Of a DNA stretch of 64,000 nt, positions 1 to 64,000 are shown piece after piece. The position numbers and the translations under genes were made by a program. Source of the DNA: Clostridiales bacterium (GTDB taxonomy: Bacteria > Bacillota > Clostridia > Christensenellales > Pumilibacteraceae); assembly GCA_022508445.1 (NCBI GenBank), contig JAFLVG010000002.1, positions 186,001-250,000 of the forward strand, written 5' to 3'. The stretch's first letter is position 1, and each line of letters begins with the position of its first letter. The notes under the pieces were generated by a model. That model saw nothing but the letters and a program-made list of their open reading frames with translations. It did not search any database and had not been told where the DNA came from.

Positions 1-125
1 TCTGCACTAAAATGATTATAAACAGCGGCATCACGCGAGTAGTGTACGAGAACGGATATCCCGATGATTTTTCATTGGAGCTCTTTAAAGAAGCGGGCGT
101 CACAATAGAAAAATTCGAGAAATAA
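1..125 (+). CDS. dCMP deaminase (ComEB-like), C-terminal end only
   Basis: This is the 3' end of a gene that starts before the window; the frame begins at base 3. The 40 visible residues read CTKMIINSGITRVVYENGY and on to the stop. This matches the end of deoxycytidylate deaminases, where the first Cys is the second zinc-ligand Cys of the PCxxC motif and is followed by the KMIINxGI.RVVY segment. The family deaminates dCMP to dUMP for dTTP synthesis in the cytosol. The catalytic HxE motif lies outside the window, so the call rests on the C-terminal segment alone. A related cytidine/deoxycytidylate deaminase is the main alternative. Confidence 0.75.
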   Translation, partial: CTKMIINSGITRVVYENGYPDDFSLELFKEAGVTIEKFEK

Positions 126-184
126 CAGGTTAAATTACGTCGGTTTGACGGGTTTATAAAATTTTATATCCAAGGAGAAATGAT

Positions 185-748
185 ATGGCATATTGCAAAC
201 ATTGCGGAACCGAAATTCCCGATTTCGCAAAATTCTGCCCGAAATGCGGTACGGCAGATCCAATTCAAGTGCAAGAGGTCAAAGAGCCTCCCAAAGCACC
301 CGAACAACCTGTTGCTGTGAAAGAAGAACAGCCGCAGCCTGTGCAACCTACGCCTCAACCGACACAACCTGCGCAACAACAATCGACGAAAGATTCCAAT
401 CCCGACGTGAAAGGGTGGTTTACGCGGAACTTCATGATTCTATACGTTCTCACCGGCATTTTGGCGTATGCTTTGACCGAACTTTCCGCTTCGTATATGT
501 CCGTTTCGAAAGGGTTTAGCATCACGCTCGGCGTGTTCGCGATCTTGATAGCTCTTGTTTTTGCATTAATCGGAATTTTCAATTTCATTACTTCGCTCTC
601 CGCAAGCCCCGAGCTGCGCGAAAAGAACCGCACGAAAAACATAATAATATTTATCATTGGCTTAGTGGTTTTCGTATATGTCTTGCTCATGTGCATCGTG
701 GTATTCGATACGTTAAACACGTTGAATTTGTTCGGCTTTTTCGGCTAA
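185..748 (+). CDS. Zinc-ribbon membrane protein of unknown function
   Basis: The 187-residue protein starts with a zinc ribbon (C4, C7, C18, C21; CKHC...CPKC). A Pro/Gln-rich linker follows at about residues 33-68, then three hydrophobic segments at about 83-103, 111-136 and 152-174. An AAGGAG ribosome binding site lies just upstream of the ATG. Proteins with a short N-terminal zinc ribbon, a low-complexity linker and a few membrane helices are common in Clostridia, but their role is mostly unknown. The gene stands alone: a terminator follows and the next gene has its own promoter. I infer an inner-membrane protein with a cytosolic zinc ribbon and do not assign a function. Confidence 0.8.
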   Translation: MAYCKHCGTEIPDFAKFCPKCGTADPIQVQEVKEPPKAPEQPVAVKEEQPQPVQPTPQPTQPAQQQSTKDSNPDVKGWFTRNFMILYVLTGILAYALTELSASYMSVSKGFSITLGVFAILIALVFALIGIFNFITSLSASPELREKNRTKNIIIFIIGLVVFVYVLLMCIVVFDTLNTLNLFGFFG

Positions 749-774
749 TAAATTAAACAACGAGTATTTATTCA

Positions 775-799
775 AAAGGGCGCATAATGCGCTCTTTTT
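775..799 (+). terminator. Intrinsic terminator
   Basis: A GGGCGCA / TGCGCTC hairpin with a short TAA loop is followed by a T5 run. It ends the transcript of the zinc-ribbon membrane protein and separates it from the ctsR promoter. Confidence 0.8.
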
Positions 800-835
800 G
801 CTTGAAAAAATTTTGCAAATTATCGTTAAAAATAC

Positions 836-864
836 TTGACAAGCCGATAATAGAGGTATATACT
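836..864 (+). promoter_or_regulatory. Sigma-A promoter of the ctsR operon
   Basis: TTGACA (836-841), a 17-bp spacer and TATACT (859-864) closely match the sigma-A consensus. The expected transcription start is near 871, directly in front of the CtsR box. Confidence 0.85.
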
Positions 865-876
865 TCAATCAAATAG

Positions 877-909
877 TTTGACTTTCTTTGACCATTGACC
901 AAAGTCAAA
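877..909 (+). promoter_or_regulatory. CtsR operator
   Basis: Read on the reverse strand, 877-893 is GGTCAAAGAAAGTCAAA, which matches the known CtsR heptad direct repeat RGTCAAA-NAN-RGTCAAA. A further AGTCAAA in the opposite orientation lies at 903-909. The site sits between the promoter and the ctsR ribosome binding site, as expected for autoregulation of the class III heat-shock operon. Confidence 0.9.
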
Positions 910-932
910 TCAAAATTACCAAGGAGGTCGGC

Positions 933-1400
933 ATGACTGTAAGTGATATTATAGAGCGGTTTCTGCTCGATACGCTCGGCGACGAGCTTTCGGTCAACTT
1001 CAATCGAAACGAGCTCGCCACTTATTTTTCGGTTGCGCCGAGTCAAATCAACTATGTTCTCGCAACACGTTTTACGCCTGAAAGGGGATACATCACCGAA
1101 AGCAGACGCGGCGGAGGCGGATCGATTACGCTAATACGAATGAGCGAGAATGCCGACGACGTTCTGCTGCGGTACATCGATGAAACGCTGTCGGACGGCA
1201 TCGAATACGTCAAGGCTTGCCAGATAATCGAGCGGTTAACAGCCGACGGCGTCTTTACGAAATCGGAGGCCTTGCTTATCAAGGCGGCGATTTCGGATAA
1301 GGCGCTAATCGCGCCGACGATTGCAAAGAGCAAGCTGCGCGGATCTATCCTCAAAAGCGTGCTTCTTGAAACGCTTAAAAATCACAACGAAGAAGAATGA
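933..1400 (+). CDS. ctsR: CtsR, transcriptional repressor of class III stress genes
   Basis: The 155-residue protein has the CtsR layout: an N-terminal winged helix-turn-helix, a glycine-rich wing (RRGGGGSITLIRM) that acts as the heat sensor in the family, and an alpha-helical C-terminal dimerisation part. I place the start at the ATG at 933, which follows AAGGAGG at 921-927. A TTG at 888 in the same frame would lie inside the operator and has no ribosome binding site. It is the first gene of ctsR-mcsA-mcsB-clpC. A CtsR box lies directly upstream, so it almost certainly represses its own operon until heat or McsB inactivates it. Confidence 0.95.
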   Translation: MTVSDIIERFLLDTLGDELSVNFNRNELATYFSVAPSQINYVLATRFTPERGYITESRRGGGGSITLIRMSENADDVLLRYIDETLSDGIEYVKACQIIERLTADGVFTKSEALLIKAAISDKALIAPTIAKSKLRGSILKSVLLETLKNHNEEE

Positions 1401-1427
1401 TTTTGTTTACTTGCTACGGAGGTCATT

Positions 1428-1943
1428 ATGAAATGTACAAAATGCGGTTTGCGTGACGCAACTACGGAAGTGCTTGTGCGGCATAACAATCATGTGGAAA
1501 AGATGTATTTATGCGGCGAGTGTGCCAAAGATTACAGACCTGAAATGAATTTCGAGAGCTTCGATATGCTCAACAAGCTGATAAACGGCTCGCCGATGGG
1601 GCTTTTGTCCAATTTGAATAATATATTCGACGCGCCGACCACGCGCGCACTTATTTGTCCGGACTGCAAAACGACGAGCGAGGATTTTCTTAAAACGGGA
1701 TTTGTCGGCTGTCCGCGTTGCTACGAGGTTTTTGAGCCTTTGATAGTTCAAGCTGTAAAAAAACTTCAACAGTCCGATCGGCACGTCGGCAAAACTCCTG
1801 TCGGCATGCTTGATACTGCGAGCGAAGAGGCTAGGCTCAAAACCGAGTTGCAGACCGCAATCGACAACGGCGATTACTATAAAATCGGCGAGCTAGGCGA
1901 TAAGCTGAAAAGGCTTGTCGGCAATAAACGGGAGGAAAATTAG
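1428..1943 (+). CDS. mcsA: McsA, zinc-binding activator of the McsB arginine kinase
   Basis: The 171-residue protein carries two zinc-binding modules made of CxxC pairs: C3/C6 with C29/C32, and C77/C80 with C95/C98. The C-terminal part (about 136-171) is a short UVR-like helical segment rich in charged residues. McsA binds and activates McsB and helps deliver arginine-phosphorylated proteins to ClpC. A good ribosome binding site (ACGGAGG) precedes the ATG. The stop lies two bases before the mcsB start, so translation is probably coupled. Confidence 0.93.
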   Translation: MKCTKCGLRDATTEVLVRHNNHVEKMYLCGECAKDYRPEMNFESFDMLNKLINGSPMGLLSNLNNIFDAPTTRALICPDCKTTSEDFLKTGFVGCPRCYEVFEPLIVQAVKKLQQSDRHVGKTPVGMLDTASEEARLKTELQTAIDNGDYYKIGELGDKLKRLVGNKREEN

Positions 1944-1945
1944 CT

Positions 1946-2953
1946 ATGGACGCCATAAATTCGACCATCGTTTCGACAAGGCTTCGGCTGGCGCGCAATC
2001 TAAAAGACTTACCGTTTCCGCATAAGCTTGCGGAAATGCCCGCGCGACAAATTATAGATAAGGTGGAAAAAACGCTTGCGCCCGTCGACAGATTCACGCG
2101 CTACGACATGAGCGATATTTCTTCGCTCGACGGCACGATACTGCAAGAAAAACATCTTATAAGCCCCGATCTACTCGAAGACAGTCCGTTCGGCGCCGTT
2201 CTTATCAGTGCCGACGAGAACGTGTCCGTCATGATAAACGAGGAAGACCATATAAGAGAACAAGTTATACTTTCGGGATTTTCGCTCGATCAGGCTTACG
2301 ACAGAGTAAACCGTATAGACGACATTTTGAGTAAAAATATCGAATTCGCATTCGATAGGAGATTCGGCTATTTGACTTCGTGCGCGACCAATCTCGGAAC
2401 GGGTATGCGCGCTTCCGTCATGATGTTTTTGCCCGCGCTCACCATTGAGAACATGATAGACGGGTGCATTACTGCCGTCGGCAGACTCAATATGACTGTT
2501 CGCGGTGTGTACGGCGAGGGCAGTAAAGCGGACGGCTATCTTTATCAAGTGAGCAATCAGCGCACGCTCGGCGTCAAAGAGACGGACATTATCGATTCGG
2601 TCAAGAGCGCCATTAACCATATCGTTGACGCTGAGCTTCGAGCAAGACAGTTATTAAAGCGCGACGAAGCCGAGCTTAAAGATAAGATTTGCCGTGCCTA
2701 CGGCATTGCCACTAACGCCTATAAGCTGTCTACTGGCGAGGCTATGCAATATTTGGCAATGATACGCCTCGGTGCATATTACGGGTATTTCGACATTTCC
2801 GATATAAGCGAGCTAACTACGCTCGTTACCGCGTGTCAGCCTGCGAGTATGCAACGGCTTGGCGGAAGCAACATGAGCGTGGACGAGCGTGACGTGCTTC
2901 GTGCAAAGTATGTCGCGACAACATTAAATAATATTTGCAAAAAGAAAGTTTAG
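1946..2953 (+). CDS. mcsB: McsB, protein arginine kinase
   Basis: The 335-residue protein belongs to the ATP:guanido phosphotransferase family and phosphorylates arginines on proteins to mark them for ClpCP. Visible motifs are STRLRLARN near residues 10-18, NEEDH at 98-102, and SCATNLGTG with the catalytic Cys at 146 (most relatives have CPTN, here CATN). RDVLRA at 315-320 corresponds to the RDxxRA phospho-arginine sensing site known from Bacillus and Geobacillus McsB. It is cotranscribed with mcsA upstream and clpC downstream. The length is normal for the family. Confidence 0.95.
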   Translation: MDAINSTIVSTRLRLARNLKDLPFPHKLAEMPARQIIDKVEKTLAPVDRFTRYDMSDISSLDGTILQEKHLISPDLLEDSPFGAVLISADENVSVMINEEDHIREQVILSGFSLDQAYDRVNRIDDILSKNIEFAFDRRFGYLTSCATNLGTGMRASVMMFLPALTIENMIDGCITAVGRLNMTVRGVYGEGSKADGYLYQVSNQRTLGVKETDIIDSVKSAINHIVDAELRARQLLKRDEAELKDKICRAYGIATNAYKLSTGEAMQYLAMIRLGAYYGYFDISDISELTTLVTACQPASMQRLGGSNMSVDERDVLRAKYVATTLNNICKKKV

Positions 2954-2975
2954 ATATTGATTAGGAGGTAATATC

Positions 2976-5423
2976 ATGAAATTTCCTATGGACGACAACG
3001 CTTTAAAAGCGTTCAACATTGCAAGACAGACGGCAAAGTTCTATTCGGACGAGTTTACGGGCACAGAGCATCTATTGTACGGCATACTCAAAGTTGATTG
3101 CTTTGCCACCAAGATTTTCGCGGCTAACGGTTTTTCGCCAGAGGATCTGGTACAGCTCTTTAAGGATAGTGAAAATAAGGCGGCATTAGAGCCGACCGAT
3201 TCGCCGCGTATTCAGGAAGCTATTCCGTTTACGGCGTACAGCATAGCGACTCAGTTCGGTATGCCGCTCATAACGCCGGACTGCTTGATGCTCGCTATTT
3301 TAGAGGACAGGAACTGCGTCGCGGTGGACGCGCTTTATCATTTGTATAACATCAATACTGCGGCGTACAGAAGATCGATAATATCCTTGCTCCAAAGCGG
3401 TATGGCGCTCGGAGGCGACAGATCCGGAATGTTCGGCAGTAGCGGAACAACCGATGACGGGAATGTGAAAAGCCCAGTGCATCAATTGCCGGCACAGCTT
3501 GCCGATCTCGGTGTAGACGTTACGCAAAAAGCGCGTGCCAATAAGCTCGATCCTGTTATCGGCAGAGAGCAAGAGGTGTCGAGGCTTATAGAAATCCTTT
3601 GCCGCAAGACCAAAAACAATCCCGTGCTTATAGGCGAGCCGGGCGTAGGTAAAAGCGCTATTATCGACGGACTCGCAAGGGCGATTGTGGACGGAAAGGT
3701 GCCGAGGCAACTGCAAAACAACATCATATTTTCGCTCAATATCGGATCGCTCATGGCCGGAACGAAATACCGCGGTCAGCTCGAAGAAAAACTGAAATCG
3801 GCTATCGATCTCATCATAAACAGCGGAAATATAATAGTGTTTATCGACGAATTGCATACTTTGATGCAAGCAGGCTCCAAGGACGGCGAGGTGACGCCTG
3901 CCGACATACTCAAACCTTATCTTGCCCGTGGCGAAATGCAAACAATCGGCGCGACCACTACGGACGAGTACAGAAAATATATCGAAGCCGATAAAGCGAT
4001 GGAGCGTAGATTCCAGCCAATAACGGTAGAGCCTCCGACTGTCGAACAGACGGTGGAGATATTAAAGGGATTGCGGCAAAACTACGAGAATTATCATAAA
4101 GTCAAACTGTCCGACGAGGCTATTATAGCGGCGGCAAAGCTGTCAGACAAGTACATTGCCGATAGGTTTCTGCCCGATAAAGCAATCGACCTCATTGACG
4201 AGGCGATGAGCTGTGCAAAAGTCAGCGTGTCGAGCGAGCCTGCCGACGTATCCGATCTCAACGCGCAGCTTGTCGAGTATACCAAGAAAATGAACGAGTG
4301 CGTAGCGCGCACCGATTACGCGCAAGCGGAAGAATACAAGCAAAAATGCGCGGAGATAGAGCGCACGATAAAATCAAGAACACTGCAAAATGCGGCGGAG
4401 CAAGAGAAAAACACGATGACGATTACCGCCGATAATATAGCCGACGTGGTGGCGCGTTGGACGAAGATACCGGTAAGCAAACTGACGGAAACCGAAAGCG
4501 AACGGCTCAAAAACATGGAATCGCTACTTCATAAGCGCGTAATCGGACAGGATAAAGCGGTGGAAGCTGTGGCAAAAGCCATAAGACGGGCGCGCGCCGG
4601 GCTTAAAAGCGACAATCGCCCGATAGGCTCGTTTATATTCCTCGGACCTACGGGCGTCGGCAAGACCGAGCTTACAAAAGCGCTTGCCGAGGCGTTGTTC
4701 GATAACGAAAATTCGATAATAAGGCTCGATATGAGCGAATTTATGGAAGCGCATTCGGTTTCCAAGCTGATAGGCGCACCGCCCGGGTATGTTGGATTCG
4801 ACGACGGCGGACAGCTCACAGAAAAAGTGCGCAGACATCCTTACTCGGTCGTGCTGTTTGACGAGATAGAAAAAGCGCATCCCGATGTTTTCAACACGCT
4901 TTTACAAATGTTGGACGACGGGCGGCTCACCGATTCGCAAGGGCGTACAGTGTCATTCAAAAATACAGTCATTATTTTGACAAGCAACGTAGGTGCCGGC
5001 GCCGCTGCGGCAAAGCGCGAAATCGGATTCAATGCGCTCGGAAAAAAGGACTCGGAAGTGCGCGACGAGGCGTACATGAATGCTCTGCGTGCAAAGTTCA
5101 GGCCCGAATTCTTAAACCGCATAGATGTTATCTGTGTTTTCGACAAGCTCACAAAGGACGATGTGTCGAAGATTGCCGAAATCATGCTTCAAAAAGTGGA
5201 AAATTCGCTCAAAGACAAGAACATTACGCTGACAATAACAAAATCCGCGCTTGATTGGATCATCGATAAAGGTTACGACGCCGAATACGGTGCGCGTCCG
5301 CTTCGCAGGGTAATCGAGCAAAATGTAGAGGACGAGATTGCGGAAGCGATAATCGACGGTAAAATCAAGGACAACAGCAATGTCAGAGTGGATTGCGTGG
5401 ACGGAAAAATAGTTATAGGGTAA
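2976..5423 (+). CDS. clpC: ClpC, AAA+ unfoldase of the ClpCP protease
   Basis: The 815-residue protein shows the complete ClpC order. It has an N-terminal double Clp repeat (about 1-145), a first AAA+ domain with Walker A GEPGVGKS (about 220) and Walker B FIDELHTL (about 290), and a middle coiled-coil domain (about 405-470). A second AAA+ domain follows with Walker A GPTGVGKT (about 560) and Walker B LFDEIEKAH (about 627). An IGF tripeptide near 680 is the likely ClpP-docking loop. A TTAGGAGG site precedes the ATG. It unfolds McsB-marked and aggregated proteins and feeds them to ClpP, whose gene is not in the window. CtsR control is expected. Confidence 0.97.
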   Translation: MKFPMDDNALKAFNIARQTAKFYSDEFTGTEHLLYGILKVDCFATKIFAANGFSPEDLVQLFKDSENKAALEPTDSPRIQEAIPFTAYSIATQFGMPLITPDCLMLAILEDRNCVAVDALYHLYNINTAAYRRSIISLLQSGMALGGDRSGMFGSSGTTDDGNVKSPVHQLPAQLADLGVDVTQKARANKLDPVIGREQEVSRLIEILCRKTKNNPVLIGEPGVGKSAIIDGLARAIVDGKVPRQLQNNIIFSLNIGSLMAGTKYRGQLEEKLKSAIDLIINSGNIIVFIDELHTLMQAGSKDGEVTPADILKPYLARGEMQTIGATTTDEYRKYIEADKAMERRFQPITVEPPTVEQTVEILKGLRQNYENYHKVKLSDEAIIAAAKLSDKYIADRFLPDKAIDLIDEAMSCAKVSVSSEPADVSDLNAQLVEYTKKMNECVARTDYAQAEEYKQKCAEIERTIKSRTLQNAAEQEKNTMTITADNIADVVARWTKIPVSKLTETESERLKNMESLLHKRVIGQDKAVEAVAKAIRRARAGLKSDNRPIGSFIFLGPTGVGKTELTKALAEALFDNENSIIRLDMSEFMEAHSVSKLIGAPPGYVGFDDGGQLTEKVRRHPYSVVLFDEIEKAHPDVFNTLLQMLDDGRLTDSQGRTVSFKNTVIILTSNVGAGAAAAKREIGFNALGKKDSEVRDEAYMNALRAKFRPEFLNRIDVICVFDKLTKDDVSKIAEIMLQKVENSLKDKNITLTITKSALDWIIDKGYDAEYGARPLRRVIEQNVEDEIAEAIIDGKIKDNSNVRVDCVDGKIVIG

Positions 5424-5446
5424 AGCCTGTAATTTTCAAAAACCCA

Positions 5447-5475
5447 TTTACAAAACCATGTGTTTTTGCTATAAT
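5447..5475 (+). promoter_or_regulatory. Sigma-A promoter of hpf
   Basis: TTTACA (5447-5452), a 17-bp spacer with an extended -10 TGC, and a perfect TATAAT (5470-5475). hpf therefore has its own promoter independent of the ctsR operon. Confidence 0.85.
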
Positions 5476-5509
5476 AAAAGCGGAAACAATACAATACAGG
5501 AGGCATATT

Positions 5510-6055
5510 ATGATAATCGAATATCTTTGCAAAAACTATGAAGCGAGCGACAAGCTCAAAACCGTTATCGACAAAAAAGTCCAAAAGCTCGACAAGTTTT
5601 TCGACGACGACACCCGCATCAAAATCGGGCTCAAAAAGGGAAATACCAGAAGCTTTAACGATCAATACACACTCGAACTTACCGTTCTTTTGGATAATAC
5701 CGTTCTCCGTGCCGAGGTGACGAGCGATAATATGTACAACAACATCGACCTCGCTCTTCCCAAGCTCGAAAAGCAAATAATAAGACACCACAAAAAGATA
5801 GAGTCCAAATCCAAGAAGTTCCGTGCTAAGGGCTTGTCGGTTGAGGAGGAGATCGTCGAGGAAGGCGAGCTTGAAAAGGCTGTCGTTCGTTCAAAGTGCT
5901 ACACGCTCATTCCCATGTCGATAGACGACGCGATCGAAGAATTGGAGCTTGTAGGACATAACTTTTACGTTTTCCTTAACAAGAGCACCAATTCAATAAA
6001 CGTGCTGTACGTTCGTAACGACGGCAACTACGGTCTTATCGAAACCGTTGTGTAA
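5510..6055 (+). CDS. hpf: Hibernation promoting factor, long form
   Basis: The 181-residue protein has the long HPF arrangement: an N-terminal beta-alpha-beta ribosome-binding domain (about 1-100), a charged linker, and a C-terminal dimerisation domain (about 125-181, including DAIEELELVGHNFYVFLN). Long HPF dimerises 70S ribosomes into inactive 100S particles in stationary phase. The start is the ATG at 5510 after AGGAGG. An in-frame start at 5393 lies inside clpC and upstream of the promoter, so I rejected it. A terminator follows, which makes this a single-gene transcript. Confidence 0.94.
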   Translation: MIIEYLCKNYEASDKLKTVIDKKVQKLDKFFDDDTRIKIGLKKGNTRSFNDQYTLELTVLLDNTVLRAEVTSDNMYNNIDLALPKLEKQIIRHHKKIESKSKKFRAKGLSVEEEIVEEGELEKAVVRSKCYTLIPMSIDDAIEELELVGHNFYVFLNKSTNSINVLYVRNDGNYGLIETVV

Positions 6056-6067
6056 AATAATCAAAGC

Positions 6068-6095
6068 AAAACGCCGATTTATATCGGCGTTTTTT
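6068..6095 (+). terminator. Intrinsic terminator of hpf
   Basis: An ACGCCGAT / ATCGGCGT hairpin with an AA/TT extension and a TTAT loop is followed by T6. Confidence 0.9.
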
Positions 6096-6125
6096 GTGTG
6101 AAAAAATGTAATTACAACGCTTGAT

Positions 6126-6154
6126 TTTACATTTTAATAGTTGTACAATATATA
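6126..6154 (+). promoter_or_regulatory. Probable promoter of pgi
   Basis: TTTACA (6126-6131) with a 17-bp spacer to TATATA (6149-6154). TTGATT (6121-6126) with a 17-bp spacer to TACAAT (6144-6149) overlaps it. Either pair could serve, so the exact start is uncertain. Confidence 0.5.
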
Positions 6155-6193
6155 TATTAAAACCATATTGCATCAAGGAGATTTTGTTAAAAT

Positions 6194-7588
6194 ATGAAAC
6201 TCAAATTCGATTACAACAACATGATGGATTGTGCTATCGGCGCTCACGGCATCAAGCAGTCCGAGATTGACAAGGCGCAAAAGGCGCACGAAGCGGCATA
6301 CCAAGAGGTTATCGGAAACAGCGGCAAGGGTTGGCAAGAATGGACGGAAACGCCACTTATCGACGAGGCTGCCGTAGCCGAGCTCAATGCATTCGGCAAA
6401 TCCATTCGCGACAAGGCGTCGAGTTTTGTTGTTCTCGGTATAGGCGGATCGGCTCTCGGTCCCATTTGCGTATTTAATGCGCTTTTGCATTTGCATCACA
6501 ACGAGCTTCCCAAAGAGATGCGTAAAGCCCCCAAACTCTACGTGGAGGACAACATCGATCCCGAGCGTATGAATGCGCTTCTCGACGTAATAGATATCAA
6601 AACCACGTATTTTAATGTTATAACAAAATCTGGCGAAACGAGTGAAACGCTCAGCCAATTCATTATTCTTTACAACCTGCTCAAAAAGGCGGTCGGCGAG
6701 AAAGCCGCAAAAGAGCATATTTTCGTCACCACAACGGTCGGAAAAGGCGCGCTTTACGCAGTTGCGCAAAAGGAAGGCTTCAAGGTGTTCGGTATCCCAG
6801 CAGGCGTGGGCGGCAGATTCTCCGTGCTTTCAAACGTCGGGCTTGTACCGTTTGCGGTAATGGGCGTGGATATAGAGAGCATGCTCTACGGCGCACGTGC
6901 CATGCGCACCGCTTGCGAACGCACAGATATCAAAGCCAATCCCGCACTTATGACGGCGTTTTTGCAAGTATTATCGATGAAAGACGGCAAGAATATCTCG
7001 GTCATGATGCCGTATGCCGACGGCTTGAAAACCATGGCGGACTTTTACTGCCAGATTTGGGCGGAGTCGCTCGGTAAAGCAGTAGATAAAAACGGAAAGA
7101 CCGTAAACTACGGTCAAACGCCTGCAAAATCGCTCGGCGTAACAGACCAGCACAGCCAAGTTCAGTTGTATACGGAAGGGCCGTTCGACAAGGTAGTAAC
7201 GTTTATAGGCGTCGAAGCCTTCGGATGCAGCGTTGATATTCCGTCTGACGAAACGGCGGACGTCGGCGATTTCCTCAAAGGTCATACACTTAACGAGCTT
7301 ATCACTGCGGAAAGAAAGTCCACCGAATATGCGCTCACAAAGGCCGGAAGATCGAACTACACAATTCTCATGCCCGAAGTCAATGCGGAAACGGTGGGCG
7401 AGCTTCTCATGTACTTCATGTATGTGACCGCTTTTGCCGGTGCGTATTTAAATATCGATACGTTCAATCAGCCCGGCGTTGAAGAGGGTAAAAAGGCAAC
7501 GTTCGCAATGATAGGGCGTGCGGGCTACGAGCAAAAGCTTGCCGAACTCAATTCGCTCAAAAAGAACGACGCATATATTATAAAATAA
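6194..7588 (+). CDS. pgi: Glucose-6-phosphate isomerase
   Basis: The 464-residue cytosolic enzyme interconverts glucose-6-phosphate and fructose-6-phosphate. Family motifs are FVVLGIGGSALGP near residue 76, TKSGETSETL near 143, the FSVLSNVGLVP region near 215, and QLYTEGPFDK near 328. The length is normal for bacterial Pgi. The AAGGAG ahead of the ATG is about 13 bases away, longer than usual. The gene stands alone between the hpf terminator and a promoter of its own on one side and the HPr-like gene promoter on the other. It would also link the glucose-1-phosphate made by the gal genes of this window to glycolysis, once phosphoglucomutase (not seen here) has acted. Confidence 0.96.
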   Translation: MKLKFDYNNMMDCAIGAHGIKQSEIDKAQKAHEAAYQEVIGNSGKGWQEWTETPLIDEAAVAELNAFGKSIRDKASSFVVLGIGGSALGPICVFNALLHLHHNELPKEMRKAPKLYVEDNIDPERMNALLDVIDIKTTYFNVITKSGETSETLSQFIILYNLLKKAVGEKAAKEHIFVTTTVGKGALYAVAQKEGFKVFGIPAGVGGRFSVLSNVGLVPFAVMGVDIESMLYGARAMRTACERTDIKANPALMTAFLQVLSMKDGKNISVMMPYADGLKTMADFYCQIWAESLGKAVDKNGKTVNYGQTPAKSLGVTDQHSQVQLYTEGPFDKVVTFIGVEAFGCSVDIPSDETADVGDFLKGHTLNELITAERKSTEYALTKAGRSNYTILMPEVNAETVGELLMYFMYVTAFAGAYLNIDTFNQPGVEEGKKATFAMIGRAGYEQKLAELNSLKKNDAYIIK

Positions 7589-7642
7589 AAACTTTTATAA
7601 ATCGGAAGTTTTGCAAATTTATATCGAATTTGAAAAAAACTA

Positions 7643-7671
7643 TTGCAAATTTATCTTTACTATGATAAAAT
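7643..7671 (+). promoter_or_regulatory. Promoter of the HPr-like gene
   Basis: TTGCAA (7643-7648), a 17-bp spacer and TAAAAT (7666-7671). Confidence 0.6.
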
Positions 7672-7702
7672 ATTACCGATAAAATCCGGTGGAGGGTGTA
7701 TT

Positions 7703-7933
7703 ATGAAGTCAGTCAAGGTTAATTTTTCATCTACCGAAAGCGTAAAAGAGTTTGTCAACGCAGTTTCGCGCTATCCGTATGAAGTCGACTTACACAGCGG
7801 AAGATACGTCGTTGACGCAAAGTCGCTTTTGGGCATTTTCTCACTCGATCTTGCAAAGCCGATAGTGTGCGAGATTTATAACGACAATTGCGACGAGCTT
7901 TTGAAAGATATCAATAAATATATCGTAAAATAA
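7703..7933 (+). CDS. HPr-like domain protein without the phosphocarrier histidine
   Basis: The 76-residue protein has the size and pattern of the HPr fold. SLLGIFSLDL at about residues 41-50 corresponds to the region around the regulatory Ser46 of true HPr. The N-terminal active-site loop (normally GxHARP) is absent; this region reads ESVKEFVNAVSRYPYEVDL and contains no histidine. It is therefore unlikely to carry phosphate in the PTS. Similar single-domain proteins are common in Clostridia and their role is not established. The ATG at 7703 follows GGTGGAGGG. A hairpin separates it from the next gene. Confidence 0.7.
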   Translation: MKSVKVNFSSTESVKEFVNAVSRYPYEVDLHSGRYVVDAKSLLGIFSLDLAKPIVCEIYNDNCDELLKDINKYIVK

Positions 7934-7945
7934 TTTCGGAAATTA

Positions 7946-7974
7946 TAAGCGGTAAGAGATAGTCTTGCCGCTTA
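7946..7974 (+). terminator. Intergenic hairpin, possible weak terminator
   Basis: TAAGCGG plus TAAGA pairs with TCTTG plus CCGCTTA around a GATAG loop. The T run after it is poor, so it may be a partial terminator or a processing/stability hairpin. Confidence 0.5.
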
Positions 7975-7999
7975 AATTGTGCCGATTTTCGGAGTACAT

Positions 8000-8761
8000 A
8001 TGCGTCGTGACTATATAGAAACCATGAAAGCCGACGGACTCGGTGAATTTTTGGATGCTTGCGAAGCGCTTAAAAACTGCAAATTCGTAATTGCCGAGCA
8101 CAAAATAGCCGCTTTATTGAAAGCGATAGCCGACAATAAACAGCTTTATTCGATGTTCGGTACGGCTCTTTACGGATTCGATTATAAGGTTACTTTTACG
8201 GAAAGCATAGGGAACGGCGTGTTTTCGTTGCCGTCCGAGCCTAAAAAGGCGATTGCGCTTGTTTTCAGAATTTTGCTTGATATCGACAGCGGAAAAATGT
8301 CCTTGCAAAACTTCCTTGAAGCGTATTTTTACAATACATCGATTAACGAATCATATGCGCGTTTTTGCTTGGAAATCGTTGCGCCGTTCGAAAAATATTG
8401 CCGCTCGATGTTCGCGCAATCGGACAAAATAACGCTTGCGGCGGAGCGTGACGGCGATCCTGCGCTTGCTTATGAGAATGTGAACGGAAAATTCAGAGTA
8501 AATCTCAAAGCCGACGCGTTGAATTGCGTTGCCGCGCTTAAAGATATTGCTAATTCTGCGATTACGGGCGCTATCGACCGTGCCGAATTCAACGCATGCT
8601 TGAATGGACTCTCGCACGCGGTCAAGTCTGACGATTACGATAATATCATCTCGGCGTTTCTCGGCGTGAAATATGCCGTTGCGTATTTCTTCAAATCGAC
8701 CAAAGAGGCTCTCGAAATATACAGGAAGCTCGAATACGACATTAAGCATCTTGCGGATTGA
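8000..8761 (+). CDS. Hypothetical protein, function unknown
   Basis: I do not recognise this 253-residue protein. It is predicted to be mostly alpha-helical, has no signal peptide or membrane segment, and begins MRRDYIETMKADGLGEF. A stretch near residues 60-72 (FGTALYGFDYKVT) and a helical C-terminal half are the only landmarks. I prefer the ATG at 8000, five bases after a GGAG, over an in-frame GTG at 7979. It lies downstream of the HPr-like gene in the same direction and ends at a terminator shared with the reverse-strand phosphodiesterase gene. Confidence 0.65.
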   Translation: MRRDYIETMKADGLGEFLDACEALKNCKFVIAEHKIAALLKAIADNKQLYSMFGTALYGFDYKVTFTESIGNGVFSLPSEPKKAIALVFRILLDIDSGKMSLQNFLEAYFYNTSINESYARFCLEIVAPFEKYCRSMFAQSDKITLAAERDGDPALAYENVNGKFRVNLKADALNCVAALKDIANSAITGAIDRAEFNACLNGLSHAVKSDDYDNIISAFLGVKYAVAYFFKSTKEALEIYRKLEYDIKHLAD

Positions 8762-8791
8762 CACATTTTTTCGCACGTAAATAAGTAAAAC

Positions 8792-8828
8792 AAAACCGCG
8801 CTCGCATTATGTGAGCGCGGTTGAATTT
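8792..8828. terminator. Bidirectional terminator
   Basis: A perfect AACCGCGCTC / GAGCGCGGTT stem lies between two converging genes, with A-rich sequence on the left and T-rich sequence on the right. It can serve both strands. Confidence 0.85.
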
Positions 8829-8846
8829 TGTGTGAAAACTCGGTTT

Positions 8847-9611
8847 TTAATCGTCATTTGCGATACTAGGATCCGTTTTGGACTCCTCTTTTGGAATAAA
8901 ACCTTCGAAAATGTAATTATCGCAAATATCTTGCGCCTTTTTCGCCGCAATTTCGTTCTTTACTGTCCATGCGATAACGGGTAGGCCTGCGTTTTTAACG
9001 TATTTATTTGGAAGGTTGGAAACCTTGTACGCAATAAAATTGGGGTGCGAAACGTCGAGATATTTGAGTTTTTTAAGTCTGTTCCGCTCTCTTCTGGGCA
9101 CGTCGATTTCGGGGTGGTGGAAGTACGACGACAACTGTCCGCGCAAGATTTGCGGAGCATTTTTATAGAAATATTGCATAGAGAACGGATCGAAAGACTG
9201 AACGGCGTATTCGCCGTTGTACGATTTGAGCATATCGGTCAGTATTTCTTCCAATGCGAAGGACTGTTCTGATTTTTTGATTTCGATAAGCAGCGGCACT
9301 TTGCCGTTAACCGTTTCGAGTACGCGTTCGAAAGTGGGGATGCCGTAATCTGTTTTGAGAAGTTTGATTTCGCCGAGATCGGACGCTTTGAGGTTTGCAA
9401 CATATCCGTCGCGATCGGACATGCGGCTTAATTTATCATCGTGGAATACAACAATTGTGCGGTCGTCGAGAATTCTGACGTCAAGCTCAATAGCGAAACC
9501 GTGTTTTACGGAATTTTCAAACGCCGGCAGCGAATTTTCAGGAAATTCGAAATTATGCAGACCGCGATGTGAGATGGGGCGATTTAACACCCATGAAGTC
9601 TTGATTTCCAT
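8847..9611 (-). CDS. Glycerophosphodiester phosphodiesterase
   Basis: The 254-residue protein is a GDPD-family TIM barrel that hydrolyses glycerophosphodiesters to glycerol-3-phosphate and an alcohol. Visible motifs are HRGLHNFEFPENSLPAF near the N-terminus (catalytic HRG and ENS), ELDVRILDDRTIVVFHDD (metal ligands and second catalytic His), LLIEIK, and a C-terminal AWTVKNE. There is no signal peptide, so it should act in the cytosol. It has its own reverse-strand promoter (9640-9668) with a weak AAAGGTAG ribosome binding site, and ends at the bidirectional terminator. Confidence 0.9.
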   Translation of the reverse strand: MEIKTSWVLNRPISHRGLHNFEFPENSLPAFENSVKHGFAIELDVRILDDRTIVVFHDDKLSRMSDRDGYVANLKASDLGEIKLLKTDYGIPTFERVLETVNGKVPLLIEIKKSEQSFALEEILTDMLKSYNGEYAVQSFDPFSMQYFYKNAPQILRGQLSSYFHHPEIDVPRRERNRLKKLKYLDVSHPNFIAYKVSNLPNKYVKNAGLPVIAWTVKNEIAAKKAQDICDNYIFEGFIPKEESKTDPSIANDD

Positions 9612-9639
9612 GGAACTACCTTTTAGTGGGATCTTTTCA

Positions 9640-9668
9640 ATTATATCATCTTTGAAATAATTTTACAA
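9640..9668 (-). promoter_or_regulatory. Promoter of the phosphodiesterase gene
   Basis: On the reverse strand, TTGTAA (9668-9663), a 17-bp spacer with an extended -10 TGA, and a perfect TATAAT (9645-9640). Confidence 0.75.
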
Positions 9669-9726
9669 TTGTTTTTTGATAATTTTAACGAATTTAGTTA
9701 AATTTTCGCCTGTATATTGATTTTTA

Positions 9727-9755
9727 TTGATGTTTTACGAACTATATGCTATAAT
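9727..9755 (+). promoter_or_regulatory. Promoter of lepA, positioned for a leaderless mRNA
   Basis: TTGATG (9727-9732), a 17-bp spacer and TATAAT (9750-9755). Only six bases separate the -10 from the lepA ATG, so transcription would start at or very near the start codon. Confidence 0.7.
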
Positions 9756-9761
9756 TCAAGC

Positions 9762-11567
9762 ATGGAACGACAGAACTTCATACGCAATTTTTGCATTATT
9801 GCGCACATAGATCACGGTAAATCCACTCTCGCGGATAGGCTTATGGAAGCGACCGAGACGCTTACAAAGCGCGAGCTTTCGGCGCAAATGTTAGATAGCA
9901 TGGACATAGAGCGCGAGCGCGGTATTACTATTAAGCTTACGCCCGTCCGCATGTTTTACGATTATAACGGCAATAGATATACCTTCAATCTCATAGACAC
10001 GCCCGGGCATGTAGACTTTACTTATGAGGTTTCGCGCTCTCTTGCCGCGTGCGAGGGTGCGGTACTTGTCGTTGACGCCGCGCAGGGTGTGGAGGCACAA
10101 ACGCTTGCAAATGTGTATCTTGCGCTCGACAACAATCTTGAAATAGTACCGGTGATAAACAAAATAGACCTGCCTGCGGCGCGGCCGGATGAAGTAAAAA
10201 AGGAAATAGAAGATATTATAGGGCTTCCTGCCGACGACGCGCCGTGCATTTCCGCAAAGGAGGGAATCAATATCGATGACGTGCTTCGCGCAATCGCAGA
10301 AAAAGTTCCTCCGCCGTCAGGGAGTGTTGATAAACCGCTCAAATCATTGATTTTCGATTCGTACTACGATAATTACAAGGGCGCGGTTTGCTTGATTCGC
10401 GTAATCGACGGCTCGGTTAAAGCCGGCGATAAGATAATGATGATGTCGACCGGAAAGACCTACGACGTTACCGAAGTCGGGGTGTTTCAGCCCAAACCGG
10501 TAGCGGTAAACGTGCTGTCCGCAGGCGACGTCGGGTATCTTTGCGCGTCCATAAAGTCCATTGCGGACACTGCCCCGGGCGATACCATTACTTTTGCCGA
10601 GCGTCCTGCCGCCGAACCGTGCCCAGGGTATAAAAAGGTCAAACCTGTTGTGTATTGCGGAATATACCCGGCCGACGGCTCGCGTTACGGCGATCTCAAA
10701 GACGCGCTTGAACGCCTTAAATTGAACGACGCTTCGCTGTTTTACGAACCCGAAACTTCAACTGCACTCGGCTTCGGCTTCCGTTGCGGCTTTTTGGGAC
10801 TTTTGCACATGGAAATCATCGAGGAACGTTTGGAACGGGAATTCGATCTCGACATAATCACTACCGCTCCCGGCGTTGTGTACAAGGTGTATACGGCAAA
10901 CAGCATGCTCGAAGTAACAAACCCGTCCAATCTTCCGCCGACAGGCGAAATAGACAGAATGGAAGAGCCGGTGGTAACTGCGTCAATATACACTCCGCCA
11001 GAGTATATCGGTCCTATTATGGAGCTGTGTCAAGACAAGCGCGGCGAATACATCAATATGACTTATATCGAAAAAACGCGCGTTTTGCTCACGTACACAA
11101 TGCCGCTCAACGAGATAGTATACGACTTTTTCGACGGCTTGAAATCTCGGTCGCGCGGATACGCGAGCTTCGATTACGAGCAAGCAGGGTATCGAACGAG
11201 CGATCTTGTCAAGCTCGATATCATGCTCAACGGCGATATTTGCGACGCATTGAGCATAATAGTACACCGCGAAAAGGCGTATTCGCGCGGCAGAGCAATG
11301 GCGGAAAAGCTCAAAGATGTAATTCCCAGAAAGCTGTTTGAAATACCAATTCAAGCCGCGATAGGCGGAAAGGTAATTGCGCGTGAAACCATAAAGGCTC
11401 TTCGCAAGGACGTTCTTGCAAAGTGCTACGGCGGCGACGTAACGCGCAAAAAGAAGCTTTTGGAAAAGCAAAAAGAGGGCAAAAAACGCATGCGCCAGTT
11501 CGGAACGGTTGAAATTCCTTCCGAAGCGTTCATGTCGGTTTTGAAGCTCGACAACGAAAAAAAATGA
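9762..11567 (+). CDS. lepA: Elongation factor 4 (LepA)
   Basis: The 601-residue ribosomal GTPase carries the G motifs [27 protein letters not shown] and SAKEG, EF-G-like domains II, III and V, and the LepA-specific C-terminal domain ending in [15 protein letters not shown]. It back-translocates or remodels stalled ribosomes. The ATG at 9762 has no Shine-Dalgarno sequence and lies at the predicted transcription start. An in-frame TTG at 9717 would precede the promoter and is rejected. lepA overlaps hemW by four bases, and the order lepA-hemW followed by hrcA-grpE-dnaK-dnaJ is widespread in Firmicutes. Confidence 0.96.
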
Positions 11568-12679
11568 GCGCGAAAGAAGTCGCACGAAAGCCATACGGCG
11601 CGTATGTGCATATACCGTTTTGTAAATCGAAGTGTTCATACTGCACATTTGTTTCGACCGCCGATTTATCGCTTGAACAAAGATATATTGCGGCGCTCGT
11701 CTCTGAGATTGAAGGTAGCTCGCTCCGCGGCACTTTTGTAGATACGATTTATATCGGAGGCGGAACACCGTCTTGCCTTTACAGGGGCGCATTGACGGCA
11801 ATTTTCTGTGCGCTTAAAAATACATTCGATATTTCAAATGACGTCGAAATAACCGTTGAATGCAATCCGGAAAGCGTGTCGGACTGCTTTATAGACGAAT
11901 GCTCCGAAAACGGTGTGAACCGCATCAGCATGGGCTTGCAATCGTCCGATAACGAGGTGCTACGAACTATCGGAAGAGCTCACGACTTCGAGAAATTTAT
12001 ATCGGCAATCAGCTTACTGAAAACACGGTTTGAAAATATATCTTCCGATATCATTCTCGGCTTGCCCAAGCAGGAGCGCTTTGACGTGTTGCGGTCGATT
12101 GACGTTTTGAAGGACTTTTGCACGCACATATCCGTTTACGCGTTATCGGTGGAGGATGGTACTCCGCTTTTCAGAAGCGGATATGCGGCGGACGATGATT
12201 ATATAGCCGAGTTGTATGATTGTGCGGTCGAGAGGCTGAATGGATACGGTTTTTCGAGATACGAGGTTAGTAACTTTGCCAAACATGGGAAAAGAAGCAG
12301 GCATAACTGCAAATATTGGCAGTGCGATCCGTATATCGGATTTGGCGTAGCGTCACACGGATATGACGGCGATAGCGTGCGGTATTTTCATTCCGACAGT
12401 ATATCCGATTACATCAAGGATACTAAACCGACTTTTAACGAGCTTACGCCCAAAGACATGTACAACGAATATGTAATGTTGCGCCTACGAACGAGCGACG
12501 GAATAGATTTAAGAAAGTTCACACAAAGATTTGGGTATTCTTTCAAAACAAAAAATGCAGACGTGCTTAAATCGCTCGAACGCGACGGACTGATTGAAAC
12601 AGACGATAATTTTGTGCGCATCGCTCCGCAATGTATGTTTGTGATGAACGGGATCATCGAGCAATTGATGCTTGACTGA
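11564..12679 (+). CDS. hemW: HemW-like radical SAM protein
   Basis: The 371-residue protein has the radical SAM cluster motif [12 protein letters not shown] (Cys 20, 24 and 27), a GGGTPS segment, ECNPES, and the HemW C-terminal region ([20 protein letters not shown]). HemW proteins resemble oxygen-independent coproporphyrinogen oxidase but are thought to be heme chaperones; the name coproporphyrinogen oxidase is often given by homology only. The start overlaps the lepA stop as ATGA, so translation is coupled. No other heme genes are nearby. Confidence 0.9.
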
Positions 12680-12700
12680 CACTTGTTATTTTGATATAAT
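12672..12700 (+). promoter_or_regulatory. Promoter of the DUF3267-like gene
   Basis: TTGACT (12672-12677), a 17-bp spacer and TATAAT (12695-12700). The -35 overlaps the hemW stop codon. The next gene starts only 11 bases after the -10, leaving a leader of about five bases. Confidence 0.7.
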
Positions 12701-12711
12701 ATGAATATACT

Positions 12712-13296
12712 ATGATGAAATGTTACGATTACAAATCGGCATTACGACTAAATATGCTCGATCCGAAATTAAGGCTGCTGCATAAGCTTAACACCTTTGC
12801 GGTGTTAGCCATACTTTTCGGAAGCGCCGCGGGACTTTTGCTTAACTACTGCCTGCGAATGATAGGGGCGGCAGGCGGAATGTATTTTGTATACGCGTTA
12901 TGCGGATTTGCATTGTGCTTAATTTATCCTTACGTACATGAGTTTGCTCACGCTTTTGCGGTTATTATCATAAAGCGCCAAGTACCCAACGTTAAATTCG
13001 GCAAGCTCGCGGCGTATTGCGGATCACCGGATATCGTTTTCTCGAAAATGCAATACTATTTTGTCGCGGCATTCCCGTTTGTGTTTTATTGTTTAATCTT
13101 GATACCGCTTTGCGTCATTATTCCGGCGATGTATTTCCCGTTACCGTTTATGCCGCTTATCTACAATGTGTTTGGCTCCGCCGCCGACGCGTTTATGATA
13201 AGAATTGCCGTAAAAACGCCGAAAGGAAGTATAATTGTGGACAGCGGAACCGAAATTGTCACTTATATTCCGCTCAAAATCGAACAGAAATCATAA
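12712..13296 (+). CDS. DUF3267-like membrane zincin metalloprotease
   Basis: The 194-residue integral membrane protein has hydrophobic segments at about 27-46, 54-75, 110-135 and 137-160. An HExxH motif (HEFAH, residues 76-80) lies in or near a membrane segment, as in the DUF3267 putative zincin peptidase family. The order HExxH, a P-V-rich linker and a later N/D pair (about residues 155-163) fits a site-2-protease-like fold. The substrate is unknown. There is no ribosome binding site, and the promoter places the transcript start about five bases before the ATG. A terminator follows. Confidence 0.7.
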   Translation: MMKCYDYKSALRLNMLDPKLRLLHKLNTFAVLAILFGSAAGLLLNYCLRMIGAAGGMYFVYALCGFALCLIYPYVHEFAHAFAVIIIKRQVPNVKFGKLAAYCGSPDIVFSKMQYYFVAAFPFVFYCLILIPLCVIIPAMYFPLPFMPLIYNVFGSAADAFMIRIAVKTPKGSIIVDSGTEIVTYIPLKIEQKS

Positions 13297-13352
13297 TCAT
13301 TTTATAATTCGGCACATAACCTTATAAAAGATAAACATATATAAGAACAAAC

Positions 13353-13388
13353 AAAGCCGTATAGCGTTAAACGCGCATACGGTTTTTG
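13353..13388 (+). terminator. Intrinsic terminator
   Basis: GCCGTAT pairs with ATACGGT, with an inner GCGT/ACGC pairing, followed by T5. It isolates the hrcA operon from the gene before. Confidence 0.8.
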
Positions 13389-13419
13389 AAAAAAGGTGTA
13401 AGATTTTCATAAAAAAAGA

Positions 13420-13448
13420 TTGACAAAGAAGGGGTTATATGGTAAACT
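13420..13448 (+). promoter_or_regulatory. Sigma-A promoter of the hrcA operon
   Basis: TTGACA (13420-13425), a 17-bp spacer and TAAACT (13443-13448). The predicted start lies inside the CIRCE element. Confidence 0.8.
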
Positions 13449-13452
13449 TGTT

Positions 13453-13479
13453 TTAGCAGTCAAAGGTTGTGATTGCTAA
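13453..13479 (+). promoter_or_regulatory. CIRCE operator for HrcA, degenerate
   Basis: TTAGCAGTC, nine bases, GATTGCTAA. The consensus is TTAGCACTC-N9-GAGTGCTAA; each arm differs at one position. Its place over the transcription start and directly before hrcA is the standard one. Confidence 0.85.
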
Positions 13480-13494
13480 TTTGTTCGGACTTGG

Positions 13495-14592
13495 ATGTTC
13501 GGGTTTAAAATGGGTTTGACCGGTAGAAAGGAAAAAATACTTCAAGCGGTTGTTGACGGGTATATAGAAAACTGTCAGCCTGTTTCAAGCTCCGAAATCA
13601 AAGAAAAACACCTTCCTGCGCTTTCTTCTGCGACAATTCGCAACGAAATGGCGGCGCTTGAAGAAATGGGGTATCTTACGCAGCTTCACACCTCGTCCGG
13701 CAGAGTCCCGACGGCGGAAGCGTATCGGCTCTATGTCGAAAAGCTCATGCCTCGTCGCAAGCTTACACGTTCGGAGTTGAAAATCGTAAAGCGGTATTTC
13801 AACAAAAAAGTTACCGAGCTTGACGAGGTTCTCAAAAGCACCGCAAAGGTAATTTCAGAGATAACGAACCTTACTTCGGTCGTGTACGCGCAAAACCCGG
13901 AAGACGCCACCGTTTTGAACATTCGCATAGTCAGAATAACCGATTCCACCGCTTTGATTGTTATCGTCACCAATCTCGGGGTACTCAAAGATACGACCGT
14001 GCATATTGGTCAAGGCGTGACAGACGAATACTGCGATCAAGCGTCTAAATTCGTTACGAGCGCGTTCGCCGGGCATAAGATAAGCGAGATAAACAAGCCG
14101 AAGGCGATAGTAAAACAGGTCAAGAAAGAGTACGAGCGAGTGTTCGACACGATTTTGAGAATTTTCAAATCGTACACGCATGAAGAAATGTTTTCGGATA
14201 TAGTTCTCGAAGGCAGTGCGAAGATTCTCGAACAGCCAGAGTACGCCAATTTGCAAAAGGCGAAAGCAATGCTCGAATTTCTGGACGCGAAAGACGAACT
14301 CGTGCCGGTGCTGCAAAATTCGGACGATATGAACATTTCGATTAAAATAGGTAAAGACAACGAGATTAAACAGGGCATGCCGGAATGTGCTATCGTAACC
14401 GCAAGCTATAATATCGACGGCGTTACGGTCGGTAATGCCGGCGTAATCGGTCCCATCAGAATGGACTATTCAAAAGTAATATCGGTGTTGGACTACTTGT
14501 CAAAGACTGTGCAAATGTTGCCGGCAGGCGAAAGTGCAAGCAGAAACGACGAAGAGCCCGACACGGGAAAAACCGACAATGTGTCGGAGTAA
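13495..14592 (+). CDS. hrcA: HrcA, heat-inducible repressor of the dnaK operon
   Basis: The 365-residue protein opens with the HrcA winged helix (RKEKILQAVVDGYIENCQPV, then SSATIRNEMAALEEMGYL and TSSGRVPT). It continues with a GAF-like domain and ends with the typical GPIRMDYSKVISVLDYL. HrcA binds CIRCE and depends on GroEL for activity in well-studied species; groEL is not in this window. Two in-frame ATGs (13495 and 13510) are possible and neither has a strong ribosome binding site; I chose the first. It leads hrcA-grpE-dnaK-dnaJ and probably represses itself. Confidence 0.94.
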   Translation: MFGFKMGLTGRKEKILQAVVDGYIENCQPVSSSEIKEKHLPALSSATIRNEMAALEEMGYLTQLHTSSGRVPTAEAYRLYVEKLMPRRKLTRSELKIVKRYFNKKVTELDEVLKSTAKVISEITNLTSVVYAQNPEDATVLNIRIVRITDSTALIVIVTNLGVLKDTTVHIGQGVTDEYCDQASKFVTSAFAGHKISEINKPKAIVKQVKKEYERVFDTILRIFKSYTHEEMFSDIVLEGSAKILEQPEYANLQKAKAMLEFLDAKDELVPVLQNSDDMNISIKIGKDNEIKQGMPECAIVTASYNIDGVTVGNAGVIGPIRMDYSKVISVLDYLSKTVQMLPAGESASRNDEEPDTGKTDNVSE

Positions 14593-14621
14593 AATTATAA
14601 TTTAAGTATGCGGAGGACATA

Positions 14622-15182
14622 ATGAACGACGAAAAGACCAGAGAGCGTACTCGTGAACTGCCGGTCGTAGAGATGCAGCAGGAAGAATTTAAGGCCATGC
14701 AAAACCAGATGGTCGCCGTATCTCAACAGTTGAGCATTGCGCAAGCTATCGCCGTAAAAGAGAAAGCACGTTCCGAAGAGCTGTCTAACTTGGTCAATCG
14801 TATGCAGGCGGACTTTGACAACTACCGCAAGCGTATGAACGAGAACAACAAAAAGTTGAAAGAGGACGGAATTTGTGCCGTACTCGAAAAGCTCATTCCG
14901 GAGCTTGACGTACTCAAACAAGCTATTCAAACCATCACCGATCCCAAGGTTGCGGAAGGCGTCAAAATGATTTATCGTCAAGTTGTCGATATTCTTACGG
15001 CGTTCGGCGTTGAGGAGATACCTGCGCTCGGTTTGCAGTTCGATCCCAACCTGCACAACGCGGTGATGCAAACAAAGACAACAGATCCCTCTAAGGTCAA
15101 TATGATCGTAGAGGTCTATAACAAAGGCTACAAGTTGGGCGACCGTATATTGCGGCACAGCGTCGTAAGAGTCGCCAATTAA
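14622..15182 (+). CDS. grpE: GrpE, nucleotide exchange factor of DnaK
   Basis: The 186-residue protein has a long N-terminal coiled coil (about 15-85, including NRMQADFDNYRKRM) and the C-terminal beta domain ending in GYKLGDRILRHSVVRVAN, both typical of GrpE. It releases ADP from DnaK. The ATG follows GCGGAGGA. It lies 29 bases after hrcA and 41 bases before dnaK in one operon under CIRCE control. Confidence 0.95.
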   Translation: MNDEKTRERTRELPVVEMQQEEFKAMQNQMVAVSQQLSIAQAIAVKEKARSEELSNLVNRMQADFDNYRKRMNENNKKLKEDGICAVLEKLIPELDVLKQAIQTITDPKVAEGVKMIYRQVVDILTAFGVEEIPALGLQFDPNLHNAVMQTKTTDPSKVNMIVEVYNKGYKLGDRILRHSVVRVAN

Positions 15183-15223
15183 GCAAATAAATTTATAAAT
15201 AACTATTTTGGAGGATTTATTTT

Positions 15224-17029
15224 ATGGGCAAAATCATTGGTATTGACTTAGGTACTACCAATTCATGTGTGGCCGTTCTCGAAGGTGGCGAGCCGGTTGT
15301 AATTCCCAATGCAGAAGGCGGTCGTACAACACCGTCTGTTGTCGGTTTTGCAAAGGACGGCGAGCGTCTTGTAGGTCAGGTTGCAAAGCGCCAAGCGGTT
15401 GCAAACCCCGACAGAACGATCATATCGATTAAGCGTGATATGGGTACGTCCAGGAAAGTCAACATCGACAGAAAAGACTACTCGCCGCAAGAGATTTCCG
15501 CTATGATCTTGACAAAGCTCAAACGCGACGCCGAAAGCTATCTCGGCGAAACTGTTTCGCAGGCGGTTATCACCGTTCCCGCATACTTCAACGACTCGCA
15601 GCGCCAAGCTACAAAGGACGCCGGCAGAATCGCAGGTCTCGAAGTTTTGCGTATTATCAACGAGCCTACGGCGGCGGCGCTCGCTTACGGTCTCGATAAG
15701 GGACAAAATTCCAGCCAGAAGGTCTTTATTTACGACTTAGGCGGCGGTACGTTCGATATTTCGATTCTGGAAATAGGCGACGGCGTATTCGAGGTTTTGG
15801 CGACTGCCGGTGATACAAGACTCGGCGGCGACGACTTCGACCAGGTTATCATCGACTACCTTGTTCAAGAGTTTAAGAACGATCAGGGCATCGATTTGAG
15901 CAAGGACCGTATGGCAATGCAACGCCTTAAAGAAGCTGCGGAAAAGGCCAAGATCGACCTTTCCGGTACGCAGAAGACAACGGTCAGCCTTCCGTTCATT
16001 ACGGCGGACGCTACCGGCCCCAAGCATTTGGAATACGAGATTACGAGAGCAAAGTTCGAAGCGCTTTCTCAAAAGCTCGTCGATCGCTCCATCGAGCTCA
16101 CCAAAAAGGCTATGTCGGACGCAGGCTTTACCAACAACGACATCGACAAGGTTATCATGGTCGGCGGTTCGACGCGTATACCCGCGGTTGTCGAGGCTGT
16201 TCGTAAGCTTTCCGGCAAAGAGCCGTTCAAGGGAATTAACCCCGACGAATGTGTTGCCGTCGGTGCGGCTATTCAAGGCGGTGTTCTTGCCGGCGAGGTT
16301 AAGGACGTTCTCCTTCTCGACGTTACTCCGCTTTCGCTCGGTATCGAAACTGTCGGCGGTATATTCACCAAGCTTATTCCGAGAAACACGACAATCCCGA
16401 CCAAGAAGTCGCAGGTATTCTCGACCGCTACCGACAATCAGCCTTCGGTTGATATTCACGTTTTGCAGGGCGAGCGCGAAATAGCCGCTCACAACAAAAC
16501 CCTTGCACGTTTCGAGCTCGGCGGTATTCCGCCTGCACCTCGCGGCGTTCCCCAAATCGAGGTTACGTTCGATATTGACGCAAACGGTATCGTTCACGTT
16601 TCCGCAAAGGACAAGGGAACAGGCAAGGAGCAACGCGTCACCGTTACCGCATCCACTAACCTTACAGAGGCTCAAATTCAACAGGCTATCAAGGACGCGG
16701 AGAAATTCGCTGACGAGGACGCGCAACGCAAAGAAGTCGTCGATGCAAAGAACCAAGCGGATATGCTTGTATTCTCTATCGAGAAGTTCTTGCGCGAGAA
16801 CGGCGACACCATTTCCGCCGATGAAAAAGACGAGCTCAACAAGGAAATGGCAAACGTGAGAGAGGTCATCAAGACCGAAGATTTGGAAGCTATCCGCGAC
16901 GCAGTGGAAGTTCTCCAAAAACTTTCCAACGGCATATTCTCCAAACTCTATGAGAACGGCACTGCTCAACCCGAAGAGAATGTTGTAATTGATAATGCCG
17001 AGGAAGTTGTAGACGATAACAATATGTAA
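15224..17029 (+). CDS. dnaK: DnaK, Hsp70 chaperone
   Basis: The 601-residue protein has the ATPase domain signature [18 protein letters not shown] at the start, the phosphate motifs [10 protein letters not shown] and [10 protein letters not shown], the linker [13 protein letters not shown], the beta-sandwich substrate domain and a helical lid. It ends in an acidic tail without the EEVD of eukaryotes. The length is near normal for Firmicutes. A TTGGAGGA site precedes the ATG. It works with GrpE and DnaJ encoded on either side. Confidence 0.98.
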
Positions 17030-17093
17030 TGCCTATCTGCATAAATTTTGTAATGTAAAGGTACGGCATCTTTCGTGAATGCGGAGTTAAAAT

Positions 17094-18203
17094 ATGGCAA
17101 AGAATTATTATGAATTGTTGGGCGTATCCAAAACCGCATCCGACGATGAGCTTAAATCGGCGTTCCGCAAACTTGCCCGTCAGTATCACCCCGATTTACA
17201 CCCGGGCGACGAGGTAGCCGCAAACAAGTTTAAAGACATCAACGAGGCATACGAAACGCTTTCAGATCCGCAAAAACGCTCCGAATACGACGCCGCCCAA
17301 GCAGGTGGCGGCGCCGGATTCGGCGGAGCAGGCGGAGCCGGTGGTGCGGGCGGCGCGCGTGGCGCCGGTGGCGGAAGCTTTTTCGACGATTTCGTAAACA
17401 TGTTCGGCGGCGACCATCACGGCGGTCAAAGTAGCAACGGCGGCGATATCAGCCTGAATGTAACGCTTTCGTTCGAGGAAGCGGCTTACGGCACGCAAAA
17501 GGAAATTACCGTCAACCGACTTGAACCGTGCGGAGCATGTCGAGGCACGGGCGCGAAAAACGGCACGCAGTTTGTCAAGTGTACGAATTGCGGCGGTACG
17601 GGTAAGGTCAGATACGCGCAAGAGACGCCGTTCGGAAGAGTTGTCAGCATGAAGCCTTGTAATATCTGCGGAGGTACAGGTCGTAAGGTTACGGAGCCTT
17701 GTACTGTTTGCGGTGGACGTGGTTCTATGCGCAAAAACTCCAATCTTCGTATAACTTTCCCACCCGGTGTCGAGCATAACCAAATCATGACGATACAAGG
17801 CGAGGGCGAGCGTTCGAGATCAGGTTCAAAAGCGGGAAACCTTATATTGACGATAACGGTTATGCCGCATAGGCTGTTCCGCCGTAAAGGATTGGATTTG
17901 CTTGTTGACATACCCGTGTCGTTTACGCAAGCGCTGCTTGGCGACAAAGTACTCGTACCCGCATTAAGAGGCAATAAGATAGCTTTCTCGTTGCCCGAAG
18001 GCGCGCAGAGCGGAATGACGTTCAAGCTCAAAGAACAAGGTTTGGAAAACCCCAAAAAACAATTGAAGGGCGACTTACTCGTAACTATCGATATCGAGTT
18101 GCCCCGCAACCTTACAAAAGACCAAAAACAAAAAATCAAGGAGCTTCACGAGAGCTTTAAAGTTGAACAATACGATAAAGCGCGTGAGTTCATAAAGAAA
18201 TAA
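17094..18203 (+). CDS. dnaJ: DnaJ, Hsp40 co-chaperone
   Basis: The 369-residue protein is a complete class A J-protein. It has a J domain with YHPD near residue 36, a Gly-rich linker (about 66-104) made largely of GGAGGA-type repeats, a zinc domain with four CxxCxGxG-type repeats (CGACRGTG, CTNCGGTG, CNICGGTG, CTVCGGRG), and the C-terminal peptide-binding domains. It delivers substrates to DnaK and stimulates its ATPase. It is the last gene of the hrcA operon; a possible terminator hairpin follows. Confidence 0.97.
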   Translation: MAKNYYELLGVSKTASDDELKSAFRKLARQYHPDLHPGDEVAANKFKDINEAYETLSDPQKRSEYDAAQAGGGAGFGGAGGAGGAGGARGAGGGSFFDDFVNMFGGDHHGGQSSNGGDISLNVTLSFEEAAYGTQKEITVNRLEPCGACRGTGAKNGTQFVKCTNCGGTGKVRYAQETPFGRVVSMKPCNICGGTGRKVTEPCTVCGGRGSMRKNSNLRITFPPGVEHNQIMTIQGEGERSRSGSKAGNLILTITVMPHRLFRRKGLDLLVDIPVSFTQALLGDKVLVPALRGNKIAFSLPEGAQSGMTFKLKEQGLENPKKQLKGDLLVTIDIELPRNLTKDQKQKIKELHESFKVEQYDKAREFIKK

Positions 18204-18216
18204 TACTTTGGGCAAA

Positions 18217-18251
18217 AGCCGCCGCACGCCTATTTGTTCGGCGGTTATTTG
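18217..18251 (+). terminator. Possible terminator after dnaJ
   Basis: CCGCCG (18219-18224) pairs with CGGCGG (18239-18244) across a 14-base loop, followed by TTATTT. The loop is long and the T run is interrupted, so this is tentative. Confidence 0.45.
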
Positions 18252-18321
18252 CGTTTTAGAATAACGGTGCATGTTTTCTTTGCATGCCTTAATATTCAAT
18301 GCTACCGAAACGGAGAAAGCT

Positions 18322-19512
18322 ATGAAAGTTTTAGTAATAAATGCGGGAAGTTCCTCGCTCAAATATCAATTGATAGAAACAGATACGGAGTCGGTCTTGG
18401 CAAAAGGCGTTTGCGAACGTATTGGTATGGACGGATCTACGCTCAACCATACGGGCAAAGCCGCTGTCAAGCTTCAAGCCGCCATGCCTACACATAAAGA
18501 GGCGATCAAGCTCGTCCTCGACGCACTCGTCAATGCGGACTACGGCGTTATTTCATCTATGACTGAGATTGCCGCCGTAGGACATCGTGTTTTGCATTCG
18601 GCCGAGGATTTCAACGACTCCATTCTCATCACGCCAGAAACGCTCAAAATAATCGAGTCCAATATCGATCTCGGACCGCTCCACATGCCGCCCAATATCA
18701 TGGGTATAAAAGCGTGCCGTGAGGTTATGCCTAATGCGCCGATGGTAGCGGTATTCGACACGACTTTCCATTCGACCATGCCCGACTACGCGTACATGTA
18801 CGGAATCGATTACGACGATTACAAGAAGTACAAAGTGCGCAAATACGGTTTCCACGGCACGAGCCACGCCTACGTATCGGGCAGAGCGTCAGCACTTATG
18901 GGTACGGACAAGATTAAAACCGTAGTATGCCATTTGGGCAACGGCGCAAGCATAAGCGCGGTAAAGGACGGCAAGTGCGTAGATACGTCGATGGGCCTTA
19001 CGCCTCTCGAAGGGCTCATTATGGGCACGAGAAGCGGCGACCTCGATCCTGCCGTTATAGAATATCTTATGGGCAAGAAGGGATATGACGTACATCAAAT
19101 GACCGATTATCTCAACAAAAAATGCGGTGTTTTGGGCGTCAGCGGAGTCAGCTCCGATTTCCGCGATCTCGAAAAGGCGTTCAACGAGGGCAATCAAAGG
19201 GCCAAGCTCGCACTCGATATGTTCAGCTACCGCGTCAAGAAATACGTAGGCTCGTATGCCGCCGCTATGGGCGGACTCGACTGCCTCGTGTTTACGGGCG
19301 GTATAGGCGAGCATACCGTGTGTGTTCGTGAAGCCGTATGTAAAGACATGGAATTTTTGGGCGTTGTCTTGGACAAAAAACTCAACGCCGATCCACCGCG
19401 TGATACGGAATTCGAAATCAGCTCGAAGAAATCCAAAGTTAAGGTCTATATAATTCCCACTAACGAGGAATTATATATCGCGCGCGAAACTTTGAAGCAC
19501 AAAGACGATTGA
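18322..19512 (+). CDS. ackA: Acetate kinase
   Basis: The 396-residue enzyme converts acetyl phosphate and ADP to acetate and ATP. Family signatures are VINAGSSSLKYQL at the N-terminus, KYGFHGTSHAYV, HLGNGASI, TPLEGLIMGTRSGDLDP and FTGGIGEH. I chose the ATG at 18322 after CGGAGAAAG; an in-frame start at 18271 would add 17 residues before the conserved N-terminus. No phosphotransacetylase gene is adjacent. The stop overlaps the next gene. Confidence 0.97.
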   Translation: MKVLVINAGSSSLKYQLIETDTESVLAKGVCERIGMDGSTLNHTGKAAVKLQAAMPTHKEAIKLVLDALVNADYGVISSMTEIAAVGHRVLHSAEDFNDSILITPETLKIIESNIDLGPLHMPPNIMGIKACREVMPNAPMVAVFDTTFHSTMPDYAYMYGIDYDDYKKYKVRKYGFHGTSHAYVSGRASALMGTDKIKTVVCHLGNGASISAVKDGKCVDTSMGLTPLEGLIMGTRSGDLDPAVIEYLMGKKGYDVHQMTDYLNKKCGVLGVSGVSSDFRDLEKAFNEGNQRAKLALDMFSYRVKKYVGSYAAAMGGLDCLVFTGGIGEHTVCVREAVCKDMEFLGVVLDKKLNADPPRDTEFEISSKKSKVKVYIIPTNEELYIARETLKHKDD

Positions 19513-20255
19513 AACGTTCGATTGTAAGCGAGATAATACAGACGCTGTACCCGGACGATATCAAATGTATCGTATGCGGCAGAGAAATGCATGGCAATCG
19601 CTACGGATTGTGCGGCGACTGTAAACTCGAAATTAACGATAATTATTGTGTTCGGTGCGGAAGGCATAAAGTAGGTGTCGGGGATTATTGCGGCACTTGT
19701 TCCGACCATGTCTTGTATTTTGACGAGGCGCGTTCGGCAGTCAATTATGTCGGTGACGCAAAAGAAATTGTGCAACGCTTGAAATACGGATCGGCGCGCT
19801 ATCTTGCTCGACCGATGAGCCAATATCTTTTGGACGTTTTGTTGCTGTCCGACTGGGATATCGATTGCATAACCTTTGTGCCGCTACATAAAAAACGCCA
19901 ACGTAAGCGCGGATACAATCAGGCCGAGTTGCTTGCAAAAGAGCTCGCAAGTCATGTTGACGTTCCGTGCTTAAAGCTGCTTGAAAAGGTAAGAGCTACA
20001 AAGAATCAAACCAATCTCGACAGAAATGAGCGCATGGAAAACTTGCGCGGCGCATTCGAAGCTGTGACAGCACCGCCCAAACACGTTGTGATCATTGACG
20101 ATGTTATGACTACTGGCTCTACGCTCAACGAATGCTGTAAAACCCTCAAAAAAGCGGGCGCGACGGTGGTGTACGCTTTGACTTTTGCGTCTGTTCCAGA
20201 ACGTCCGTCACTCGATACCAAGGTGCAAAATATAGCCGATTTCGGTAACAAATAA
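19509..20255 (+). CDS. comFC: ComFC-like phosphoribosyltransferase protein
   Basis: The 248-residue protein has an N-terminal zinc-binding part with four CxxC pairs (C20/C23, C35/C38, C47/C50, C61/C64). A type I phosphoribosyltransferase domain follows, with the PRPP loop VVIIDDVMTTGST near residues 195-207. ComFC is linked to DNA uptake in competent bacteria, but the family is wide and many members have no shown role. The start is a TTG that overlaps the ackA stop by four bases (ATTGA), so translation depends on coupling. No comFA gene is present. Confidence 0.85.
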   Translation: MKRSIVSEIIQTLYPDDIKCIVCGREMHGNRYGLCGDCKLEINDNYCVRCGRHKVGVGDYCGTCSDHVLYFDEARSAVNYVGDAKEIVQRLKYGSARYLARPMSQYLLDVLLLSDWDIDCITFVPLHKKRQRKRGYNQAELLAKELASHVDVPCLKLLEKVRATKNQTNLDRNERMENLRGAFEAVTAPPKHVVIIDDVMTTGSTLNECCKTLKKAGATVVYALTFASVPERPSLDTKVQNIADFGNK

Positions 20256-20256
20256 C

Positions 20257-20285
20257 TTGACTATATGGCAAATAAGTGCTAAAAT
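20257..20285 (+). promoter_or_regulatory. Promoter of rny
   Basis: TTGACT (20257-20262), a 17-bp spacer and TAAAAT (20280-20285). It leaves a leader of about 100 bases before rny that contains a CGATAC/GTATCG inverted repeat (about 20290-20317). Confidence 0.7.
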
Positions 20286-20390
20286 AATATCGATACGGTG
20301 AACTGAATGTTTGTGTATCGTTATAGATTTTACGTTGTGGGTTAATTCACCCCGACATATCATAAATCAAAATATTATAAGGAGAATGTC

Positions 20391-21971
20391 ATGACGCTAC
20401 TTTCAAGTACGGAAGCTGTTTTATATGCGGTTTTGCCTATAATCGGCGTGATTGTCGGTGCGGCGATTGGTATTTTAGTGTTTCATATGTACCAAAGCAA
20501 AAAGCTCGGCGCGGCAAAGCAGGCAGCGAATAAAATGGTTGAAGACGCCGTAAACGAAGTAAAAGAAATGCGCAAGACCGCGGCGCGGGAAGCAGAAGAA
20601 GAACTCGCAAAAGAACGCAACAAGCAAGAGAAGGAGCTACGCGAGAAGCAAGCAAACCTCTCTCGCTCCGAACAGCGCATTTTACAGCGCGAGGAAACGT
20701 TGGACAAAAAAGAGCAACTGCTCGATAAAAAATCCGACGATTTAGACGCGCAACGCAACGCACTTGCTCAAAAGCAAGCCGAGGCGGACAAGCTCAAAGC
20801 CGAGCTTGCCGGCGCTCAAAGCAAAATTTTGGAAGAGATCCAGCATGCCGCAGGCATGTCCAAGGAAGAAGCAAAAGAAAAACTCATCGACATCATACGC
20901 GACGAAGCAAAACACGACGCGGCAAAAATGGTGCGCGAGATAGAAGCAGAGGCGAAGGAAGAAGCCGATAAACGCGCGCAAAAGATAGTGTCGCTTGCCG
21001 TTCAACGCTGTGCAGTCGATCACAGCGCGGAGATTACCGTCTCTACGGTCGCTCTTCCCAACGATGAAATGAAGGGCAGAATAATAGGCAGAGAAGGCCG
21101 CAACATTCGCGCTCTTGAAACGGCAACGGGCTGCGACCTTATTATCGACGATACGCCCGAAGCGGTCGTGCTGTCTTGCTTCGATCCCATTCGCAGAGAG
21201 GTCGCTCGGATTGCGCTCGAAAAGCTCATAAGCGACGGTCGTATTCACCCCGGCAGAATAGAAGATCTCGTCGAAAAGGCGCAAAAAGAGGTCGACGTCA
21301 AAGTTAAAGAGGCGGGCGAAAACGCTATGTACGAAACGGGTGTTTTCGGACTCAACCCCGATCTTGCACGTATACTCGGTCGTTTGCGCTTCCGCACAAG
21401 CTACGGTCAGAACGTATTGCGGCATTCGATAGAAACGTCCAATCTCGCAGGCATTATGGCCGCAGAGCTCGGCGCGAACGTTCCGCTTTGCAAGCGTGCA
21501 GGCTTGTTGCACGATATAGGTAAAGCGCTCGACCACGAGCTTGACGGAACGCACGTATCCATCGGCGTGGACGTTGCCAAAAAATACAAAGAGAGCAAAG
21601 AGGTCGTGCATTGTATTGCCGCGCACCACAACGACGTAGAGCCCGAAACGATAGAAGCAGTTATCGTTCAGTGCGCAGACGCCATTTCGGGCGCACGTCC
21701 AGGCGCGCGCCGCGAGTCGCTTGATAACTACGTCAAGCGCCTTGAAAAGCTCGAAGAGATTGCCAACAGCTATGAAGGCGTCGAAAAAGCGTTTGCCGTT
21801 CAAGCCGGACGCGAAGTGCGCATAATAGTTAAGCCCGAAGTGATTGACGATGTCAAGGCTATGTATATGTCAAAGGAAATCGCCAAGCAAATCGAGCAAG
21901 ATATGCAGTATCCCGGGCAGATTAAGGTCAACGTAATACGTGAAACCCGTGCTGTGGAATACGCAAAGTAA
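20391..21971 (+). CDS. rny: Ribonuclease Y
   Basis: The 526-residue endoribonuclease starts with a membrane anchor (about 9-28). A long charged coiled coil (about 35-205), a KH domain ([20 protein letters not shown]) and an HD domain with [17 protein letters not shown] follow. RNase Y starts bulk mRNA decay at the membrane in Firmicutes. The AAGGAG site lies eight bases before the ATG. It is transcribed alone from a promoter with a roughly 100-base leader and ends at a strong terminator. Confidence 0.97.
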
Positions 21972-21984
21972 TGCAAAGTAAATT

Positions 21985-22010
21985 AAAAAGCGGCTTAATG
22001 CCGCTTTTTT
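21985..22010 (+). terminator. Intrinsic terminator of rny
   Basis: AAAAAGCGGC pairs with GCCGCTTTTT around a TTAAT loop, ending in T6. Confidence 0.92.
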
Positions 22011-22056
22011 GATTGTATATAGATTGTTTTTTCGATAATTCATATTTTATTTTGAC

Positions 22057-22087
22057 AAATACGGACAAAATTGTCCGTATTTTTTTT
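22057..22087 (+). terminator. Second hairpin before spoIIAA: terminator, attenuator or operator
   Basis: An 11-bp perfect stem (AAATACGGACA / TGTCCGTATTT) with an AAAT loop is followed by T8 in total. It lies 26 bases before spoIIAA and 47 bases after the rny terminator. TTGACA at 22052-22057 overlaps its left arm, so it could instead be a palindromic operator inside a weak promoter. Confidence 0.75.
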
Positions 22088-22113
22088 GTTATTCTTTAAA
22101 AGGAGTTTGCAGT

Positions 22114-22422
22114 ATGAAGATCGAACATTACAGAAAACCGGACGAATTGCATATTAAATTATGCGGTGAACTCGACGAGCATCACAGCGCGTATGTCCGC
22201 ATGTCGCTCGACTCGCTAATCGACGACGGCAATATCAAGCGGCTGTATATAGATATGTCCAATCTGTCGTTTATGGATTCGACGGGTGTAGGCGTTTTGA
22301 TCGGGCGGTACAAACGTTTAAAGCCGCACGGCATTCCCATTTACATTCAGTCACCGACGCCAACGGTGGATAGGGTTTTGGGACTGTCCGGCATTTACAA
22401 CATTATGATTAAGGCAGGTTGA
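22114..22422 (+). CDS. spoIIAA: SpoIIAA, anti-sigma-F antagonist
   Basis: The 102-residue STAS-domain protein carries the FMDSTGVGVLIGRYK motif; S56 is the residue phosphorylated by SpoIIAB in the family. Unphosphorylated SpoIIAA frees sigma-F from SpoIIAB in the forespore. An AAAGGAG site lies upstream. It is the first gene of spoIIAA-spoIIAB-sigF, whose promoter is probably sigma-H dependent as in other spore-formers, though I could not identify it with confidence. Confidence 0.96.
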   Translation: MKIEHYRKPDELHIKLCGELDEHHSAYVRMSLDSLIDDGNIKRLYIDMSNLSFMDSTGVGVLIGRYKRLKPHGIPIYIQSPTPTVDRVLGLSGIYNIMIKAG

Positions 22423-22424
22423 CT

Positions 22425-22874
22425 ATGAAAAATCAAATGACGGTTACTTTCAATGCGATATCGGAGAACGAGGCGTTTGCGAGAAACGCGGTAGCGGCGT
22501 TTTGCGTGTCGCTCGATCCCACGGTCGATCAGATAAACGATATCAAAACCGCAGTATCGGAAGCTGTAACCAACAGCATAGTTCACGCGTATCCGCAGAA
22601 CGCGGAAAAAGAGCAAATTACCATCACGACTACGGTCGATGATGATTCCGTACATATCGTCGTTTCGGATAACGGTATAGGCATCGACGACTTAGAAGTC
22701 GCAAGACAGCCGTTTTATACCACAAAGCCGGAACAGGAGCGCAGCGGCATGGGCTTCACCGTTATGGAGTCGTTTATGGACTTATTATCGGTGGAGAAGA
22801 ACACACCTAACGGTACCGTTGTGACAATGACAAAGACGATTCGAGGTGCGGATTGGAAAAAGAAGAAACATTAA
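22425..22874 (+). CDS. spoIIAB: SpoIIAB, anti-sigma-F factor and SpoIIAA kinase
   Basis: The 149-residue GHKL-type kinase has the N box EAVTNSIVHAY, the G1 box DNGIGI, and the G2 box RSGMGFTVMESFMD. It binds sigma-F and phosphorylates SpoIIAA. I chose the ATG at 22425 after AAGGCAGG rather than an in-frame TTG at 22419 that overlaps the spoIIAA stop. Its 3' end overlaps the sigF start by 22 bases. Confidence 0.96.
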   Translation: MKNQMTVTFNAISENEAFARNAVAAFCVSLDPTVDQINDIKTAVSEAVTNSIVHAYPQNAEKEQITITTTVDDDSVHIVVSDNGIGIDDLEVARQPFYTTKPEQERSGMGFTVMESFMDLLSVEKNTPNGTVVTMTKTIRGADWKKKKH

Positions 22875-23569
22875 AACTTATTGAATCGGCACAAAGCGGA
22901 GACAAGTCGGCGAGCGAACAACTTTTAACCTGCAATTCTCCGCTTATAAAGTCGGTTATTCGGCGTTATAGGAACAAGGGCGTAGAGTACGACGATCTTT
23001 ATCAGCTAGGTTGTGTAGGGTTTATAAAAGCGATTAAAAACTTCTCGACCGAATACGATGTTCGATTCTCGACCTATGCCGTTCCAATGATTGCAGGCGA
23101 GGTAAAGCGGTTTTTGCGCGACGACGGGCCGGTCAAGGTTTCGCGTGGCACTAAATCCGCCGCGATAAAGATTGCCAAATATATAGAAGAATACAAGCGT
23201 GTTCATTGTGATTCTCCGACAATCGAAACGATAGCAAAGCAGTTTGAGTTGGAGCCGCAAGAAGTCGTGTTTATCATCGATTCCGGAAAGTACCCTGTCT
23301 CCATTTATGACAGCAACGACGACAATTCAAGGTCGTTGATGGATAAACTTCAAACCTCCGAAAACGAGGATGAAAAGCTCGACAAAATGATGCTTAAAAA
23401 AATTATAGGCGAGCTTTCTCCGCGCGACAGACAAATCATACTCCTTCGGTACTTTGCCGATAAAACTCAATCGGAAGTTGCGCGTGTACTGAAAGTATCG
23501 CAAGTACAAATTTCGAGGCTGGAAAGCAAGATACTCGGTCGAATACGGTCAGAGTACGGCGAAGCGTAA
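22853..23569 (+). CDS. sigF: Sigma-F, forespore RNA polymerase sigma factor
   Basis: The 238-residue sigma-70 family protein has region 2 (YDDLYQLGCVGFIKAIKNF), region 3 (TIETIAKQFELEPQEV) and region 4 (SEVARVLKVSQVQISRLESK). Its place behind spoIIAA and spoIIAB identifies it as sigma-F, the first forespore-specific sigma factor. The start is a TTG inside the spoIIAB reading frame, preceded by GAGGTG. A strong terminator follows, so the spoVA genes downstream have a separate transcript. Confidence 0.96.
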   Translation: MEKEETLKLIESAQSGDKSASEQLLTCNSPLIKSVIRRYRNKGVEYDDLYQLGCVGFIKAIKNFSTEYDVRFSTYAVPMIAGEVKRFLRDDGPVKVSRGTKSAAIKIAKYIEEYKRVHCDSPTIETIAKQFELEPQEVVFIIDSGKYPVSIYDSNDDNSRSLMDKLQTSENEDEKLDKMMLKKIIGELSPRDRQIILLRYFADKTQSEVARVLKVSQVQISRLESKILGRIRSEYGEA

Positions 23570-23602
23570 TCGAATTATTATACTATAAATAAAGATGTCT
23601 TA

Positions 23603-23639
23603 AAAAAGATGTGTTCGAATTTTTTGAACACATCTTTTT
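23603..23639 (+). terminator. Terminator of the spoIIA operon
   Basis: A 14-bp perfect stem AAAAAGATGTGTTC / GAACACATCTTTTT with a nine-base loop and a terminal T5. Confidence 0.93.
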
Positions 23640-23786
23640 CGCGTATAATATCTTTGCACTTTTGACAAATTAGTTATATGAAAAATCAAAACGAACGTAT
23701 CGGCGAGGGGCTTATAGCTGTAACAGAGCGTGAGCAATGGGCTAGGCAAGGCAAGACTCGCGGAAAACACGGAAGATAGGTGTTGT

Positions 23787-24260
23787 ATGTCGGAAAGCAC
23801 TAATACTATAAAAGCGCGTAACGATAGATATAACGAATATGTCGAGACTGTTACGCCCAAAACCAGCATGTCGAAAGCGCTGTTACACAGTTTTGCTGTT
23901 GGCGGAATAACGTGCGTAATCGGTCAGGGCATAGGTGATGTGGTGATGCTGATTTCCCCCACGATGTCCAAGGATATGGTATCCAACATAACGTCGATGA
24001 TTCTTGTGACGATAGCCATACTGCTGACAGGTCTCGGCGTTTTCGATGTGATAGCGCGGCAAGGCGGCGCAGGCTCGTTTTTGCCTATAACGGGATTTGC
24101 AAACGCCATGGCGAGCGCGTCAATGGAATTCAAAACGGAAGGCCTTATTTTCGGAACGAGCGTTAAGCTGTTTTCGGTAGTCGGACCTGTTGTGGTAAAC
24201 GGCATTGTTTGGTCGAGCTTGGCAGGGTTAATAAATCTTTGGATATTGGGGATGGCATAG
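23787..24260 (+). CDS. spoVAC: SpoVAC, forespore membrane channel protein
   Basis: The 157-residue integral membrane protein has segments at about 28-50, 60-80, 88-105 and 130-150 and SpoVAC hallmarks (GGITCVIGQG, RQGGAGSFLPITGFANAM, KLFSVVGPVVVNGI). SpoVAC forms a channel for Ca-dipicolinate in spores. The ATG at 23787 follows a weak AGGTG. In B. subtilis the operon is read by sigma-G in the forespore. I did not find a convincing forespore promoter in 23641-23786. The stop codon directly abuts the spoVAD ATG. Confidence 0.94.
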   Translation: MSESTNTIKARNDRYNEYVETVTPKTSMSKALLHSFAVGGITCVIGQGIGDVVMLISPTMSKDMVSNITSMILVTIAILLTGLGVFDVIARQGGAGSFLPITGFANAMASASMEFKTEGLIFGTSVKLFSVVGPVVVNGIVWSSLAGLINLWILGMA

Positions 24261-25049
24261 ATGTCTATATTTAAAAGATTAAAACGCAACGTACCGGAAT
24301 CTTTTGATGGATTCGATAATAAGACTTTCAATCCGCCGACCGGCTTTTCTCGGCGTCAGAGGGTAATGCGGTTTTTCAATACGCCGCGCATTGTCGGCAG
24401 AATGAGCGTTGTCGGAGAAAAAGAATCAAAAGGGCCCGTCGGCAAATATTTTTCAAAATGCGAAACCGACGATAAGATGGGCGAAAAAACGTTCGAGCGC
24501 GCGGAAATACGCATGCTTGATACGGCCGTTCGCGGTGCGGTGCGCGACGCAAGGCTCGAAATCGAAGATATAGACGTTATGATTTCAGGCGATTTGCTAA
24601 ACCAAATGACAACGTCAAGCTATGCCGCGCGTGATATCGGCGTGCCGCATATAGGCATTTACGGTGCATGCTCGACTATGACGGAAGGGCTTATGCTTTC
24701 GGCGACGCTTGTCGATAGCGGATATTTTTCTAATGTTATTTGCGCCGCGTCAAGTCATTTTGCAACGGCAGAACGACAGTTCAGATACCCGTTGGAATAC
24801 GGTTGTCAACGTCCGCCTTATGCGCAATGGACGGTGACCGGCGCGGCGGCGTCCGTAGTATCACAAAATACTGCGGAGACCGAGCGCTTTCCCAAAATTG
24901 TTATGGCAATCCCGGGACTTATTACAGATTACGGCGTAAACGACCTAAACAATATGGGCGCGGCAATGGCACCCGATAATGTTATAATAGCACCATATTA
25001 CGGCAAATATATGACGCTTTGGCACAAAAATACCGTCAAAAGGAGGTGA
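24261..25049 (+). CDS. spoVAD: SpoVAD, N-terminal part of an interrupted gene
   Basis: The first 238 codons are SpoVAD, a thiolase-fold protein that binds dipicolinic acid. GDLLNQMTTSSYAARDIG, FGACST-like GIYGACSTMTEG, SSHFATAERQFRYPLEYG and NNMGAAMAP are all recognisable. After Pro238 the frame runs 24 more codons through foreign sequence to a stop at 25047-25049. The rest of the gene lies 28.5 kb downstream at 53516-53911. Codons 1-238 joined to the downstream 131 codons give a 369-residue protein; B. subtilis SpoVAD has about 338, and the extra length is an N-terminal extension of about 30 residues. There are no internal stops or frameshifts. Confidence 0.95.
   Translation: MSIFKRLKRNVPESFDGFDNKTFNPPTGFSRRQRVMRFFNTPRIVGRMSVVGEKESKGPVGKYFSKCETDDKMGEKTFERAEIRMLDTAVRGAVRDARLEIEDIDVMISGDLLNQMTTSSYAARDIGVPHIGIYGACSTMTEGLMLSATLVDSGYFSNVICAASSHFATAERQFRYPLEYGCQRPPYAQWTVTGAAASVVSQNTAETERFPKIVMAIPGLITDYGVNDLNNMGAAMAPDNVIIAPYYGKYMTLWHKNTVKRR
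24949..24996 (+). other. attL, left recombination junction of the spoVAD element
   Basis: The host sequence ...ATGGCA meets the element at CCCG (24972-24975), shared with the right junction at 53513-53516. The element side contains TATAAT (24983-24988) and CACCAT (24991-24996). CACCAT is the mirror of ATGGTG at 53490-53495, at equal distance from the CC dinucleotide. Confidence 0.85.
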
Positions 25050-25093
25050 TACGGCTATTCAGCCTAATTATATATAAAGAGGAATAACTACTT

Positions 25094-25372
25094 ATGAAAA
25101 ACATTCCGCCGATAAGAAAGCACACGGGCGCTATCGTGTGCGACAGGGCATACATGCAGGGCGATAGGGAGGTTTTGCGGCGCGACTACGCCGACGGATA
25201 TGTCGACCTGATTACATACAATGCCGAAAAGCGCTTATGGATATTCGAAACTTACGCAAAAAAAGAAATACTCGGCATGGATTATGACTTCGAGTATTGC
25301 TTGTCTGTACCGTATTTATGCGGACTGTATTTTGTATCGGCTGTCGTTCTGCGCGAGGTCAAACGCAAGTGA
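25094..25372 (+). CDS. Unknown 92-residue protein at the left end of the element
   Basis: I do not recognise this protein (MKNIPPIRKHTGAIVC...). It is charged, has a short hydrophobic stretch near residues 73-86 and two Tyr-rich segments, and has no clear motif. AAGAGG lies 13 bases before the ATG. In the integrated state it lies directly downstream of spoVAC and the cut spoVAD in the same direction, so the spore transcript would run into it. In the excised circle it would lie about 100 bases downstream of a consensus promoter assembled at attP. It is therefore a candidate recombination directionality or circle-state factor, by position only. Confidence 0.6.
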   Translation: MKNIPPIRKHTGAIVCDRAYMQGDREVLRRDYADGYVDLITYNAEKRLWIFETYAKKEILGMDYDFEYCLSVPYLCGLYFVSAVVLREVKRK

Positions 25373-25398
25373 GCGCTCGATGCCGCACCGAAAGACAG

Positions 25399-26262
25399 CT
25401 ATGAAGAGCTTTCTACAAGATCATATCCGCGTTGATCGAGATTTGAGAATTTGTGGTTGTCGATCGTAGGCGTAAAAACATAATTTTTCGGCAAGGCAGA
25501 CGGGGCATAGCCGGTATACTTTTTGAAGATATCGTTGAAATTGCGTATCGTTCCGAACCCGCATAAAGCGGAAATTTGAGTCATGGAATAATCGCCGGTC
25601 TTTATCAGCTTAATGGCTTTTTGAACGCGCATGCAATTGATGTAATATATAAGATTGACGCCTGTTTTTTCGGTGAATAAACGCGAAACATAGCTGGCAT
25701 TCATATTCATAAACTTTGCCGCATCATCTAATGTATACTCCTCCGCATTAGCTTCTATATCGCAAAGCAAATCGGCGAATTTGTCGTCAATCCCGTCGCG
25801 CAGTTTCTTTTGCGTGGTGGGGAAATCGCGGAACAGCTTTACCATAAGTCCGGTAATCGCGGCAGAAGTTATAATATTATACATGAGTTGCTTTTTCTTC
25901 AACTCGTCCAAAGCGATGTTATACGCTTCGCTGACCGCACCGCCGTTATCGATAAGCGGTGAGCTGAGCGTGATATCGATGGCAAAATCATTTATGATCG
26001 ATCTGTCAAACACCAAAACCAAAAGGAGGGTGGATTCATCGATAGAAGTCATTTGGTGCAGAATACGGCTGTCAAAGAACATCGCATTGCCTTGCGATAT
26101 ACGATAATTCTTTCCGGAAGTAAAAACTTCCATCATACCGCGCTCGACATAAATAAGCTCACACTCATCATGCCAGTGGAGCATATTTTTGGAGTTGCGG
26201 TATTTGCCTACCCAAATACGCTCTCCGTTATAGTATACCCATTTCTCGCGTGCGGTATCCAT
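25399..26262 (-). CDS. AraC-family transcriptional regulator
   Basis: The 287-residue protein has an N-terminal cupin-like sugar-sensing domain (HWHDECELIYVERGMMEV, then a C-terminal cupin edge) and a C-terminal double helix-turn-helix (about 165-265). The latter includes MNASYVSRLFTEKTGVNLIYYIN and MTQISALCGFGTIRNFNDIFKKYTGYAPSA. It faces the galactan operon across 163 bases and is the likely activator. Its promoter is a perfect consensus, and the ATG lies six bases after the -10, so the mRNA should be leaderless. It converges with the 92-aa gene. Confidence 0.92.
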   Translation of the reverse strand: MDTAREKWVYYNGERIWVGKYRNSKNMLHWHDECELIYVERGMMEVFTSGKNYRISQGNAMFFDSRILHQMTSIDESTLLLVLVFDRSIINDFAIDITLSSPLIDNGGAVSEAYNIALDELKKKQLMYNIITSAAITGLMVKLFRDFPTTQKKLRDGIDDKFADLLCDIEANAEEYTLDDAAKFMNMNASYVSRLFTEKTGVNLIYYINCMRVQKAIKLIKTGDYSMTQISALCGFGTIRNFNDIFKKYTGYAPSALPKNYVFTPTIDNHKFSNLDQRGYDLVESSS

Positions 26263-26268
26263 TTATAT

Positions 26269-26297
26269 ATTATAATATAAATCAAACAAAATGTCAA
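26269..26297 (-). promoter_or_regulatory. Consensus promoter of the araC-type regulator, leaderless geometry
   Basis: On the reverse strand, TTGACA (26297-26292), a 17-bp spacer and TATAAT (26274-26269). Six bases then lead to the ATG at 26262. Confidence 0.85.
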
Positions 26298-26353
26298 TAT
26301 GCAAAATGTAATTATGCAAGTAAAAAAACTTCCATTAGTGTCAAAAAAACCTC

Positions 26354-26383
26354 TTGCAATCTTCAAACTCTAATTGTTACAAT
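26354..26383 (+). promoter_or_regulatory. Promoter of the galactan operon
   Basis: TTGCAA (26354-26359), an 18-bp spacer and TACAAT (26378-26383). It is divergent from the regulator promoter, which fits activation by the AraC-type protein. Confidence 0.6.
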
Positions 26384-26410
26384 CATACTGTACAACCAAA
26401 TAACTATTAA

Positions 26411-26419
26411 GGGGGGGGG
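26411..26419 (+). repeat. Homopolymer G9 at the ribosome binding site
   Basis: Nine G residues stand where the Shine-Dalgarno sequence of the large lipoprotein gene is expected, ending six bases before its ATG. The tract may act as the binding site; its length could change by slippage. Confidence 0.8.
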
Positions 26420-26425
26420 TAAAAA

Positions 26426-29400
26426 ATGAGAATAGGCAAAAAGGGATTGTTAGTGACTGTCATGGTGATGATTGTCACCGCAGTTTTCACTCTTTTGGCG
26501 TGTGGCGAAGCCGAAAAAACGCCGCCCAAGACAACGGCAGGTGCATATTATCTGTCCGTATGCGACGGCGGTGAGTGGCAGACCTACACGTCGGACAGCT
26601 CCATACCTGCGGCAAAGAAGTTTACGCAGGACGCGCAAAATAAATCCGTCTATACTCTTGTTATCGCTCTTGATGAGGGAGCATTGATAAGAATTGCACA
26701 AGTCGGATCTACTGCAACCTACGGCGCCGACGAGCTTTTGAGCTCGCAAGACTACCTCGTAGAGGGCAGCAACAACGCCATATCGGTAGCGGCATCGGGC
26801 ACGTACACATTCACGTTCGACGCGACCGACAATTCTATCACGTATAAGTACAAAGAGAACGGCACGGGCCCCGAAGCTTTGCTTGTGTCAATCGACAACG
26901 TTACGGGTGCTATCACACTCAAATACAACGACACTCCCAAACAGCTGACCGCTACCGTAACTTTCAGTGACACATCGACGTCTTCCGAAGGTATCGAGTG
27001 GGAAAGCTCCGAAACGGGTGTTGCAACTGTTGTTAACGGTCTTATCACACCGGTAAGCGCCGGAACAACCGTAATCAAGGCGAGCTACGCCGATATTGAA
27101 GACACCGTAACCGTACATGTCAACGGTGAAGTCACGATTGCCCCCACAGACTTGACTTTGAATGTCGGTCAGTCGGAGCCCGTTGTCGCAACGGTTGCGG
27201 GTGGCGCTATCATTTACGAATGGGCTTCGTCGAATGAAGACGTAGCGACTGTAACACAAGAAGGCGTAGTCACCGGTCACGCCGCCGGTGAAGCCGAAAT
27301 AACGCTTGCGTATTACGAAAGACCGAATACAACTTTGAAGCGTTTGCCTTGTGCAGTTAAGGTTAACACTCCGGTTTCGAGAATAGATCTCAGTACTACC
27401 AAGTTGACCGTCAGCTTAGATAGTCCTGAAACGCTTACCGTAACTATCTCGCCGGACGACGCGACAAACCAAGAATACAGCTGGGATATTGCGACAGAGG
27501 ACGATGCCGATGCCGCGGATATCGTAAGCGTAACCAAAGCGGGCAAAACGTTGACTATAACCGGCAAGACAGTCGGCACCGTAACGCTCACTGTCACGTC
27601 CGCCGACGACGACACGAAAACCGCAGAGTGCGTCATCAATGTTGTCGAAGCAGGCGAGGCTATTGTCAAAATTGTCGACAGTAACGACGAGGCCGTGGAC
27701 GGAATAACTCTTCACAAAACAACAAACAGCACGGCTACGCTCAAAGTCAGCGTGACCAATGATACTGTTCAGTCCGTTGCATGGCTGAGCAGCACCACTG
27801 CCGTAGCTACCGTAACCGCGTCCGGAGAAACCACAACCGTCACATCCGTAGCGTTCGGTACGACTACCGTTACCGCGACCGTAACGCTCGAAAACGGCGG
27901 CGAGAAGAAAGTAACCTGCAAAGTCCTCGTTGCGCCTTCGACGTTCTATCTGTACGGCGACTACGGTAATCCCACTTGGTCGAGCGATATCGAAAATCTT
28001 ACAGCAAGTAAAATGGTCTTTGCCGAAACCGAGCAAAAAGGCATTTACAAGCTTACATTCGATTTGCTGAACGGTAAGAACTTCCGTATAGGTCATGACG
28101 ACGGCTTCTCAGGTAATGTCAGTAATTGGGCGTGGGTAGGTCTTAACTATGACCGACGCGATCAAGCATCATTTACCGAATTAGGTCTTGATTATGCCGG
28201 TGACAAAGACAACAACATTAAACCTACCGTTTCCGGCAACTACACGCTCACGGTTGATTTAACAGACGGTCTCGCCGTTATATATGCCGTGCGCAACTCG
28301 ATTGCCGTTACCGGCATTACCGTAACAAATACCGGAGCGGTTTCACTTAAAGCCGGTGATCCCGAAAATAATTCAACTACTGTTACGCTTGCCGTTCAGC
28401 CGCAAAATGCTACATATACGGCTGATGACATAACGTGGTCGTGCGCCAACGGCGATGTTACTCTTGTCGAGGCTCCCGGTAAGATGTCGGTCACCGTTAC
28501 CGTCAATGACGACGCGGCTACCGGTAATGCAGTAGTCAAATGCGAGGTCAAAGGCAAAGAGGACAGCGTTACTATTTCGCTTGTTGCGGCGCAAGGCGAA
28601 GTGCAGCTTGCAGACAAAGTAGTGTTCGCGCAAGAGGCATATCAATTCGACGTATCGACAATCACGTGGCAGGACGGCTGGACGGCGACTGTTTCGGCTC
28701 TTGCCAAGACCGAGGACGATGAGCTTGCCACCAATTCGAACGTTGAATATACTTGCGACGACAGCGGTGTTACAGTCAACGCCAATAGCGGTGCAGTTAC
28801 TGCCACTAAACTCGGCACGTATACGATTACGGCAACAGCGTTGGACGGCTCCGGCGTATCGGAAGAAGCGAAGGTGACCTTCTATTCGAAGAAGATTTAT
28901 ATTTCGGGCGACCATAACAGTTGGACTCCCGGATCGAGCGATAACTTTAAGGACGACGGCACTCATAAGACGTTCACGTTAAAAATAATGCTCTCATCGG
29001 GCAACTTATCGATGATTGCTTTTGACGGAATAAGCAGCTGGGATATTAGCGCCATTGTCGCTTCCGATATCGCTCCGGGCTCGGACGCTTCCGCAAGCGG
29101 CAGAAATATTAAGGTTTCGAACACGGGTGTATTCCAACTTACATTGGATTTGTCCGGTCCGAATGCGCAGGTGACGTACAAATATCTCGGAATTGTTTCG
29201 TTAGTGCTTTCTGCGGGCGGTGGTTCGTCATCTGTTAATTGCACACAACTTACGGAAGATTGGAAGTACACTATGACCGCGGTTGCCGAATGCACAGCGG
29301 AAACCGAGTACGGCATCTCTGTTAACAAATTCGGAACTACGATTAACATTACCGATCCTACTAAATTCAGCGGTGCCGCCCTTGAAAAGTTTGATTACGT

Positions 29401-29935
29401 GGCAGCGAACGGTACCTTCAAGTGCCTTGAAGACGGCAAGTATCAAATCGACGTAGTCTTAGACGATGAAGGTGAGTACACCGTAACAATTTCCAAAGTT
29501 TCTCTTGGCGAGGAAAGTACGGCATATTCGGTGTATTTGGAACTTTATTATGATAGCGGTTATTCCGAAAGTTCTGCCGCTGCCTCCAATCCTAAACTTT
29601 ACTTTAATGAAACTACCGGAATATACACGGCTTTCGTTACATTGAATTTGGATAAGGCGTGGAGACACTTCGGCATTACAGTTCGCAGTACGGACGGCAA
29701 AACAACGCATGTAACAATTAAGCCGAACGGAGCTGATAATGGCGCGACGGCAGGTTTTGTCGGAGCAAACACTATCAATGACGCCGGCTTGTTAGATAGC
29801 TCTTTGTACTGGGCTACCGGTTTCTACTCCGCTTCAACGACGTTGTATGTCAAGCTTGAATTTACTGCGGAAGATATTGCTGCCGGTAAAGTAGACACCG
29901 TCACATTTGCAAGCTCTAATTTTGCAGAGGCATAA
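26426..29935 (+). CDS. Large surface lipoprotein with bacterial Ig-like repeats
   Basis: The 1169-residue protein has a signal peptide with a lipobox (FTLLAC, lipidated Cys 26). Multiple BIG2-type Ig-like repeats follow (for example about 150-232, 235-315, 316-410, 620-720 and 730-845), seen from GVATVVNGLITPVSAGTTVI-like cores. Interspersed segments at about 40-145, 505-620 and 860-960 resemble the repeated beta domains of SusE/SusF-like surface glycan-binding proteins. Being first in the galactan operon, it probably holds polysaccharide at the cell surface. I see no catalytic motif. Repeat boundaries are approximate. Confidence 0.8.
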   Translation: MRIGKKGLLVTVMVMIVTAVFTLLACGEAEKTPPKTTAGAYYLSVCDGGEWQTYTSDSSIPAAKKFTQDAQNKSVYTLVIALDEGALIRIAQVGSTATYGADELLSSQDYLVEGSNNAISVAASGTYTFTFDATDNSITYKYKENGTGPEALLVSIDNVTGAITLKYNDTPKQLTATVTFSDTSTSSEGIEWESSETGVATVVNGLITPVSAGTTVIKASYADIEDTVTVHVNGEVTIAPTDLTLNVGQSEPVVATVAGGAIIYEWASSNEDVATVTQEGVVTGHAAGEAEITLAYYERPNTTLKRLPCAVKVNTPVSRIDLSTTKLTVSLDSPETLTVTISPDDATNQEYSWDIATEDDADAADIVSVTKAGKTLTITGKTVGTVTLTVTSADDDTKTAECVINVVEAGEAIVKIVDSNDEAVDGITLHKTTNSTATLKVSVTNDTVQSVAWLSSTTAVATVTASGETTTVTSVAFGTTTVTATVTLENGGEKKVTCKVLVAPSTFYLYGDYGNPTWSSDIENLTASKMVFAETEQKGIYKLTFDLLNGKNFRIGHDDGFSGNVSNWAWVGLNYDRRDQASFTELGLDYAGDKDNNIKPTVSGNYTLTVDLTDGLAVIYAVRNSIAVTGITVTNTGAVSLKAGDPENNSTTVTLAVQPQNATYTADDITWSCANGDVTLVEAPGKMSVTVTVNDDAATGNAVVKCEVKGKEDSVTISLVAAQGEVQLADKVVFAQEAYQFDVSTITWQDGWTATVSALAKTEDDELATNSNVEYTCDDSGVTVNANSGAVTATKLGTYTITATALDGSGVSEEAKVTFYSKKIYISGDHNSWTPGSSDNFKDDGTHKTFTLKIMLSSGNLSMIAFDGISSWDISAIVASDIAPGSDASASGRNIKVSNTGVFQLTLDLSGPNAQVTYKYLGIVSLVLSAGGGSSSVNCTQLTEDWKYTMTAVAECTAETEYGISVNKFGTTINITDPTKFSGAALEKFDYVAANGTFKCLEDGKYQIDVVLDDEGEYTVTISKVSLGEESTAYSVYLELYYDSGYSESSAAASNPKLYFNETTGIYTAFVTLNLDKAWRHFGITVRSTDGKTTHVTIKPNGADNGATAGFVGANTINDAGLLDSSLYWATGFYSASTTLYVKLEFTAEDIAAGKVDTVTFASSNFAEA

Positions 29936-29952
29936 AAGGTAATTCAATTAAA

Positions 29953-31764
29953 ATGGAAAAACAACTTGCACTAAACATTATTCACCGTCCCGAGCTCTCT
30001 CCCGAATATGCGGAGAGAGCTCTCGGGGGGCGAAAGGATGTCACCGACGAATCGCTCGAAATATTTCTGTTTCAGCAGCAAGCCGCGCACAAAAACGGGC
30101 TTAAAACAACCATACATATTACATACGCGTCGCTGTTCTCCGACGAGATAGTCAAGGTCGCCAAAGAACACAATAAAAAATACGGCGACGAGATTGCTAT
30201 GTCGCTGTTGGGACTTCCTTGTAAGCAGTTCAAAGAGAAGTACAAAACCGAGGACTTCTGCATTTGGATGTTCGACGAGAAGACCAAAATGGAGATTATC
30301 GACGACTGTTTCTCGCTGTTTTACGAGAAGTTCGGCTTTTATCCGCAGTCGACGGGCAGTTACTTTCTGGACGCGTTTTGTATCAACTATATCAAGAGCA
30401 AATATCCGTCGGTCAAGTGCGCCGTTGCTACGTGCTGGGAGGAAGGCCCCAAGGCTTACCACACTTGCAACAACAGCTGGTATACGTTCATGGACGGCGG
30501 TCCGTGGAATCCTTGGATACCGTCCAAGATCAACTCGCACTGTCCCGCCTCCGACAAGGACGACGACAGCGGCATAGTTGCCATTCCGCACCTGTCGCGC
30601 GACCTTATGGCGTGCTTTGACGGCAACGGAAGCAACTTCGGCACTCATCCGCAAAACGTTCTTCGCGGCATGATTTACTACAACGACAACGGCTCGATAG
30701 AGTATCCGTACCTTTACAACCTTATCGATCAGTACCGCCATTTGGAGAAGTACAACGACGGGTATTCCTACAATATGATGTTTGTCGGTCCCGGTTGGCT
30801 CAATAAAGCGGGCAGATGGGAAGCGCCGTATGAGCTCCTTGCTAAATCATACGAGGACGGCATGAAGTATTACGGCAAGCTCAAAAAGCAAGGCAAGCTG
30901 CTCGACCTTACCATGTCTGAGTTCGCAGACTATTACCGCCGTCGTCATACCGATTATAAAATGCCCGAGTGCGCGCTGTGGAAGGACATCCTTTACGGAA
31001 GCGACAAGCAGTATTTCTGGCTTGCCGATCCCACAAAGCGCTTGTGCCTTGACTTCAATCAGGGCGGCGCAATGGTTGATCTCAGACCGTATGTCGCGCG
31101 CATTCCGCAAAAGACCGGCATAGGCACAGACGACGTCTATGACGCGTCATATCCGTACCTTATTCAAATAAATTACAGGGCGGGATATTTTACGCACTAT
31201 GCGGGCGCGGGCACGATAAAGTCGTGCAAGGTCAGCTACAAGGGCGAAAGCGCAGACCTTTGCTTGTGCCGGACCATGGCGACGTTTGAAAAGACAGAAA
31301 ACGGCGTTAAGCTTACCGCAAATCCCGTTACGGTCACCATTAAAGGGCTCGATATCGTCATAAAATCCACATATCTTTTTGAGAAATCGGGAAGAGTTGT
31401 CACGACGCGCGAAATAGTGAACGACTTGCACGGCGAAGAAGTGACGATTGAAGAGTATTTCACGGGTGCTTTCGGAACAACCGAATATCAAGCGGATATG
31501 ACTAAACTCACGCTGGGCGTCGGCGACACGTCAATGAAGTACGGGTATCTCGGCAAGAGCATTTCCTCCAAACAAACGAGTAAGCCGCTCGTAGCCTTTG
31601 TTGAGATACCCGACGTAACGACGCGTGTGGAAATGGGCGGCGACGTCGATGAGCTTTGCGTATCGGAGGGAATTGCGTTCTCGCCGGTGTACCATTTGAG
31701 CGTTAAAAAATCATTGCAAAAAGGAGGCGTCACAACGTGGCTCAATCTTCAAAAGGCAAACTGA
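29953..31764 (+). CDS. Unrecognised enzyme-like protein of the galactan operon
   Basis: The 603-residue protein has no signal peptide. The first 330 residues look like a (beta/alpha) barrel of the kind found in glycoside hydrolase/deacetylase folds, with conserved-looking Trp, His and acidic residues (TGSYFLDAF, CAVATCWEEG, FMDGGPWNPW, AIPHLSRDL). The last 220 residues are beta-rich, like a carbohydrate-binding sandwich. I cannot place it in a named family, so a role in processing imported galacto-oligosaccharides is inferred from context only. A long inverted repeat lies in its codons 13-25. Its 3' end overlaps the zinc-ribbon gene by 28 bases. Confidence 0.6.
   Translation: MEKQLALNIIHRPELSPEYAERALGGRKDVTDESLEIFLFQQQAAHKNGLKTTIHITYASLFSDEIVKVAKEHNKKYGDEIAMSLLGLPCKQFKEKYKTEDFCIWMFDEKTKMEIIDDCFSLFYEKFGFYPQSTGSYFLDAFCINYIKSKYPSVKCAVATCWEEGPKAYHTCNNSWYTFMDGGPWNPWIPSKINSHCPASDKDDDSGIVAIPHLSRDLMACFDGNGSNFGTHPQNVLRGMIYYNDNGSIEYPYLYNLIDQYRHLEKYNDGYSYNMMFVGPGWLNKAGRWEAPYELLAKSYEDGMKYYGKLKKQGKLLDLTMSEFADYYRRRHTDYKMPECALWKDILYGSDKQYFWLADPTKRLCLDFNQGGAMVDLRPYVARIPQKTGIGTDDVYDASYPYLIQINYRAGYFTHYAGAGTIKSCKVSYKGESADLCLCRTMATFEKTENGVKLTANPVTVTIKGLDIVIKSTYLFEKSGRVVTTREIVNDLHGEEVTIEEYFTGAFGTTEYQADMTKLTLGVGDTSMKYGYLGKSISSKQTSKPLVAFVEIPDVTTRVEMGGDVDELCVSEGIAFSPVYHLSVKKSLQKGGVTTWLNLQKAN
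29989..30028 (+). repeat. Long inverted repeat inside a coding region
   Basis: CCCGAGCTCTCTCC pairs with GGAGAGAGCTCTCGGG with a two-base bulge and a nine-base loop. It falls in codons 13-25 of the 603-aa gene and would form a strong RNA hairpin near the ribosome start site. Confidence 0.75.
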
Positions 31765-31997
31765 ACTTCCGTTGTCCGTCGTGCTTTATGCGTGATATCG
31801 ACATTGATATGTTTTACGACAGCGATAAAGAAGAGTATTACTGCTTGCGCTGCTGCTTTCACGGCAACGAGGCGCAGGTCGAAGCTTTGAACGAAATGGC
31901 GCGTTACCGCTACGGCAGACTCAAAATGCGCGTGGCAGATTTCGGAGAAGACAACGTGCCTGCCACCTTTGTTTCGCATAAGCGCGGGGAGCAATAG
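31737..31997 (+). CDS. Small zinc-ribbon protein
   Basis: The 86-residue protein has two CxxC pairs (C13/C16 and C36/C39) typical of a zinc ribbon, and a basic C-terminal half. The GTG start at 31737 is preceded by AAGGAGG at the right distance, although it lies inside the end of the previous gene. It ends five bases before the cytosolic galactanase gene. Function is unknown; a regulatory or RNA-binding role is possible. It appears to be cotranslated with its neighbours. Confidence 0.7.
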   Translation: MAQSSKGKLNFRCPSCFMRDIDIDMFYDSDKEEYYCLRCCFHGNEAQVEALNEMARYRYGRLKMRVADFGEDNVPATFVSHKRGEQ

Positions 31998-32002
31998 AAG
32001 TT

Positions 32003-33112
32003 ATGCGGCTCGGAATAGACATTTCAACATATTTCGAAGAAATCGATCGCGGTGCGACATATTACGACGGCGATAAAGTAGTAGAGCCGTTATCGTTGCT
32101 CCGTGCCAACGGCGTAGACTTGATGCGCATTCGTTTGTGGGTAAACCCTTACGACGAAAACGGTAATCCTTATCTCGGCGGAACGTGCGATCTCGACAAT
32201 TTTATTCGTCTTGCGCGACTTGCCGAGAGCAAAGGTTATGACGTTATGCTCGACATTCACTATTCCGATTTTTGGTGCGATCCGGGCAAGCAGAGCATTC
32301 CCAAGTCGTGGAAAAACCTCGACTTGAACGGGCTCGTCGCAAAGGTTTACGAGTATACCAAATCGGTCTTGCTTACCGCAAAAGAAAACGGCATAACTAT
32401 CAAGTACATTCAAGTCGGCAACGAAATAACAAACGGTATGCTGTGGCCGATAGGAAAGCTTATCGAGCATGAGGGCGCGCCTCGAACGAATTACGACAAT
32501 CTGCGCGCGCTCATCAAGTCGGGCGTCAAGGCTTGCCGCGAAATAACCCCCGACGCCGCGCTGATTTTGCACCTTGAACGAAGCTACGACCAAGAGCTTT
32601 ACAACGAGTTCTTTTCGCACATGACGGACGTCGATTACGACATTATCGGCTTTTCGTATTATCCGTACTGGCACGGCACCTTCGAGCAGTTTTTCGCCAA
32701 CGTCGATAACTGCAAAAAGTTCGGCAAGCGCCTTATGGTTGTCGAGGTCGGCTACGGATTTACATTAGAGGACTATATCAAGAACGCTCACGGCGGCGCG
32801 CATCTCGTTATTGACGCGACGGTGACGGAAGGCATGAGCTTTGCAAAAGACTATCCGCTCACGCCAAAGGGACAAGCAAAATTCACGAGAGATTTTCTCG
32901 TATGGGCGCGCGATCACGGACTGGAAGCGGCGCTTTGGTGGGAGCCGCTGTGGATTCCGGGCGACGGAATTTGCTGGGCGACCGAAGAAGCGCAACGCTA
33001 TTTCGGAGCCGACGAGATCAAATCCACACGCAACGAATGGGCAAACCAATGCCTGTTTGACTACGAAGGGAAGAAACTCCCCGCATTCGATGAGTTTCGA
33101 AAAAAGTATTAA
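32003..33112 (+). CDS. ganB: Cytosolic GH53 endo-beta-1,4-galactanase
   Basis: The 369-residue protein is a GH53 (beta/alpha)8 enzyme of clan GH-A that cuts beta-1,4-galactan. Signatures are GIDISTYFEE at the start, LMRIRLWVNPYDENGNPY, LDIHYSDFWCDPGKQSIPK, VQVGNEITNGMLWP (acid/base Glu) and VVEVGYGFT (nucleophile Glu). There is no signal peptide, which is unusual for GH53. It probably acts on oligosaccharides brought in by the ABC importer encoded next to it. A second, secreted GH53 is encoded at 38342-40975. Confidence 0.92.
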   Translation: MRLGIDISTYFEEIDRGATYYDGDKVVEPLSLLRANGVDLMRIRLWVNPYDENGNPYLGGTCDLDNFIRLARLAESKGYDVMLDIHYSDFWCDPGKQSIPKSWKNLDLNGLVAKVYEYTKSVLLTAKENGITIKYIQVGNEITNGMLWPIGKLIEHEGAPRTNYDNLRALIKSGVKACREITPDAALILHLERSYDQELYNEFFSHMTDVDYDIIGFSYYPYWHGTFEQFFANVDNCKKFGKRLMVVEVGYGFTLEDYIKNAHGGAHLVIDATVTEGMSFAKDYPLTPKGQAKFTRDFLVWARDHGLEAALWWEPLWIPGDGICWATEEAQRYFGADEIKSTRNEWANQCLFDYEGKKLPAFDEFRKKY

Positions 33113-33160
33113 CGCCGTAAAGGTTTAATATAAAAAATTCAAAACAAGGAGAATTAAAAA

Positions 33161-34420
33161 ATGAGGAAAGTAATTGCAGCATTGCTCGGTGCGGTGCTAA
33201 TCGGTTCGAGTATGCCGGGACTTGTTGCTTGTGGCGGCGATGAAGAGGGCGCAAACGCAAAGTACAAGTACAGCATCAAGGTTTGGGTCGGCGAAAACAC
33301 GAAGGAGCTTACTCAAAAGCTTATCACGGATTTCAACAAGACAAATCCTTACAGTATTTGGTTCAATGCAAGGGTTGAAGAGGTCACGGAAAGCAAAGTT
33401 ACGGGCGATATTCTTAAAAAACCCAACGACGCTCCCGAAATTTACTGCTTCGGACAGGACCAGCTTGCGCGTCTTGTCTCGAATAAGGCCATAGCCGAGC
33501 CGTACGGCACGACGGTCGATGAGCTCAAAGCCGTGCATACGGCAAGCTCGATTGACGCGGCGTCGCTTAATGGCAAGCTTTACGCATATCCGCTCACAGA
33601 GGACAATGGGTATTTCCTCTATTACGACAAGCGCGTTATGGATGCGACGCAAGTGGAAACCGTCGAAGACATTATGGCTGCATGCAGAGCGAAGAATAGG
33701 TATTTCAGCTTTAACCTTAAAGGCGGTTGGTATGCCGCGTCGTTCTTCTACGCTGCCGGAGCAAAATCGGAGTGGGATGTCGACATAAACGGGCACTTCC
33801 AAGATTACACCGATAATTTTGAAACAGAGTACGGCATGCTCGGAGCAAAAGGACTTCAAAAGGTCATTAAAGACAGTTCATATCTCGATCTTGACACGAA
33901 AGAGACCGGAAAGGTGACCGATTTCAGCGAGGGTACGCCTGCCGGTGCGGTCGTCAGCGGAATTTGGGATTACAAAGCGGCTAAAAAGATATTGGGCGAC
34001 AATCTTGGAATTGCGCCGCTTCCGTCCTTTACCGTCGACGGACAAACAAAAAAGCTCGCTTCGTTCTTGGGCTGCAAATTGCTCGGTGTTTCGCAGTACT
34101 CCGACGTTGCCAAATCGTCGGCGCTTGAATTCCTCGCACAATATCTTACAAGCGAGGAAAGTCAGTGGAAGCGTTTTGAAGAGTTCGGGTGGCGTCCTTC
34201 CGTAGAAACCTTGCAGAGCGAAGAAGATGTTAAAAATCATCCGGCGCTTTCTGCATTGCTTGAAACCGCAACCGTAGCCCAAGGCCAGTATCCGACCGAT
34301 TGGTGGACAAAGGTTCAAACGCTTGCGCTCGGCATAAAAGAAGCGGAAACGGGAAGCGAAGTCGGTCTTCAAGCTGCACTCAATCAGTACAAATCAGAAT
34401 TGAACGGTTTGAAAGGATAA
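33161..34420 (+). CDS. ABC importer, sugar-binding lipoprotein
   Basis: The 419-residue protein is a MalE-type (family 1) solute-binding protein. It has a signal peptide with lipobox GLVAC (lipidated Cys 24) and the usual two-lobe pattern (YSIKVWVGENTKEL near the start, EWDVDINGHF, TPAGAVVSGIWDYKAAKK). It should capture galacto-oligosaccharides outside the cell, comparable to GanS of B. subtilis, and pass them to the two permeases encoded just downstream. A CAAGGAG site precedes the ATG. Confidence 0.9.
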   Translation: MRKVIAALLGAVLIGSSMPGLVACGGDEEGANAKYKYSIKVWVGENTKELTQKLITDFNKTNPYSIWFNARVEEVTESKVTGDILKKPNDAPEIYCFGQDQLARLVSNKAIAEPYGTTVDELKAVHTASSIDAASLNGKLYAYPLTEDNGYFLYYDKRVMDATQVETVEDIMAACRAKNRYFSFNLKGGWYAASFFYAAGAKSEWDVDINGHFQDYTDNFETEYGMLGAKGLQKVIKDSSYLDLDTKETGKVTDFSEGTPAGAVVSGIWDYKAAKKILGDNLGIAPLPSFTVDGQTKKLASFLGCKLLGVSQYSDVAKSSALEFLAQYLTSEESQWKRFEEFGWRPSVETLQSEEDVKNHPALSALLETATVAQGQYPTDWWTKVQTLALGIKEAETGSEVGLQAALNQYKSELNGLKG

Positions 34421-34460
34421 TATTTACATAATCAAAAACTATTAAGGAGGTTAATGAGGA

Positions 34461-35993
34461 ATGACGTATTTAGATTCTCTTGCTTATCTGAAACTCAGCA
34501 GATGGCAGAAATTTATATACAAGCTACAATGTTTTTTTGTCGCCATTCCGCGGTGGTTTGCAACGAAGTTCAAAAAGCTCGGCAGAGCGTTCAAAAACTT
34601 CGGCATTAAGGTTGCAAACAACTTCGTCGACATTTGGCAAACATTCAAAAACGGCAGCTGGTCAACGAAAGTATCGTTCCTTGTAATGGGATTCGGCTGT
34701 TTCTACCACAAGCAGTGGTTGCGCGGCGCAGTATTCTTGTTATTGGAAACGGTATTCATATTGTACATGGTGCTTGCGGGCGCGTATTGGCTTTCGCTGT
34801 TCGGCACGCTCGGCACTGTTGAGCAAGGCATAAAATATGAGGAAAACCCGTTTAGACCGGGAGAATTGCGGCCGGTAAAAGTAGAAGGTCACGATTCGTT
34901 TAAGATATTGCTTTACGGTCTTTTGACGTTGTTCTTCATTATAGCGCTTATATACACTTGGAGGCTCAATGTCAAGCAGAGCCGCATTTGCGACGACATC
35001 ACTCGCAGCGGCAAGAAGATTAAGTCGTCTAAGGACGATCTCAAATCGCTACTCGACAACGATTTCCACAAGACGTTACTCTCGCTTCCTGTCGCAGGCA
35101 TTGTCATGTTTACGGTGCTGCCCATCATTTTTATGGTGTTGGTTGCATTCACAAATTACGACAGCGCTCACAACGGGCACTCAAACCTCTTTACTTGGGT
35201 AGGGTTCAACAACTTTAATTCGGTGTTGACGTTTGGCTCGGGCATGCAGGTAGCTTTCGGCGAGATACTTTCTTGGACGCTTATTTGGGCATTCTTTGCG
35301 ACGTTCAGCTGCTATTTCCTCGGCATGCTCGTCGCAATAATGATTAACAAGAAGGGAATCAAAATCAAAAAGTTTTGGCGCACTATCTTCGTCATGACGA
35401 TTGCCGTACCGCAGTTCATATCCTTGCTTTACATATCAAACTTGTTCGCGACAAACGGCATAGTCAACGCCGGACTCATGAAGCTCGGTTGGATATCAAA
35501 GCCTATCAAGTTCTGGGGCGACGGCACTCTCGCAAAGATAATGGTCTTGGTCATCAACGTTTGGGTTGGTATCCCGTACTTGATGTTGATTACGACAGGT
35601 ATCTTGATGAACATTCCCGCCGATTTGTATGAGTCGGCACGTATAGACGGCGCCAATGCCTTCCAGCAGTTTGCCAAGATCACGTTGCCGTACATGTTGT
35701 TCGTCACAGGCCCGTATCTTCTTACCAGCTTTGTCGGAAACATAAACAACTTCAACGTTATTTATCTCTTGACGAGGGGCGGTCCTTTCAACGCGTCTTG
35801 GGGCGACGTCGGAGGCTATGTGGCAGGCGATACGACAATCCTTATTACTTGGTTGTTCGGAATAACGACGAACAATTCGAACTACAAGATGGCGTCGGTT
35901 ATCGGTATCATGATCTTCATAGTCGTATCGGTGCTTTCGCTTGTTGTGTTCACAATTATGCCGGCAAATAAAAGGGAGGATGATTTCTCGTGA
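34461..35993 (+). CDS. ABC importer permease, MalF/GanP type
   Basis: The 510-residue membrane protein has an N-terminal amphipathic region and two early hydrophobic segments (about 70-115 and 150-168). A binding-protein-dependent transport permease domain follows, with the EAA loop at about 390-410 (ESARIDGANAFQQFAKITLP). It is longer than B. subtilis GanP, mainly at the N-terminus. It forms the channel with the next gene product. The ATG follows TTAAGGAGG. The stop overlaps the next start by one base. Confidence 0.9.
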   Translation: MTYLDSLAYLKLSRWQKFIYKLQCFFVAIPRWFATKFKKLGRAFKNFGIKVANNFVDIWQTFKNGSWSTKVSFLVMGFGCFYHKQWLRGAVFLLLETVFILYMVLAGAYWLSLFGTLGTVEQGIKYEENPFRPGELRPVKVEGHDSFKILLYGLLTLFFIIALIYTWRLNVKQSRICDDITRSGKKIKSSKDDLKSLLDNDFHKTLLSLPVAGIVMFTVLPIIFMVLVAFTNYDSAHNGHSNLFTWVGFNNFNSVLTFGSGMQVAFGEILSWTLIWAFFATFSCYFLGMLVAIMINKKGIKIKKFWRTIFVMTIAVPQFISLLYISNLFATNGIVNAGLMKLGWISKPIKFWGDGTLAKIMVLVINVWVGIPYLMLITTGILMNIPADLYESARIDGANAFQQFAKITLPYMLFVTGPYLLTSFVGNINNFNVIYLLTRGGPFNASWGDVGGYVAGDTTILITWLFGITTNNSNYKMASVIGIMIFIVVSVLSLVVFTIMPANKREDDFS

Positions 35994-37039
35994 TGGAAAA
36001 TACGGAATTGGAATTTTCACAAGAAGCGGAGAATGTCGTAGAGTTCGATCTCGATATGGATTCGCACCGTAACGAGTACGAGAATATCGAGTTTGACGAC
36101 TCCGACGTAGAGCAGTATATCAAGCTGCAAGAGGAGTCGCAAATCCAGCACGTCCGCTCCGTCAAGGAACAGGCCGCCGAAAAGAAGACGCACATGTCCC
36201 AAAAGAAAAAGAATACGATAATCAACAGCATAATTCACGTGCTTCTCGTGATTATGGCAGTTGTGTGGTTGTTGCCGTTCGTGTTCATTTTGTTCGAGTC
36301 TTTCCGCGTCGAATCCACAGGCCCTGCCGGTTACATCATTCCGCATAAGTGGGGCTTCGATAACTACGTAAGACTGTTTAAGGAAACCGAGTTCGCCAGA
36401 TGGTTTTTGAGCACATTCCTCATCGGTATTTTCTGTGCGGTAGTGCAAACACTGTTCATTCTGGCGATGAGCTACGCTCTTTCACGCAACAGGTTTAAGG
36501 GCAGAAAATTCTTGATGAACTTGATGCTCGTTTTGGGAATGTTCCCCGGATTCTTGACTCTCATTCTCATGTACACGCTTTTGGAGGGTTGGGGACTCAC
36601 CGGCAAAAACGCGCCTTACGGCTTGGCTATTTTATACGTGGCAAGCGCCGGTATGGGATACTACGTATGTAAGGGCTTTTTCGATACCATTTCCCATTCG
36701 CTCGACGAAGCGGCTATGGTAGACGGCGCGACAAAGTTCCAGATCTTCTACAAAATAATCATACCCATGAGCAAGCCTATCATAATTTACACTATTCTTA
36801 TGGGCTTCATGGCGCCGTGGGGCGACTTTATTACCGCAAGCTTTATGTCTAACAACGACACTCGCGGCTTTAACGTCGCAACCGGCTTGCAATGGCTGAT
36901 AGGCGAAACGCGTGCGGGCGAATACTATACAACATTCTGTGCAGGCGGTGTTGTAGTTGCATTGCCTATTACGCTACTGTTCATGTTCCTGCAAAAATAC
37001 TATGTCGCCGGTGTTACAGGCGGCGCCGTTAAAGGATAA
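35993..37039 (+). CDS. ABC importer permease, MalG/GanQ type
   Basis: The 348-residue membrane protein has a long charged, mostly acidic cytosolic N-terminus (about 1-70) before the first membrane segment. That is unusual for MalG-type permeases. The permease domain carries the EAA loop (LDEAAMVDGATKFQIFYKII) that docks the ATPase. I chose the ATG at 35993, which overlaps the TGA of the previous permease and follows GGGAGGA; an in-frame GTG lies one codon upstream. Confidence 0.9.
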   Translation: MENTELEFSQEAENVVEFDLDMDSHRNEYENIEFDDSDVEQYIKLQEESQIQHVRSVKEQAAEKKTHMSQKKKNTIINSIIHVLLVIMAVVWLLPFVFILFESFRVESTGPAGYIIPHKWGFDNYVRLFKETEFARWFLSTFLIGIFCAVVQTLFILAMSYALSRNRFKGRKFLMNLMLVLGMFPGFLTLILMYTLLEGWGLTGKNAPYGLAILYVASAGMGYYVCKGFFDTISHSLDEAAMVDGATKFQIFYKIIIPMSKPIIIYTILMGFMAPWGDFITASFMSNNDTRGFNVATGLQWLIGETRAGEYYTTFCAGGVVVALPITLLFMFLQKYYVAGVTGGAVKG

Positions 37040-37049
37040 GGAGTGTCTC

Positions 37050-38345
37050 ATGGCAAGCGTTAAATTAACAAACGTAAAGAAGATATACGGTAAGAATACA
37101 GTTGCCGTACACGATTTCAATTTGGATATCGCAGATAAGGAATTCATAGTTTTTGTAGGACCGTCGGGCTGCGGCAAGAGCACAACTCTCCGTATGATTG
37201 CAGGACTTGAAGATATATCCGACGGCACCGTGGAAATCGACGGCAAGGTTGTCAACGACCTGCAACCCAAGGACCGCGGCATTGCGATGGTTTTCCAAAA
37301 CTATGCGTTGTATCCTCATCTTACGGTGTTCGAAAACATGGCGTTCTCGTTGCGGCTCAAAAAAGTGCCCAACGACGAGATTTATAAGCGCGTCACGGAG
37401 GCGGCGGAAGTTCTCGGCATTACCGAATATTTGACGCGTCGTCCGCGCGAGCTTTCTGGCGGTCAGCGTCAGAGGGTGGCGATAGGCCGTGCCATGGTGC
37501 GCGATTCCAAGGTTTTCCTCATGGACGAACCGCTTTCAAACCTCGACGCCAAGTTGCGTAACCAAATGCGCGCGGAAATAATACTGCTCCGCAAAAAGAT
37601 AAATACTACGTTTATCTATGTTACACACGATCAGACCGAGGCTATGACGCTCGGCGACCGAATTGTAATCATGAAAGACGGATTTATCATGCAGGTGGGA
37701 TCGCCTACGCAAGTGTTCGAAATGCCCGACAATTTGTTTGTTGCGGAGTTCATAGGCGCGCCTAAAATGAATACCGTCCGCACTCGCATAGAAAGAGAGG
37801 GCGACGAGTATTTCGTTTATCCGTTCGACGTGAAAATGCCGATCAGCGGCGAAAAGGGCGCGGCGCTCTTGGAAAAGGACGTGCAGTCGCAAGACATCGT
37901 TCTCGGTGTCCGTCCCGAGCACATTACTTTGACCAACAGCAAAAACCCTTATGCGGTACCTTGCCAGATTCGCGTTAAAGAGATGATGGGCAGCGAGATT
38001 CATTTGCACGTTACGACAAGCACGGAGGAAACTCTCGTTATACGCGTCCCGACTGTGGACATAGCTCCGCACCAGCTTGCGGCATTGCTACCCGGTGTGC
38101 GCATCTATATTGCATTCCGCAGTAAAGTCATGCACTTCTTCAATGCGGAAACGGAGCGCAACCTGCTGGTTGATGATATTCCCGAGGAAACCGAGTCCGT
38201 CGATATGCCCATAGTAAGTGCGGACGAGGAGCAAGCTCCGGAAGTGCCCGAAGCAGCGTCCGATGTAACAGAACCTACCGAAGCGGTCTCGGAAGAGCCG
38301 GCGCCCGCGGAAGAGGATCAAACTGAAAGTGAGGAGAAATTATGA
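37050..38345 (+). CDS. ABC importer ATPase, MsmX/UgpC type
   Basis: The 431-residue protein has Walker A GPSGCGKST, Q-loop VFQNYALYPH, signature LSGGQRQRVAIGRA, Walker B VFLMDEP and a TOBE domain (about 235-370). It also has an extra C-terminal tail of about 55 residues that is rich in Glu, Pro and Ala. It energises the galactan oligosaccharide importer. B. subtilis borrows MsmX for its Gan importer, whereas this element brings its own ATPase. An upstream in-frame start at 36957 lies inside the previous gene and is rejected. Confidence 0.92.
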   Translation: MASVKLTNVKKIYGKNTVAVHDFNLDIADKEFIVFVGPSGCGKSTTLRMIAGLEDISDGTVEIDGKVVNDLQPKDRGIAMVFQNYALYPHLTVFENMAFSLRLKKVPNDEIYKRVTEAAEVLGITEYLTRRPRELSGGQRQRVAIGRAMVRDSKVFLMDEPLSNLDAKLRNQMRAEIILLRKKINTTFIYVTHDQTEAMTLGDRIVIMKDGFIMQVGSPTQVFEMPDNLFVAEFIGAPKMNTVRTRIEREGDEYFVYPFDVKMPISGEKGAALLEKDVQSQDIVLGVRPEHITLTNSKNPYAVPCQIRVKEMMGSEIHLHVTTSTEETLVIRVPTVDIAPHQLAALLPGVRIYIAFRSKVMHFFNAETERNLLVDDIPEETESVDMPIVSADEEQAPEVPEAASDVTEPTEAVSEEPAPAEEDQTESEEKL

Positions 38346-40975
38346 AATCGAAGAAGCTATATTCAATTTTAATCAGCGTCATGTTGTGTCTTATTATGAT
38401 GTTTTCGGCAACGGCTTGTTCCGATACCGAAAATGAAACAACCGATACAACAGTCGACAGCATATCCGTTACTTCGGAGCTGTTGATAAATGTAAATGAA
38501 GAACGCACTTTGCGTGCTTCCGTAATGCCGTTCGGCTCGAAGGCAACCGTCACTTGGAAGTCGAGTGACGACGAGGTTGCAACAGTAACACAACAAGGCG
38601 TTGTAAAAGGCGTGGGTGCAGGCGTAGCCAAAATAAGAGCTACCGCCGGCGGCAAATCCGCTAACTGCGAGGTCACTGTTGTGGATCCGTCGCAGACCGC
38701 AGTTGCAGTTAAAGAAGTTTCGCTCAACAAAAACGTTCTCAATCTCAATCTCGACGTAGAAGCGGAAAAGACCTTTCCGCTCGAAGCCAAGATAACTCCT
38801 ACCAATGCGTCCAATCAAACGGTTACATGGAAGAGCAGTAAGTCGAGCGTGGCTACCGTATCCGATACGGGCTTTGTAACAGCTGTCGCGCCCGGAAGCG
38901 CGCTTATAACCGCTACCGCGCATAACGGAACGTATGCTTATTGTTTCGTCACCGTCACCGGTGCCGGTTCGGAAGCAGCTTCCACGCTGAATGTAAGGAA
39001 GATAAGCGAGCTTGAAGACCGTTCCGATTTCATCATGGGCATGGACGCTTCGGCAGTGCCGTCGCTCGAAGCCGCAGGTTTTGTCTACAAGGACATGGAC
39101 GGCGTAAAAAAGGATGTGTTTGTCATTCTCAAAGAAAACGGCATTACCGATATCCGCATTCGCGTCTGGAACGATCCTTATCAAGAAGGGCATTCAGGCG
39201 AGCAAGCGTACAGCTACGGCGGCGGAAACTGCGACATTAACAACGCAGTCGCCATAGCAGCGCGCTGCAAGGAAGCCGGATTGGGCGTTATTATCGACTT
39301 CCACTATTCCGATTTCTGGGCAGACCCCGGTAAGCAATCTGTGCCTAAGGCTTGGAAAAATTTAGACGTCGCGGGGCGTAAGCAGGCGATATACGATTTT
39401 ACTTACGAAAGCCTTAATAAAATCAAAGAAACACAGGTTAAGATAACAATGGTGCAGGTCGGCAACGAAACGACTTCCGCTATTTGCGGGGCTTCGTACG
39501 CCACCGCTACCGCAGATTACTGCGCATATATCAACGAGGGTGCAAGAGCGGTAAGAGCCGCTACAAACACCGTCGCCAACGGCGGTGCAAAGGTGGCCAT
39601 TCACCTTACAAACCCCGAAAAGGGCAACTTCTCGGACTACGCGACTGCATTCAAAACGCATGAAGTCGATTACGATGTGTTCGGAACCTCGTATTATCCG
39701 TTCTGGCACGGCTCGCTCACCAACTTGTCCGCCGAGCTCAAAAAAGCTCACGACATAAGCGGCAAGCAGGTTATGGTGCTTGAAACATCGTATGCGTTTA
39801 CAGACGAGGATTTTGACGGAAACGGCAACACACAGCTTCCGGTCAGAACCAGACCGTTTACCGTGCAGGGTCAGTCCAATGCGATATGGGACGTTATCAA
39901 TACGGTAGCAAAGCTCGACGATTACGGCTTGGGCGTTTGCTATTGGGAGGGCACTTGGGTAGCTCCCGCCACCGATAAAGACGAGTCGCTTAGCTTGTGC
40001 AATACTTACGGTTGCGGCTGGGCGTCCGCTAAATCGGGCCCTGCATCTATCGGCGGTGACGGATATCAAGCAAATGACGTTAAGGCGGCAGGCGGCGTTG
40101 TTATCGACAATCAGGCATTTTTCAGCTCGATTGACGGCAAGGCCTTGGAATCGCTTCAAGTATTTAAGCTTGTAAAGACAGGGCAAGTCGTAGATCCTAT
40201 TGCCGACTACATTTACACTGCGGAAGTGTTCTGCACTGTCAACGAGGGTGAGATTGCGTTGCCCAAAAAGGTCAAGGTTATTTTGAACGAAGGCTCTACA
40301 TTGGAGGTTGACGCGCTGTGGAACATCGACGACGATGAAGTTGCGAACTATATTCATATAGTCGACGACTATACAATCACAGGAACAACCCCGTACGGCG
40401 GCGTCGCAGTCTGCAAAATATATGTGCAGAACAAGAACATTCTTGTTGACGGCAGCTTTGAGGATACCGAAGGCTTGCCTCAAACCGACAAAAAGGTGTT
40501 GGTACCTTCGCCGTGGGAGGTGGAGCGTATAGCGAAAGAGGCCGAAATCCAATTGTACGTTTCAAACGACGAACAAAATGCAAAGATGGGTACTCAATCC
40601 TTCCACTTCTGGGATTCCAACCCGATCGAATTCAGACTGTATCAAGCGGTCAATCTCGATAAGGCGATAGCCGAATACAGCTACGGCGTATACAGTTTCA
40701 GCGTTGACTTCGCAGGCGGCGATTGCGGCGACGAGCAGGACATCTATTCCTACGCCATAATCACGTACAACGACGGAACGGAGCAGGCGTTTATACGAGG
40801 AACCACCGTTAAAGCTACGGGCTGGAAGCAATGGTCAAGAAGCTCGATAGCCGAAATCGTGATCACAAAGAATGTTCAGTCGGTCAAGGTAGGCATCAAT
40901 GTTACAGCCGGTAAAGGCGGTTGGGGCAACATAGACAACGCGCAATTCTTCTTCAAATCGGCATTAAGCGGTTGA
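38342..40975 (+). CDS. ganB: Secreted GH53 endo-beta-1,4-galactanase lipoprotein
   Basis: The 877-residue protein has a lipoprotein signal peptide (SATACSD, Cys 26) and two BIG2 Ig-like domains (about 38-118 and 123-205). The GH53 catalytic domain (about 225-610) has DIRIRVWNDPYQEGHSG, IIDFHYSDFWADPGKQ, VQVGNETTS (acid/base Glu) and VMVLETSYAFTDED (nucleophile Glu). A linker and a C-terminal beta-sandwich (about 695-877) follow; the latter resembles CBM61-type galactan-binding modules. It should cut galactan at the cell surface. The start overlaps the ATPase stop as ATGA. The second domain class is a family-level guess. Confidence 0.92.
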   Translation: MKSKKLYSILISVMLCLIMMFSATACSDTENETTDTTVDSISVTSELLINVNEERTLRASVMPFGSKATVTWKSSDDEVATVTQQGVVKGVGAGVAKIRATAGGKSANCEVTVVDPSQTAVAVKEVSLNKNVLNLNLDVEAEKTFPLEAKITPTNASNQTVTWKSSKSSVATVSDTGFVTAVAPGSALITATAHNGTYAYCFVTVTGAGSEAASTLNVRKISELEDRSDFIMGMDASAVPSLEAAGFVYKDMDGVKKDVFVILKENGITDIRIRVWNDPYQEGHSGEQAYSYGGGNCDINNAVAIAARCKEAGLGVIIDFHYSDFWADPGKQSVPKAWKNLDVAGRKQAIYDFTYESLNKIKETQVKITMVQVGNETTSAICGASYATATADYCAYINEGARAVRAATNTVANGGAKVAIHLTNPEKGNFSDYATAFKTHEVDYDVFGTSYYPFWHGSLTNLSAELKKAHDISGKQVMVLETSYAFTDEDFDGNGNTQLPVRTRPFTVQGQSNAIWDVINTVAKLDDYGLGVCYWEGTWVAPATDKDESLSLCNTYGCGWASAKSGPASIGGDGYQANDVKAAGGVVIDNQAFFSSIDGKALESLQVFKLVKTGQVVDPIADYIYTAEVFCTVNEGEIALPKKVKVILNEGSTLEVDALWNIDDDEVANYIHIVDDYTITGTTPYGGVAVCKIYVQNKNILVDGSFEDTEGLPQTDKKVLVPSPWEVERIAKEAEIQLYVSNDEQNAKMGTQSFHFWDSNPIEFRLYQAVNLDKAIAEYSYGVYSFSVDFAGGDCGDEQDIYSYAIITYNDGTEQAFIRGTTVKATGWKQWSRSSIAEIVITKNVQSVKVGINVTAGKGGWGNIDNAQFFFKSALSG

Positions 40976-41000
40976 AATACAGATAGCGCTAACTGATGTT

Positions 41001-41035
41001 AAGCGCCGCAAGAATATTTCTTGCGGCGCTTTATT
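41001..41035 (+). terminator. Strong hairpin between the two halves of the operon
   Basis: AAGCGCCGCAAGAA pairs with TTCTTGCGGCGCTT around a four-base loop, followed by TTATT. The stem is very strong but the T run is weak, so it may attenuate rather than stop transcription. No clear promoter is visible before the next gene. Confidence 0.8.
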
Positions 41036-41067
41036 CAAATAATATTAATCACTTATTAAAGGAATAT

Positions 41068-43011
41068 ATGAAAAAACTTTTTATAGGAGCTGCGTACTAT
41101 CCCGAGCTGTGGGACGTCGCAGAAGTAGACAAGGATATCGAACGCTGTAAATCGCTCGGTCTAAACGTATTGCGCGTGGGCGAGTTTGCATGGGGAAAAA
41201 TGGAGCCGCGCGAGGGTGTATATAGCTTCGATTGGCTTGTTTACGTGGTTGATAAATTGTACGATGCGGGCATTTATACTGTCATGTGTACGCCGACTTG
41301 CACGCCGCCGCGCTATATGCTCGATAAGTACGAGGAAATGCGAAATGTTTCGGACAGAGGCGTAAGGTCAAAGACATCGTGGAGATGTCATCCTTGTAAG
41401 ACGTCGCCCATAATGCGCGAAAAGAACAGGGCAATTGTCACACAAATGGCAAAGGTCTTTGGCACGCACCCCGGAATAATAGGCTGGCAGATAGACAACG
41501 AGCTCTATCCTTACGGCGGCGGTTGCTATTGTCCGCTGTGCGTTGCGGGGTTTCGCAAATATCTCGAAGATAAGTTCGGCACTGTCGACGCGCTGAACGA
41601 GGCGTGGGGAATGTCGCGGTGGTCGTTGGATTATCAGAGCTTCGACGCCGTCGATCCGCCTTTACCCGATCAGTGGAAGCACCCTTCGCTTGTCAAAGCG
41701 TGGTGGGACTTCCAGTGCTATAAAATTCGCACATACGTCGAGGAGCAAGCTGAAATATTGCATAAGTACACTAAGGCGCCGATAGGCACCGACATGATGG
41801 CAAACAATAATTTGAGTTATTACGATATAACAAAACCGCTCGACGTTGTGCAGTTCAACCATTATAATACCGCGGACGAACTGTATCAGACCGAATTTTG
41901 GTACGATTTTTTGCGAGCGGTAAAGGATAAACCTTTCTGGGTGACCGAAACGCAGGTCGGGTGGAACGGCAGCGAGTTTGCGAATTGCGGTTACAGACCT
42001 ATCGGCAATTGCTATGTCAATACGTGGTTGCCGTTTGCGCACGGTGCGAATATGAATATGTATTGGCTGTTCCGCGCGCACAAGAACGGGCATGAACTTG
42101 CGCACGGATCGCTGTATTCCACGGCTGGCAGAGAATATCATGTGAGCAATGAAGTCAGGCAAGCTGCCTCTGAAATCGATAGCTGCAAGGATATTCTTGC
42201 GGCAGGAATGCACTGTGAAATAGCATTGCACTATTCGTCAACGGCTGCAAACACTTTTGCCGCTGCGGGCATGCTGAAAGATTTCGATTATACCGCTACA
42301 TTGCGCGACAAGTTCTACACCGCGCTCAATCATTATAACGTCGACGTAATAGAAATTGTACATCATATTTGCCAATATAGGGTTGTAATTTCTCCGTTTT
42401 TATGTTATGCTAATGGGGACGAATTTTACGAACGTATTACCGAGTTTGTAAAAAACGGCGGCATGTGGATTGTCGGGCCGATGACGGACATTGTCGACTC
42501 TAATGTTACAAAGTACAAGGACGCACCGTATTCGTTTTTGGAGCAATTGGTCGGTGTGTACACAAAGTACCAAAAGCCGATTGATAACGATGTGTTTCGC
42601 GCTAAATTCATAGACGGGTCGCCGTGCGGAGTGTCGATGTGCTTTGACGCTTACGAAGTGTGCGACGGCACAACGTCGCTCGCAAAGTACGACGGCGGCG
42701 AATTTGACGGCTTAACCGTGATTGCGGAAAAGAAGATAGGCATGGGCAAGGTGATTTTGCTCGGCAGTGTGCCGACTCACGCAGACATCAAGCGCCTCAT
42801 CGGACTCGAACCTATTTTCAACGCGAGCGATAACGTTACGCTCATAAGACGCGACGGAAAGGTTAAAACTGTTATCGCAGCCGAGATCGAAAATTCCATC
42901 GGTTTTATAGAGCTTGACGGTACATATAAAGACAGAATAAGCGGCGATGTGTTGTCCGGCAAAATAACGGTTGCGCCGTACAAGGTGCTTGTTCTTGAAA
43001 AAACAGATTAG
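41068..43011 (+). CDS. ganA: GH42 beta-galactosidase
   Basis: The 647-residue cytosolic enzyme removes galactose from galacto-oligosaccharides. GH42 marks are RVGEFAWGKMEPREG, the acid/base WQIDNELYP, the zinc-binding Cys set (C near residue 110 plus GCYCPLC near 150), and the nucleophile Glu in FWVTETQVGWNG. A beta-galactosidase trimerisation domain and a small C-terminal beta domain follow. The start is the ATG at 41068 after AAAGGAA; the longer frame from 40996 runs through the hairpin. It feeds the Leloir genes downstream. Confidence 0.94.
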   Translation: MKKLFIGAAYYPELWDVAEVDKDIERCKSLGLNVLRVGEFAWGKMEPREGVYSFDWLVYVVDKLYDAGIYTVMCTPTCTPPRYMLDKYEEMRNVSDRGVRSKTSWRCHPCKTSPIMREKNRAIVTQMAKVFGTHPGIIGWQIDNELYPYGGGCYCPLCVAGFRKYLEDKFGTVDALNEAWGMSRWSLDYQSFDAVDPPLPDQWKHPSLVKAWWDFQCYKIRTYVEEQAEILHKYTKAPIGTDMMANNNLSYYDITKPLDVVQFNHYNTADELYQTEFWYDFLRAVKDKPFWVTETQVGWNGSEFANCGYRPIGNCYVNTWLPFAHGANMNMYWLFRAHKNGHELAHGSLYSTAGREYHVSNEVRQAASEIDSCKDILAAGMHCEIALHYSSTAANTFAAAGMLKDFDYTATLRDKFYTALNHYNVDVIEIVHHICQYRVVISPFLCYANGDEFYERITEFVKNGGMWIVGPMTDIVDSNVTKYKDAPYSFLEQLVGVYTKYQKPIDNDVFRAKFIDGSPCGVSMCFDAYEVCDGTTSLAKYDGGEFDGLTVIAEKKIGMGKVILLGSVPTHADIKRLIGLEPIFNASDNVTLIRRDGKVKTVIAAEIENSIGFIELDGTYKDRISGDVLSGKITVAPYKVLVLEKTD

Positions 43012-43027
43012 TCATATAGGAGCTTAA

Positions 43028-44392
43028 ATGTTAGACCTGCAAGAAATCAACAGTTTAATAGACTACGCCGTGTGTGAATTGGCGCTTGAAGAAAGAGATC
43101 GTGAGTACAAGGCCAACCGTTTGCTTGAAATTGCGGCAAGCGGACTCGAAGGCGCGGAACTCGAAGACGCGATTTACGGAGAACTTTCGCTTTTGCCGTC
43201 CGAGTTGAATAAAAAGTTTTCGGGAGTTTATAAAAAGCAAGGTGCGAAAGCGGCAACCGATTGGCTGTACAATTACTGCGTTAAGAATATGTACGTCAAA
43301 AAGTCGGTGCTTGATAAGAATCTGCGTTATGACACTTCCAACGGTTTGACCATAACAATAAATAAGGCAAAACCGGAATTTAAAGATCCCAAAAAGGCAG
43401 TGCAGGGAAACAGCGTTGACGGCGGCTTTGCCAAGTGCGTTATATGTCGTGAAAATGAGGGATACGGCGCAAGAAACAAACGAAACTTGCGCACAGTTGA
43501 CATTACGCTCGGTGGTGAACAGTGGTTTTGGCAGTATTCGCCTTACGGATACTTTAACGAGCACGGCATTGCCGTAAATCGCAAGCACATCCCGATGCAC
43601 GCGGACAAACAAACGCTCAAAAATATCATAGATTTTGTAGATAAATTTCCGCATTACTTTATAGGCTGTAATGCGTCATTGCCGCGGATAGGCGGAAGCG
43701 TGTTAGCTCACGACCATTATCAAGGCGGCGGTGAGGTTTTGCCGTTACACAGAGCTAAAATCAAGAGGCTAATCAAGGACAAAAAGCACAAAGAAGTTAC
43801 TGTCGGAATACTCGATTGGCCGGGAACTGTTATCAGAATCAAAGGCGATGAGCGAAACAAGGTTATCGATATCGCAGACAGGATAAGAGAAGCGTGGGTG
43901 AAATACGATAACCGCGCGCTCGGCATTGTCGCTGAGGACGAAAGCGGCGTGCATAACGCGATAAGCCCGACTGTAATCAAGACGGTGAATGGGTATGAGA
44001 TGAACGTCATACTGCGTAGCAACATTACGAGTGAATTGTATCCGGACGGCGTTTTCCACGCGCACCCCGAATACCATGCAATCAAGAAAGAGAGCATAGG
44101 GCTAATCGAAGCACAAGGGCTTTTCATATTACCCGGCAGGCTTGACGAAGAGCTTAACGAAATCAAAAAAATTATTGTCGATAAGCAAGCGCTACCCGAA
44201 AATTACAAACAATTCGCGCTTGTTTACGAAGAAACAAAAGCGCTGTACGAAAGCGGAAAATATAAAGATATTGATACTGCGATGTGGGAAGAGCTCGGCA
44301 GTATATGTTACAGGATATTGGAGAATACTGCGGTGTTCAAGCAAGAAAACGATTTTATCGAATTTCTCAAATCAGTGGGGTTTGTAGTATGA
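43028..44392 (+). CDS. galT: UDP-glucose-hexose-1-phosphate uridylyltransferase, class II
   Basis: The 454-residue enzyme swaps UMP between UDP-glucose and galactose-1-phosphate. It belongs to the Firmicutes class II GalT family, with the HDHYQGG active-site motif in LPRIGGSVLAHDHYQGG, RHxxMH-like RKHIPMHAD, and FHAHPEYH. An ATAGGAG site precedes the ATG. The stop overlaps the galK start as ATGA. Confidence 0.95.
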   Translation: MLDLQEINSLIDYAVCELALEERDREYKANRLLEIAASGLEGAELEDAIYGELSLLPSELNKKFSGVYKKQGAKAATDWLYNYCVKNMYVKKSVLDKNLRYDTSNGLTITINKAKPEFKDPKKAVQGNSVDGGFAKCVICRENEGYGARNKRNLRTVDITLGGEQWFWQYSPYGYFNEHGIAVNRKHIPMHADKQTLKNIIDFVDKFPHYFIGCNASLPRIGGSVLAHDHYQGGGEVLPLHRAKIKRLIKDKKHKEVTVGILDWPGTVIRIKGDERNKVIDIADRIREAWVKYDNRALGIVAEDESGVHNAISPTVIKTVNGYEMNVILRSNITSELYPDGVFHAHPEYHAIKKESIGLIEAQGLFILPGRLDEELNEIKKIIVDKQALPENYKQFALVYEETKALYESGKYKDIDTAMWEELGSICYRILENTAVFKQENDFIEFLKSVGFVV

Positions 44393-45504
44393 CGGAATAT
44401 ACATATAAAGTGACTGCGGCAGGCAGGATCAACATTATAGGTGAACACATAGACTACTGCGGCGGCAAGGTAATGCCGGCGGCGTTGTCACTGAAAAATA
44501 CGGTATATGTTCGTCCTAACGGAACAAATAAAATAAATTTAAGCTGGACTACGCTCGAAGACAGAGTCACGCTCGATATAGATAAGTTAGAGAGCTATCG
44601 CAATCTCAAATACGGCAATTATCAGGCAGGCGCGGCACTTATGTGGCAAAAAGCGGGACACAATGTGATCGGTTGCGACATGCTTCAAGACTGCACTGTG
44701 CCGTTCGGCAGCGGACTTTCGTCGTCCGCCGCGATAGAGGTAAGCACGATAGCCGCACTCGCGACGCTTGCCGGCGAGCAAATCAATCACGTAGAAATAG
44801 CGCTTGCGGCGCAAAAAGCCGAGCGAGAGTATGCCGGCGTAAACTGCGGCATAATGGATCAATACGCCTCGGCATGCGGAAAGCAAGACTTCGTAATGCT
44901 ATTGGACTGCAACTCGGTGACTTGCGAATATCTGCCGCTTCGGTTGGGTGATTATGCGCTTGTAATCATAAATTGCAACAAGCCGCACAATCTCGTTGAC
45001 AGTAAGTATAACGAAAGGCGCGAGGAAGTTGAGCAAGCGCTCCGCATATTGCAAACGGCACTTCCTGTGTCATGTCTTGCGGAGGTTACCGAACAGCAGT
45101 TCGAGAAATACGGAAGCTTATTGCACGGAAAGGTGTACGACAGGTGCAAGCACGTAGTTGAAGAATGCGCAAGAGTCAATAAAGCGGCGATAGCTATGAA
45201 AAACGGAGATATAAAGACGCTTGGGACACTTCTCAACGCTTCGCACAAGTCGTTGAAAGAGTTGTATGAAGTGACAGGCAAGGAATTGGACGCCCTTGCC
45301 GCCGCCGCGCAAAGTCACCCTGCATGCGTTGGATCGCGAATGACAGGCGCCGGCTTTGGCGGTTGCACGGTGTCACTTGTGAGAAAAGACGGCGTAGAGC
45401 AGTTCAAGCAAGCCGTTGCAAAAGAATATAAGCAAAAAATCGGATATGACTGCAAAATGTACGATGCCGAAATAGCCGACGGCATTACGGTCACTAAATT
45501 ATAG
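44389..45504 (+). CDS. galK: Galactokinase
   Basis: The 371-residue GHMP kinase phosphorylates galactose at C1. Motifs are GRINIIGEHIDYCGG (the family usually has GEHTDY), PFGSGLSSSAAIEV and GSRMTGAGFGGCTV. The start is the ATG at 44389 that overlaps the galT stop; a longer in-frame start at 44284 lies inside galT. It is slightly shorter than the usual 385-390 residues. Confidence 0.95.
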   Translation: MTEYTYKVTAAGRINIIGEHIDYCGGKVMPAALSLKNTVYVRPNGTNKINLSWTTLEDRVTLDIDKLESYRNLKYGNYQAGAALMWQKAGHNVIGCDMLQDCTVPFGSGLSSSAAIEVSTIAALATLAGEQINHVEIALAAQKAEREYAGVNCGIMDQYASACGKQDFVMLLDCNSVTCEYLPLRLGDYALVIINCNKPHNLVDSKYNERREEVEQALRILQTALPVSCLAEVTEQQFEKYGSLLHGKVYDRCKHVVEECARVNKAAIAMKNGDIKTLGTLLNASHKSLKELYEVTGKELDALAAAAQSHPACVGSRMTGAGFGGCTVSLVRKDGVEQFKQAVAKEYKQKIGYDCKMYDAEIADGITVTKL

Positions 45505-45513
45505 GAGGATATT

Positions 45514-46524
45514 ATGAAAATTTTGGTTACGGGTGGTGCCGGATATATAGGCTCGCATACGTGCGTCGAACTGCTGAATAAGGGCTACGAGGTAGTCGTT
45601 ATCGATAACTTCGACAATTCATCGCCCAAGAGCGTGGAGCGCGTTCAAAAGATAACCGGCAAACAAATTGCGCTGTACGAAGGCGATGTCCGCGACGGCG
45701 CGCTTTTGGATAAGATTTTCACACAGCACAAGATAGATTGGGTGATTCATTTCGCAGGGCTTAAAGCCGTTGGCGAAAGCTGTGCAAAGCCCATAGAGTA
45801 CTACGATAATAACCTATACGGCACTCTCGTATTGACGGATAGAATGAGAAAGCACGGCTGCAAGAAAATCGTATTTTCCTCGTCGGCGACCGTTTACGGC
45901 GATCCCGAAGTTCTTCCGCTCACGGAAGAGTGCAAGACGGGCGGAACGACCAACCCTTACGGCACGAGCAAGTATTTCCAAGAAATCATGCTCAACGACA
46001 TCTACAAGTCCGATAACGAATGGACGGTCGTGCTTCTTAGATATTTCAATCCCGTAGGCGCACACGAGAGCGGCCTAATAGGCGAAGATCCGCAAGGAAT
46101 TCCCAATAACTTAACTCCGTATATTGCAAAAGTCGCCATAGGCGCGTTAAAGGAAGTGGGAGTTTTCGGTAACGACTATCCCACGCCCGACGGCACGGGT
46201 GTAAGAGACTATATCCACGTCGTCGATTTGGCAAAAGGACACGTTGCGGCAATAGATAAAATAAATAAGTCCGGCGTGTACACCTACAATCTCGGAACGG
46301 GAATCGGATACTCTGTACTTGACGTGATACACGCATTCGATAAGGCCTGCGGAAAGGATATTCCGTATTCCATAAAGCCGAGAAGAGCCGGCGACATCGC
46401 GGCTTGCTATGCTGACGCGAGCAAGGCGAAGAAGGAGCTCGGATGGGAAGCTACGCTCGGCATTGACGAAATGTGCGAATCGCTTTGGAATTGGCAGACA
46501 AAGAATCCGAATGGCTATAACTGA
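45514..46524 (+). CDS. galE: UDP-glucose 4-epimerase
   Basis: The 336-residue extended SDR enzyme interconverts UDP-galactose and UDP-glucose. It has the NAD-binding GGAGYIGSH motif, SSSATVYG and the catalytic YGTSK, plus the sugar-binding RYFNPVGAH. ATAGGAGG lies before the ATG. It completes the Leloir pathway with galT and galK. Confidence 0.96.
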   Translation: MKILVTGGAGYIGSHTCVELLNKGYEVVVIDNFDNSSPKSVERVQKITGKQIALYEGDVRDGALLDKIFTQHKIDWVIHFAGLKAVGESCAKPIEYYDNNLYGTLVLTDRMRKHGCKKIVFSSSATVYGDPEVLPLTEECKTGGTTNPYGTSKYFQEIMLNDIYKSDNEWTVVLLRYFNPVGAHESGLIGEDPQGIPNNLTPYIAKVAIGALKEVGVFGNDYPTPDGTGVRDYIHVVDLAKGHVAAIDKINKSGVYTYNLGTGIGYSVLDVIHAFDKACGKDIPYSIKPRRAGDIAACYADASKAKKELGWEATLGIDEMCESLWNWQTKNPNGYN

Positions 46525-46560
46525 ACCGTGTAGATGCGCTCACGATAAAGGAGAATTAAC

Positions 46561-47751
46561 ATGAAGAAGAAAAAATGTATCGCCATGCTTCTCGCAGGCG
46601 GACAAGGCACACGGCTTTTTGCGCTCACAAACAGCGTGGCGAAACCGGCAGTGTCGTTCGGCGCGAAGTACCGCATAATCGATTTTCCTTTAAGCAACTG
46701 CACAAACTCCGGGATAGATACGGTTGGGGTGCTCACGCAGTACCAACCACTCATATTAAATGAATACGTGGGCAACGGCGAGCCGTGGGATCTTGACAGA
46801 AGCTACGGCGGAGTTCACACGCTTCCGCCTTACCAAGCCAAGCACGGCGGCGAGTGGTATAAGGGTACGGCTAATGCTATATACCAAAATCTTCACTTCT
46901 TGAACGAATACGACTCCGAGCATGTTCTTATACTGTCGGGCGACCACATTTATAAAATGGACTACTCGAAAATGCTCGCCGAGCATATCGCGCACAATGC
47001 AGACTGCACGATTGCGGTCATAGACGTACCGGCTGACGAGGCGAGCAGATTCGGAATTATGGATTATGCGGCGGATAAGCATATAATTTCTTTCGAGGAA
47101 AAGCCTAAAAATCCCAAAAGCAACCATGCAAGCATGGGAATATACATATTCAAAAAGGACGTCCTTGTGCGCGAGCTCATATCCGACGAAGCGGATAAAA
47201 ATTCGGTTAACGATTTCGGCAAAAATATAATACCGAATATGCTCGCCGCAAAATGCAAGATGTTTGCCTACCAGTTTGACGGATATTGGAAGGACGTCGG
47301 AACAGTCACAAGCCTTTGGGAAGCAAATATGGATCTTCTCGGGGACAAGCCTGCGTTCGATCTCGACGATTCGTCGTTCAAGATATATTCGCGCAATCAA
47401 CCGTTGCCGCCCTCGTACATAGGTAATACGGGTAAATTTATAAACTCAATTATGACGACAGGCTGTGAAATACACGGCACTGTCATTAACTCTGTTTTGG
47501 GCGAGGGTGTTATCGTAAAAGAAGGTGCGGTTATCGAAAACAGCATAGTCATGCAAGGCACGGTAATCGGCAAAAACGTTAAAATCAATTACGGTATGAT
47601 CGATGAAAATGTTTTAATAGGAGATAACGCAAAAATAGGCGACAGTCAGTCAAGCAAGACGCGAATAGCGCTTGTGGGCAGAAACTCCGACATCAAACCT
47701 CGCACTACCGTCGGTTCGGGCGATATAATTGATAACGGAGGTAAAGAATAA
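46561..47751 (+). CDS. glgC: Glucose-1-phosphate adenylyltransferase, catalytic subunit GlgC
   Basis: The 396-residue enzyme makes ADP-glucose from glucose-1-phosphate and ATP. Motifs are [34 protein letters not shown], a sugar-binding FEEKPKNPK, and a C-terminal left-handed beta-helix. It overlaps glgD by one base, the Bacillus-like GlgC/GlgD pair. It uses the glucose-1-phosphate released by GalT, which connects galactose use to glycogen storage. Confidence 0.95.
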
Positions 47752-48860
47752 TGAAAACACTCGGAATAATTTTCGGCAATCTCCATGATAAAGATATAGG
47801 CGAACTTACCGCCGTGCGTTCTCTTGCATCCGTTCCGTTCGGCGGACGATTTAGACTTATCGACTTTGTGTTGTCAAACATGGTAAACAGCGGAATAACC
47901 AAAGTCGGCGTTATCACAAAAAACAACTATCAATCGCTGATGGATCACGTGGGCAGCGGCAAGCACTGGGATCTTTCGCGCAAAAACGGCGGACTTATAA
48001 TCCTTCCGCCTTACGGCGGCGGAGATAAGGACTTGTACAGTCACCGCCTCGGCGCTATAAAAAATATCGAACAATTTATACGTCACTGCGACGAGGACTA
48101 CGTCGTATTCAGCGACTGCGACAACGTATGCAACATAAATCTCGCAAACGTCGTGCAGACGCATATTGACAGCCATGCCGATATCACGCTTGTCACGCGT
48201 AAGAAGAATTTGACGAATTGTAAGCCGCGCACCATTATTGATATCGACAAGGACGGCAAAGTAGTTAAGGTAGTTAATACCAACAAAGCAAGCGGCGAAA
48301 ACATCGTTTTTGCAAACATATTCGTAATGAACCGCAAGTTCCTTTTGAACCTTCTCGACACGGCGACAGATCTCGGTTACGTCAGCTTTACACACGACAT
48401 ACTCGCAAATGGTTGCAACCAGTACAAAATATTCGCATATATGCAGGACGGTTATTTTGCGAATATAGACAGTTTGAGCAATTATTATAAGCATTCGCTC
48501 GAACTGCTAAACAAAGATATCCGCGACGAGCTGTTTTACCGCGACGGCGCTAACATCTACACAAAAGTCCGCGACAGCGCGCCCTGCCGTGTGGGCAGTC
48601 AAGCAAAAATTACCAACTCGCTCATAGCCGACGGTTGCGACATTCAAGGCGAAGTTAGTAACTCCATTTTGTTCCGCGGCGTTAAAATCGCAAAGATGGC
48701 AAAGATTGCCAACTCAATTATTTTCCAAGACGCTGTGATAGGTGAAGGCAGTAGCCTTAATTGCGTTATTGCTGATAAACTCGTTACTGTGCTTGAAGGC
48801 AGAACTCTCTCCGGGCATGAAACGCATCCTTATTTTATTTCTAAACACGCCGTAATATAG
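47751..48860 (+). CDS. glgD: GlgD, companion subunit of ADP-glucose pyrophosphorylase
   Basis: The 369-residue protein is a GlgC homologue without the conserved GGxGTRL loop; its N-terminus reads LGIIFGNLHDKDIGELT. It keeps FGGRFRLIDFVLSN and the C-terminal beta-helix. In Firmicutes GlgD modulates GlgC. The two genes overlap, so the subunits are probably made together. Confidence 0.93.
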   Translation: MKTLGIIFGNLHDKDIGELTAVRSLASVPFGGRFRLIDFVLSNMVNSGITKVGVITKNNYQSLMDHVGSGKHWDLSRKNGGLIILPPYGGGDKDLYSHRLGAIKNIEQFIRHCDEDYVVFSDCDNVCNINLANVVQTHIDSHADITLVTRKKNLTNCKPRTIIDIDKDGKVVKVVNTNKASGENIVFANIFVMNRKFLLNLLDTATDLGYVSFTHDILANGCNQYKIFAYMQDGYFANIDSLSNYYKHSLELLNKDIRDELFYRDGANIYTKVRDSAPCRVGSQAKITNSLIADGCDIQGEVSNSILFRGVKIAKMAKIANSIIFQDAVIGEGSSLNCVIADKLVTVLEGRTLSGHETHPYFISKHAVI

Positions 48861-48869
48861 GAGCTATAT

Positions 48870-50348
48870 ATGGCAGCAAAAAAGCAAGCAACAAAGTCAA
48901 ACCAAAAGACCGCTATAAAAAAGAAAATACTGTTTGTCGCGTCGGAAGCGTTTCCGTTTGCAGGCACGGGAGGATTAGGCGAAGTAATGGGCAGTCTTCC
49001 CAAGGCCGTAAACGACAGCGGCGAGTACGAGGCGCGCGTAATTCTTCCTTTGTACGGCAGTTTTCCGCAAAAACGGCGCAAGGATTTGCAGTTTGTGTGC
49101 TGGACGTTTGTTGAGCTGTCTTGGCGGCGGCAATACTGCGGTCTTTTCAAAATTCAAGAGGGTAACACCGTTTATTATTTTTTGGATAACGAGTATTACT
49201 TTAAGCGCGATAAGCTGTACGGACACGGCGACGACGGCGAGCGGTTTGCTTTCTTTTGTAAAGCGGTTATTGACATTTTGCCACGGCTCGATTTTAAACC
49301 CGACGTACTGCACTGCAACGATTGGCAAACCGCGCTTGTGCCTATTTATTACAAGCTGTTTTATATGAATTTAGACGCGTATAAAGGCATAAAAACGGTA
49401 TACACAATACACAACATAGAATATCAAGGATGGTTCGACCGCTCGATGATTTCCGACGTGTTCGGCATTCCCGAGCAGGAGTTCGGCAGCATAGAACACT
49501 TCGGTGAGATCAATCTCATGAAAGGAGCGATTGATTATGCCGATATGGTTACAACAGTCAGTCCGACATATGCCAAGGAAATACTCACGCAGGAATACGG
49601 GCATACGCTCGACTATGATTTAAGACGGAACGAGCATAAGCTCCGCGGAATATTAAACGGGGTCAACACGGAAGTGTACAATCCCGAGAAAAACCCTTCG
49701 CTGTTTGCGCACTACTCGGTTAAAAATAAGTCGGGCAAGTCCAAGTGCAAAGCCGAGCTTCAAATAATGTTGGGATTGCCGGTAAGAAGTAATGTTCCTG
49801 TCATTGCCATGATAACAAGACTTGCTTCGCACAAAGGTCTTGATATCGTCAAAGCCGTAATGCCGGAGCTGCTTTCTCGGGATATTCAGTTTATCATGCT
49901 CGGCACGGGTGAACCCGATTTTGAAAACTATTTTAAGTACTTGCAGGATAATTACGGTAATAAGTTGCGCTCGGTAATAGCGTTTAACACAGATTTGTCG
50001 CACAAGATATATTCGGGTTCCGATATGTTCCTCATGCCGAGCAGAACAGAGCCGTGCGGTCTCAGTCAAATGATGGCGTGTCGCTACGGCACTATCCCGA
50101 TTGTGCGAGAAACGGGCGGACTAAAAGACAGTATAACCGACGCGTACAACGGCGACTTCGGCAACGGTTATACGTTTTCCAGGTATGCCGCGGACGATTT
50201 GCTTAACGCAGTAGATCGCGCACTCGGACTGTACACTAGTTTTCCCGAAAAATGGCAGTCGCTCGTCGATAGGGCTATGCGCACGGATTTTTCTTGGAGC
50301 GCAAGCGCAAAAGAGTATATAGCCATGTACAAACAACTTATCGGATAG
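48870..50348 (+). CDS. glgA: Glycogen synthase (ADP-glucose)
   Basis: The 492-residue GT5 enzyme extends alpha-1,4-glucan from ADP-glucose. It has an 18-residue Lys-rich N-terminal extension, then ILFVASEAFPFAGTGGLGEV. The usual KTGGL lysine is replaced here, as I also recall in other Clostridia. DVLHCNDWQTALVP and the C-terminal SRTEPCGLSQMMACRYG follow. No branching enzyme or phosphorylase is encoded in the element, so those must come from elsewhere in the genome. Confidence 0.94.
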   Translation: MAAKKQATKSNQKTAIKKKILFVASEAFPFAGTGGLGEVMGSLPKAVNDSGEYEARVILPLYGSFPQKRRKDLQFVCWTFVELSWRRQYCGLFKIQEGNTVYYFLDNEYYFKRDKLYGHGDDGERFAFFCKAVIDILPRLDFKPDVLHCNDWQTALVPIYYKLFYMNLDAYKGIKTVYTIHNIEYQGWFDRSMISDVFGIPEQEFGSIEHFGEINLMKGAIDYADMVTTVSPTYAKEILTQEYGHTLDYDLRRNEHKLRGILNGVNTEVYNPEKNPSLFAHYSVKNKSGKSKCKAELQIMLGLPVRSNVPVIAMITRLASHKGLDIVKAVMPELLSRDIQFIMLGTGEPDFENYFKYLQDNYGNKLRSVIAFNTDLSHKIYSGSDMFLMPSRTEPCGLSQMMACRYGTIPIVRETGGLKDSITDAYNGDFGNGYTFSRYAADDLLNAVDRALGLYTSFPEKWQSLVDRAMRTDFSWSASAKEYIAMYKQLIG

Positions 50349-50357
50349 GTATACTTT

Positions 50358-51344
50358 ATGCAAAGGCAACTGTACGACAGAATTGACGGAAAGGATATTT
50401 ATATTTACACCATTGCGCACGACAATATAGAGGTTGATATTTGCGAAATGGGTGCGCGAATCAACGCAATCAGAGTAAACGGCGTAGATATAGTGCTCGG
50501 ATATAATTCTGTCCGCGACTATCTAGTCGGCGGAGGCTATATAGGCGCTACGATAGGTCGTGTGGCTAATAGGATTGCCGCAGGAAAGTTTTCACTCGGC
50601 GCAAAAAAATACAGCCTAAATACTAATGACGGTAAAAATCATTTGCACGGCGGGATCGACGGATTTGACAAAAAGCTCTTTACTGTTTTGAGTGCAGAAA
50701 AGTGTTGCATCGTCTTGCAGTATATAAGTGATGACGGAGAAGAGGGCTATCCCGGTCGGCTTACATTCACAGCAAAGTTCGGCGTAGTAGATAAAACGCT
50801 GAACATAGACTTTGCCGCGGAGAGCGATAAGGATACTTTATGGTGTCCTACAAACCACGCGTATTTCAATCTCAACGGCGAGCAGAACGGTGATTGCCGA
50901 GATAACTTATTGCAGATAAATGCCGATTACTACACACCTGTTGACGGTGGGCTTATACCGACGGGCGAGAAAAAAGCGGTCAAAAACACTCCGTTCGATT
51001 TCAATGGCATAAAGCAAATCGGTGCTGATTTCGACAGCATTGAGCTTGCATCTACTTTCGGATACGATCATAATTACTTGTTAAACGGTGATCACGCCGC
51101 GCATGTAGAAAGTGAAGTCACAGGCATCAAAATGGATGTTTACACCGATATGCCGTGCTTGCAGCTCTATACAGGCGGTCAGCTTTGCGGCGCAAAAGGC
51201 AAAAACGGCAAATACAATAAATGGGCGGCATTTTGCTTGGAGCCGCAATATTGCCCTAATGCAATAAACATGCGGGGCTTTGCTAAGCCAATATTGAAAA
51301 AAGGTGAAAATAAAATTCATTATATTCGTTACAAATTCGATTAG
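50358..51344 (+). CDS. galM: Aldose 1-epimerase (galactose mutarotase)
   Basis: The 328-residue enzyme interconverts the anomers of galactose, so that the beta-galactose released by the galactosidase can be used by GalK. Motifs are GGYIGATIGRVANRI, HLHGGIDGFDKK, PTNHAYFNLNGE (catalytic His) and a C-terminal CLEPQYCPNAIN with the catalytic Glu. It is the last gene of the operon and is followed by a terminator. Confidence 0.95.
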   Translation: MQRQLYDRIDGKDIYIYTIAHDNIEVDICEMGARINAIRVNGVDIVLGYNSVRDYLVGGGYIGATIGRVANRIAAGKFSLGAKKYSLNTNDGKNHLHGGIDGFDKKLFTVLSAEKCCIVLQYISDDGEEGYPGRLTFTAKFGVVDKTLNIDFAAESDKDTLWCPTNHAYFNLNGEQNGDCRDNLLQINADYYTPVDGGLIPTGEKKAVKNTPFDFNGIKQIGADFDSIELASTFGYDHNYLLNGDHAAHVESEVTGIKMDVYTDMPCLQLYTGGQLCGAKGKNGKYNKWAAFCLEPQYCPNAINMRGFAKPILKKGENKIHYIRYKFD

Positions 51345-51383
51345 AGTGTAACTTTTTAATTTATCTAACTTCAAATATTTATC

Positions 51384-51418
51384 AATTGCTCTCGGGTTAG
51401 CTTCGAGAGCAATTTTTT
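51384..51418 (+). terminator. Terminator of the galactan-glycogen operon
   Basis: AATTGCTCTCG pairs with CGAGAGCAATT around a nine-base loop and is followed by T6. Confidence 0.92.
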
Positions 51419-51454
51419 GTTTATCTTTCATTTCAATAGGATAGAATTTATAAC

Positions 51455-51700
51455 ATGAATGACGGATTGTCAATTAAAGATATTGACCCGAGTGAGTTAA
51501 CGGAATTAAATAATATCAAAATAGACTGCGACGTGCCGATTGCGGAGCGAATTATGAATTTTATTATTAATTCAAAATCATCAAACATGTTTCAAGTCAA
51601 CGGTAGAGCGGTTATAGTGGTGTTTGACAGCTATGCACGGTCGAGTTTGGAGGACGCTCTCACGAATGCGTTAAGAAATATTTTGCTTTCAAAATCTTAA
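51455..51700 (+). CDS. Small protein resembling DUF6870-type partners of serine recombinases
   Basis: The 81-residue protein has the pattern I recall from small proteins near recombinases on clostridial mobile elements: an LxxLNNIKID start, PIAERIMNFI, then FQVNGRAVIVVF and SLEDAL. Those proteins are of unproven function. It lies 81 bases before the recombinase, in the same direction, without a clear ribosome binding site. It could be an accessory or directionality factor. The family assignment comes from memory of the pattern, not a search. Confidence 0.55.
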   Translation: MNDGLSIKDIDPSELTELNNIKIDCDVPIAERIMNFIINSKSSNMFQVNGRAVIVVFDSYARSSLEDALTNALRNILLSKS

Positions 51701-51705
51701 ACCTA

Positions 51706-51734
51706 TTGCAATTTGCTGAAAAACGATGTATAAT
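51706..51734 (+). promoter_or_regulatory. Promoter of the serine recombinase
   Basis: TTGCAA (51706-51711), a 17-bp spacer and a perfect TATAAT (51729-51734). No sporulation-type promoter was recognised, so expression may not be limited to sporulation. Confidence 0.7.
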
Positions 51735-51780
51735 CAAACTGTGCCAAAGTGTCATTATTCGCTACCTAAGAGGGTGAATT

Positions 51781-53454
51781 ATGGCAAGACAAAGTAAATA
51801 TTCAACTGTCGATACTGCATCTCAATCACAAAATTGGAATGCGGGTCTTTACATTCGTCTTTCTCGGGAGGACGGAGATAAATTAGAGAGCGAGAGCATT
51901 TCGTCGCAACGCGCTATTATAGAGCAGTTTATTTCTTCCCATAGCGATATAAAGATACATGATTATTATATCGACGACGGTTGGAGCGGTACTGACTTCG
52001 ACCGTCCGGATTTTAAGCGCATGTTCGACGACATAACGGCTAAACATATAAACTGCGTAATAGTCAAAGATTTATCGCGATTCGGGCGTAATTACGTCGA
52101 GGCAGGCAAATATCTCGAAGTAGTATTTCCCATGCTCAACGTGCGGTTTATAGCCGTCAACGATATGATTGACAGCATAGACAATCCGTCGTCTATGAAT
52201 ACGATGATGGTCCCGATTAAGAACATCATGAACGACGAATATTGCCGCGATATCTCTGTAAAGGTGAGAAGTTCGCTCGATATTAGGCGCAAACAGGGCA
52301 AGTTTATAGGCTCGTTTGCGGCATACGGATATAAAAAAGACCATGTCGATCGGCATAAGCTTGTAATAGACGAAGAGGCCGCGGAAATCGTGCGATCGAT
52401 TTACGATAAATTTTTAAGCGGTTACAGCATGATAGGCATAGCGCGCGACCTAAATGCAAAAGGAGTTCTCAATCCAGCCGAATACAAAAAGAGCAAAGGA
52501 CTTAACTACAAGCATGCGCACAAATCACAGAACTGCAATTTGTGGTGCGATACAACGGTTAGGCGCATTCTAACCAATGAAATTTATATCGGCAATCTCG
52601 TTCAAAAGAAAAACGAGGTCGTCAGCTATAAAGTGCATATTTGTAAGAGCGTAGAAAAGAACAAAAATATCAGAGTAGAACACACGCACGAAGCAATTAT
52701 ATCGGAAGATGTATTTTATAAAGTTCAGTCGCTTTTGACGCGCGACACTAGGGTGTCGCCCAAAGAGAGTAAGCTGTCCGTATTTGCAGGTTTTTTGAAG
52801 TGTGCGGATTGCGGTCATGCTATGCAAAAAAAGACCATAACACAGCCGTATAAAAAATACGACTATTACGTTTGTTCTACCTTTCGCAAGCTTGATAACA
52901 ACAAATGCACAAAACATGCTATACGCCTGGATATATTGGAAGAAACAGTCCTCGCCGTATTGAATAAGTACATTCAAATCGCCGTCGATTTCGATAGGAT
53001 TATCGGCGAAATAAATAAGGTAAGTTCGTGTAATAACAAGTCGTCGAGACTATTGGCCGTCATAAGTTCAAAGAATGCGGAAATAAAATCGACTAAGAAA
53101 ATTTTACAAGATTTATATCCGGACTATAAAGCCGGATTGTTGAGCTTGGAAAGCTATATGTCGCTTAAAGAACAGTACGAAAGAAAAATCGAAAGCGACG
53201 AAAAAACGATTTCCGAGTTAGAAGCGGAAGTCGAAAATTATTCGAGCAGAATAGGCGAAAATAACGAGTTTATCGCCAAATTCAAAGAGCATCGCGGCCT
53301 TACCCAACTTACGCGTGAAGTACTTATAGAGCTTGTTGACAACATTTATATTCACGAAGGCGGTGCAATCGAAATACATCTTAAATGTCGCAATGAATTT
53401 TTAGCGGCTACCGAATACGTGTTTAACGGGATTTACAACAAAGAAAGTGTATAA
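51781..53454 (+). CDS. Large serine recombinase of the spoVAD element
   Basis: The 557-residue protein has an N-terminal resolvase domain with the catalytic Ser 28 in YIRLSRED, SQRAIIEQF and VKDLSRFGRNY. A recombinase DNA-binding domain (about 185-300) and a zinc ribbon (CADCGHAM...YYVCSTFRKL, about 337-375) follow. A coiled coil (about 415-500) and a C-terminal tail complete it. This is the arrangement of TndX, TnpX and SpoIVCA. The stop lies 59 bases before the CCCG of attR. A GAGGG site precedes the ATG. It is the obvious candidate to insert and excise the element. Confidence 0.95.
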   Translation: MARQSKYSTVDTASQSQNWNAGLYIRLSREDGDKLESESISSQRAIIEQFISSHSDIKIHDYYIDDGWSGTDFDRPDFKRMFDDITAKHINCVIVKDLSRFGRNYVEAGKYLEVVFPMLNVRFIAVNDMIDSIDNPSSMNTMMVPIKNIMNDEYCRDISVKVRSSLDIRRKQGKFIGSFAAYGYKKDHVDRHKLVIDEEAAEIVRSIYDKFLSGYSMIGIARDLNAKGVLNPAEYKKSKGLNYKHAHKSQNCNLWCDTTVRRILTNEIYIGNLVQKKNEVVSYKVHICKSVEKNKNIRVEHTHEAIISEDVFYKVQSLLTRDTRVSPKESKLSVFAGFLKCADCGHAMQKKTITQPYKKYDYYVCSTFRKLDNNKCTKHAIRLDILEETVLAVLNKYIQIAVDFDRIIGEINKVSSCNNKSSRLLAVISSKNAEIKSTKKILQDLYPDYKAGLLSLESYMSLKEQYERKIESDEKTISELEAEVENYSSRIGENNEFIAKFKEHRGLTQLTREVLIELVDNIYIHEGGAIEIHLKCRNEFLAATEYVFNGIYNKESV

Positions 53455-53489
53455 ATACATTCTGATATATAAAAAATCTTAATTTTTTT

Positions 53490-53537
53490 ATGGTGTAATA
53501 TTGACAGCAGCCCCCGCCGCAATGGACACCATGTTCA
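53490..53537 (+). other. attR, right recombination junction of the spoVAD element
   Basis: The element end contains ATGGTG (53490-53495) and TTGACA (53501-53506), then the shared CCCG (53513-53516). Host spoVAD sequence (GCC GCA ATG GAC) follows. Together with attL it defines the crossover. Confidence 0.85.
53501..53506 (+). promoter_or_regulatory. -35 half of a promoter completed only on the excised circle
   Basis: TTGACA lies 12 bases from the CCCG. On the circle it is exactly 17 bp from TATAAT at 24983-24988 (6 bases from this end, 11 from the left end). In the integrated state neither half has a matching partner: 17 bp downstream of this TTGACA is GGACAC, and 17 bp upstream of the TATAAT is GCGGCA. 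Confidence 0.75.
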
Positions 53538-53911
53538 CCATGTTAACCCAATCGGGCTATACGGAAAATGACTTCGATTTGATAGTAACAGGTGATTTGG
53601 GCAAGCTCGGATCGGACATTCTGCGAGATTTGATGCGAAAGCGCGGAATTAAGCTCGGTCAAAATTATATCGACTGCGGTAATATAATCTACGACGTAAA
53701 TCAGAAATGCTATCAAGGCGGTAGCGGTTGTGCTTGTTCGGCAACTATATTCAATTCATTTATCATGGATAAGTTGATGAGCGGCGAGTACAAACGCATA
53801 GCGTATCTTGCAACTGGTGCGCTTATGAGTACGCAAAGCTGTTATCAAGGTGAAACTATCCCGTGTATATCGCACGCGGTGATAGTGGAAAGTCCGTACG
53901 GAGGGAAATAA
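53516..53911 (+). CDS. spoVAD: SpoVAD, C-terminal part of the interrupted gene
   Basis: The 131 codons from 53516 continue SpoVAD: AAMDTMF, FDLIVTGDLGKLGSDILRDL, DCGNIIYDV, GGSGCACSA, YLATGALMSTQS and GETIPCISHAV are family hallmarks. The frame stays open 5' to a TTG at 53501 within the element, but there is no good ribosome binding site, so this part is unlikely to be made alone. The sequence shows no decay. Joined to 24261-24974 it gives a full-length protein. It precedes spoVAE by one base. Confidence 0.95.
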   Translation, partial: AAMDTMFTMLTQSGYTENDFDLIVTGDLGKLGSDILRDLMRKRGIKLGQNYIDCGNIIYDVNQKCYQGGSGCACSATIFNSFIMDKLMSGEYKRIAYLATGALMSTQSCYQGETIPCISHAVIVESPYGGK

Positions 53912-53912
53912 A

Positions 53913-54287
53913 ATGCAGATACTTCAAAACATAGGAACTTATGCAATCGTATTTACAGTCGGGGGAGTATTGTGCGCAATTGCCGAGCTTCTTATCATTC
54001 GCACTAAACTCACTCCCGCGCGCATTCTGGTTATATTTCTTATAGTCGGCATTATTCTCGAAGGCATAGGCGTGTACAAGTATATATTGGACGTATGCCA
54101 AGCCGGTATAAGTGTCCCGATAGTGGGATTCGGCGCGGCGCTCGCAAAAGGCTCTATCGAAATGGCAAGATCGGTCGGATTTGTAGGCGCGTTCGCGGGT
54201 GGACTTGTGAGAACGGCTTACGGCGTCGGTGTAGCTATTGTTATGAGCTATCTGGTGACGCTCGTGTTTAGTCCCAGAGCAAAATAA
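53913..54287 (+). CDS. spoVAE: SpoVAE (SpoVAEb), spore membrane protein
   Basis: The 124-residue membrane protein has four hydrophobic segments and the family pattern GGVLCAIAELLI, IVGFGAALAKGSIEMA and FAGGLVRTAYGVGVAI. It belongs to the SpoVA complex that moves dipicolinic acid into the forespore. ACGGAGG precedes the ATG. While the element is present it is cut off from the spoVAC promoter. Confidence 0.94.
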   Translation: MQILQNIGTYAIVFTVGGVLCAIAELLIIRTKLTPARILVIFLIVGIILEGIGVYKYILDVCQAGISVPIVGFGAALAKGSIEMARSVGFVGAFAGGLVRTAYGVGVAIVMSYLVTLVFSPRAK

Positions 54288-54326
54288 AAGTGTATCATTG
54301 CCCTAAATTATGCATATATATTATTT

Positions 54327-55004
54327 ATGAATAAAGGTTGCAAAGTCGTAAAACGCAAGCGCAGCAAACGGAAGAAATTGTTTGTTGCGCTCTTTATTTT
54401 AGGCTCGATAATCGCCGGCGTTTGTATATTCATAAAGAACAATGTAAATCCGATGATTATAACGCTATCAAACGAACGAATACGCTCGCTTACAACCGAC
54501 GCCGTGAGCACTGCGGTGCTAGACGTCATGAGCAAAAATTCATCTGTGGAATATCTTTCTATTACACGCGACGACGAGCAAAATATAAAAAGCGTTGATA
54601 TGAACACGACTGCAATAAATGAACTTGCTCAACAAATAACTCTTAAATCTCAACAGAACATAAACGAACTGGGCAATGACGGCATAAAGATACCTATGGG
54701 ATCGTTAAGCGGCGTAACGTTATTTACTGGTATGGGCCCGGACATAAACATAAAAATTTATTTGGTAGGTTCTACTCACACGCAGATAATATCCGAATTT
54801 TTGTCTGCCGGAATCAATCAAACTCTACATAGACTTTACATAAATATTACGGGCTCGGTTGCTGTTGCCGTTCCCGGGCTTCCGTCCACAATCAGAACAT
54901 CGACGCAGGTTTTAATGAGCGAGCTTGTGATAGTCGGAGAAGTTCCGCCGACGTATTTGCAATCTACGACAGTGGGCGATATGCTCGATCTTGTGGTAAA
55001 ATAA
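54327..55004 (+). CDS. yunB: YunB-like sporulation protein
   Basis: The 225-residue protein has an N-terminal membrane anchor (about 18-38). The YunB core follows: MGSLSGVTLFTGMGPDINIKI, SEFLSAGINQTLHRLYI, and SELVIVGEVPPTY near the end. YunB is needed for normal spores in B. subtilis, where it is sigma-E dependent. There is no Shine-Dalgarno before the ATG, and a TATATA lies six bases upstream, as in the leaderless genes of this window. It lies downstream of spoVAE in the same direction. Confidence 0.88.
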   Translation: MNKGCKVVKRKRSKRKKLFVALFILGSIIAGVCIFIKNNVNPMIITLSNERIRSLTTDAVSTAVLDVMSKNSSVEYLSITRDDEQNIKSVDMNTTAINELAQQITLKSQQNINELGNDGIKIPMGSLSGVTLFTGMGPDINIKIYLVGSTHTQIISEFLSAGINQTLHRLYINITGSVAVAVPGLPSTIRTSTQVLMSELVIVGEVPPTYLQSTTVGDMLDLVVK

Positions 55005-55027
55005 ATGAAAATATTGCGTAAAATCAT

Positions 55028-55056
55028 TTGCGCAAAGCATTATGATGTGTTACAAT
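55028..55056 (+). promoter_or_regulatory. Promoter of the pheST transcript
   Basis: TTGCGC (55028-55033), a 17-bp spacer, and an extended -10 TGTTACAAT (TACAAT 55051-55056). The start would be near 55063, just before the T-box leader. Confidence 0.6.
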
Positions 55057-55062
55057 AAGATA

Positions 55063-55285
55063 AAGTTAGATGCGTTTGAGTGCGGCACAAGAAAAGGCGC
55101 GCCGACAGAGAACCGTCCTTGGCTGAAAGACGGTATGCGCCATAAGATATTCACCGCACGAGCACTGTTACCGAAATAGCAGTAAGTAGCAGCGTATGCC
55201 GCGTTATGAGCAAAATCGAGTACCCAATTCGGGTGGTACCGCGTTATGTATGACGCCCCGATGCCTTTCGGGGCGTTTTTATTTA
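55063..55285 (+). promoter_or_regulatory. T-box riboswitch, phenylalanine-specific
   Basis: The leader has a Stem I closed by GTGCGG (55080-55085) and CCGCAC, an AGAGAA-type sequence, and a specifier loop with TTC (55150-55152, Phe codon) followed by A. It also has the T-box proper GGGTGGTACCGCG (55231-55243) and a terminator. It senses uncharged tRNA-Phe and controls pheST. Confidence 0.93.
55254..55280 (+). terminator. T-box terminator
   Basis: CGCCCCGA pairs with TCGGGGCG, followed by T5. It competes with the antiterminator formed with the T-box sequence. Confidence 0.9.
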
Positions 55286-55300
55286 TCAATCGGAGGAAGT

Positions 55301-56320
55301 ATGAAACTCAACGAAATAAGAGATGAAGCCCTATGCAAGCTGAAAGCAATGCACGCCAAATCGGAGCGCGATCTTGCCGCTTTAAAGACTTATTTATTCG
55401 GTAAAACCGGTGTGTTGACCGAGCTTATGAAGTCGCTCAAAGATCTGCCGCCCGAAGAGAAACCGCAGGCAGGTAAGGCGATTAACGATTTGCGCGTCGA
55501 ATTGATTGCTAAGTGCGACGAGAAGGAGAAAGAGTTACATCGGCTTGCAATCGAAGAAAAGCTCATTTCGGAAAGCATCGATCTCTCGATAGATCGGCCC
55601 GACCATGCAATCGGATCGCGGCATCCGCTTAATCAGATTCGTAAACGCTTAACCGATTACTTTATCGGTAACGGATACATCGTTTACGACAGCCCGGAGA
55701 TAGAAACCGATTACTATAACTTCCAAGCATTGAATGTTCCGCCCGATCATCCTGCTCGCGACATGCAAGATACGTTCTTCATAAACGACAATATTCTTCT
55801 GCGCACGCAAACATCGAGCGGTCAGATTAGACTTATGGAAAAGTTCAAGCCACCGATAAAGATGATTTGCCCGGGGCGTGTTTTTCGTAATGACGACGAT
55901 TCGACGCACTCGCCGGTTTTCCATCAAATGGAGGGGCTTGTCGTCGATAAGAACGTCACGCTTTGCGATTTGAAAGGCACTCTCGAAGGCTTCGCAAAAT
56001 TCATTTTCGGCGAGCAAACGACAATACGTTTCCGTCCGAGCTATTTCCCGTTTACTGAGCCGAGCGTTGAGGTGGACGTTTCTTGCTTCAACTGTCACGG
56101 TAGCGGTTGCAGGGTGTGCAAAAACACGGGCTGGATAGAAATTCTCGGCGCCGGCATGGTCAACCGCAAGGTCCTCGAAAATTGCGGAATCGATCCCAAC
56201 GAATACCAAGGTTTTGCATTCGGCATGGGGCTTGACAGAATCACGATGATTCAATGCGCAATCAACGATATTAAAATGCTATGGGAGAACGACGTGCGCT
56301 TTTTGCACATGTTCAAGTAG
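55301..56320 (+). CDS. pheS: Phenylalanine-tRNA ligase alpha subunit
   Basis: The 339-residue class II synthetase subunit has an N-terminal coiled coil and the catalytic core with IGSRHPL, PARDMQDTFF, RTQTSSGQIR, FRNDDDSTHSPVFHQMEG (motif 2) and GFAFGMGLDRITMI (motif 3). The ATG at 55301 follows CGGAGGA. A longer in-frame start at 55196 lies inside the T-box and is rejected. Confidence 0.97.
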   Translation: MKLNEIRDEALCKLKAMHAKSERDLAALKTYLFGKTGVLTELMKSLKDLPPEEKPQAGKAINDLRVELIAKCDEKEKELHRLAIEEKLISESIDLSIDRPDHAIGSRHPLNQIRKRLTDYFIGNGYIVYDSPEIETDYYNFQALNVPPDHPARDMQDTFFINDNILLRTQTSSGQIRLMEKFKPPIKMICPGRVFRNDDDSTHSPVFHQMEGLVVDKNVTLCDLKGTLEGFAKFIFGEQTTIRFRPSYFPFTEPSVEVDVSCFNCHGSGCRVCKNTGWIEILGAGMVNRKVLENCGIDPNEYQGFAFGMGLDRITMIQCAINDIKMLWENDVRFLHMFK

Positions 56321-56329
56321 GAGGAATAT

Positions 56330-58705
56330 ATGAAATTACCTTTGAGCTGGTTAAGAGAATATGTAGATATCGGAGATATCACTCCGCAAGAGCTTTCGGA
56401 CAAGCTTCTGTCTATCGGGTTTGAAGTCGAAGAAATCATCATGCCACGTAACGATGTGAAAGGCGTTGTAGTGGGGAAAGTCCAACAAATCGTTCATCAC
56501 GACAATTCCGATAAGCTGTGGATTTGTCAAATAGATATCGGCGCAGGCGAGCCTGTGCAAATAGTAACGGGCGCACAAAACGTCAAGCAGGGCGATCTTG
56601 TTCCTGTCGCAACCGTCGGCGCGGTGTTGCCGAGCGGAATGAAGCTCGCTGCGGCTAAACTTCGCGGAGTGGACAGCTACGGCATGTTGTGTTCGGGCGC
56701 GGAGCTTGCAGTAGGCGACGATATTGTTGACGGCGCGAGTGTTGACGGGATATTGATACTGCCGACGGATAGCGTTGTCGGCGACGATATTTTGCATTCG
56801 TTTGGGTTAGACGATGCGGTTTTGGATGTTTCAATTACGGCAAACCGTCCCGATTGTCAAGCTATTGTCAATATTGCGCGCGAAATTTCGGTGCTTTTGA
56901 ACAAAAAATTCAAAATGCCGAAATTGACATACAAATGCTACGGTCAGGATAATGCCATTCCGCCCGTGGAAATCATCGAAAAGAATCTTTGCAGTCGTTA
57001 TATCGGCCGCGTGATTCGCGACGTAAAAATAGAACGTTCGCCCAAATGGATGCGCGACAGATTGAGAATGTGCGGTATACGCCCGATAAATAATCTTGTC
57101 GATATTACCAACTATGTTCTTTTGGAGATAGGTCAACCCTTGCACGCATTTGATCGTAAATTCATATGCGACCGTGTTCTGATAAGAAAAGGTAAGAGCG
57201 GCGAAAAGATGACCGCGCTCGACGGCAAAGAATACTGTGTTGACGATGCGCTTGTAATTGCCGACAACGAAAAGCCGCTTGCAATCGCCGGCATAATGGG
57301 CGGCGAATTTACAAGTATTTTCCCTGACACAAAAGACGTGTTCTTGGAGGCGGCGCGTTTTGAGCGTAGCAACATTCGGCGCACGTCGCGAAAAATCGGA
57401 CTGCGTTCCGACTCGTCCGCACGCTATGAAAAAGGCGTCGATTGGCAGTCTGTGGAGCTCGGCTCCAATAGAGCGCTGGCGTTAATCGATATGCTCAAAT
57501 GCGGGAAAATTTGTGAAAACCGTGTTTGCGACGGAGTCAGTGAGCCCACTCAAAAGGTTATCGAAACCTCAAAGCAAGAAATTTGCTCGCTTCTCGGCAT
57601 AGATATCGACCAAAAAGTGATAATTTCCATTCTCAAAAAGCAAGACATATCGGTTTCGACTGTCGGCAAAAAAATGATTTGCAAAATTCCGCTCGTTCGC
57701 GAGGATATTGACGGATATGCCGACCTTGCCGAAGATATTATGCGCTTCTACGGCTACGATAACATCATTTCGACGTATTCCGAAAATACCCACCAAACGA
57801 AGGGCGGGTTAAGCATACACGACGACAACGTCGAAAATCTCAAAGAAACTATGCGCTCGCTCGGCGCCGACGAAATTCTGAATTATTCGTTTATATCTCC
57901 CGATGCGGCGGATAAGCTTTTGTTAAGAAACGATGATGCTTTGCGCCAATGTATTGCGCTTAAAAATCCTTTGAGCAGAGATATTTCGGTTATGCGCACA
58001 CAACTCGTTTCGTCCATGCTCGCTGTGATGTCGCGCAACTGCGCGCGCAAAAATAATACGTTGCGCTTCTATGAACTTGGAAAGGTGTTTATCGCTAAAA
58101 GCCTGCCGCTCACAGAGCTTCCGCAAGAGCGCGACGTTCTTTGCGTGGCAATATGCAATGACGGTGATTTTTACACGCTGAAATCAATAGTATCCGAGGT
58201 CGCATCGTTATTCGGCAATTTCGAATATTGCGAGGCAAGCGCTTCGTATCTTCATCCCAAACAAAGTTTGCGCATAGAAGGGCAAGGGCTTTGCGGCGAA
58301 TTCGGAAAAATTCATCCGCTCGTTTGCGAGAATTTCGATTTGCCGAGTGATGTATATGTAGCGCATATCGACGTAACCGACGCGCTCAATGCGCCCATTC
58401 GGCTTGCGCAGTACACACCCATTTCCAAGCTCCAACCTGTTGACCGCGATCTTGCGCTCGTGGTCAAAAAGGACGTAGCCGTGGGTTTAATGCTCGGCGA
58501 GCTTAAAGAGGTAAATCCTTATATTTCGCAGGTCAAACTTTTTGACATTTATGACGGCGAGCAGATAGAGCAAGGCTATAAGAGCGTGGCGTTTTCTATG
58601 CGTTTACAGCCTACCGAAGCAACATTTTCAGATAACGACATAAAAAATATCGTGAACAGCGTTATTGAAACCGCACAGAATAAATATGGAGCGAAACTGC
58701 GCTGA
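56330..58705 (+). CDS. pheT: Phenylalanine-tRNA ligase beta subunit
   Basis: The 791-residue subunit has an EMAP-like tRNA-binding domain (about 40-150), the B3/B4 editing domain (about 210-390), B5 domain, catalytic-like core and the C-terminal ferredoxin-fold anticodon domain (RLQPTEATFSDNDI). It works as an alpha2-beta2 tetramer with PheS. The stop overlaps the next gene by one base. Confidence 0.97.
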   Translation: MKLPLSWLREYVDIGDITPQELSDKLLSIGFEVEEIIMPRNDVKGVVVGKVQQIVHHDNSDKLWICQIDIGAGEPVQIVTGAQNVKQGDLVPVATVGAVLPSGMKLAAAKLRGVDSYGMLCSGAELAVGDDIVDGASVDGILILPTDSVVGDDILHSFGLDDAVLDVSITANRPDCQAIVNIAREISVLLNKKFKMPKLTYKCYGQDNAIPPVEIIEKNLCSRYIGRVIRDVKIERSPKWMRDRLRMCGIRPINNLVDITNYVLLEIGQPLHAFDRKFICDRVLIRKGKSGEKMTALDGKEYCVDDALVIADNEKPLAIAGIMGGEFTSIFPDTKDVFLEAARFERSNIRRTSRKIGLRSDSSARYEKGVDWQSVELGSNRALALIDMLKCGKICENRVCDGVSEPTQKVIETSKQEICSLLGIDIDQKVIISILKKQDISVSTVGKKMICKIPLVREDIDGYADLAEDIMRFYGYDNIISTYSENTHQTKGGLSIHDDNVENLKETMRSLGADEILNYSFISPDAADKLLLRNDDALRQCIALKNPLSRDISVMRTQLVSSMLAVMSRNCARKNNTLRFYELGKVFIAKSLPLTELPQERDVLCVAICNDGDFYTLKSIVSEVASLFGNFEYCEASASYLHPKQSLRIEGQGLCGEFGKIHPLVCENFDLPSDVYVAHIDVTDALNAPIRLAQYTPISKLQPVDRDLALVVKKDVAVGLMLGELKEVNPYISQVKLFDIYDGEQIEQGYKSVAFSMRLQPTEATFSDNDIKNIVNSVIETAQNKYGAKLR

Positions 58706-60816
58706 TGCAGATAGTAGCGCCTGCCGGAAATTTTGCCGGATTGCGCGCAAGCGTCAATGCCGGTGCCGATGCGGTGTATCTGGGTATGCCGCTTTTCGGC
58801 GCGCGCGCAAAAGCGGAAAATTTCGATGACGAAGCGCTTAAAGAAGCCGTCGATTTTGCGCATCTTTACGGCGTTAAAGTTTTTGTAACACTTAACACTC
58901 TTATTAAAGACGTTGAAATGAACGAAGCAGCGCAAATGGCGGAGCGAGCGTACAAAATAGGTGTTGATGCTGCAATAGTTCAAGATATTCGATTTATTGA
59001 AGTATTGAAAAAAAGACTGCCGGATTTTACTCTGCACGCCAGCACGCAAATGGGAATACACAATGCCGCCGGCGCGGAAATTCTAAAAGACCTGGGAATT
59101 AAACGCGCTGTTTTGTCGCGTGAAACATTGCCGACGGACATCAAAGAGATAAAAAAGACGGGTATCGAAATCGAGTACTTCGTTCAAGGCGCACTGTGCG
59201 TGTCTTTTTCAGGCAACTGTTATTTTTCGTCACTAGCCTCGTCGTACAGCGGAAACCGCGGAAGATGTATGCAATTATGCCGCAAGCCGTATGTTTGGCA
59301 CGGGAATAGCGGTTATTATCTTTCCGCAAAGGATCTGTGTATGTACGATAAGCTCAAAATGCTCGAAGATCTTGGTGTGGACGCAATCAAAATAGAAGGG
59401 CGAATGAGGTCGGAAGAATACGCACACCGTTCGGTCAGCGTATATAAGTCCGACATGCCGACGGAAAAAGCGGTAGAGGCGCTTAAATCGGTCTTTAACA
59501 GAGGAGATTACTGTGACGGGTATTTGAGCGAAAACGCACAGTTTCGTGTCATATACCCACAATCTCAATCAAATATAGGGCGTTTTGTCGGTAAAATCGT
59601 CAGAGTACAAGGAAATAAAGTGTTTGTGAACGGTTTTTCGCCCAAAACGAATGACGGGTTCAAAATACTGCGCAATAAGAATGAACTGTGCGGCGCTTCG
59701 GTATTAGGCGGCAATATTACGGCGAGCGGAAAGTGTCAAGTAGGCGATGAGCTTCGACTTACATTTGATAGTGCCGTTACCGAGCAAATGAAAAATGCCG
59801 AGCGCCCGATTGCTGTCGATGTCGCCGTTAAACTGCAAGTCGGAAGCGAGCCGAATGTAAGTGTTTCTTCGGGCAATACGTCGGTATCAATCAACGGTGA
59901 GTTTATTCCGCAAAAGGCTTTTTCGCGCGCAATAACGACCGGTGACGTAAAGCGCGCATTTGAGAAATCGTCTGATTTTCCTATCAAAGCAAACATTTCC
60001 GTAGATATGGAAGACGAAGTGTTTATGCCTATTTCTGCGCTTAACGAATTAAGGCGCAGGGCTTATTCCGCGCTTAAATCGCAAATTTTTAACGACTATA
60101 AAATAAAGCGAAGTCAAGATAAATTTGTCGGGCTTGACTATAACAGGTTTGACGGCAATGGCAAGATACTTATGGTAGAAAGCGGCGAGCAAATCGACGG
60201 CAACATCATAAGCAAAATCGACTACTTGGTGTTAAATCCGATCGACTATGCGAATTTCGATATACCGAATATTGATAAGCCTATTCTGTTGAATATGCCG
60301 GTCACTATGCGCGGAAAAGACAAAGATATTCTCATGCGTACTATATCTCGCGAAGAGATTTACGGCGTAATTTCCAATAATCTGTACACACTCGATATCA
60401 CAGACAAACCGATTTTGCTGGGGTGCGGACATAATATAATAGGCGATACGTATTTGCCGCATATTCGTTCGTTTGAGGCTGACACAATCGGCAACGGATT
60501 TGCATACGTTTTCGGTTATGCGCCGCTTATGACGTTGTGCCATTGTCCGTACGGAAAATGTGTTAATTGCGATGGCCGTGATACGCTCACCGATGAGCGC
60601 GGAAGAAAATTCGCATTGCGTCGATACCGCATCGATAAGTGTTATTGGCAACTGCTGAATTGCGTTCCGCACTATTTGACTGCTAAGGACACTGCCATGA
60701 CAGAAAATTTGTTTTACGATTGCACGGCTGTCGATAAAAACACTATATTAAGTGTGTTAAGCGGCAAATATTCGGGCGAATATACGCGCGGAAACATGAA
60801 CAAGGGATTAAAATAA
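58705..60816 (+). CDS. U32 family peptidase-like protein
   Basis: The 703-residue protein is a large U32 member. It has the core AGNFAGLRASVNAGADAVYLG at the start, HASTQMGIHN, a Cys-rich GNCYFSS...GRCMQLCRKPY segment and the later DUF3656-like and C-terminal parts. Many U32 proteins are radical-free Fe-S proteins that hydroxylate RNA (RlhA, TrhP) rather than peptidases; the length and Cys set fit the RlhA-like branch, but I cannot assign the target. It overlaps pheT and mutS2 by one base each. Confidence 0.85.
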   Translation: MQIVAPAGNFAGLRASVNAGADAVYLGMPLFGARAKAENFDDEALKEAVDFAHLYGVKVFVTLNTLIKDVEMNEAAQMAERAYKIGVDAAIVQDIRFIEVLKKRLPDFTLHASTQMGIHNAAGAEILKDLGIKRAVLSRETLPTDIKEIKKTGIEIEYFVQGALCVSFSGNCYFSSLASSYSGNRGRCMQLCRKPYVWHGNSGYYLSAKDLCMYDKLKMLEDLGVDAIKIEGRMRSEEYAHRSVSVYKSDMPTEKAVEALKSVFNRGDYCDGYLSENAQFRVIYPQSQSNIGRFVGKIVRVQGNKVFVNGFSPKTNDGFKILRNKNELCGASVLGGNITASGKCQVGDELRLTFDSAVTEQMKNAERPIAVDVAVKLQVGSEPNVSVSSGNTSVSINGEFIPQKAFSRAITTGDVKRAFEKSSDFPIKANISVDMEDEVFMPISALNELRRRAYSALKSQIFNDYKIKRSQDKFVGLDYNRFDGNGKILMVESGEQIDGNIISKIDYLVLNPIDYANFDIPNIDKPILLNMPVTMRGKDKDILMRTISREEIYGVISNNLYTLDITDKPILLGCGHNIIGDTYLPHIRSFEADTIGNGFAYVFGYAPLMTLCHCPYGKCVNCDGRDTLTDERGRKFALRRYRIDKCYWQLLNCVPHYLTAKDTAMTENLFYDCTAVDKNTILSVLSGKYSGEYTRGNMNKGLK

Positions 60817-63131
60817 TGAACGTTTATCAAAATCTCGAATTCGATTTGATTCTCGATAAGGTTGCTAAGCTCGCTTCTTTCGAGCTTGTTTCCGAGTGCA
60901 TTCGCAAACTTATTCCGTCCAGCGATATCGAAACGGTAAATAAATTACTCACGCAAACAGACGATGCTCTTACTGTTTTGGCATCAAGTAAGCCCAACTT
61001 AGCGTTTGAAAGTATTTCGGAGATTTTGGAAAAGGCCAAAGTCGGATCTTCGCTCAATCCGAGCGAATTTCTCAAAATCAAAGCGTCGATCTCGGCATTG
61101 CGCTCGCTTAAATCTGCCGTGGAAAATACCGACGGTTGTGATTCTCTTAAAGACATCACCGCGTGGGTGCGCGTTTGTGACGATTTGGACTATGAAATAG
61201 GACGGACTATCGAAAACGAAACGGAAGTTAAAGACGGAGCTAGCGAAAAATTATCTTCGCTTCGTCGTGCTATTTTGCGGTCAAATGCGCGGCTTAAAGA
61301 AAAGCTCGACGGCTTTACGCGCAGGAGCGAATTCAGCAAATACCTGCAAGATAATATAGTGACTTTGCGCGGCGGACGGTATGTTTTGCCGGTAAAATCT
61401 GAATGCAGATCAAGCGTCAAGGGGCTTGTACATGATGTTTCTTCAACAGGCGCGACAGTATTTATCGAGCCTTTTTCGATAGTAGAAGCGAATAATGAGC
61501 TAATCACTCTGAAAACGGAAGAGGCGAACGAAGTCGAGCGAATACTGTCCGAACTCAGTAAAAAAGTAGCTTCGAATTCTTCGGAGCTGTATACAGGACA
61601 GGATGTGTTGGTGCGTTGCGGCGTTATTTTTGCAAAAGCGGAATACGCCAAACAGCTTAACGCATGCAGACCTAAAATAAACGATGACGGTCGGATTTTA
61701 CTGTTGCAGGCGCGTCATCCGTTGATTTCGGAAAGTACAATTGTTCCCGTAGATATCTCATTGACGGATAAGCGCATTCTTCTTATTTCGGGCCCGAACA
61801 CAGGCGGCAAAACAGTTGCGCTCAAAACTGTCGGACTGTTTGCCATGCTTGCGGCTGTCGGAATGTTTTTGCCGACTGCCGACGGGAGCGAAATAAGCGT
61901 GTTCGATAAATTCTATTGCGATGTCGGCGACTCGCAAAGTATTGCTCAATCGTTGAGTACATTCTCGGCGCACGTTAAAAATCTTGCCGAAATCACTGCC
62001 GACATGAACGACAAATCGTTGGTTCTGCTTGACGAAGTAGGCGACGGTACGGATCCCGACGAGGGCGCAGCGCTTGCGATAGCTATTTTGAAAAAAATAA
62101 TTTCCGCGCGTTCGACCGCGGTCGTTACAACGCATTTCAATTCCGTAAAACAATTTGCGATGGCATGCGACGACATTTCCAATGCAAGCATGCAGTTTGA
62201 TAATATAAATTTTAAACCTACGTATAAACTTGTTCAGGGCGCGTCCGGATCGAGCTATGCACTTGAAATAGCGGAAAGTATAGGTCTTGGCTGTGACATT
62301 ATATCGGACGCGCGCGCGGCGTTAAGCGCAGAAAAGGTTGCGTTCGATACAGTAATGCGCGAGGCCGAAAAGCTACGAAACGAATTGTATGAAGAAAAAG
62401 AAAAATGCGCGCTTCTTCACAGAGAAGCAGAGGAAAACGCGCAAAAAACTCGCAAGATTAAACAGGATTACGAGAACAAGCTTGCGGAAATTAACGAGAA
62501 TGTACGGGCTATAATCAAAAGACAGGCTGATGAATATTCGGAAAAAGCGGAAAGAATAATCGAACAAATTAAAGAACAATTAAAAAACCGCGACGATGCC
62601 GCGTTGTTTGCCGCACGCAGGGCCGCAAAATCAATTGGCGACGGCATACCGTCCGATGAAATTAAGCCGATAGCCAGCGAATTGCCTCTTGATCTAAACA
62701 ATATTTCCGTAGGAACGCGCGTTTATGTTTCGGGATTGAATAAAGACGGAGTTATTGCGAGCGCAGTTCGCGGCAACAAGGTGGTTGTCGCCATCGGTTC
62801 GATTAAAACAGAAGTACCTATTTCTTCGCTTTCGCTTATTGCTTCCGAAAAGGCAAAAACGACGCGGGCAAAAATCAAAAATGACCGCGAACCCGAAAAC
62901 AGAGAAATAATGCTGCTTGGATCTACTGTGGACGAAGCGACGCAGGTGCTTGACGGGATATTGCCAGATATTGCGCCGAGAAGCGTTCTTCGCATTGTTC
63001 ACGGCAAAGGAACGGGTGCGCTCGGCAAGGGCATTCAAGCGTATTTAAAGCGCCAACCTCGCGTTAAAACTTTCAGATACGGAAGATACGGCGAGGGCGA
63101 TACGGGCGTCACAATTGTCGAGATAAAGTAA
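60816..63131 (+). CDS. mutS2: MutS2 (ribosome-associated endonuclease)
   Basis: The 771-residue protein has the MutS core ATPase with Walker A GPNTGGKTVALKTVG near residue 327 and LLDEVGDGTDPDEGAALA. A long coiled coil (about 510-620) and a C-terminal Smr nuclease domain (STVDEATQVLDGILPDIA, HGKGTGALGKGIQ) follow. MutS2 was first linked to recombination and is now known to rescue collided ribosomes. It converges with a reverse-strand gene 12 bases downstream. Confidence 0.95.
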   Translation: MNVYQNLEFDLILDKVAKLASFELVSECIRKLIPSSDIETVNKLLTQTDDALTVLASSKPNLAFESISEILEKAKVGSSLNPSEFLKIKASISALRSLKSAVENTDGCDSLKDITAWVRVCDDLDYEIGRTIENETEVKDGASEKLSSLRRAILRSNARLKEKLDGFTRRSEFSKYLQDNIVTLRGGRYVLPVKSECRSSVKGLVHDVSSTGATVFIEPFSIVEANNELITLKTEEANEVERILSELSKKVASNSSELYTGQDVLVRCGVIFAKAEYAKQLNACRPKINDDGRILLLQARHPLISESTIVPVDISLTDKRILLISGPNTGGKTVALKTVGLFAMLAAVGMFLPTADGSEISVFDKFYCDVGDSQSIAQSLSTFSAHVKNLAEITADMNDKSLVLLDEVGDGTDPDEGAALAIAILKKIISARSTAVVTTHFNSVKQFAMACDDISNASMQFDNINFKPTYKLVQGASGSSYALEIAESIGLGCDIISDARAALSAEKVAFDTVMREAEKLRNELYEEKEKCALLHREAEENAQKTRKIKQDYENKLAEINENVRAIIKRQADEYSEKAERIIEQIKEQLKNRDDAALFAARRAAKSIGDGIPSDEIKPIASELPLDLNNISVGTRVYVSGLNKDGVIASAVRGNKVVVAIGSIKTEVPISSLSLIASEKAKTTRAKIKNDREPENREIMLLGSTVDEATQVLDGILPDIAPRSVLRIVHGKGTGALGKGIQAYLKRQPRVKTFRYGRYGEGDTGVTIVEIK

Positions 63132-63143
63132 GCGAAAAACGTA

Positions 63144-63593
63144 TTATTTATAAATCGAATAGCCGTAAGCTAGTACGTCTATTTCGCGTTTGTCGATTTT
63201 ACAATTATTGAGTAAGTCAAGTGAAATAACGTAAACGATGTAGTTGGTTTTACGCATATTCAGCGCTTTGGTTTGCTCGTAAGTATCTGCGAGTACTTGT
63301 TTTGCATACTCGTCGAAATTGTCCTCGATAGGGAAGAACGCGCTGTCCACTGTTGTGTACAGTGACTTATTGTTACGCCTGATTGTAGAAATAATCTTGT
63401 CCGCCGAAAACGGCGTTATATTTTTGTTAAAATAAATATTCAAAACAACGCAATCGCAAATGACTGTGCTTGACAGATAGTGCATACTGCGAAAATGTTT
63501 TCCGACAGTTTCAGCCGCTCGCACCCAAAGACTGCTGTTATGAGCGGCTTCCGCGATTTTAAATAGTGTTTCTTCGGTAAATTCGGTGTTCAT
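63144..63593 (-). CDS. Hypothetical protein, function unknown
   Basis: I do not recognise this 149-residue protein. It has no signal peptide or membrane segment and contains alternating helical and beta-prone stretches (STVICDCVVLNIYF, YIVYVISLDLLNN). The start overlaps the tmcAL stop as ATGA, so it belongs to the same reverse-strand transcript. It converges with mutS2. Confidence 0.65.
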   Translation of the reverse strand: MNTEFTEETLFKIAEAAHNSSLWVRAAETVGKHFRSMHYLSSTVICDCVVLNIYFNKNITPFSADKIISTIRRNNKSLYTTVDSAFFPIEDNFDEYAKQVLADTYEQTKALNMRKTNYIVYVISLDLLNNCKIDKREIDVLAYGYSIYK

Positions 63594-64000
63594 ATTTTTA
63601 TCAAAGAATAGTTGTAATAGTCACCGTCGAGCTTACTGATAGTGTTGTAAAGCGCTACGGCCTTTTCATCGATTTGCAATACCTGTCGGATTTCGCTATC
63701 GTTTGCGGCGGCATTCTTTATATCTGCGTTAGTTGATTTTACGCAAGAAGGCAGTAGTGTAAAGTCAAACGCATTCTTGCATGCCAATAAACGAGTACAA
63801 AATCGCTTCGACATGTAATCCTTATCAATACCCAAAATAATATCGAGAAATAGGCGAAACAAGCGCTTTTTACTGTAACGTCTGCTTGTTGCGGCTTCTA
63901 TATAGCTGTCGAAATCGTAAAAACTCTTGCTTTTGAGTAAATATTCAAGCCCTTCGGAGCAGTTGCGAAGATTTGATATGTAGTTAATGTCTGCGCTTTT
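63590..64000 (-). CDS. tmcAL: TmcAL-like tRNA(Met) cytidine acetate ligase, C-terminal part
   Basis: The frame is open from the window edge, so the gene begins beyond 64000. The visible 136 residues include NCSEGLEYLLKSKSFYDFD, TSRRYSKKRLFRLFLDIILGI, and a C-terminal segment. This EGLE...KxRYxxxRxxRxxLxxxLGI pattern is what I recall for the C-terminal part of TmcAL (YlbM), which acetylates the wobble cytidine of elongator tRNA-Met. The nucleotidyltransferase domain is outside the window, so the call is moderate. Confidence 0.7.
   Translation of the reverse strand, partial: KSADINYISNLRNCSEGLEYLLKSKSFYDFDSYIEAATSRRYSKKRLFRLFLDIILGIDKDYMSKRFCTRLLACKNAFDFTLLPSCVKSTNADIKNAAANDSEIRQVLQIDEKAVALYNTISKLDGDYYNYSLIKI

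Follow-up and report, generated by a model that had tools for sequence, protein, structure and literature searches.

In this Clostridiales genome, spoVAD is split by a 28,541-bp island that encodes its own large serine recombinase. The island is plausibly excised in sporulation, with rejoining of spoVAD, and later reinserted, a reading to which we assign, on sequence comparisons, a probability of about two in three. Coordinates are positions in the window, the whole 64,000-nt stretch of contig JAFLVG010000002.1 that was analysed. The host operon and the ends of the element are organized as follows.

23642-23672, plus strand: spoVAC promoter, predicted forespore type, CGTATA-N16-GACAAATTA, conserved in 19 genomes of the genus
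23787-24260, plus strand: spoVAC (TIGR02838, scoring 138 bits against a curated cut-off of 164; start picked by comparison)
24261-24974, plus strand: 5' part of spoVAD, codons 1-238, ending NMGAAMAP (PF07451, profile positions 3-205)
24972-25000, plus strand: attL, core CCCG (24972-24975) plus the element's left arm, which ends in CACCATATT, from arm similarity across genomes
53489-53516, plus strand: attR, right arm TATGGTGTAATATTGACAGCAGCC plus core CCCG (53513-53516), from junction comparison
53516-53911, plus strand: 3' part of spoVAD, 131 codons plus stop (PF07451, profile positions 201-329)
53913-54287, plus strand: spoVAE (TIGR02839, scoring 111 bits against a curated cut-off of 131)

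The original prediction, made from this DNA alone, was that spoVAD is cut after codon 238, resumes some 28.5 kb further on, and is followed by an intact spoVAE. Both parts were located, PF07451 covers each of them, and spoVAE lies downstream. Past the split, the 5' reading frame runs into the element and terminates at 25049 after 24 foreign codons; the 3' part is in frame from GCC GCA ATG GAC ACC at 53516. Joining the parts at the CCCG core common to both junctions restores, as claimed, an uninterrupted gene, the frame being open over 369 aa. The extent of the insert had to be slightly corrected, to 24975-53515 with the CCC codon assigned to the left side. A complete second spoVAD, which the prediction had named as evidence against itself, does not occur in the whole 1.78-Mb genome, as monitored with Pfam SpoVAD (PF07451). 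Sequence comparison places the crossover within the APAA motif, at its CCC/CCT codon, and right ends that are nearly identical between elements lose their similarity precisely at the crossover/core, from which they lead into different hosts. Both ends of the element carry, next to the short core, att arms that are conserved and dyad-symmetric. The attL arm is resembled in G018, G014, L040, G042, G181, G188, G200 and G402; one right-arm alignment leaves out the G014 row. Neither attB nor attP was found in the genome's own assembly.

The same split is found in other genomes. Of the 20 genomes of the genus, three show a split at this very codon, 16 carry one intact spoVAD, as could be expected of relatives under the original prediction, and one has no match. 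In the other two split species, G014 and G018, the interruption maps to an identical position of the profile. Relatives of the recombinase with 50% identity or more were found in seven genomes, each of which has its spoVAD interrupted at this site, G042 being represented by the 5' part only. The 3' part of spoVAD follows 16 of 27 recombinase loci; four loci (L034-L037), with recombinases of 63-64% identity, have no spoVAD in the flanks examined. An intact spoVAD is present in 19 genomes whose recombinases are 36-47% identical, which limits the link between recombinase and split to the near subfamily; G402 (44% identity) is a split exception among the distant recombinases. Among the matches listed, 62 of 120 orphan 3' proteins begin at the junction, and no whole SpoVAD >90% identical to the joined protein was found. 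To judge from these sequences, a family of elements homes on this one spoVAD codon in uncultured Clostridia. In G045, contig ends lie inside spoVAD, but away from the crossover site.

The content of the element is listed below.

25094-25372, plus strand: ORF of 92 aa without a Pfam family; its G018 counterpart is 55% identical
25399-26262, minus strand: AraC-type regulator
26426-29935, plus strand: large protein with Big_2 domains
29953-31997, plus strand: two ORFs without family, 603 aa (29953-31764) and 86 aa (31737-31997), 90% and 88% identical in G018
32003-33112, plus strand: GH53 galactanase
33161-38345, plus strand: sugar ABC transporter (binding protein, two permeases, MsmK/MalK-type ATPase)
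38342-40975, plus strand: GH53 galactanase with Big_2 domains
41068-43011, plus strand: GH42 beta-galactosidase
43028-46524, plus strand: galT, galK, galE
46561-50348, plus strand: glgC, glgD, glgA (no counterpart found in the element of G018)
50358-51344, plus strand: galM
51419-51448, plus strand: promoter of the DUF6870 gene, predicted sigma-F type, GTTTA-N15-GGATAGAATT (post hoc; unsupported by the host spoVAC matrix)
51455-51700, plus strand: DUF6870 protein, 81 aa (PF21757), candidate recombination directionality factor, function putative
51706-51734, plus strand: putative recombinase promoter, sigma-A-like, TTGCAA-N17-TATAAT (identified by eye)
51781-53454, plus strand: large serine recombinase, 557 aa (PF00239, PF07508, PF13408, PF14287)

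The cargo is made up of genes for galactan and glycogen metabolism. The recombinase adjoins the right junction, as had been noticed, its gene ending 58 bp before the right core. It is encoded by the element, features resolvase, recombinase and zinc-ribbon domains, and counts the SPbeta integrase among its closest solved relatives. Neither phage structural or replication genes (Pfam and NCBIfam) nor relaxase or conjugation genes (Pfam, NCBIfam) were recognised among the element proteins scanned, and the island classifies neither as a prophage nor as an integrative conjugative or mobilizable element. Matches to the recombinase in phage and plasmid collections are all <60% identical, 40% being the best among those listed. 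A phage origin was rejected, since the viral contigs searched yielded neither a confirmed recombinase relative nor an attP. As a side observation made by eye, the element of G042 starts with a ParA-like gene.

Excision of the island with rejoining of spoVAD is the step that we hold to be highly probable. Recombination between attL and attR would restore spoVAD and bring spoVAE back under its promoter. The recombinase by itself would favour integration, and the adjacent DUF6870 protein would switch it to excision. The latter is a candidate directionality factor because of its position beside the recombinase, and its relatives adjoin related recombinases in other elements. Its predicted structure (pLDDT 77, pTM 0.55) has no PDB match at E <= 0.001, and constraint on the gene (omega 0.37 over 78 codons) is weaker than elsewhere. 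DUF6870 would be made from the sigma-F-type promoter, and excision would thus take place in the forespore, just ahead of transcription of the spoVA operon by sigma-G. A sigma-F-like site precedes the partner gene in 8/12 elements versus 3/30 controls in a post hoc test, and a matrix built from the host's own spoVAC promoters revealed no enrichment before DUF6870 (Fisher 30.7, 24 df). On such mixed statistics the promoter is predicted to be of forespore type, and forespore timing of excision with DUF6870 has a little less than an even chance. According to PMC12536801, spoVAD belongs to the sigma-G regulon, i.e. is a forespore gene. Excision would therefore be germline, and would need to be reversed, as stable inheritance is hard to explain without reintegration. 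The excised circle, on which no replication gene was recognised, would be carried in the dormant spore, and reintegrate at outgrowth. The full scenario of a reversible germline cut, in which DUF6870 is driven by sigma-F, spoVA is restored for sigma-G and the circle reintegrates at outgrowth, is proposed tentatively, and with slightly less confidence than the timing.

Excision might alternatively be independent of development. The element may leave and re-enter in a few cells at any time, as in phase variation, and only cells in which it is excised would complete sporulation. The sigma-A-like promoter seen by eye before the recombinase is compatible with this hypothesis, and so is the presence of both states of the yabG yin element in culture (PMC10747680). 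Furthermore, split and whole SpoVAD proteins come from apparently one related species, which speaks for developmental excision as well, and contig ends of G048 adjoin each other at the crossover. The excess of sigma-F-like sites before the partner gene speaks against excision at any time, which we regard on balance as unlikely.

SpoVAD might also be made as separate N- and C-terminal chains that then associate, excision being unnecessary. Both parts are conserved, and an in-frame ATG, GTG or TTG is found upstream in 15/17 right junctions. However, a Shine-Dalgarno-like motif is absent before 17/17 right junctions, and no in-frame start occurs in L046 and L047. The 3' part thus probably does not form a separate gene, and its independent translation is disfavoured. 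Moreover, the 3' part and spoVAE would be devoid of a promoter, and recombinase and att arms have been retained at the site. A two-chain SpoVAD is improbable.

About as improbable is that an ordinary integrative island broke spoVAD in hosts past needing it, and that the halves are decaying. Carriers are indeed known from draft MAG-type assemblies, but omega is 0.034 and 0.038 for the two halves between two split species, over a dS of about 1, as in intact pairs; G000 pairs, being near saturation, were left out of the comparison. The halves carry no stops or frameshifts, from which selection on the rejoined gene had been surmised at the outset, and the omega values denote strong purifying selection while the gene was split. 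The host has sigF and spoVA, along with a sigG-like gene that scores below the curated cut-off in 20/20 genomes of the genus. The dS of the element (0.97, 1.04) falls within the range of the spoVA genes; element and host genes apparently diverged alike, which does not fit a decaying gene. Lastly, the assemblies are drafts in many contigs, but an artefactual join may be dismissed, as the same codon and arms recur in numerous separate assemblies, contigs >200 kb hold some of the orphan halves, and both junctions and the entire element lie on one contig in G018, which, with two further species split, makes a chimera very unlikely.

Like sigK and gerE, the spsM, spoVFB and yabG genes, interrupted by elements in other species, act in the mother cell. 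Targeting of terminal cell lines has been argued to ensure vertical transmission (PMC5025042). The usual logic, excision in the doomed mother cell, is inapplicable to spoVAD, a sigma-G gene of the forespore. The original prediction listed sigK, spoVFB and spsM as known targets, and missed gerE (PMC5595907) and yabG (PMC10747680); no intervening element in spoVAD was found among the papers listed in the literature searched, which covered no preprints and few subscription papers. The island is likely excised, and would be the first known switch of its kind in a cell that becomes a spore.

Known elements resemble the island in different respects. The gin element in gerE of Bacillus cereus ATCC 10987 also splits a sporulation gene, is non-phage, similar in size (28.6 kb), has serine recombinases and requires a partner protein, GirX; it differs in the mother-cell target, the presence of three recombinases and the experimental proof of excision (PMC5595907). 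The skin element in sigK of Clostridioides difficile, where a constitutive large serine recombinase is combined with a small directionality factor controlled by sporulation, is the model proposed here. Yet skin is prophage-like and interrupts a mother-cell gene, and its factor is under sigma-E and SpoIIID, while that of the island is predicted to be under sigma-F, in the forespore (PMC5025042). Excision of SPbeta from spsM in B. subtilis restores a sporulation gene, and its integrase is related to the island recombinase, but SPbeta is a full prophage, and the island has no recognised phage gene (PMC10747680, PMC5595907). The yin element in yabG of Clostridium botulinum, found in two states in one culture, has a small candidate directionality factor as the island does; it is prophage-like, known from one strain, and has a different target (PMC10747680). 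The comK prophage of Listeria provides regulated excision in a non-terminal cell, as a forespore gene would require, though it is an active phage with a different, non-sporulation target (PMC5025042). Mobile DNA is linked to spoVAC, spoVAD and spoVAE also in the elements described in PMC6907783, where spoVA is described as cargo; in the island, spoVAD is the split target.

If the scenario is true, a reversible genome rearrangement would occur in a surviving cell, unlike the mother-cell cases known so far, and metabolic genes would be carried on a developmental switch. How an inherited element may leave the chromosome of every spore, and yet be passed on, is the question that it poses. Genome surveys can mistake a split spoVAD for loss of sporulation. 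A sigF pseudogene flagged in G014 and G018 ('1 TAG') was rejected, as the TAG lies upstream of the start.

The spoVAD gene breaks off after codon 238 and continues in frame beyond a long insert, the two junctions having CCCG as a common core. The relevant features are:

24972-24974: codon 238 (CCC), last spoVAD codon before the break
24975-53515: inserted DNA, 28,541 bp, the CCC codon being counted with the left side
51455-51700, forward strand: DUF6870 protein, 81 aa, candidate recombination directionality factor
51781-53454: large serine recombinase
53516: in-frame resumption of spoVAD

The interruption with in-frame continuation, as originally predicted, agrees with both the sequence and the Pfam SpoVAD profile, positions 3-205 of which match the left part and 201-329 the right one. 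Large-serine domains were recognised in the recombinase, as expected. A complete second spoVAD was looked for, and the Pfam search of the 1.78-Mb genome (96% complete) gave only the two halves.

Related genomes with an intact gene were also sought, and 16 of the 20 genomes of the genus carry a single intact copy. The gene is split in three, the present genome (G000), G014 and G018, and one genome gave no match. In G018 a single contig holds both junctions and a 24.7-kb element, which has the same gene order as ours and lacks glgCDA. G014 has its two halves on separate contigs, with matching element genes beside each. A tree without support values was built from nine whole or partial genes surrounding the site, among them the spoVAD parts; in it intact G016 is sister of G000, and intact G011 of G014 plus G018. 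Since both split lineages have an intact sister, the element must have been gained or lost more than once if the tree holds. G011 hosts part of the same galactan cluster (MsmK-GH53-GH42-galTKEM, L165 61-10470, 63-93% identity to the window cargo) outside spoVAD, at another chromosomal place adjoining dnaG and rpoD, and no recombinase match was found at this cluster. In the element-free G001, relatives of galE and galM lie between sigF and spoVAC (L090 3817-5826). Among the best-conserved cargo proteins is a 603-aa product (29953-31764) without Pfam or NCBIfam family, 90% identical in G018.

The suggestion that selection still acts on the rejoined gene was supported by dN/dS ratios (omega; Nei-Gojobori, own script) between the two split species G014 and G018. 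Omega is 0.034 for the 5' part of spoVAD and 0.038 for the 3' part, next to 0.035 for spoVAC, 0.026 for spoVAE, 0.056 for galT, 0.098 for the recombinase and 0.37 for DUF6870 (78 codons). For pairs with an intact gene, of which four were compared, omega of the spoVAD parts ranges from 0 to 0.063 wherever dS is finite. The gene has thus been needed in its split state. Because dS of galT (0.97) and recombinase (1.04) falls inside the spoVA-gene range (0.82-1.98), the element probably predates the divergence of G014 and G018.

Scanning of genome contigs identified 27 recombinase loci, L033 (G018) and L042 (G014) among them. The spoVAD 3' part comes next after the recombinase in 16, followed by spoVAE in 14 of these. 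L044 ends at the core, and L052 belongs to G200, a split genome. In L045 (979-3283) the recombinase faces the 5' part, not the 3' part. L048 (1398-3942) has an intact spoVAD immediately preceded by a truncated recombinase and a DUF6870-like ORF, which may be what remains of an element since lost. No spoVAD was seen in the available flanks of L034-L037 and L055-L057. Among the matches listed for 61 relatives, G000, G014, G018 and G042 are the only genomes with a recombinase at 50% identity or more; extending the search to 396 genomes of the order brought in G181, G188 and G200, and to 391 genomes of the class no further one. All seven have spoVAD split at this site, only the 5' part being found in G042 (51% complete). 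Of the other 24 genomes compared, whose recombinases are at 36-47%, 19 carry an intact spoVAD, four gave no match and one, G402, is split. Two or more related recombinases occur in tandem, as pairs in L043, L051, L054 and L059 and as arrays in L055-L057. L040 (3450-11723) is an 8.2-kb spoVAD element whose cargo resembles, by eye, glmM, glmS and a CapD-like epimerase, and a host with no other copy of these genes could hardly lose the element.

The right arm reads TATGG(T/C)(G/C) in 13/13 usable rows of a first arm alignment and in three of four rows of a second, in which L038 and L059 recur; the next bases are TTGACA in 10/13 and 4/4 rows, respectively. The left arm approximates AATGNTATAATANNACCATAA. 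Together the arms form an imperfect dyad, matching at 16/29 positions in the window (shuffle p 0.012), 19/29 in G018 (0.0002) and 15/29 in L040 (0.014). Near-identical right ends are joined to host spoVAD sequences differing from the core onward in L043, L051 and L053, and again in L049 and L050.

The 3' part as query retrieved 252 proteins of 75-238 aa. Of the 120 that were listed, 62 begin at the junction, 51 of them at joined position 236 and 11 at 234; although position 236 is natively Met as well, an arm of the L043 type provides this ATG itself. Three junction-starting proteins (P0123, P0163, P0200) lie on contigs >200 kb. The joined-protein search gave no whole SpoVAD of the own species, the best match being 90%. 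Among cluster representatives, to which the comparison is confined, whole P0001 (one 1,570-bp contig) and split P0111 (ten contigs, up to 517 kb) share 233 of 234 aligned N-part residues apart from one 4-aa gap. P0122, which continues across the junction, agrees with P0001 at 131/132 residues of the 3' part. One species thus appears both split and whole, a condition that strain difference or excision would explain alike. P0051, possibly a misassembly, joins the N part of the P0111 species (191/191) to the 3' part of another lineage. Two contigs of G048 share an overlap of exactly 141 nt that starts with the crossover codon, the pattern that an assembly graph with both alleles would give, which is indirect evidence.

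In sequence, the solved proteins closest to the recombinase are TnpX and YokA, the integrase of SPbeta, which has been solved as a fusion to YotN; YokA/YotN are also called SprA/SprB. In 17 of 22 loci a DUF6870-like ORF ends 57-149 bp upstream of the recombinase; the window and G014, outside those 17, also have one, and none was seen at L046 and L052 in the same upstream scan. A sigma-F-like site, scored with the B. subtilis consensus, lies at -40 to -28 of the DUF6870 start in 8/12 non-redundant elements versus 3/30 control starts (Fisher p 4.9e-4, post hoc, the position window being set after a first look at the data). A matrix from host spoVAC promoters gave no enrichment before this start. 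Conserved forespore-type promoters precede host spoVAC and sigG (the latter by eye), and sigG-like genes of 346-362 bits, below the cut-off of 457, occur in 19/20 genus genomes. In the model proposed, a constitutive recombinase would act with a developmentally controlled directionality factor, as in the available account of the C. difficile skin element (PMC5025042), from which it differs in that control would have moved to the forespore. As the target is a forespore gene, the surviving chromosome would be cut, and therefore reintegration or incomplete excision would be needed for inheritance; this inferred step is at once the weakest point and the most interesting one.

Intervening elements are assigned to sigK, spsM, spoVFB, gerE and yabG in the available parts of PMC10747680 and PMC5595907; the literature searched gave none in spoVAD, in line with the novelty initially claimed. 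SpoVAC/AD/AE are given as cargo of islands GI153 and GI175 in the accessible text of PMC6907783, and some of these entries may represent pieces of a target gene at the edge of an element. In L124, L131 and L132 related recombinases lie directly upstream of collagen-like Gly-X-Thr repeats, perhaps spore-surface BclA-like genes and another possible target.
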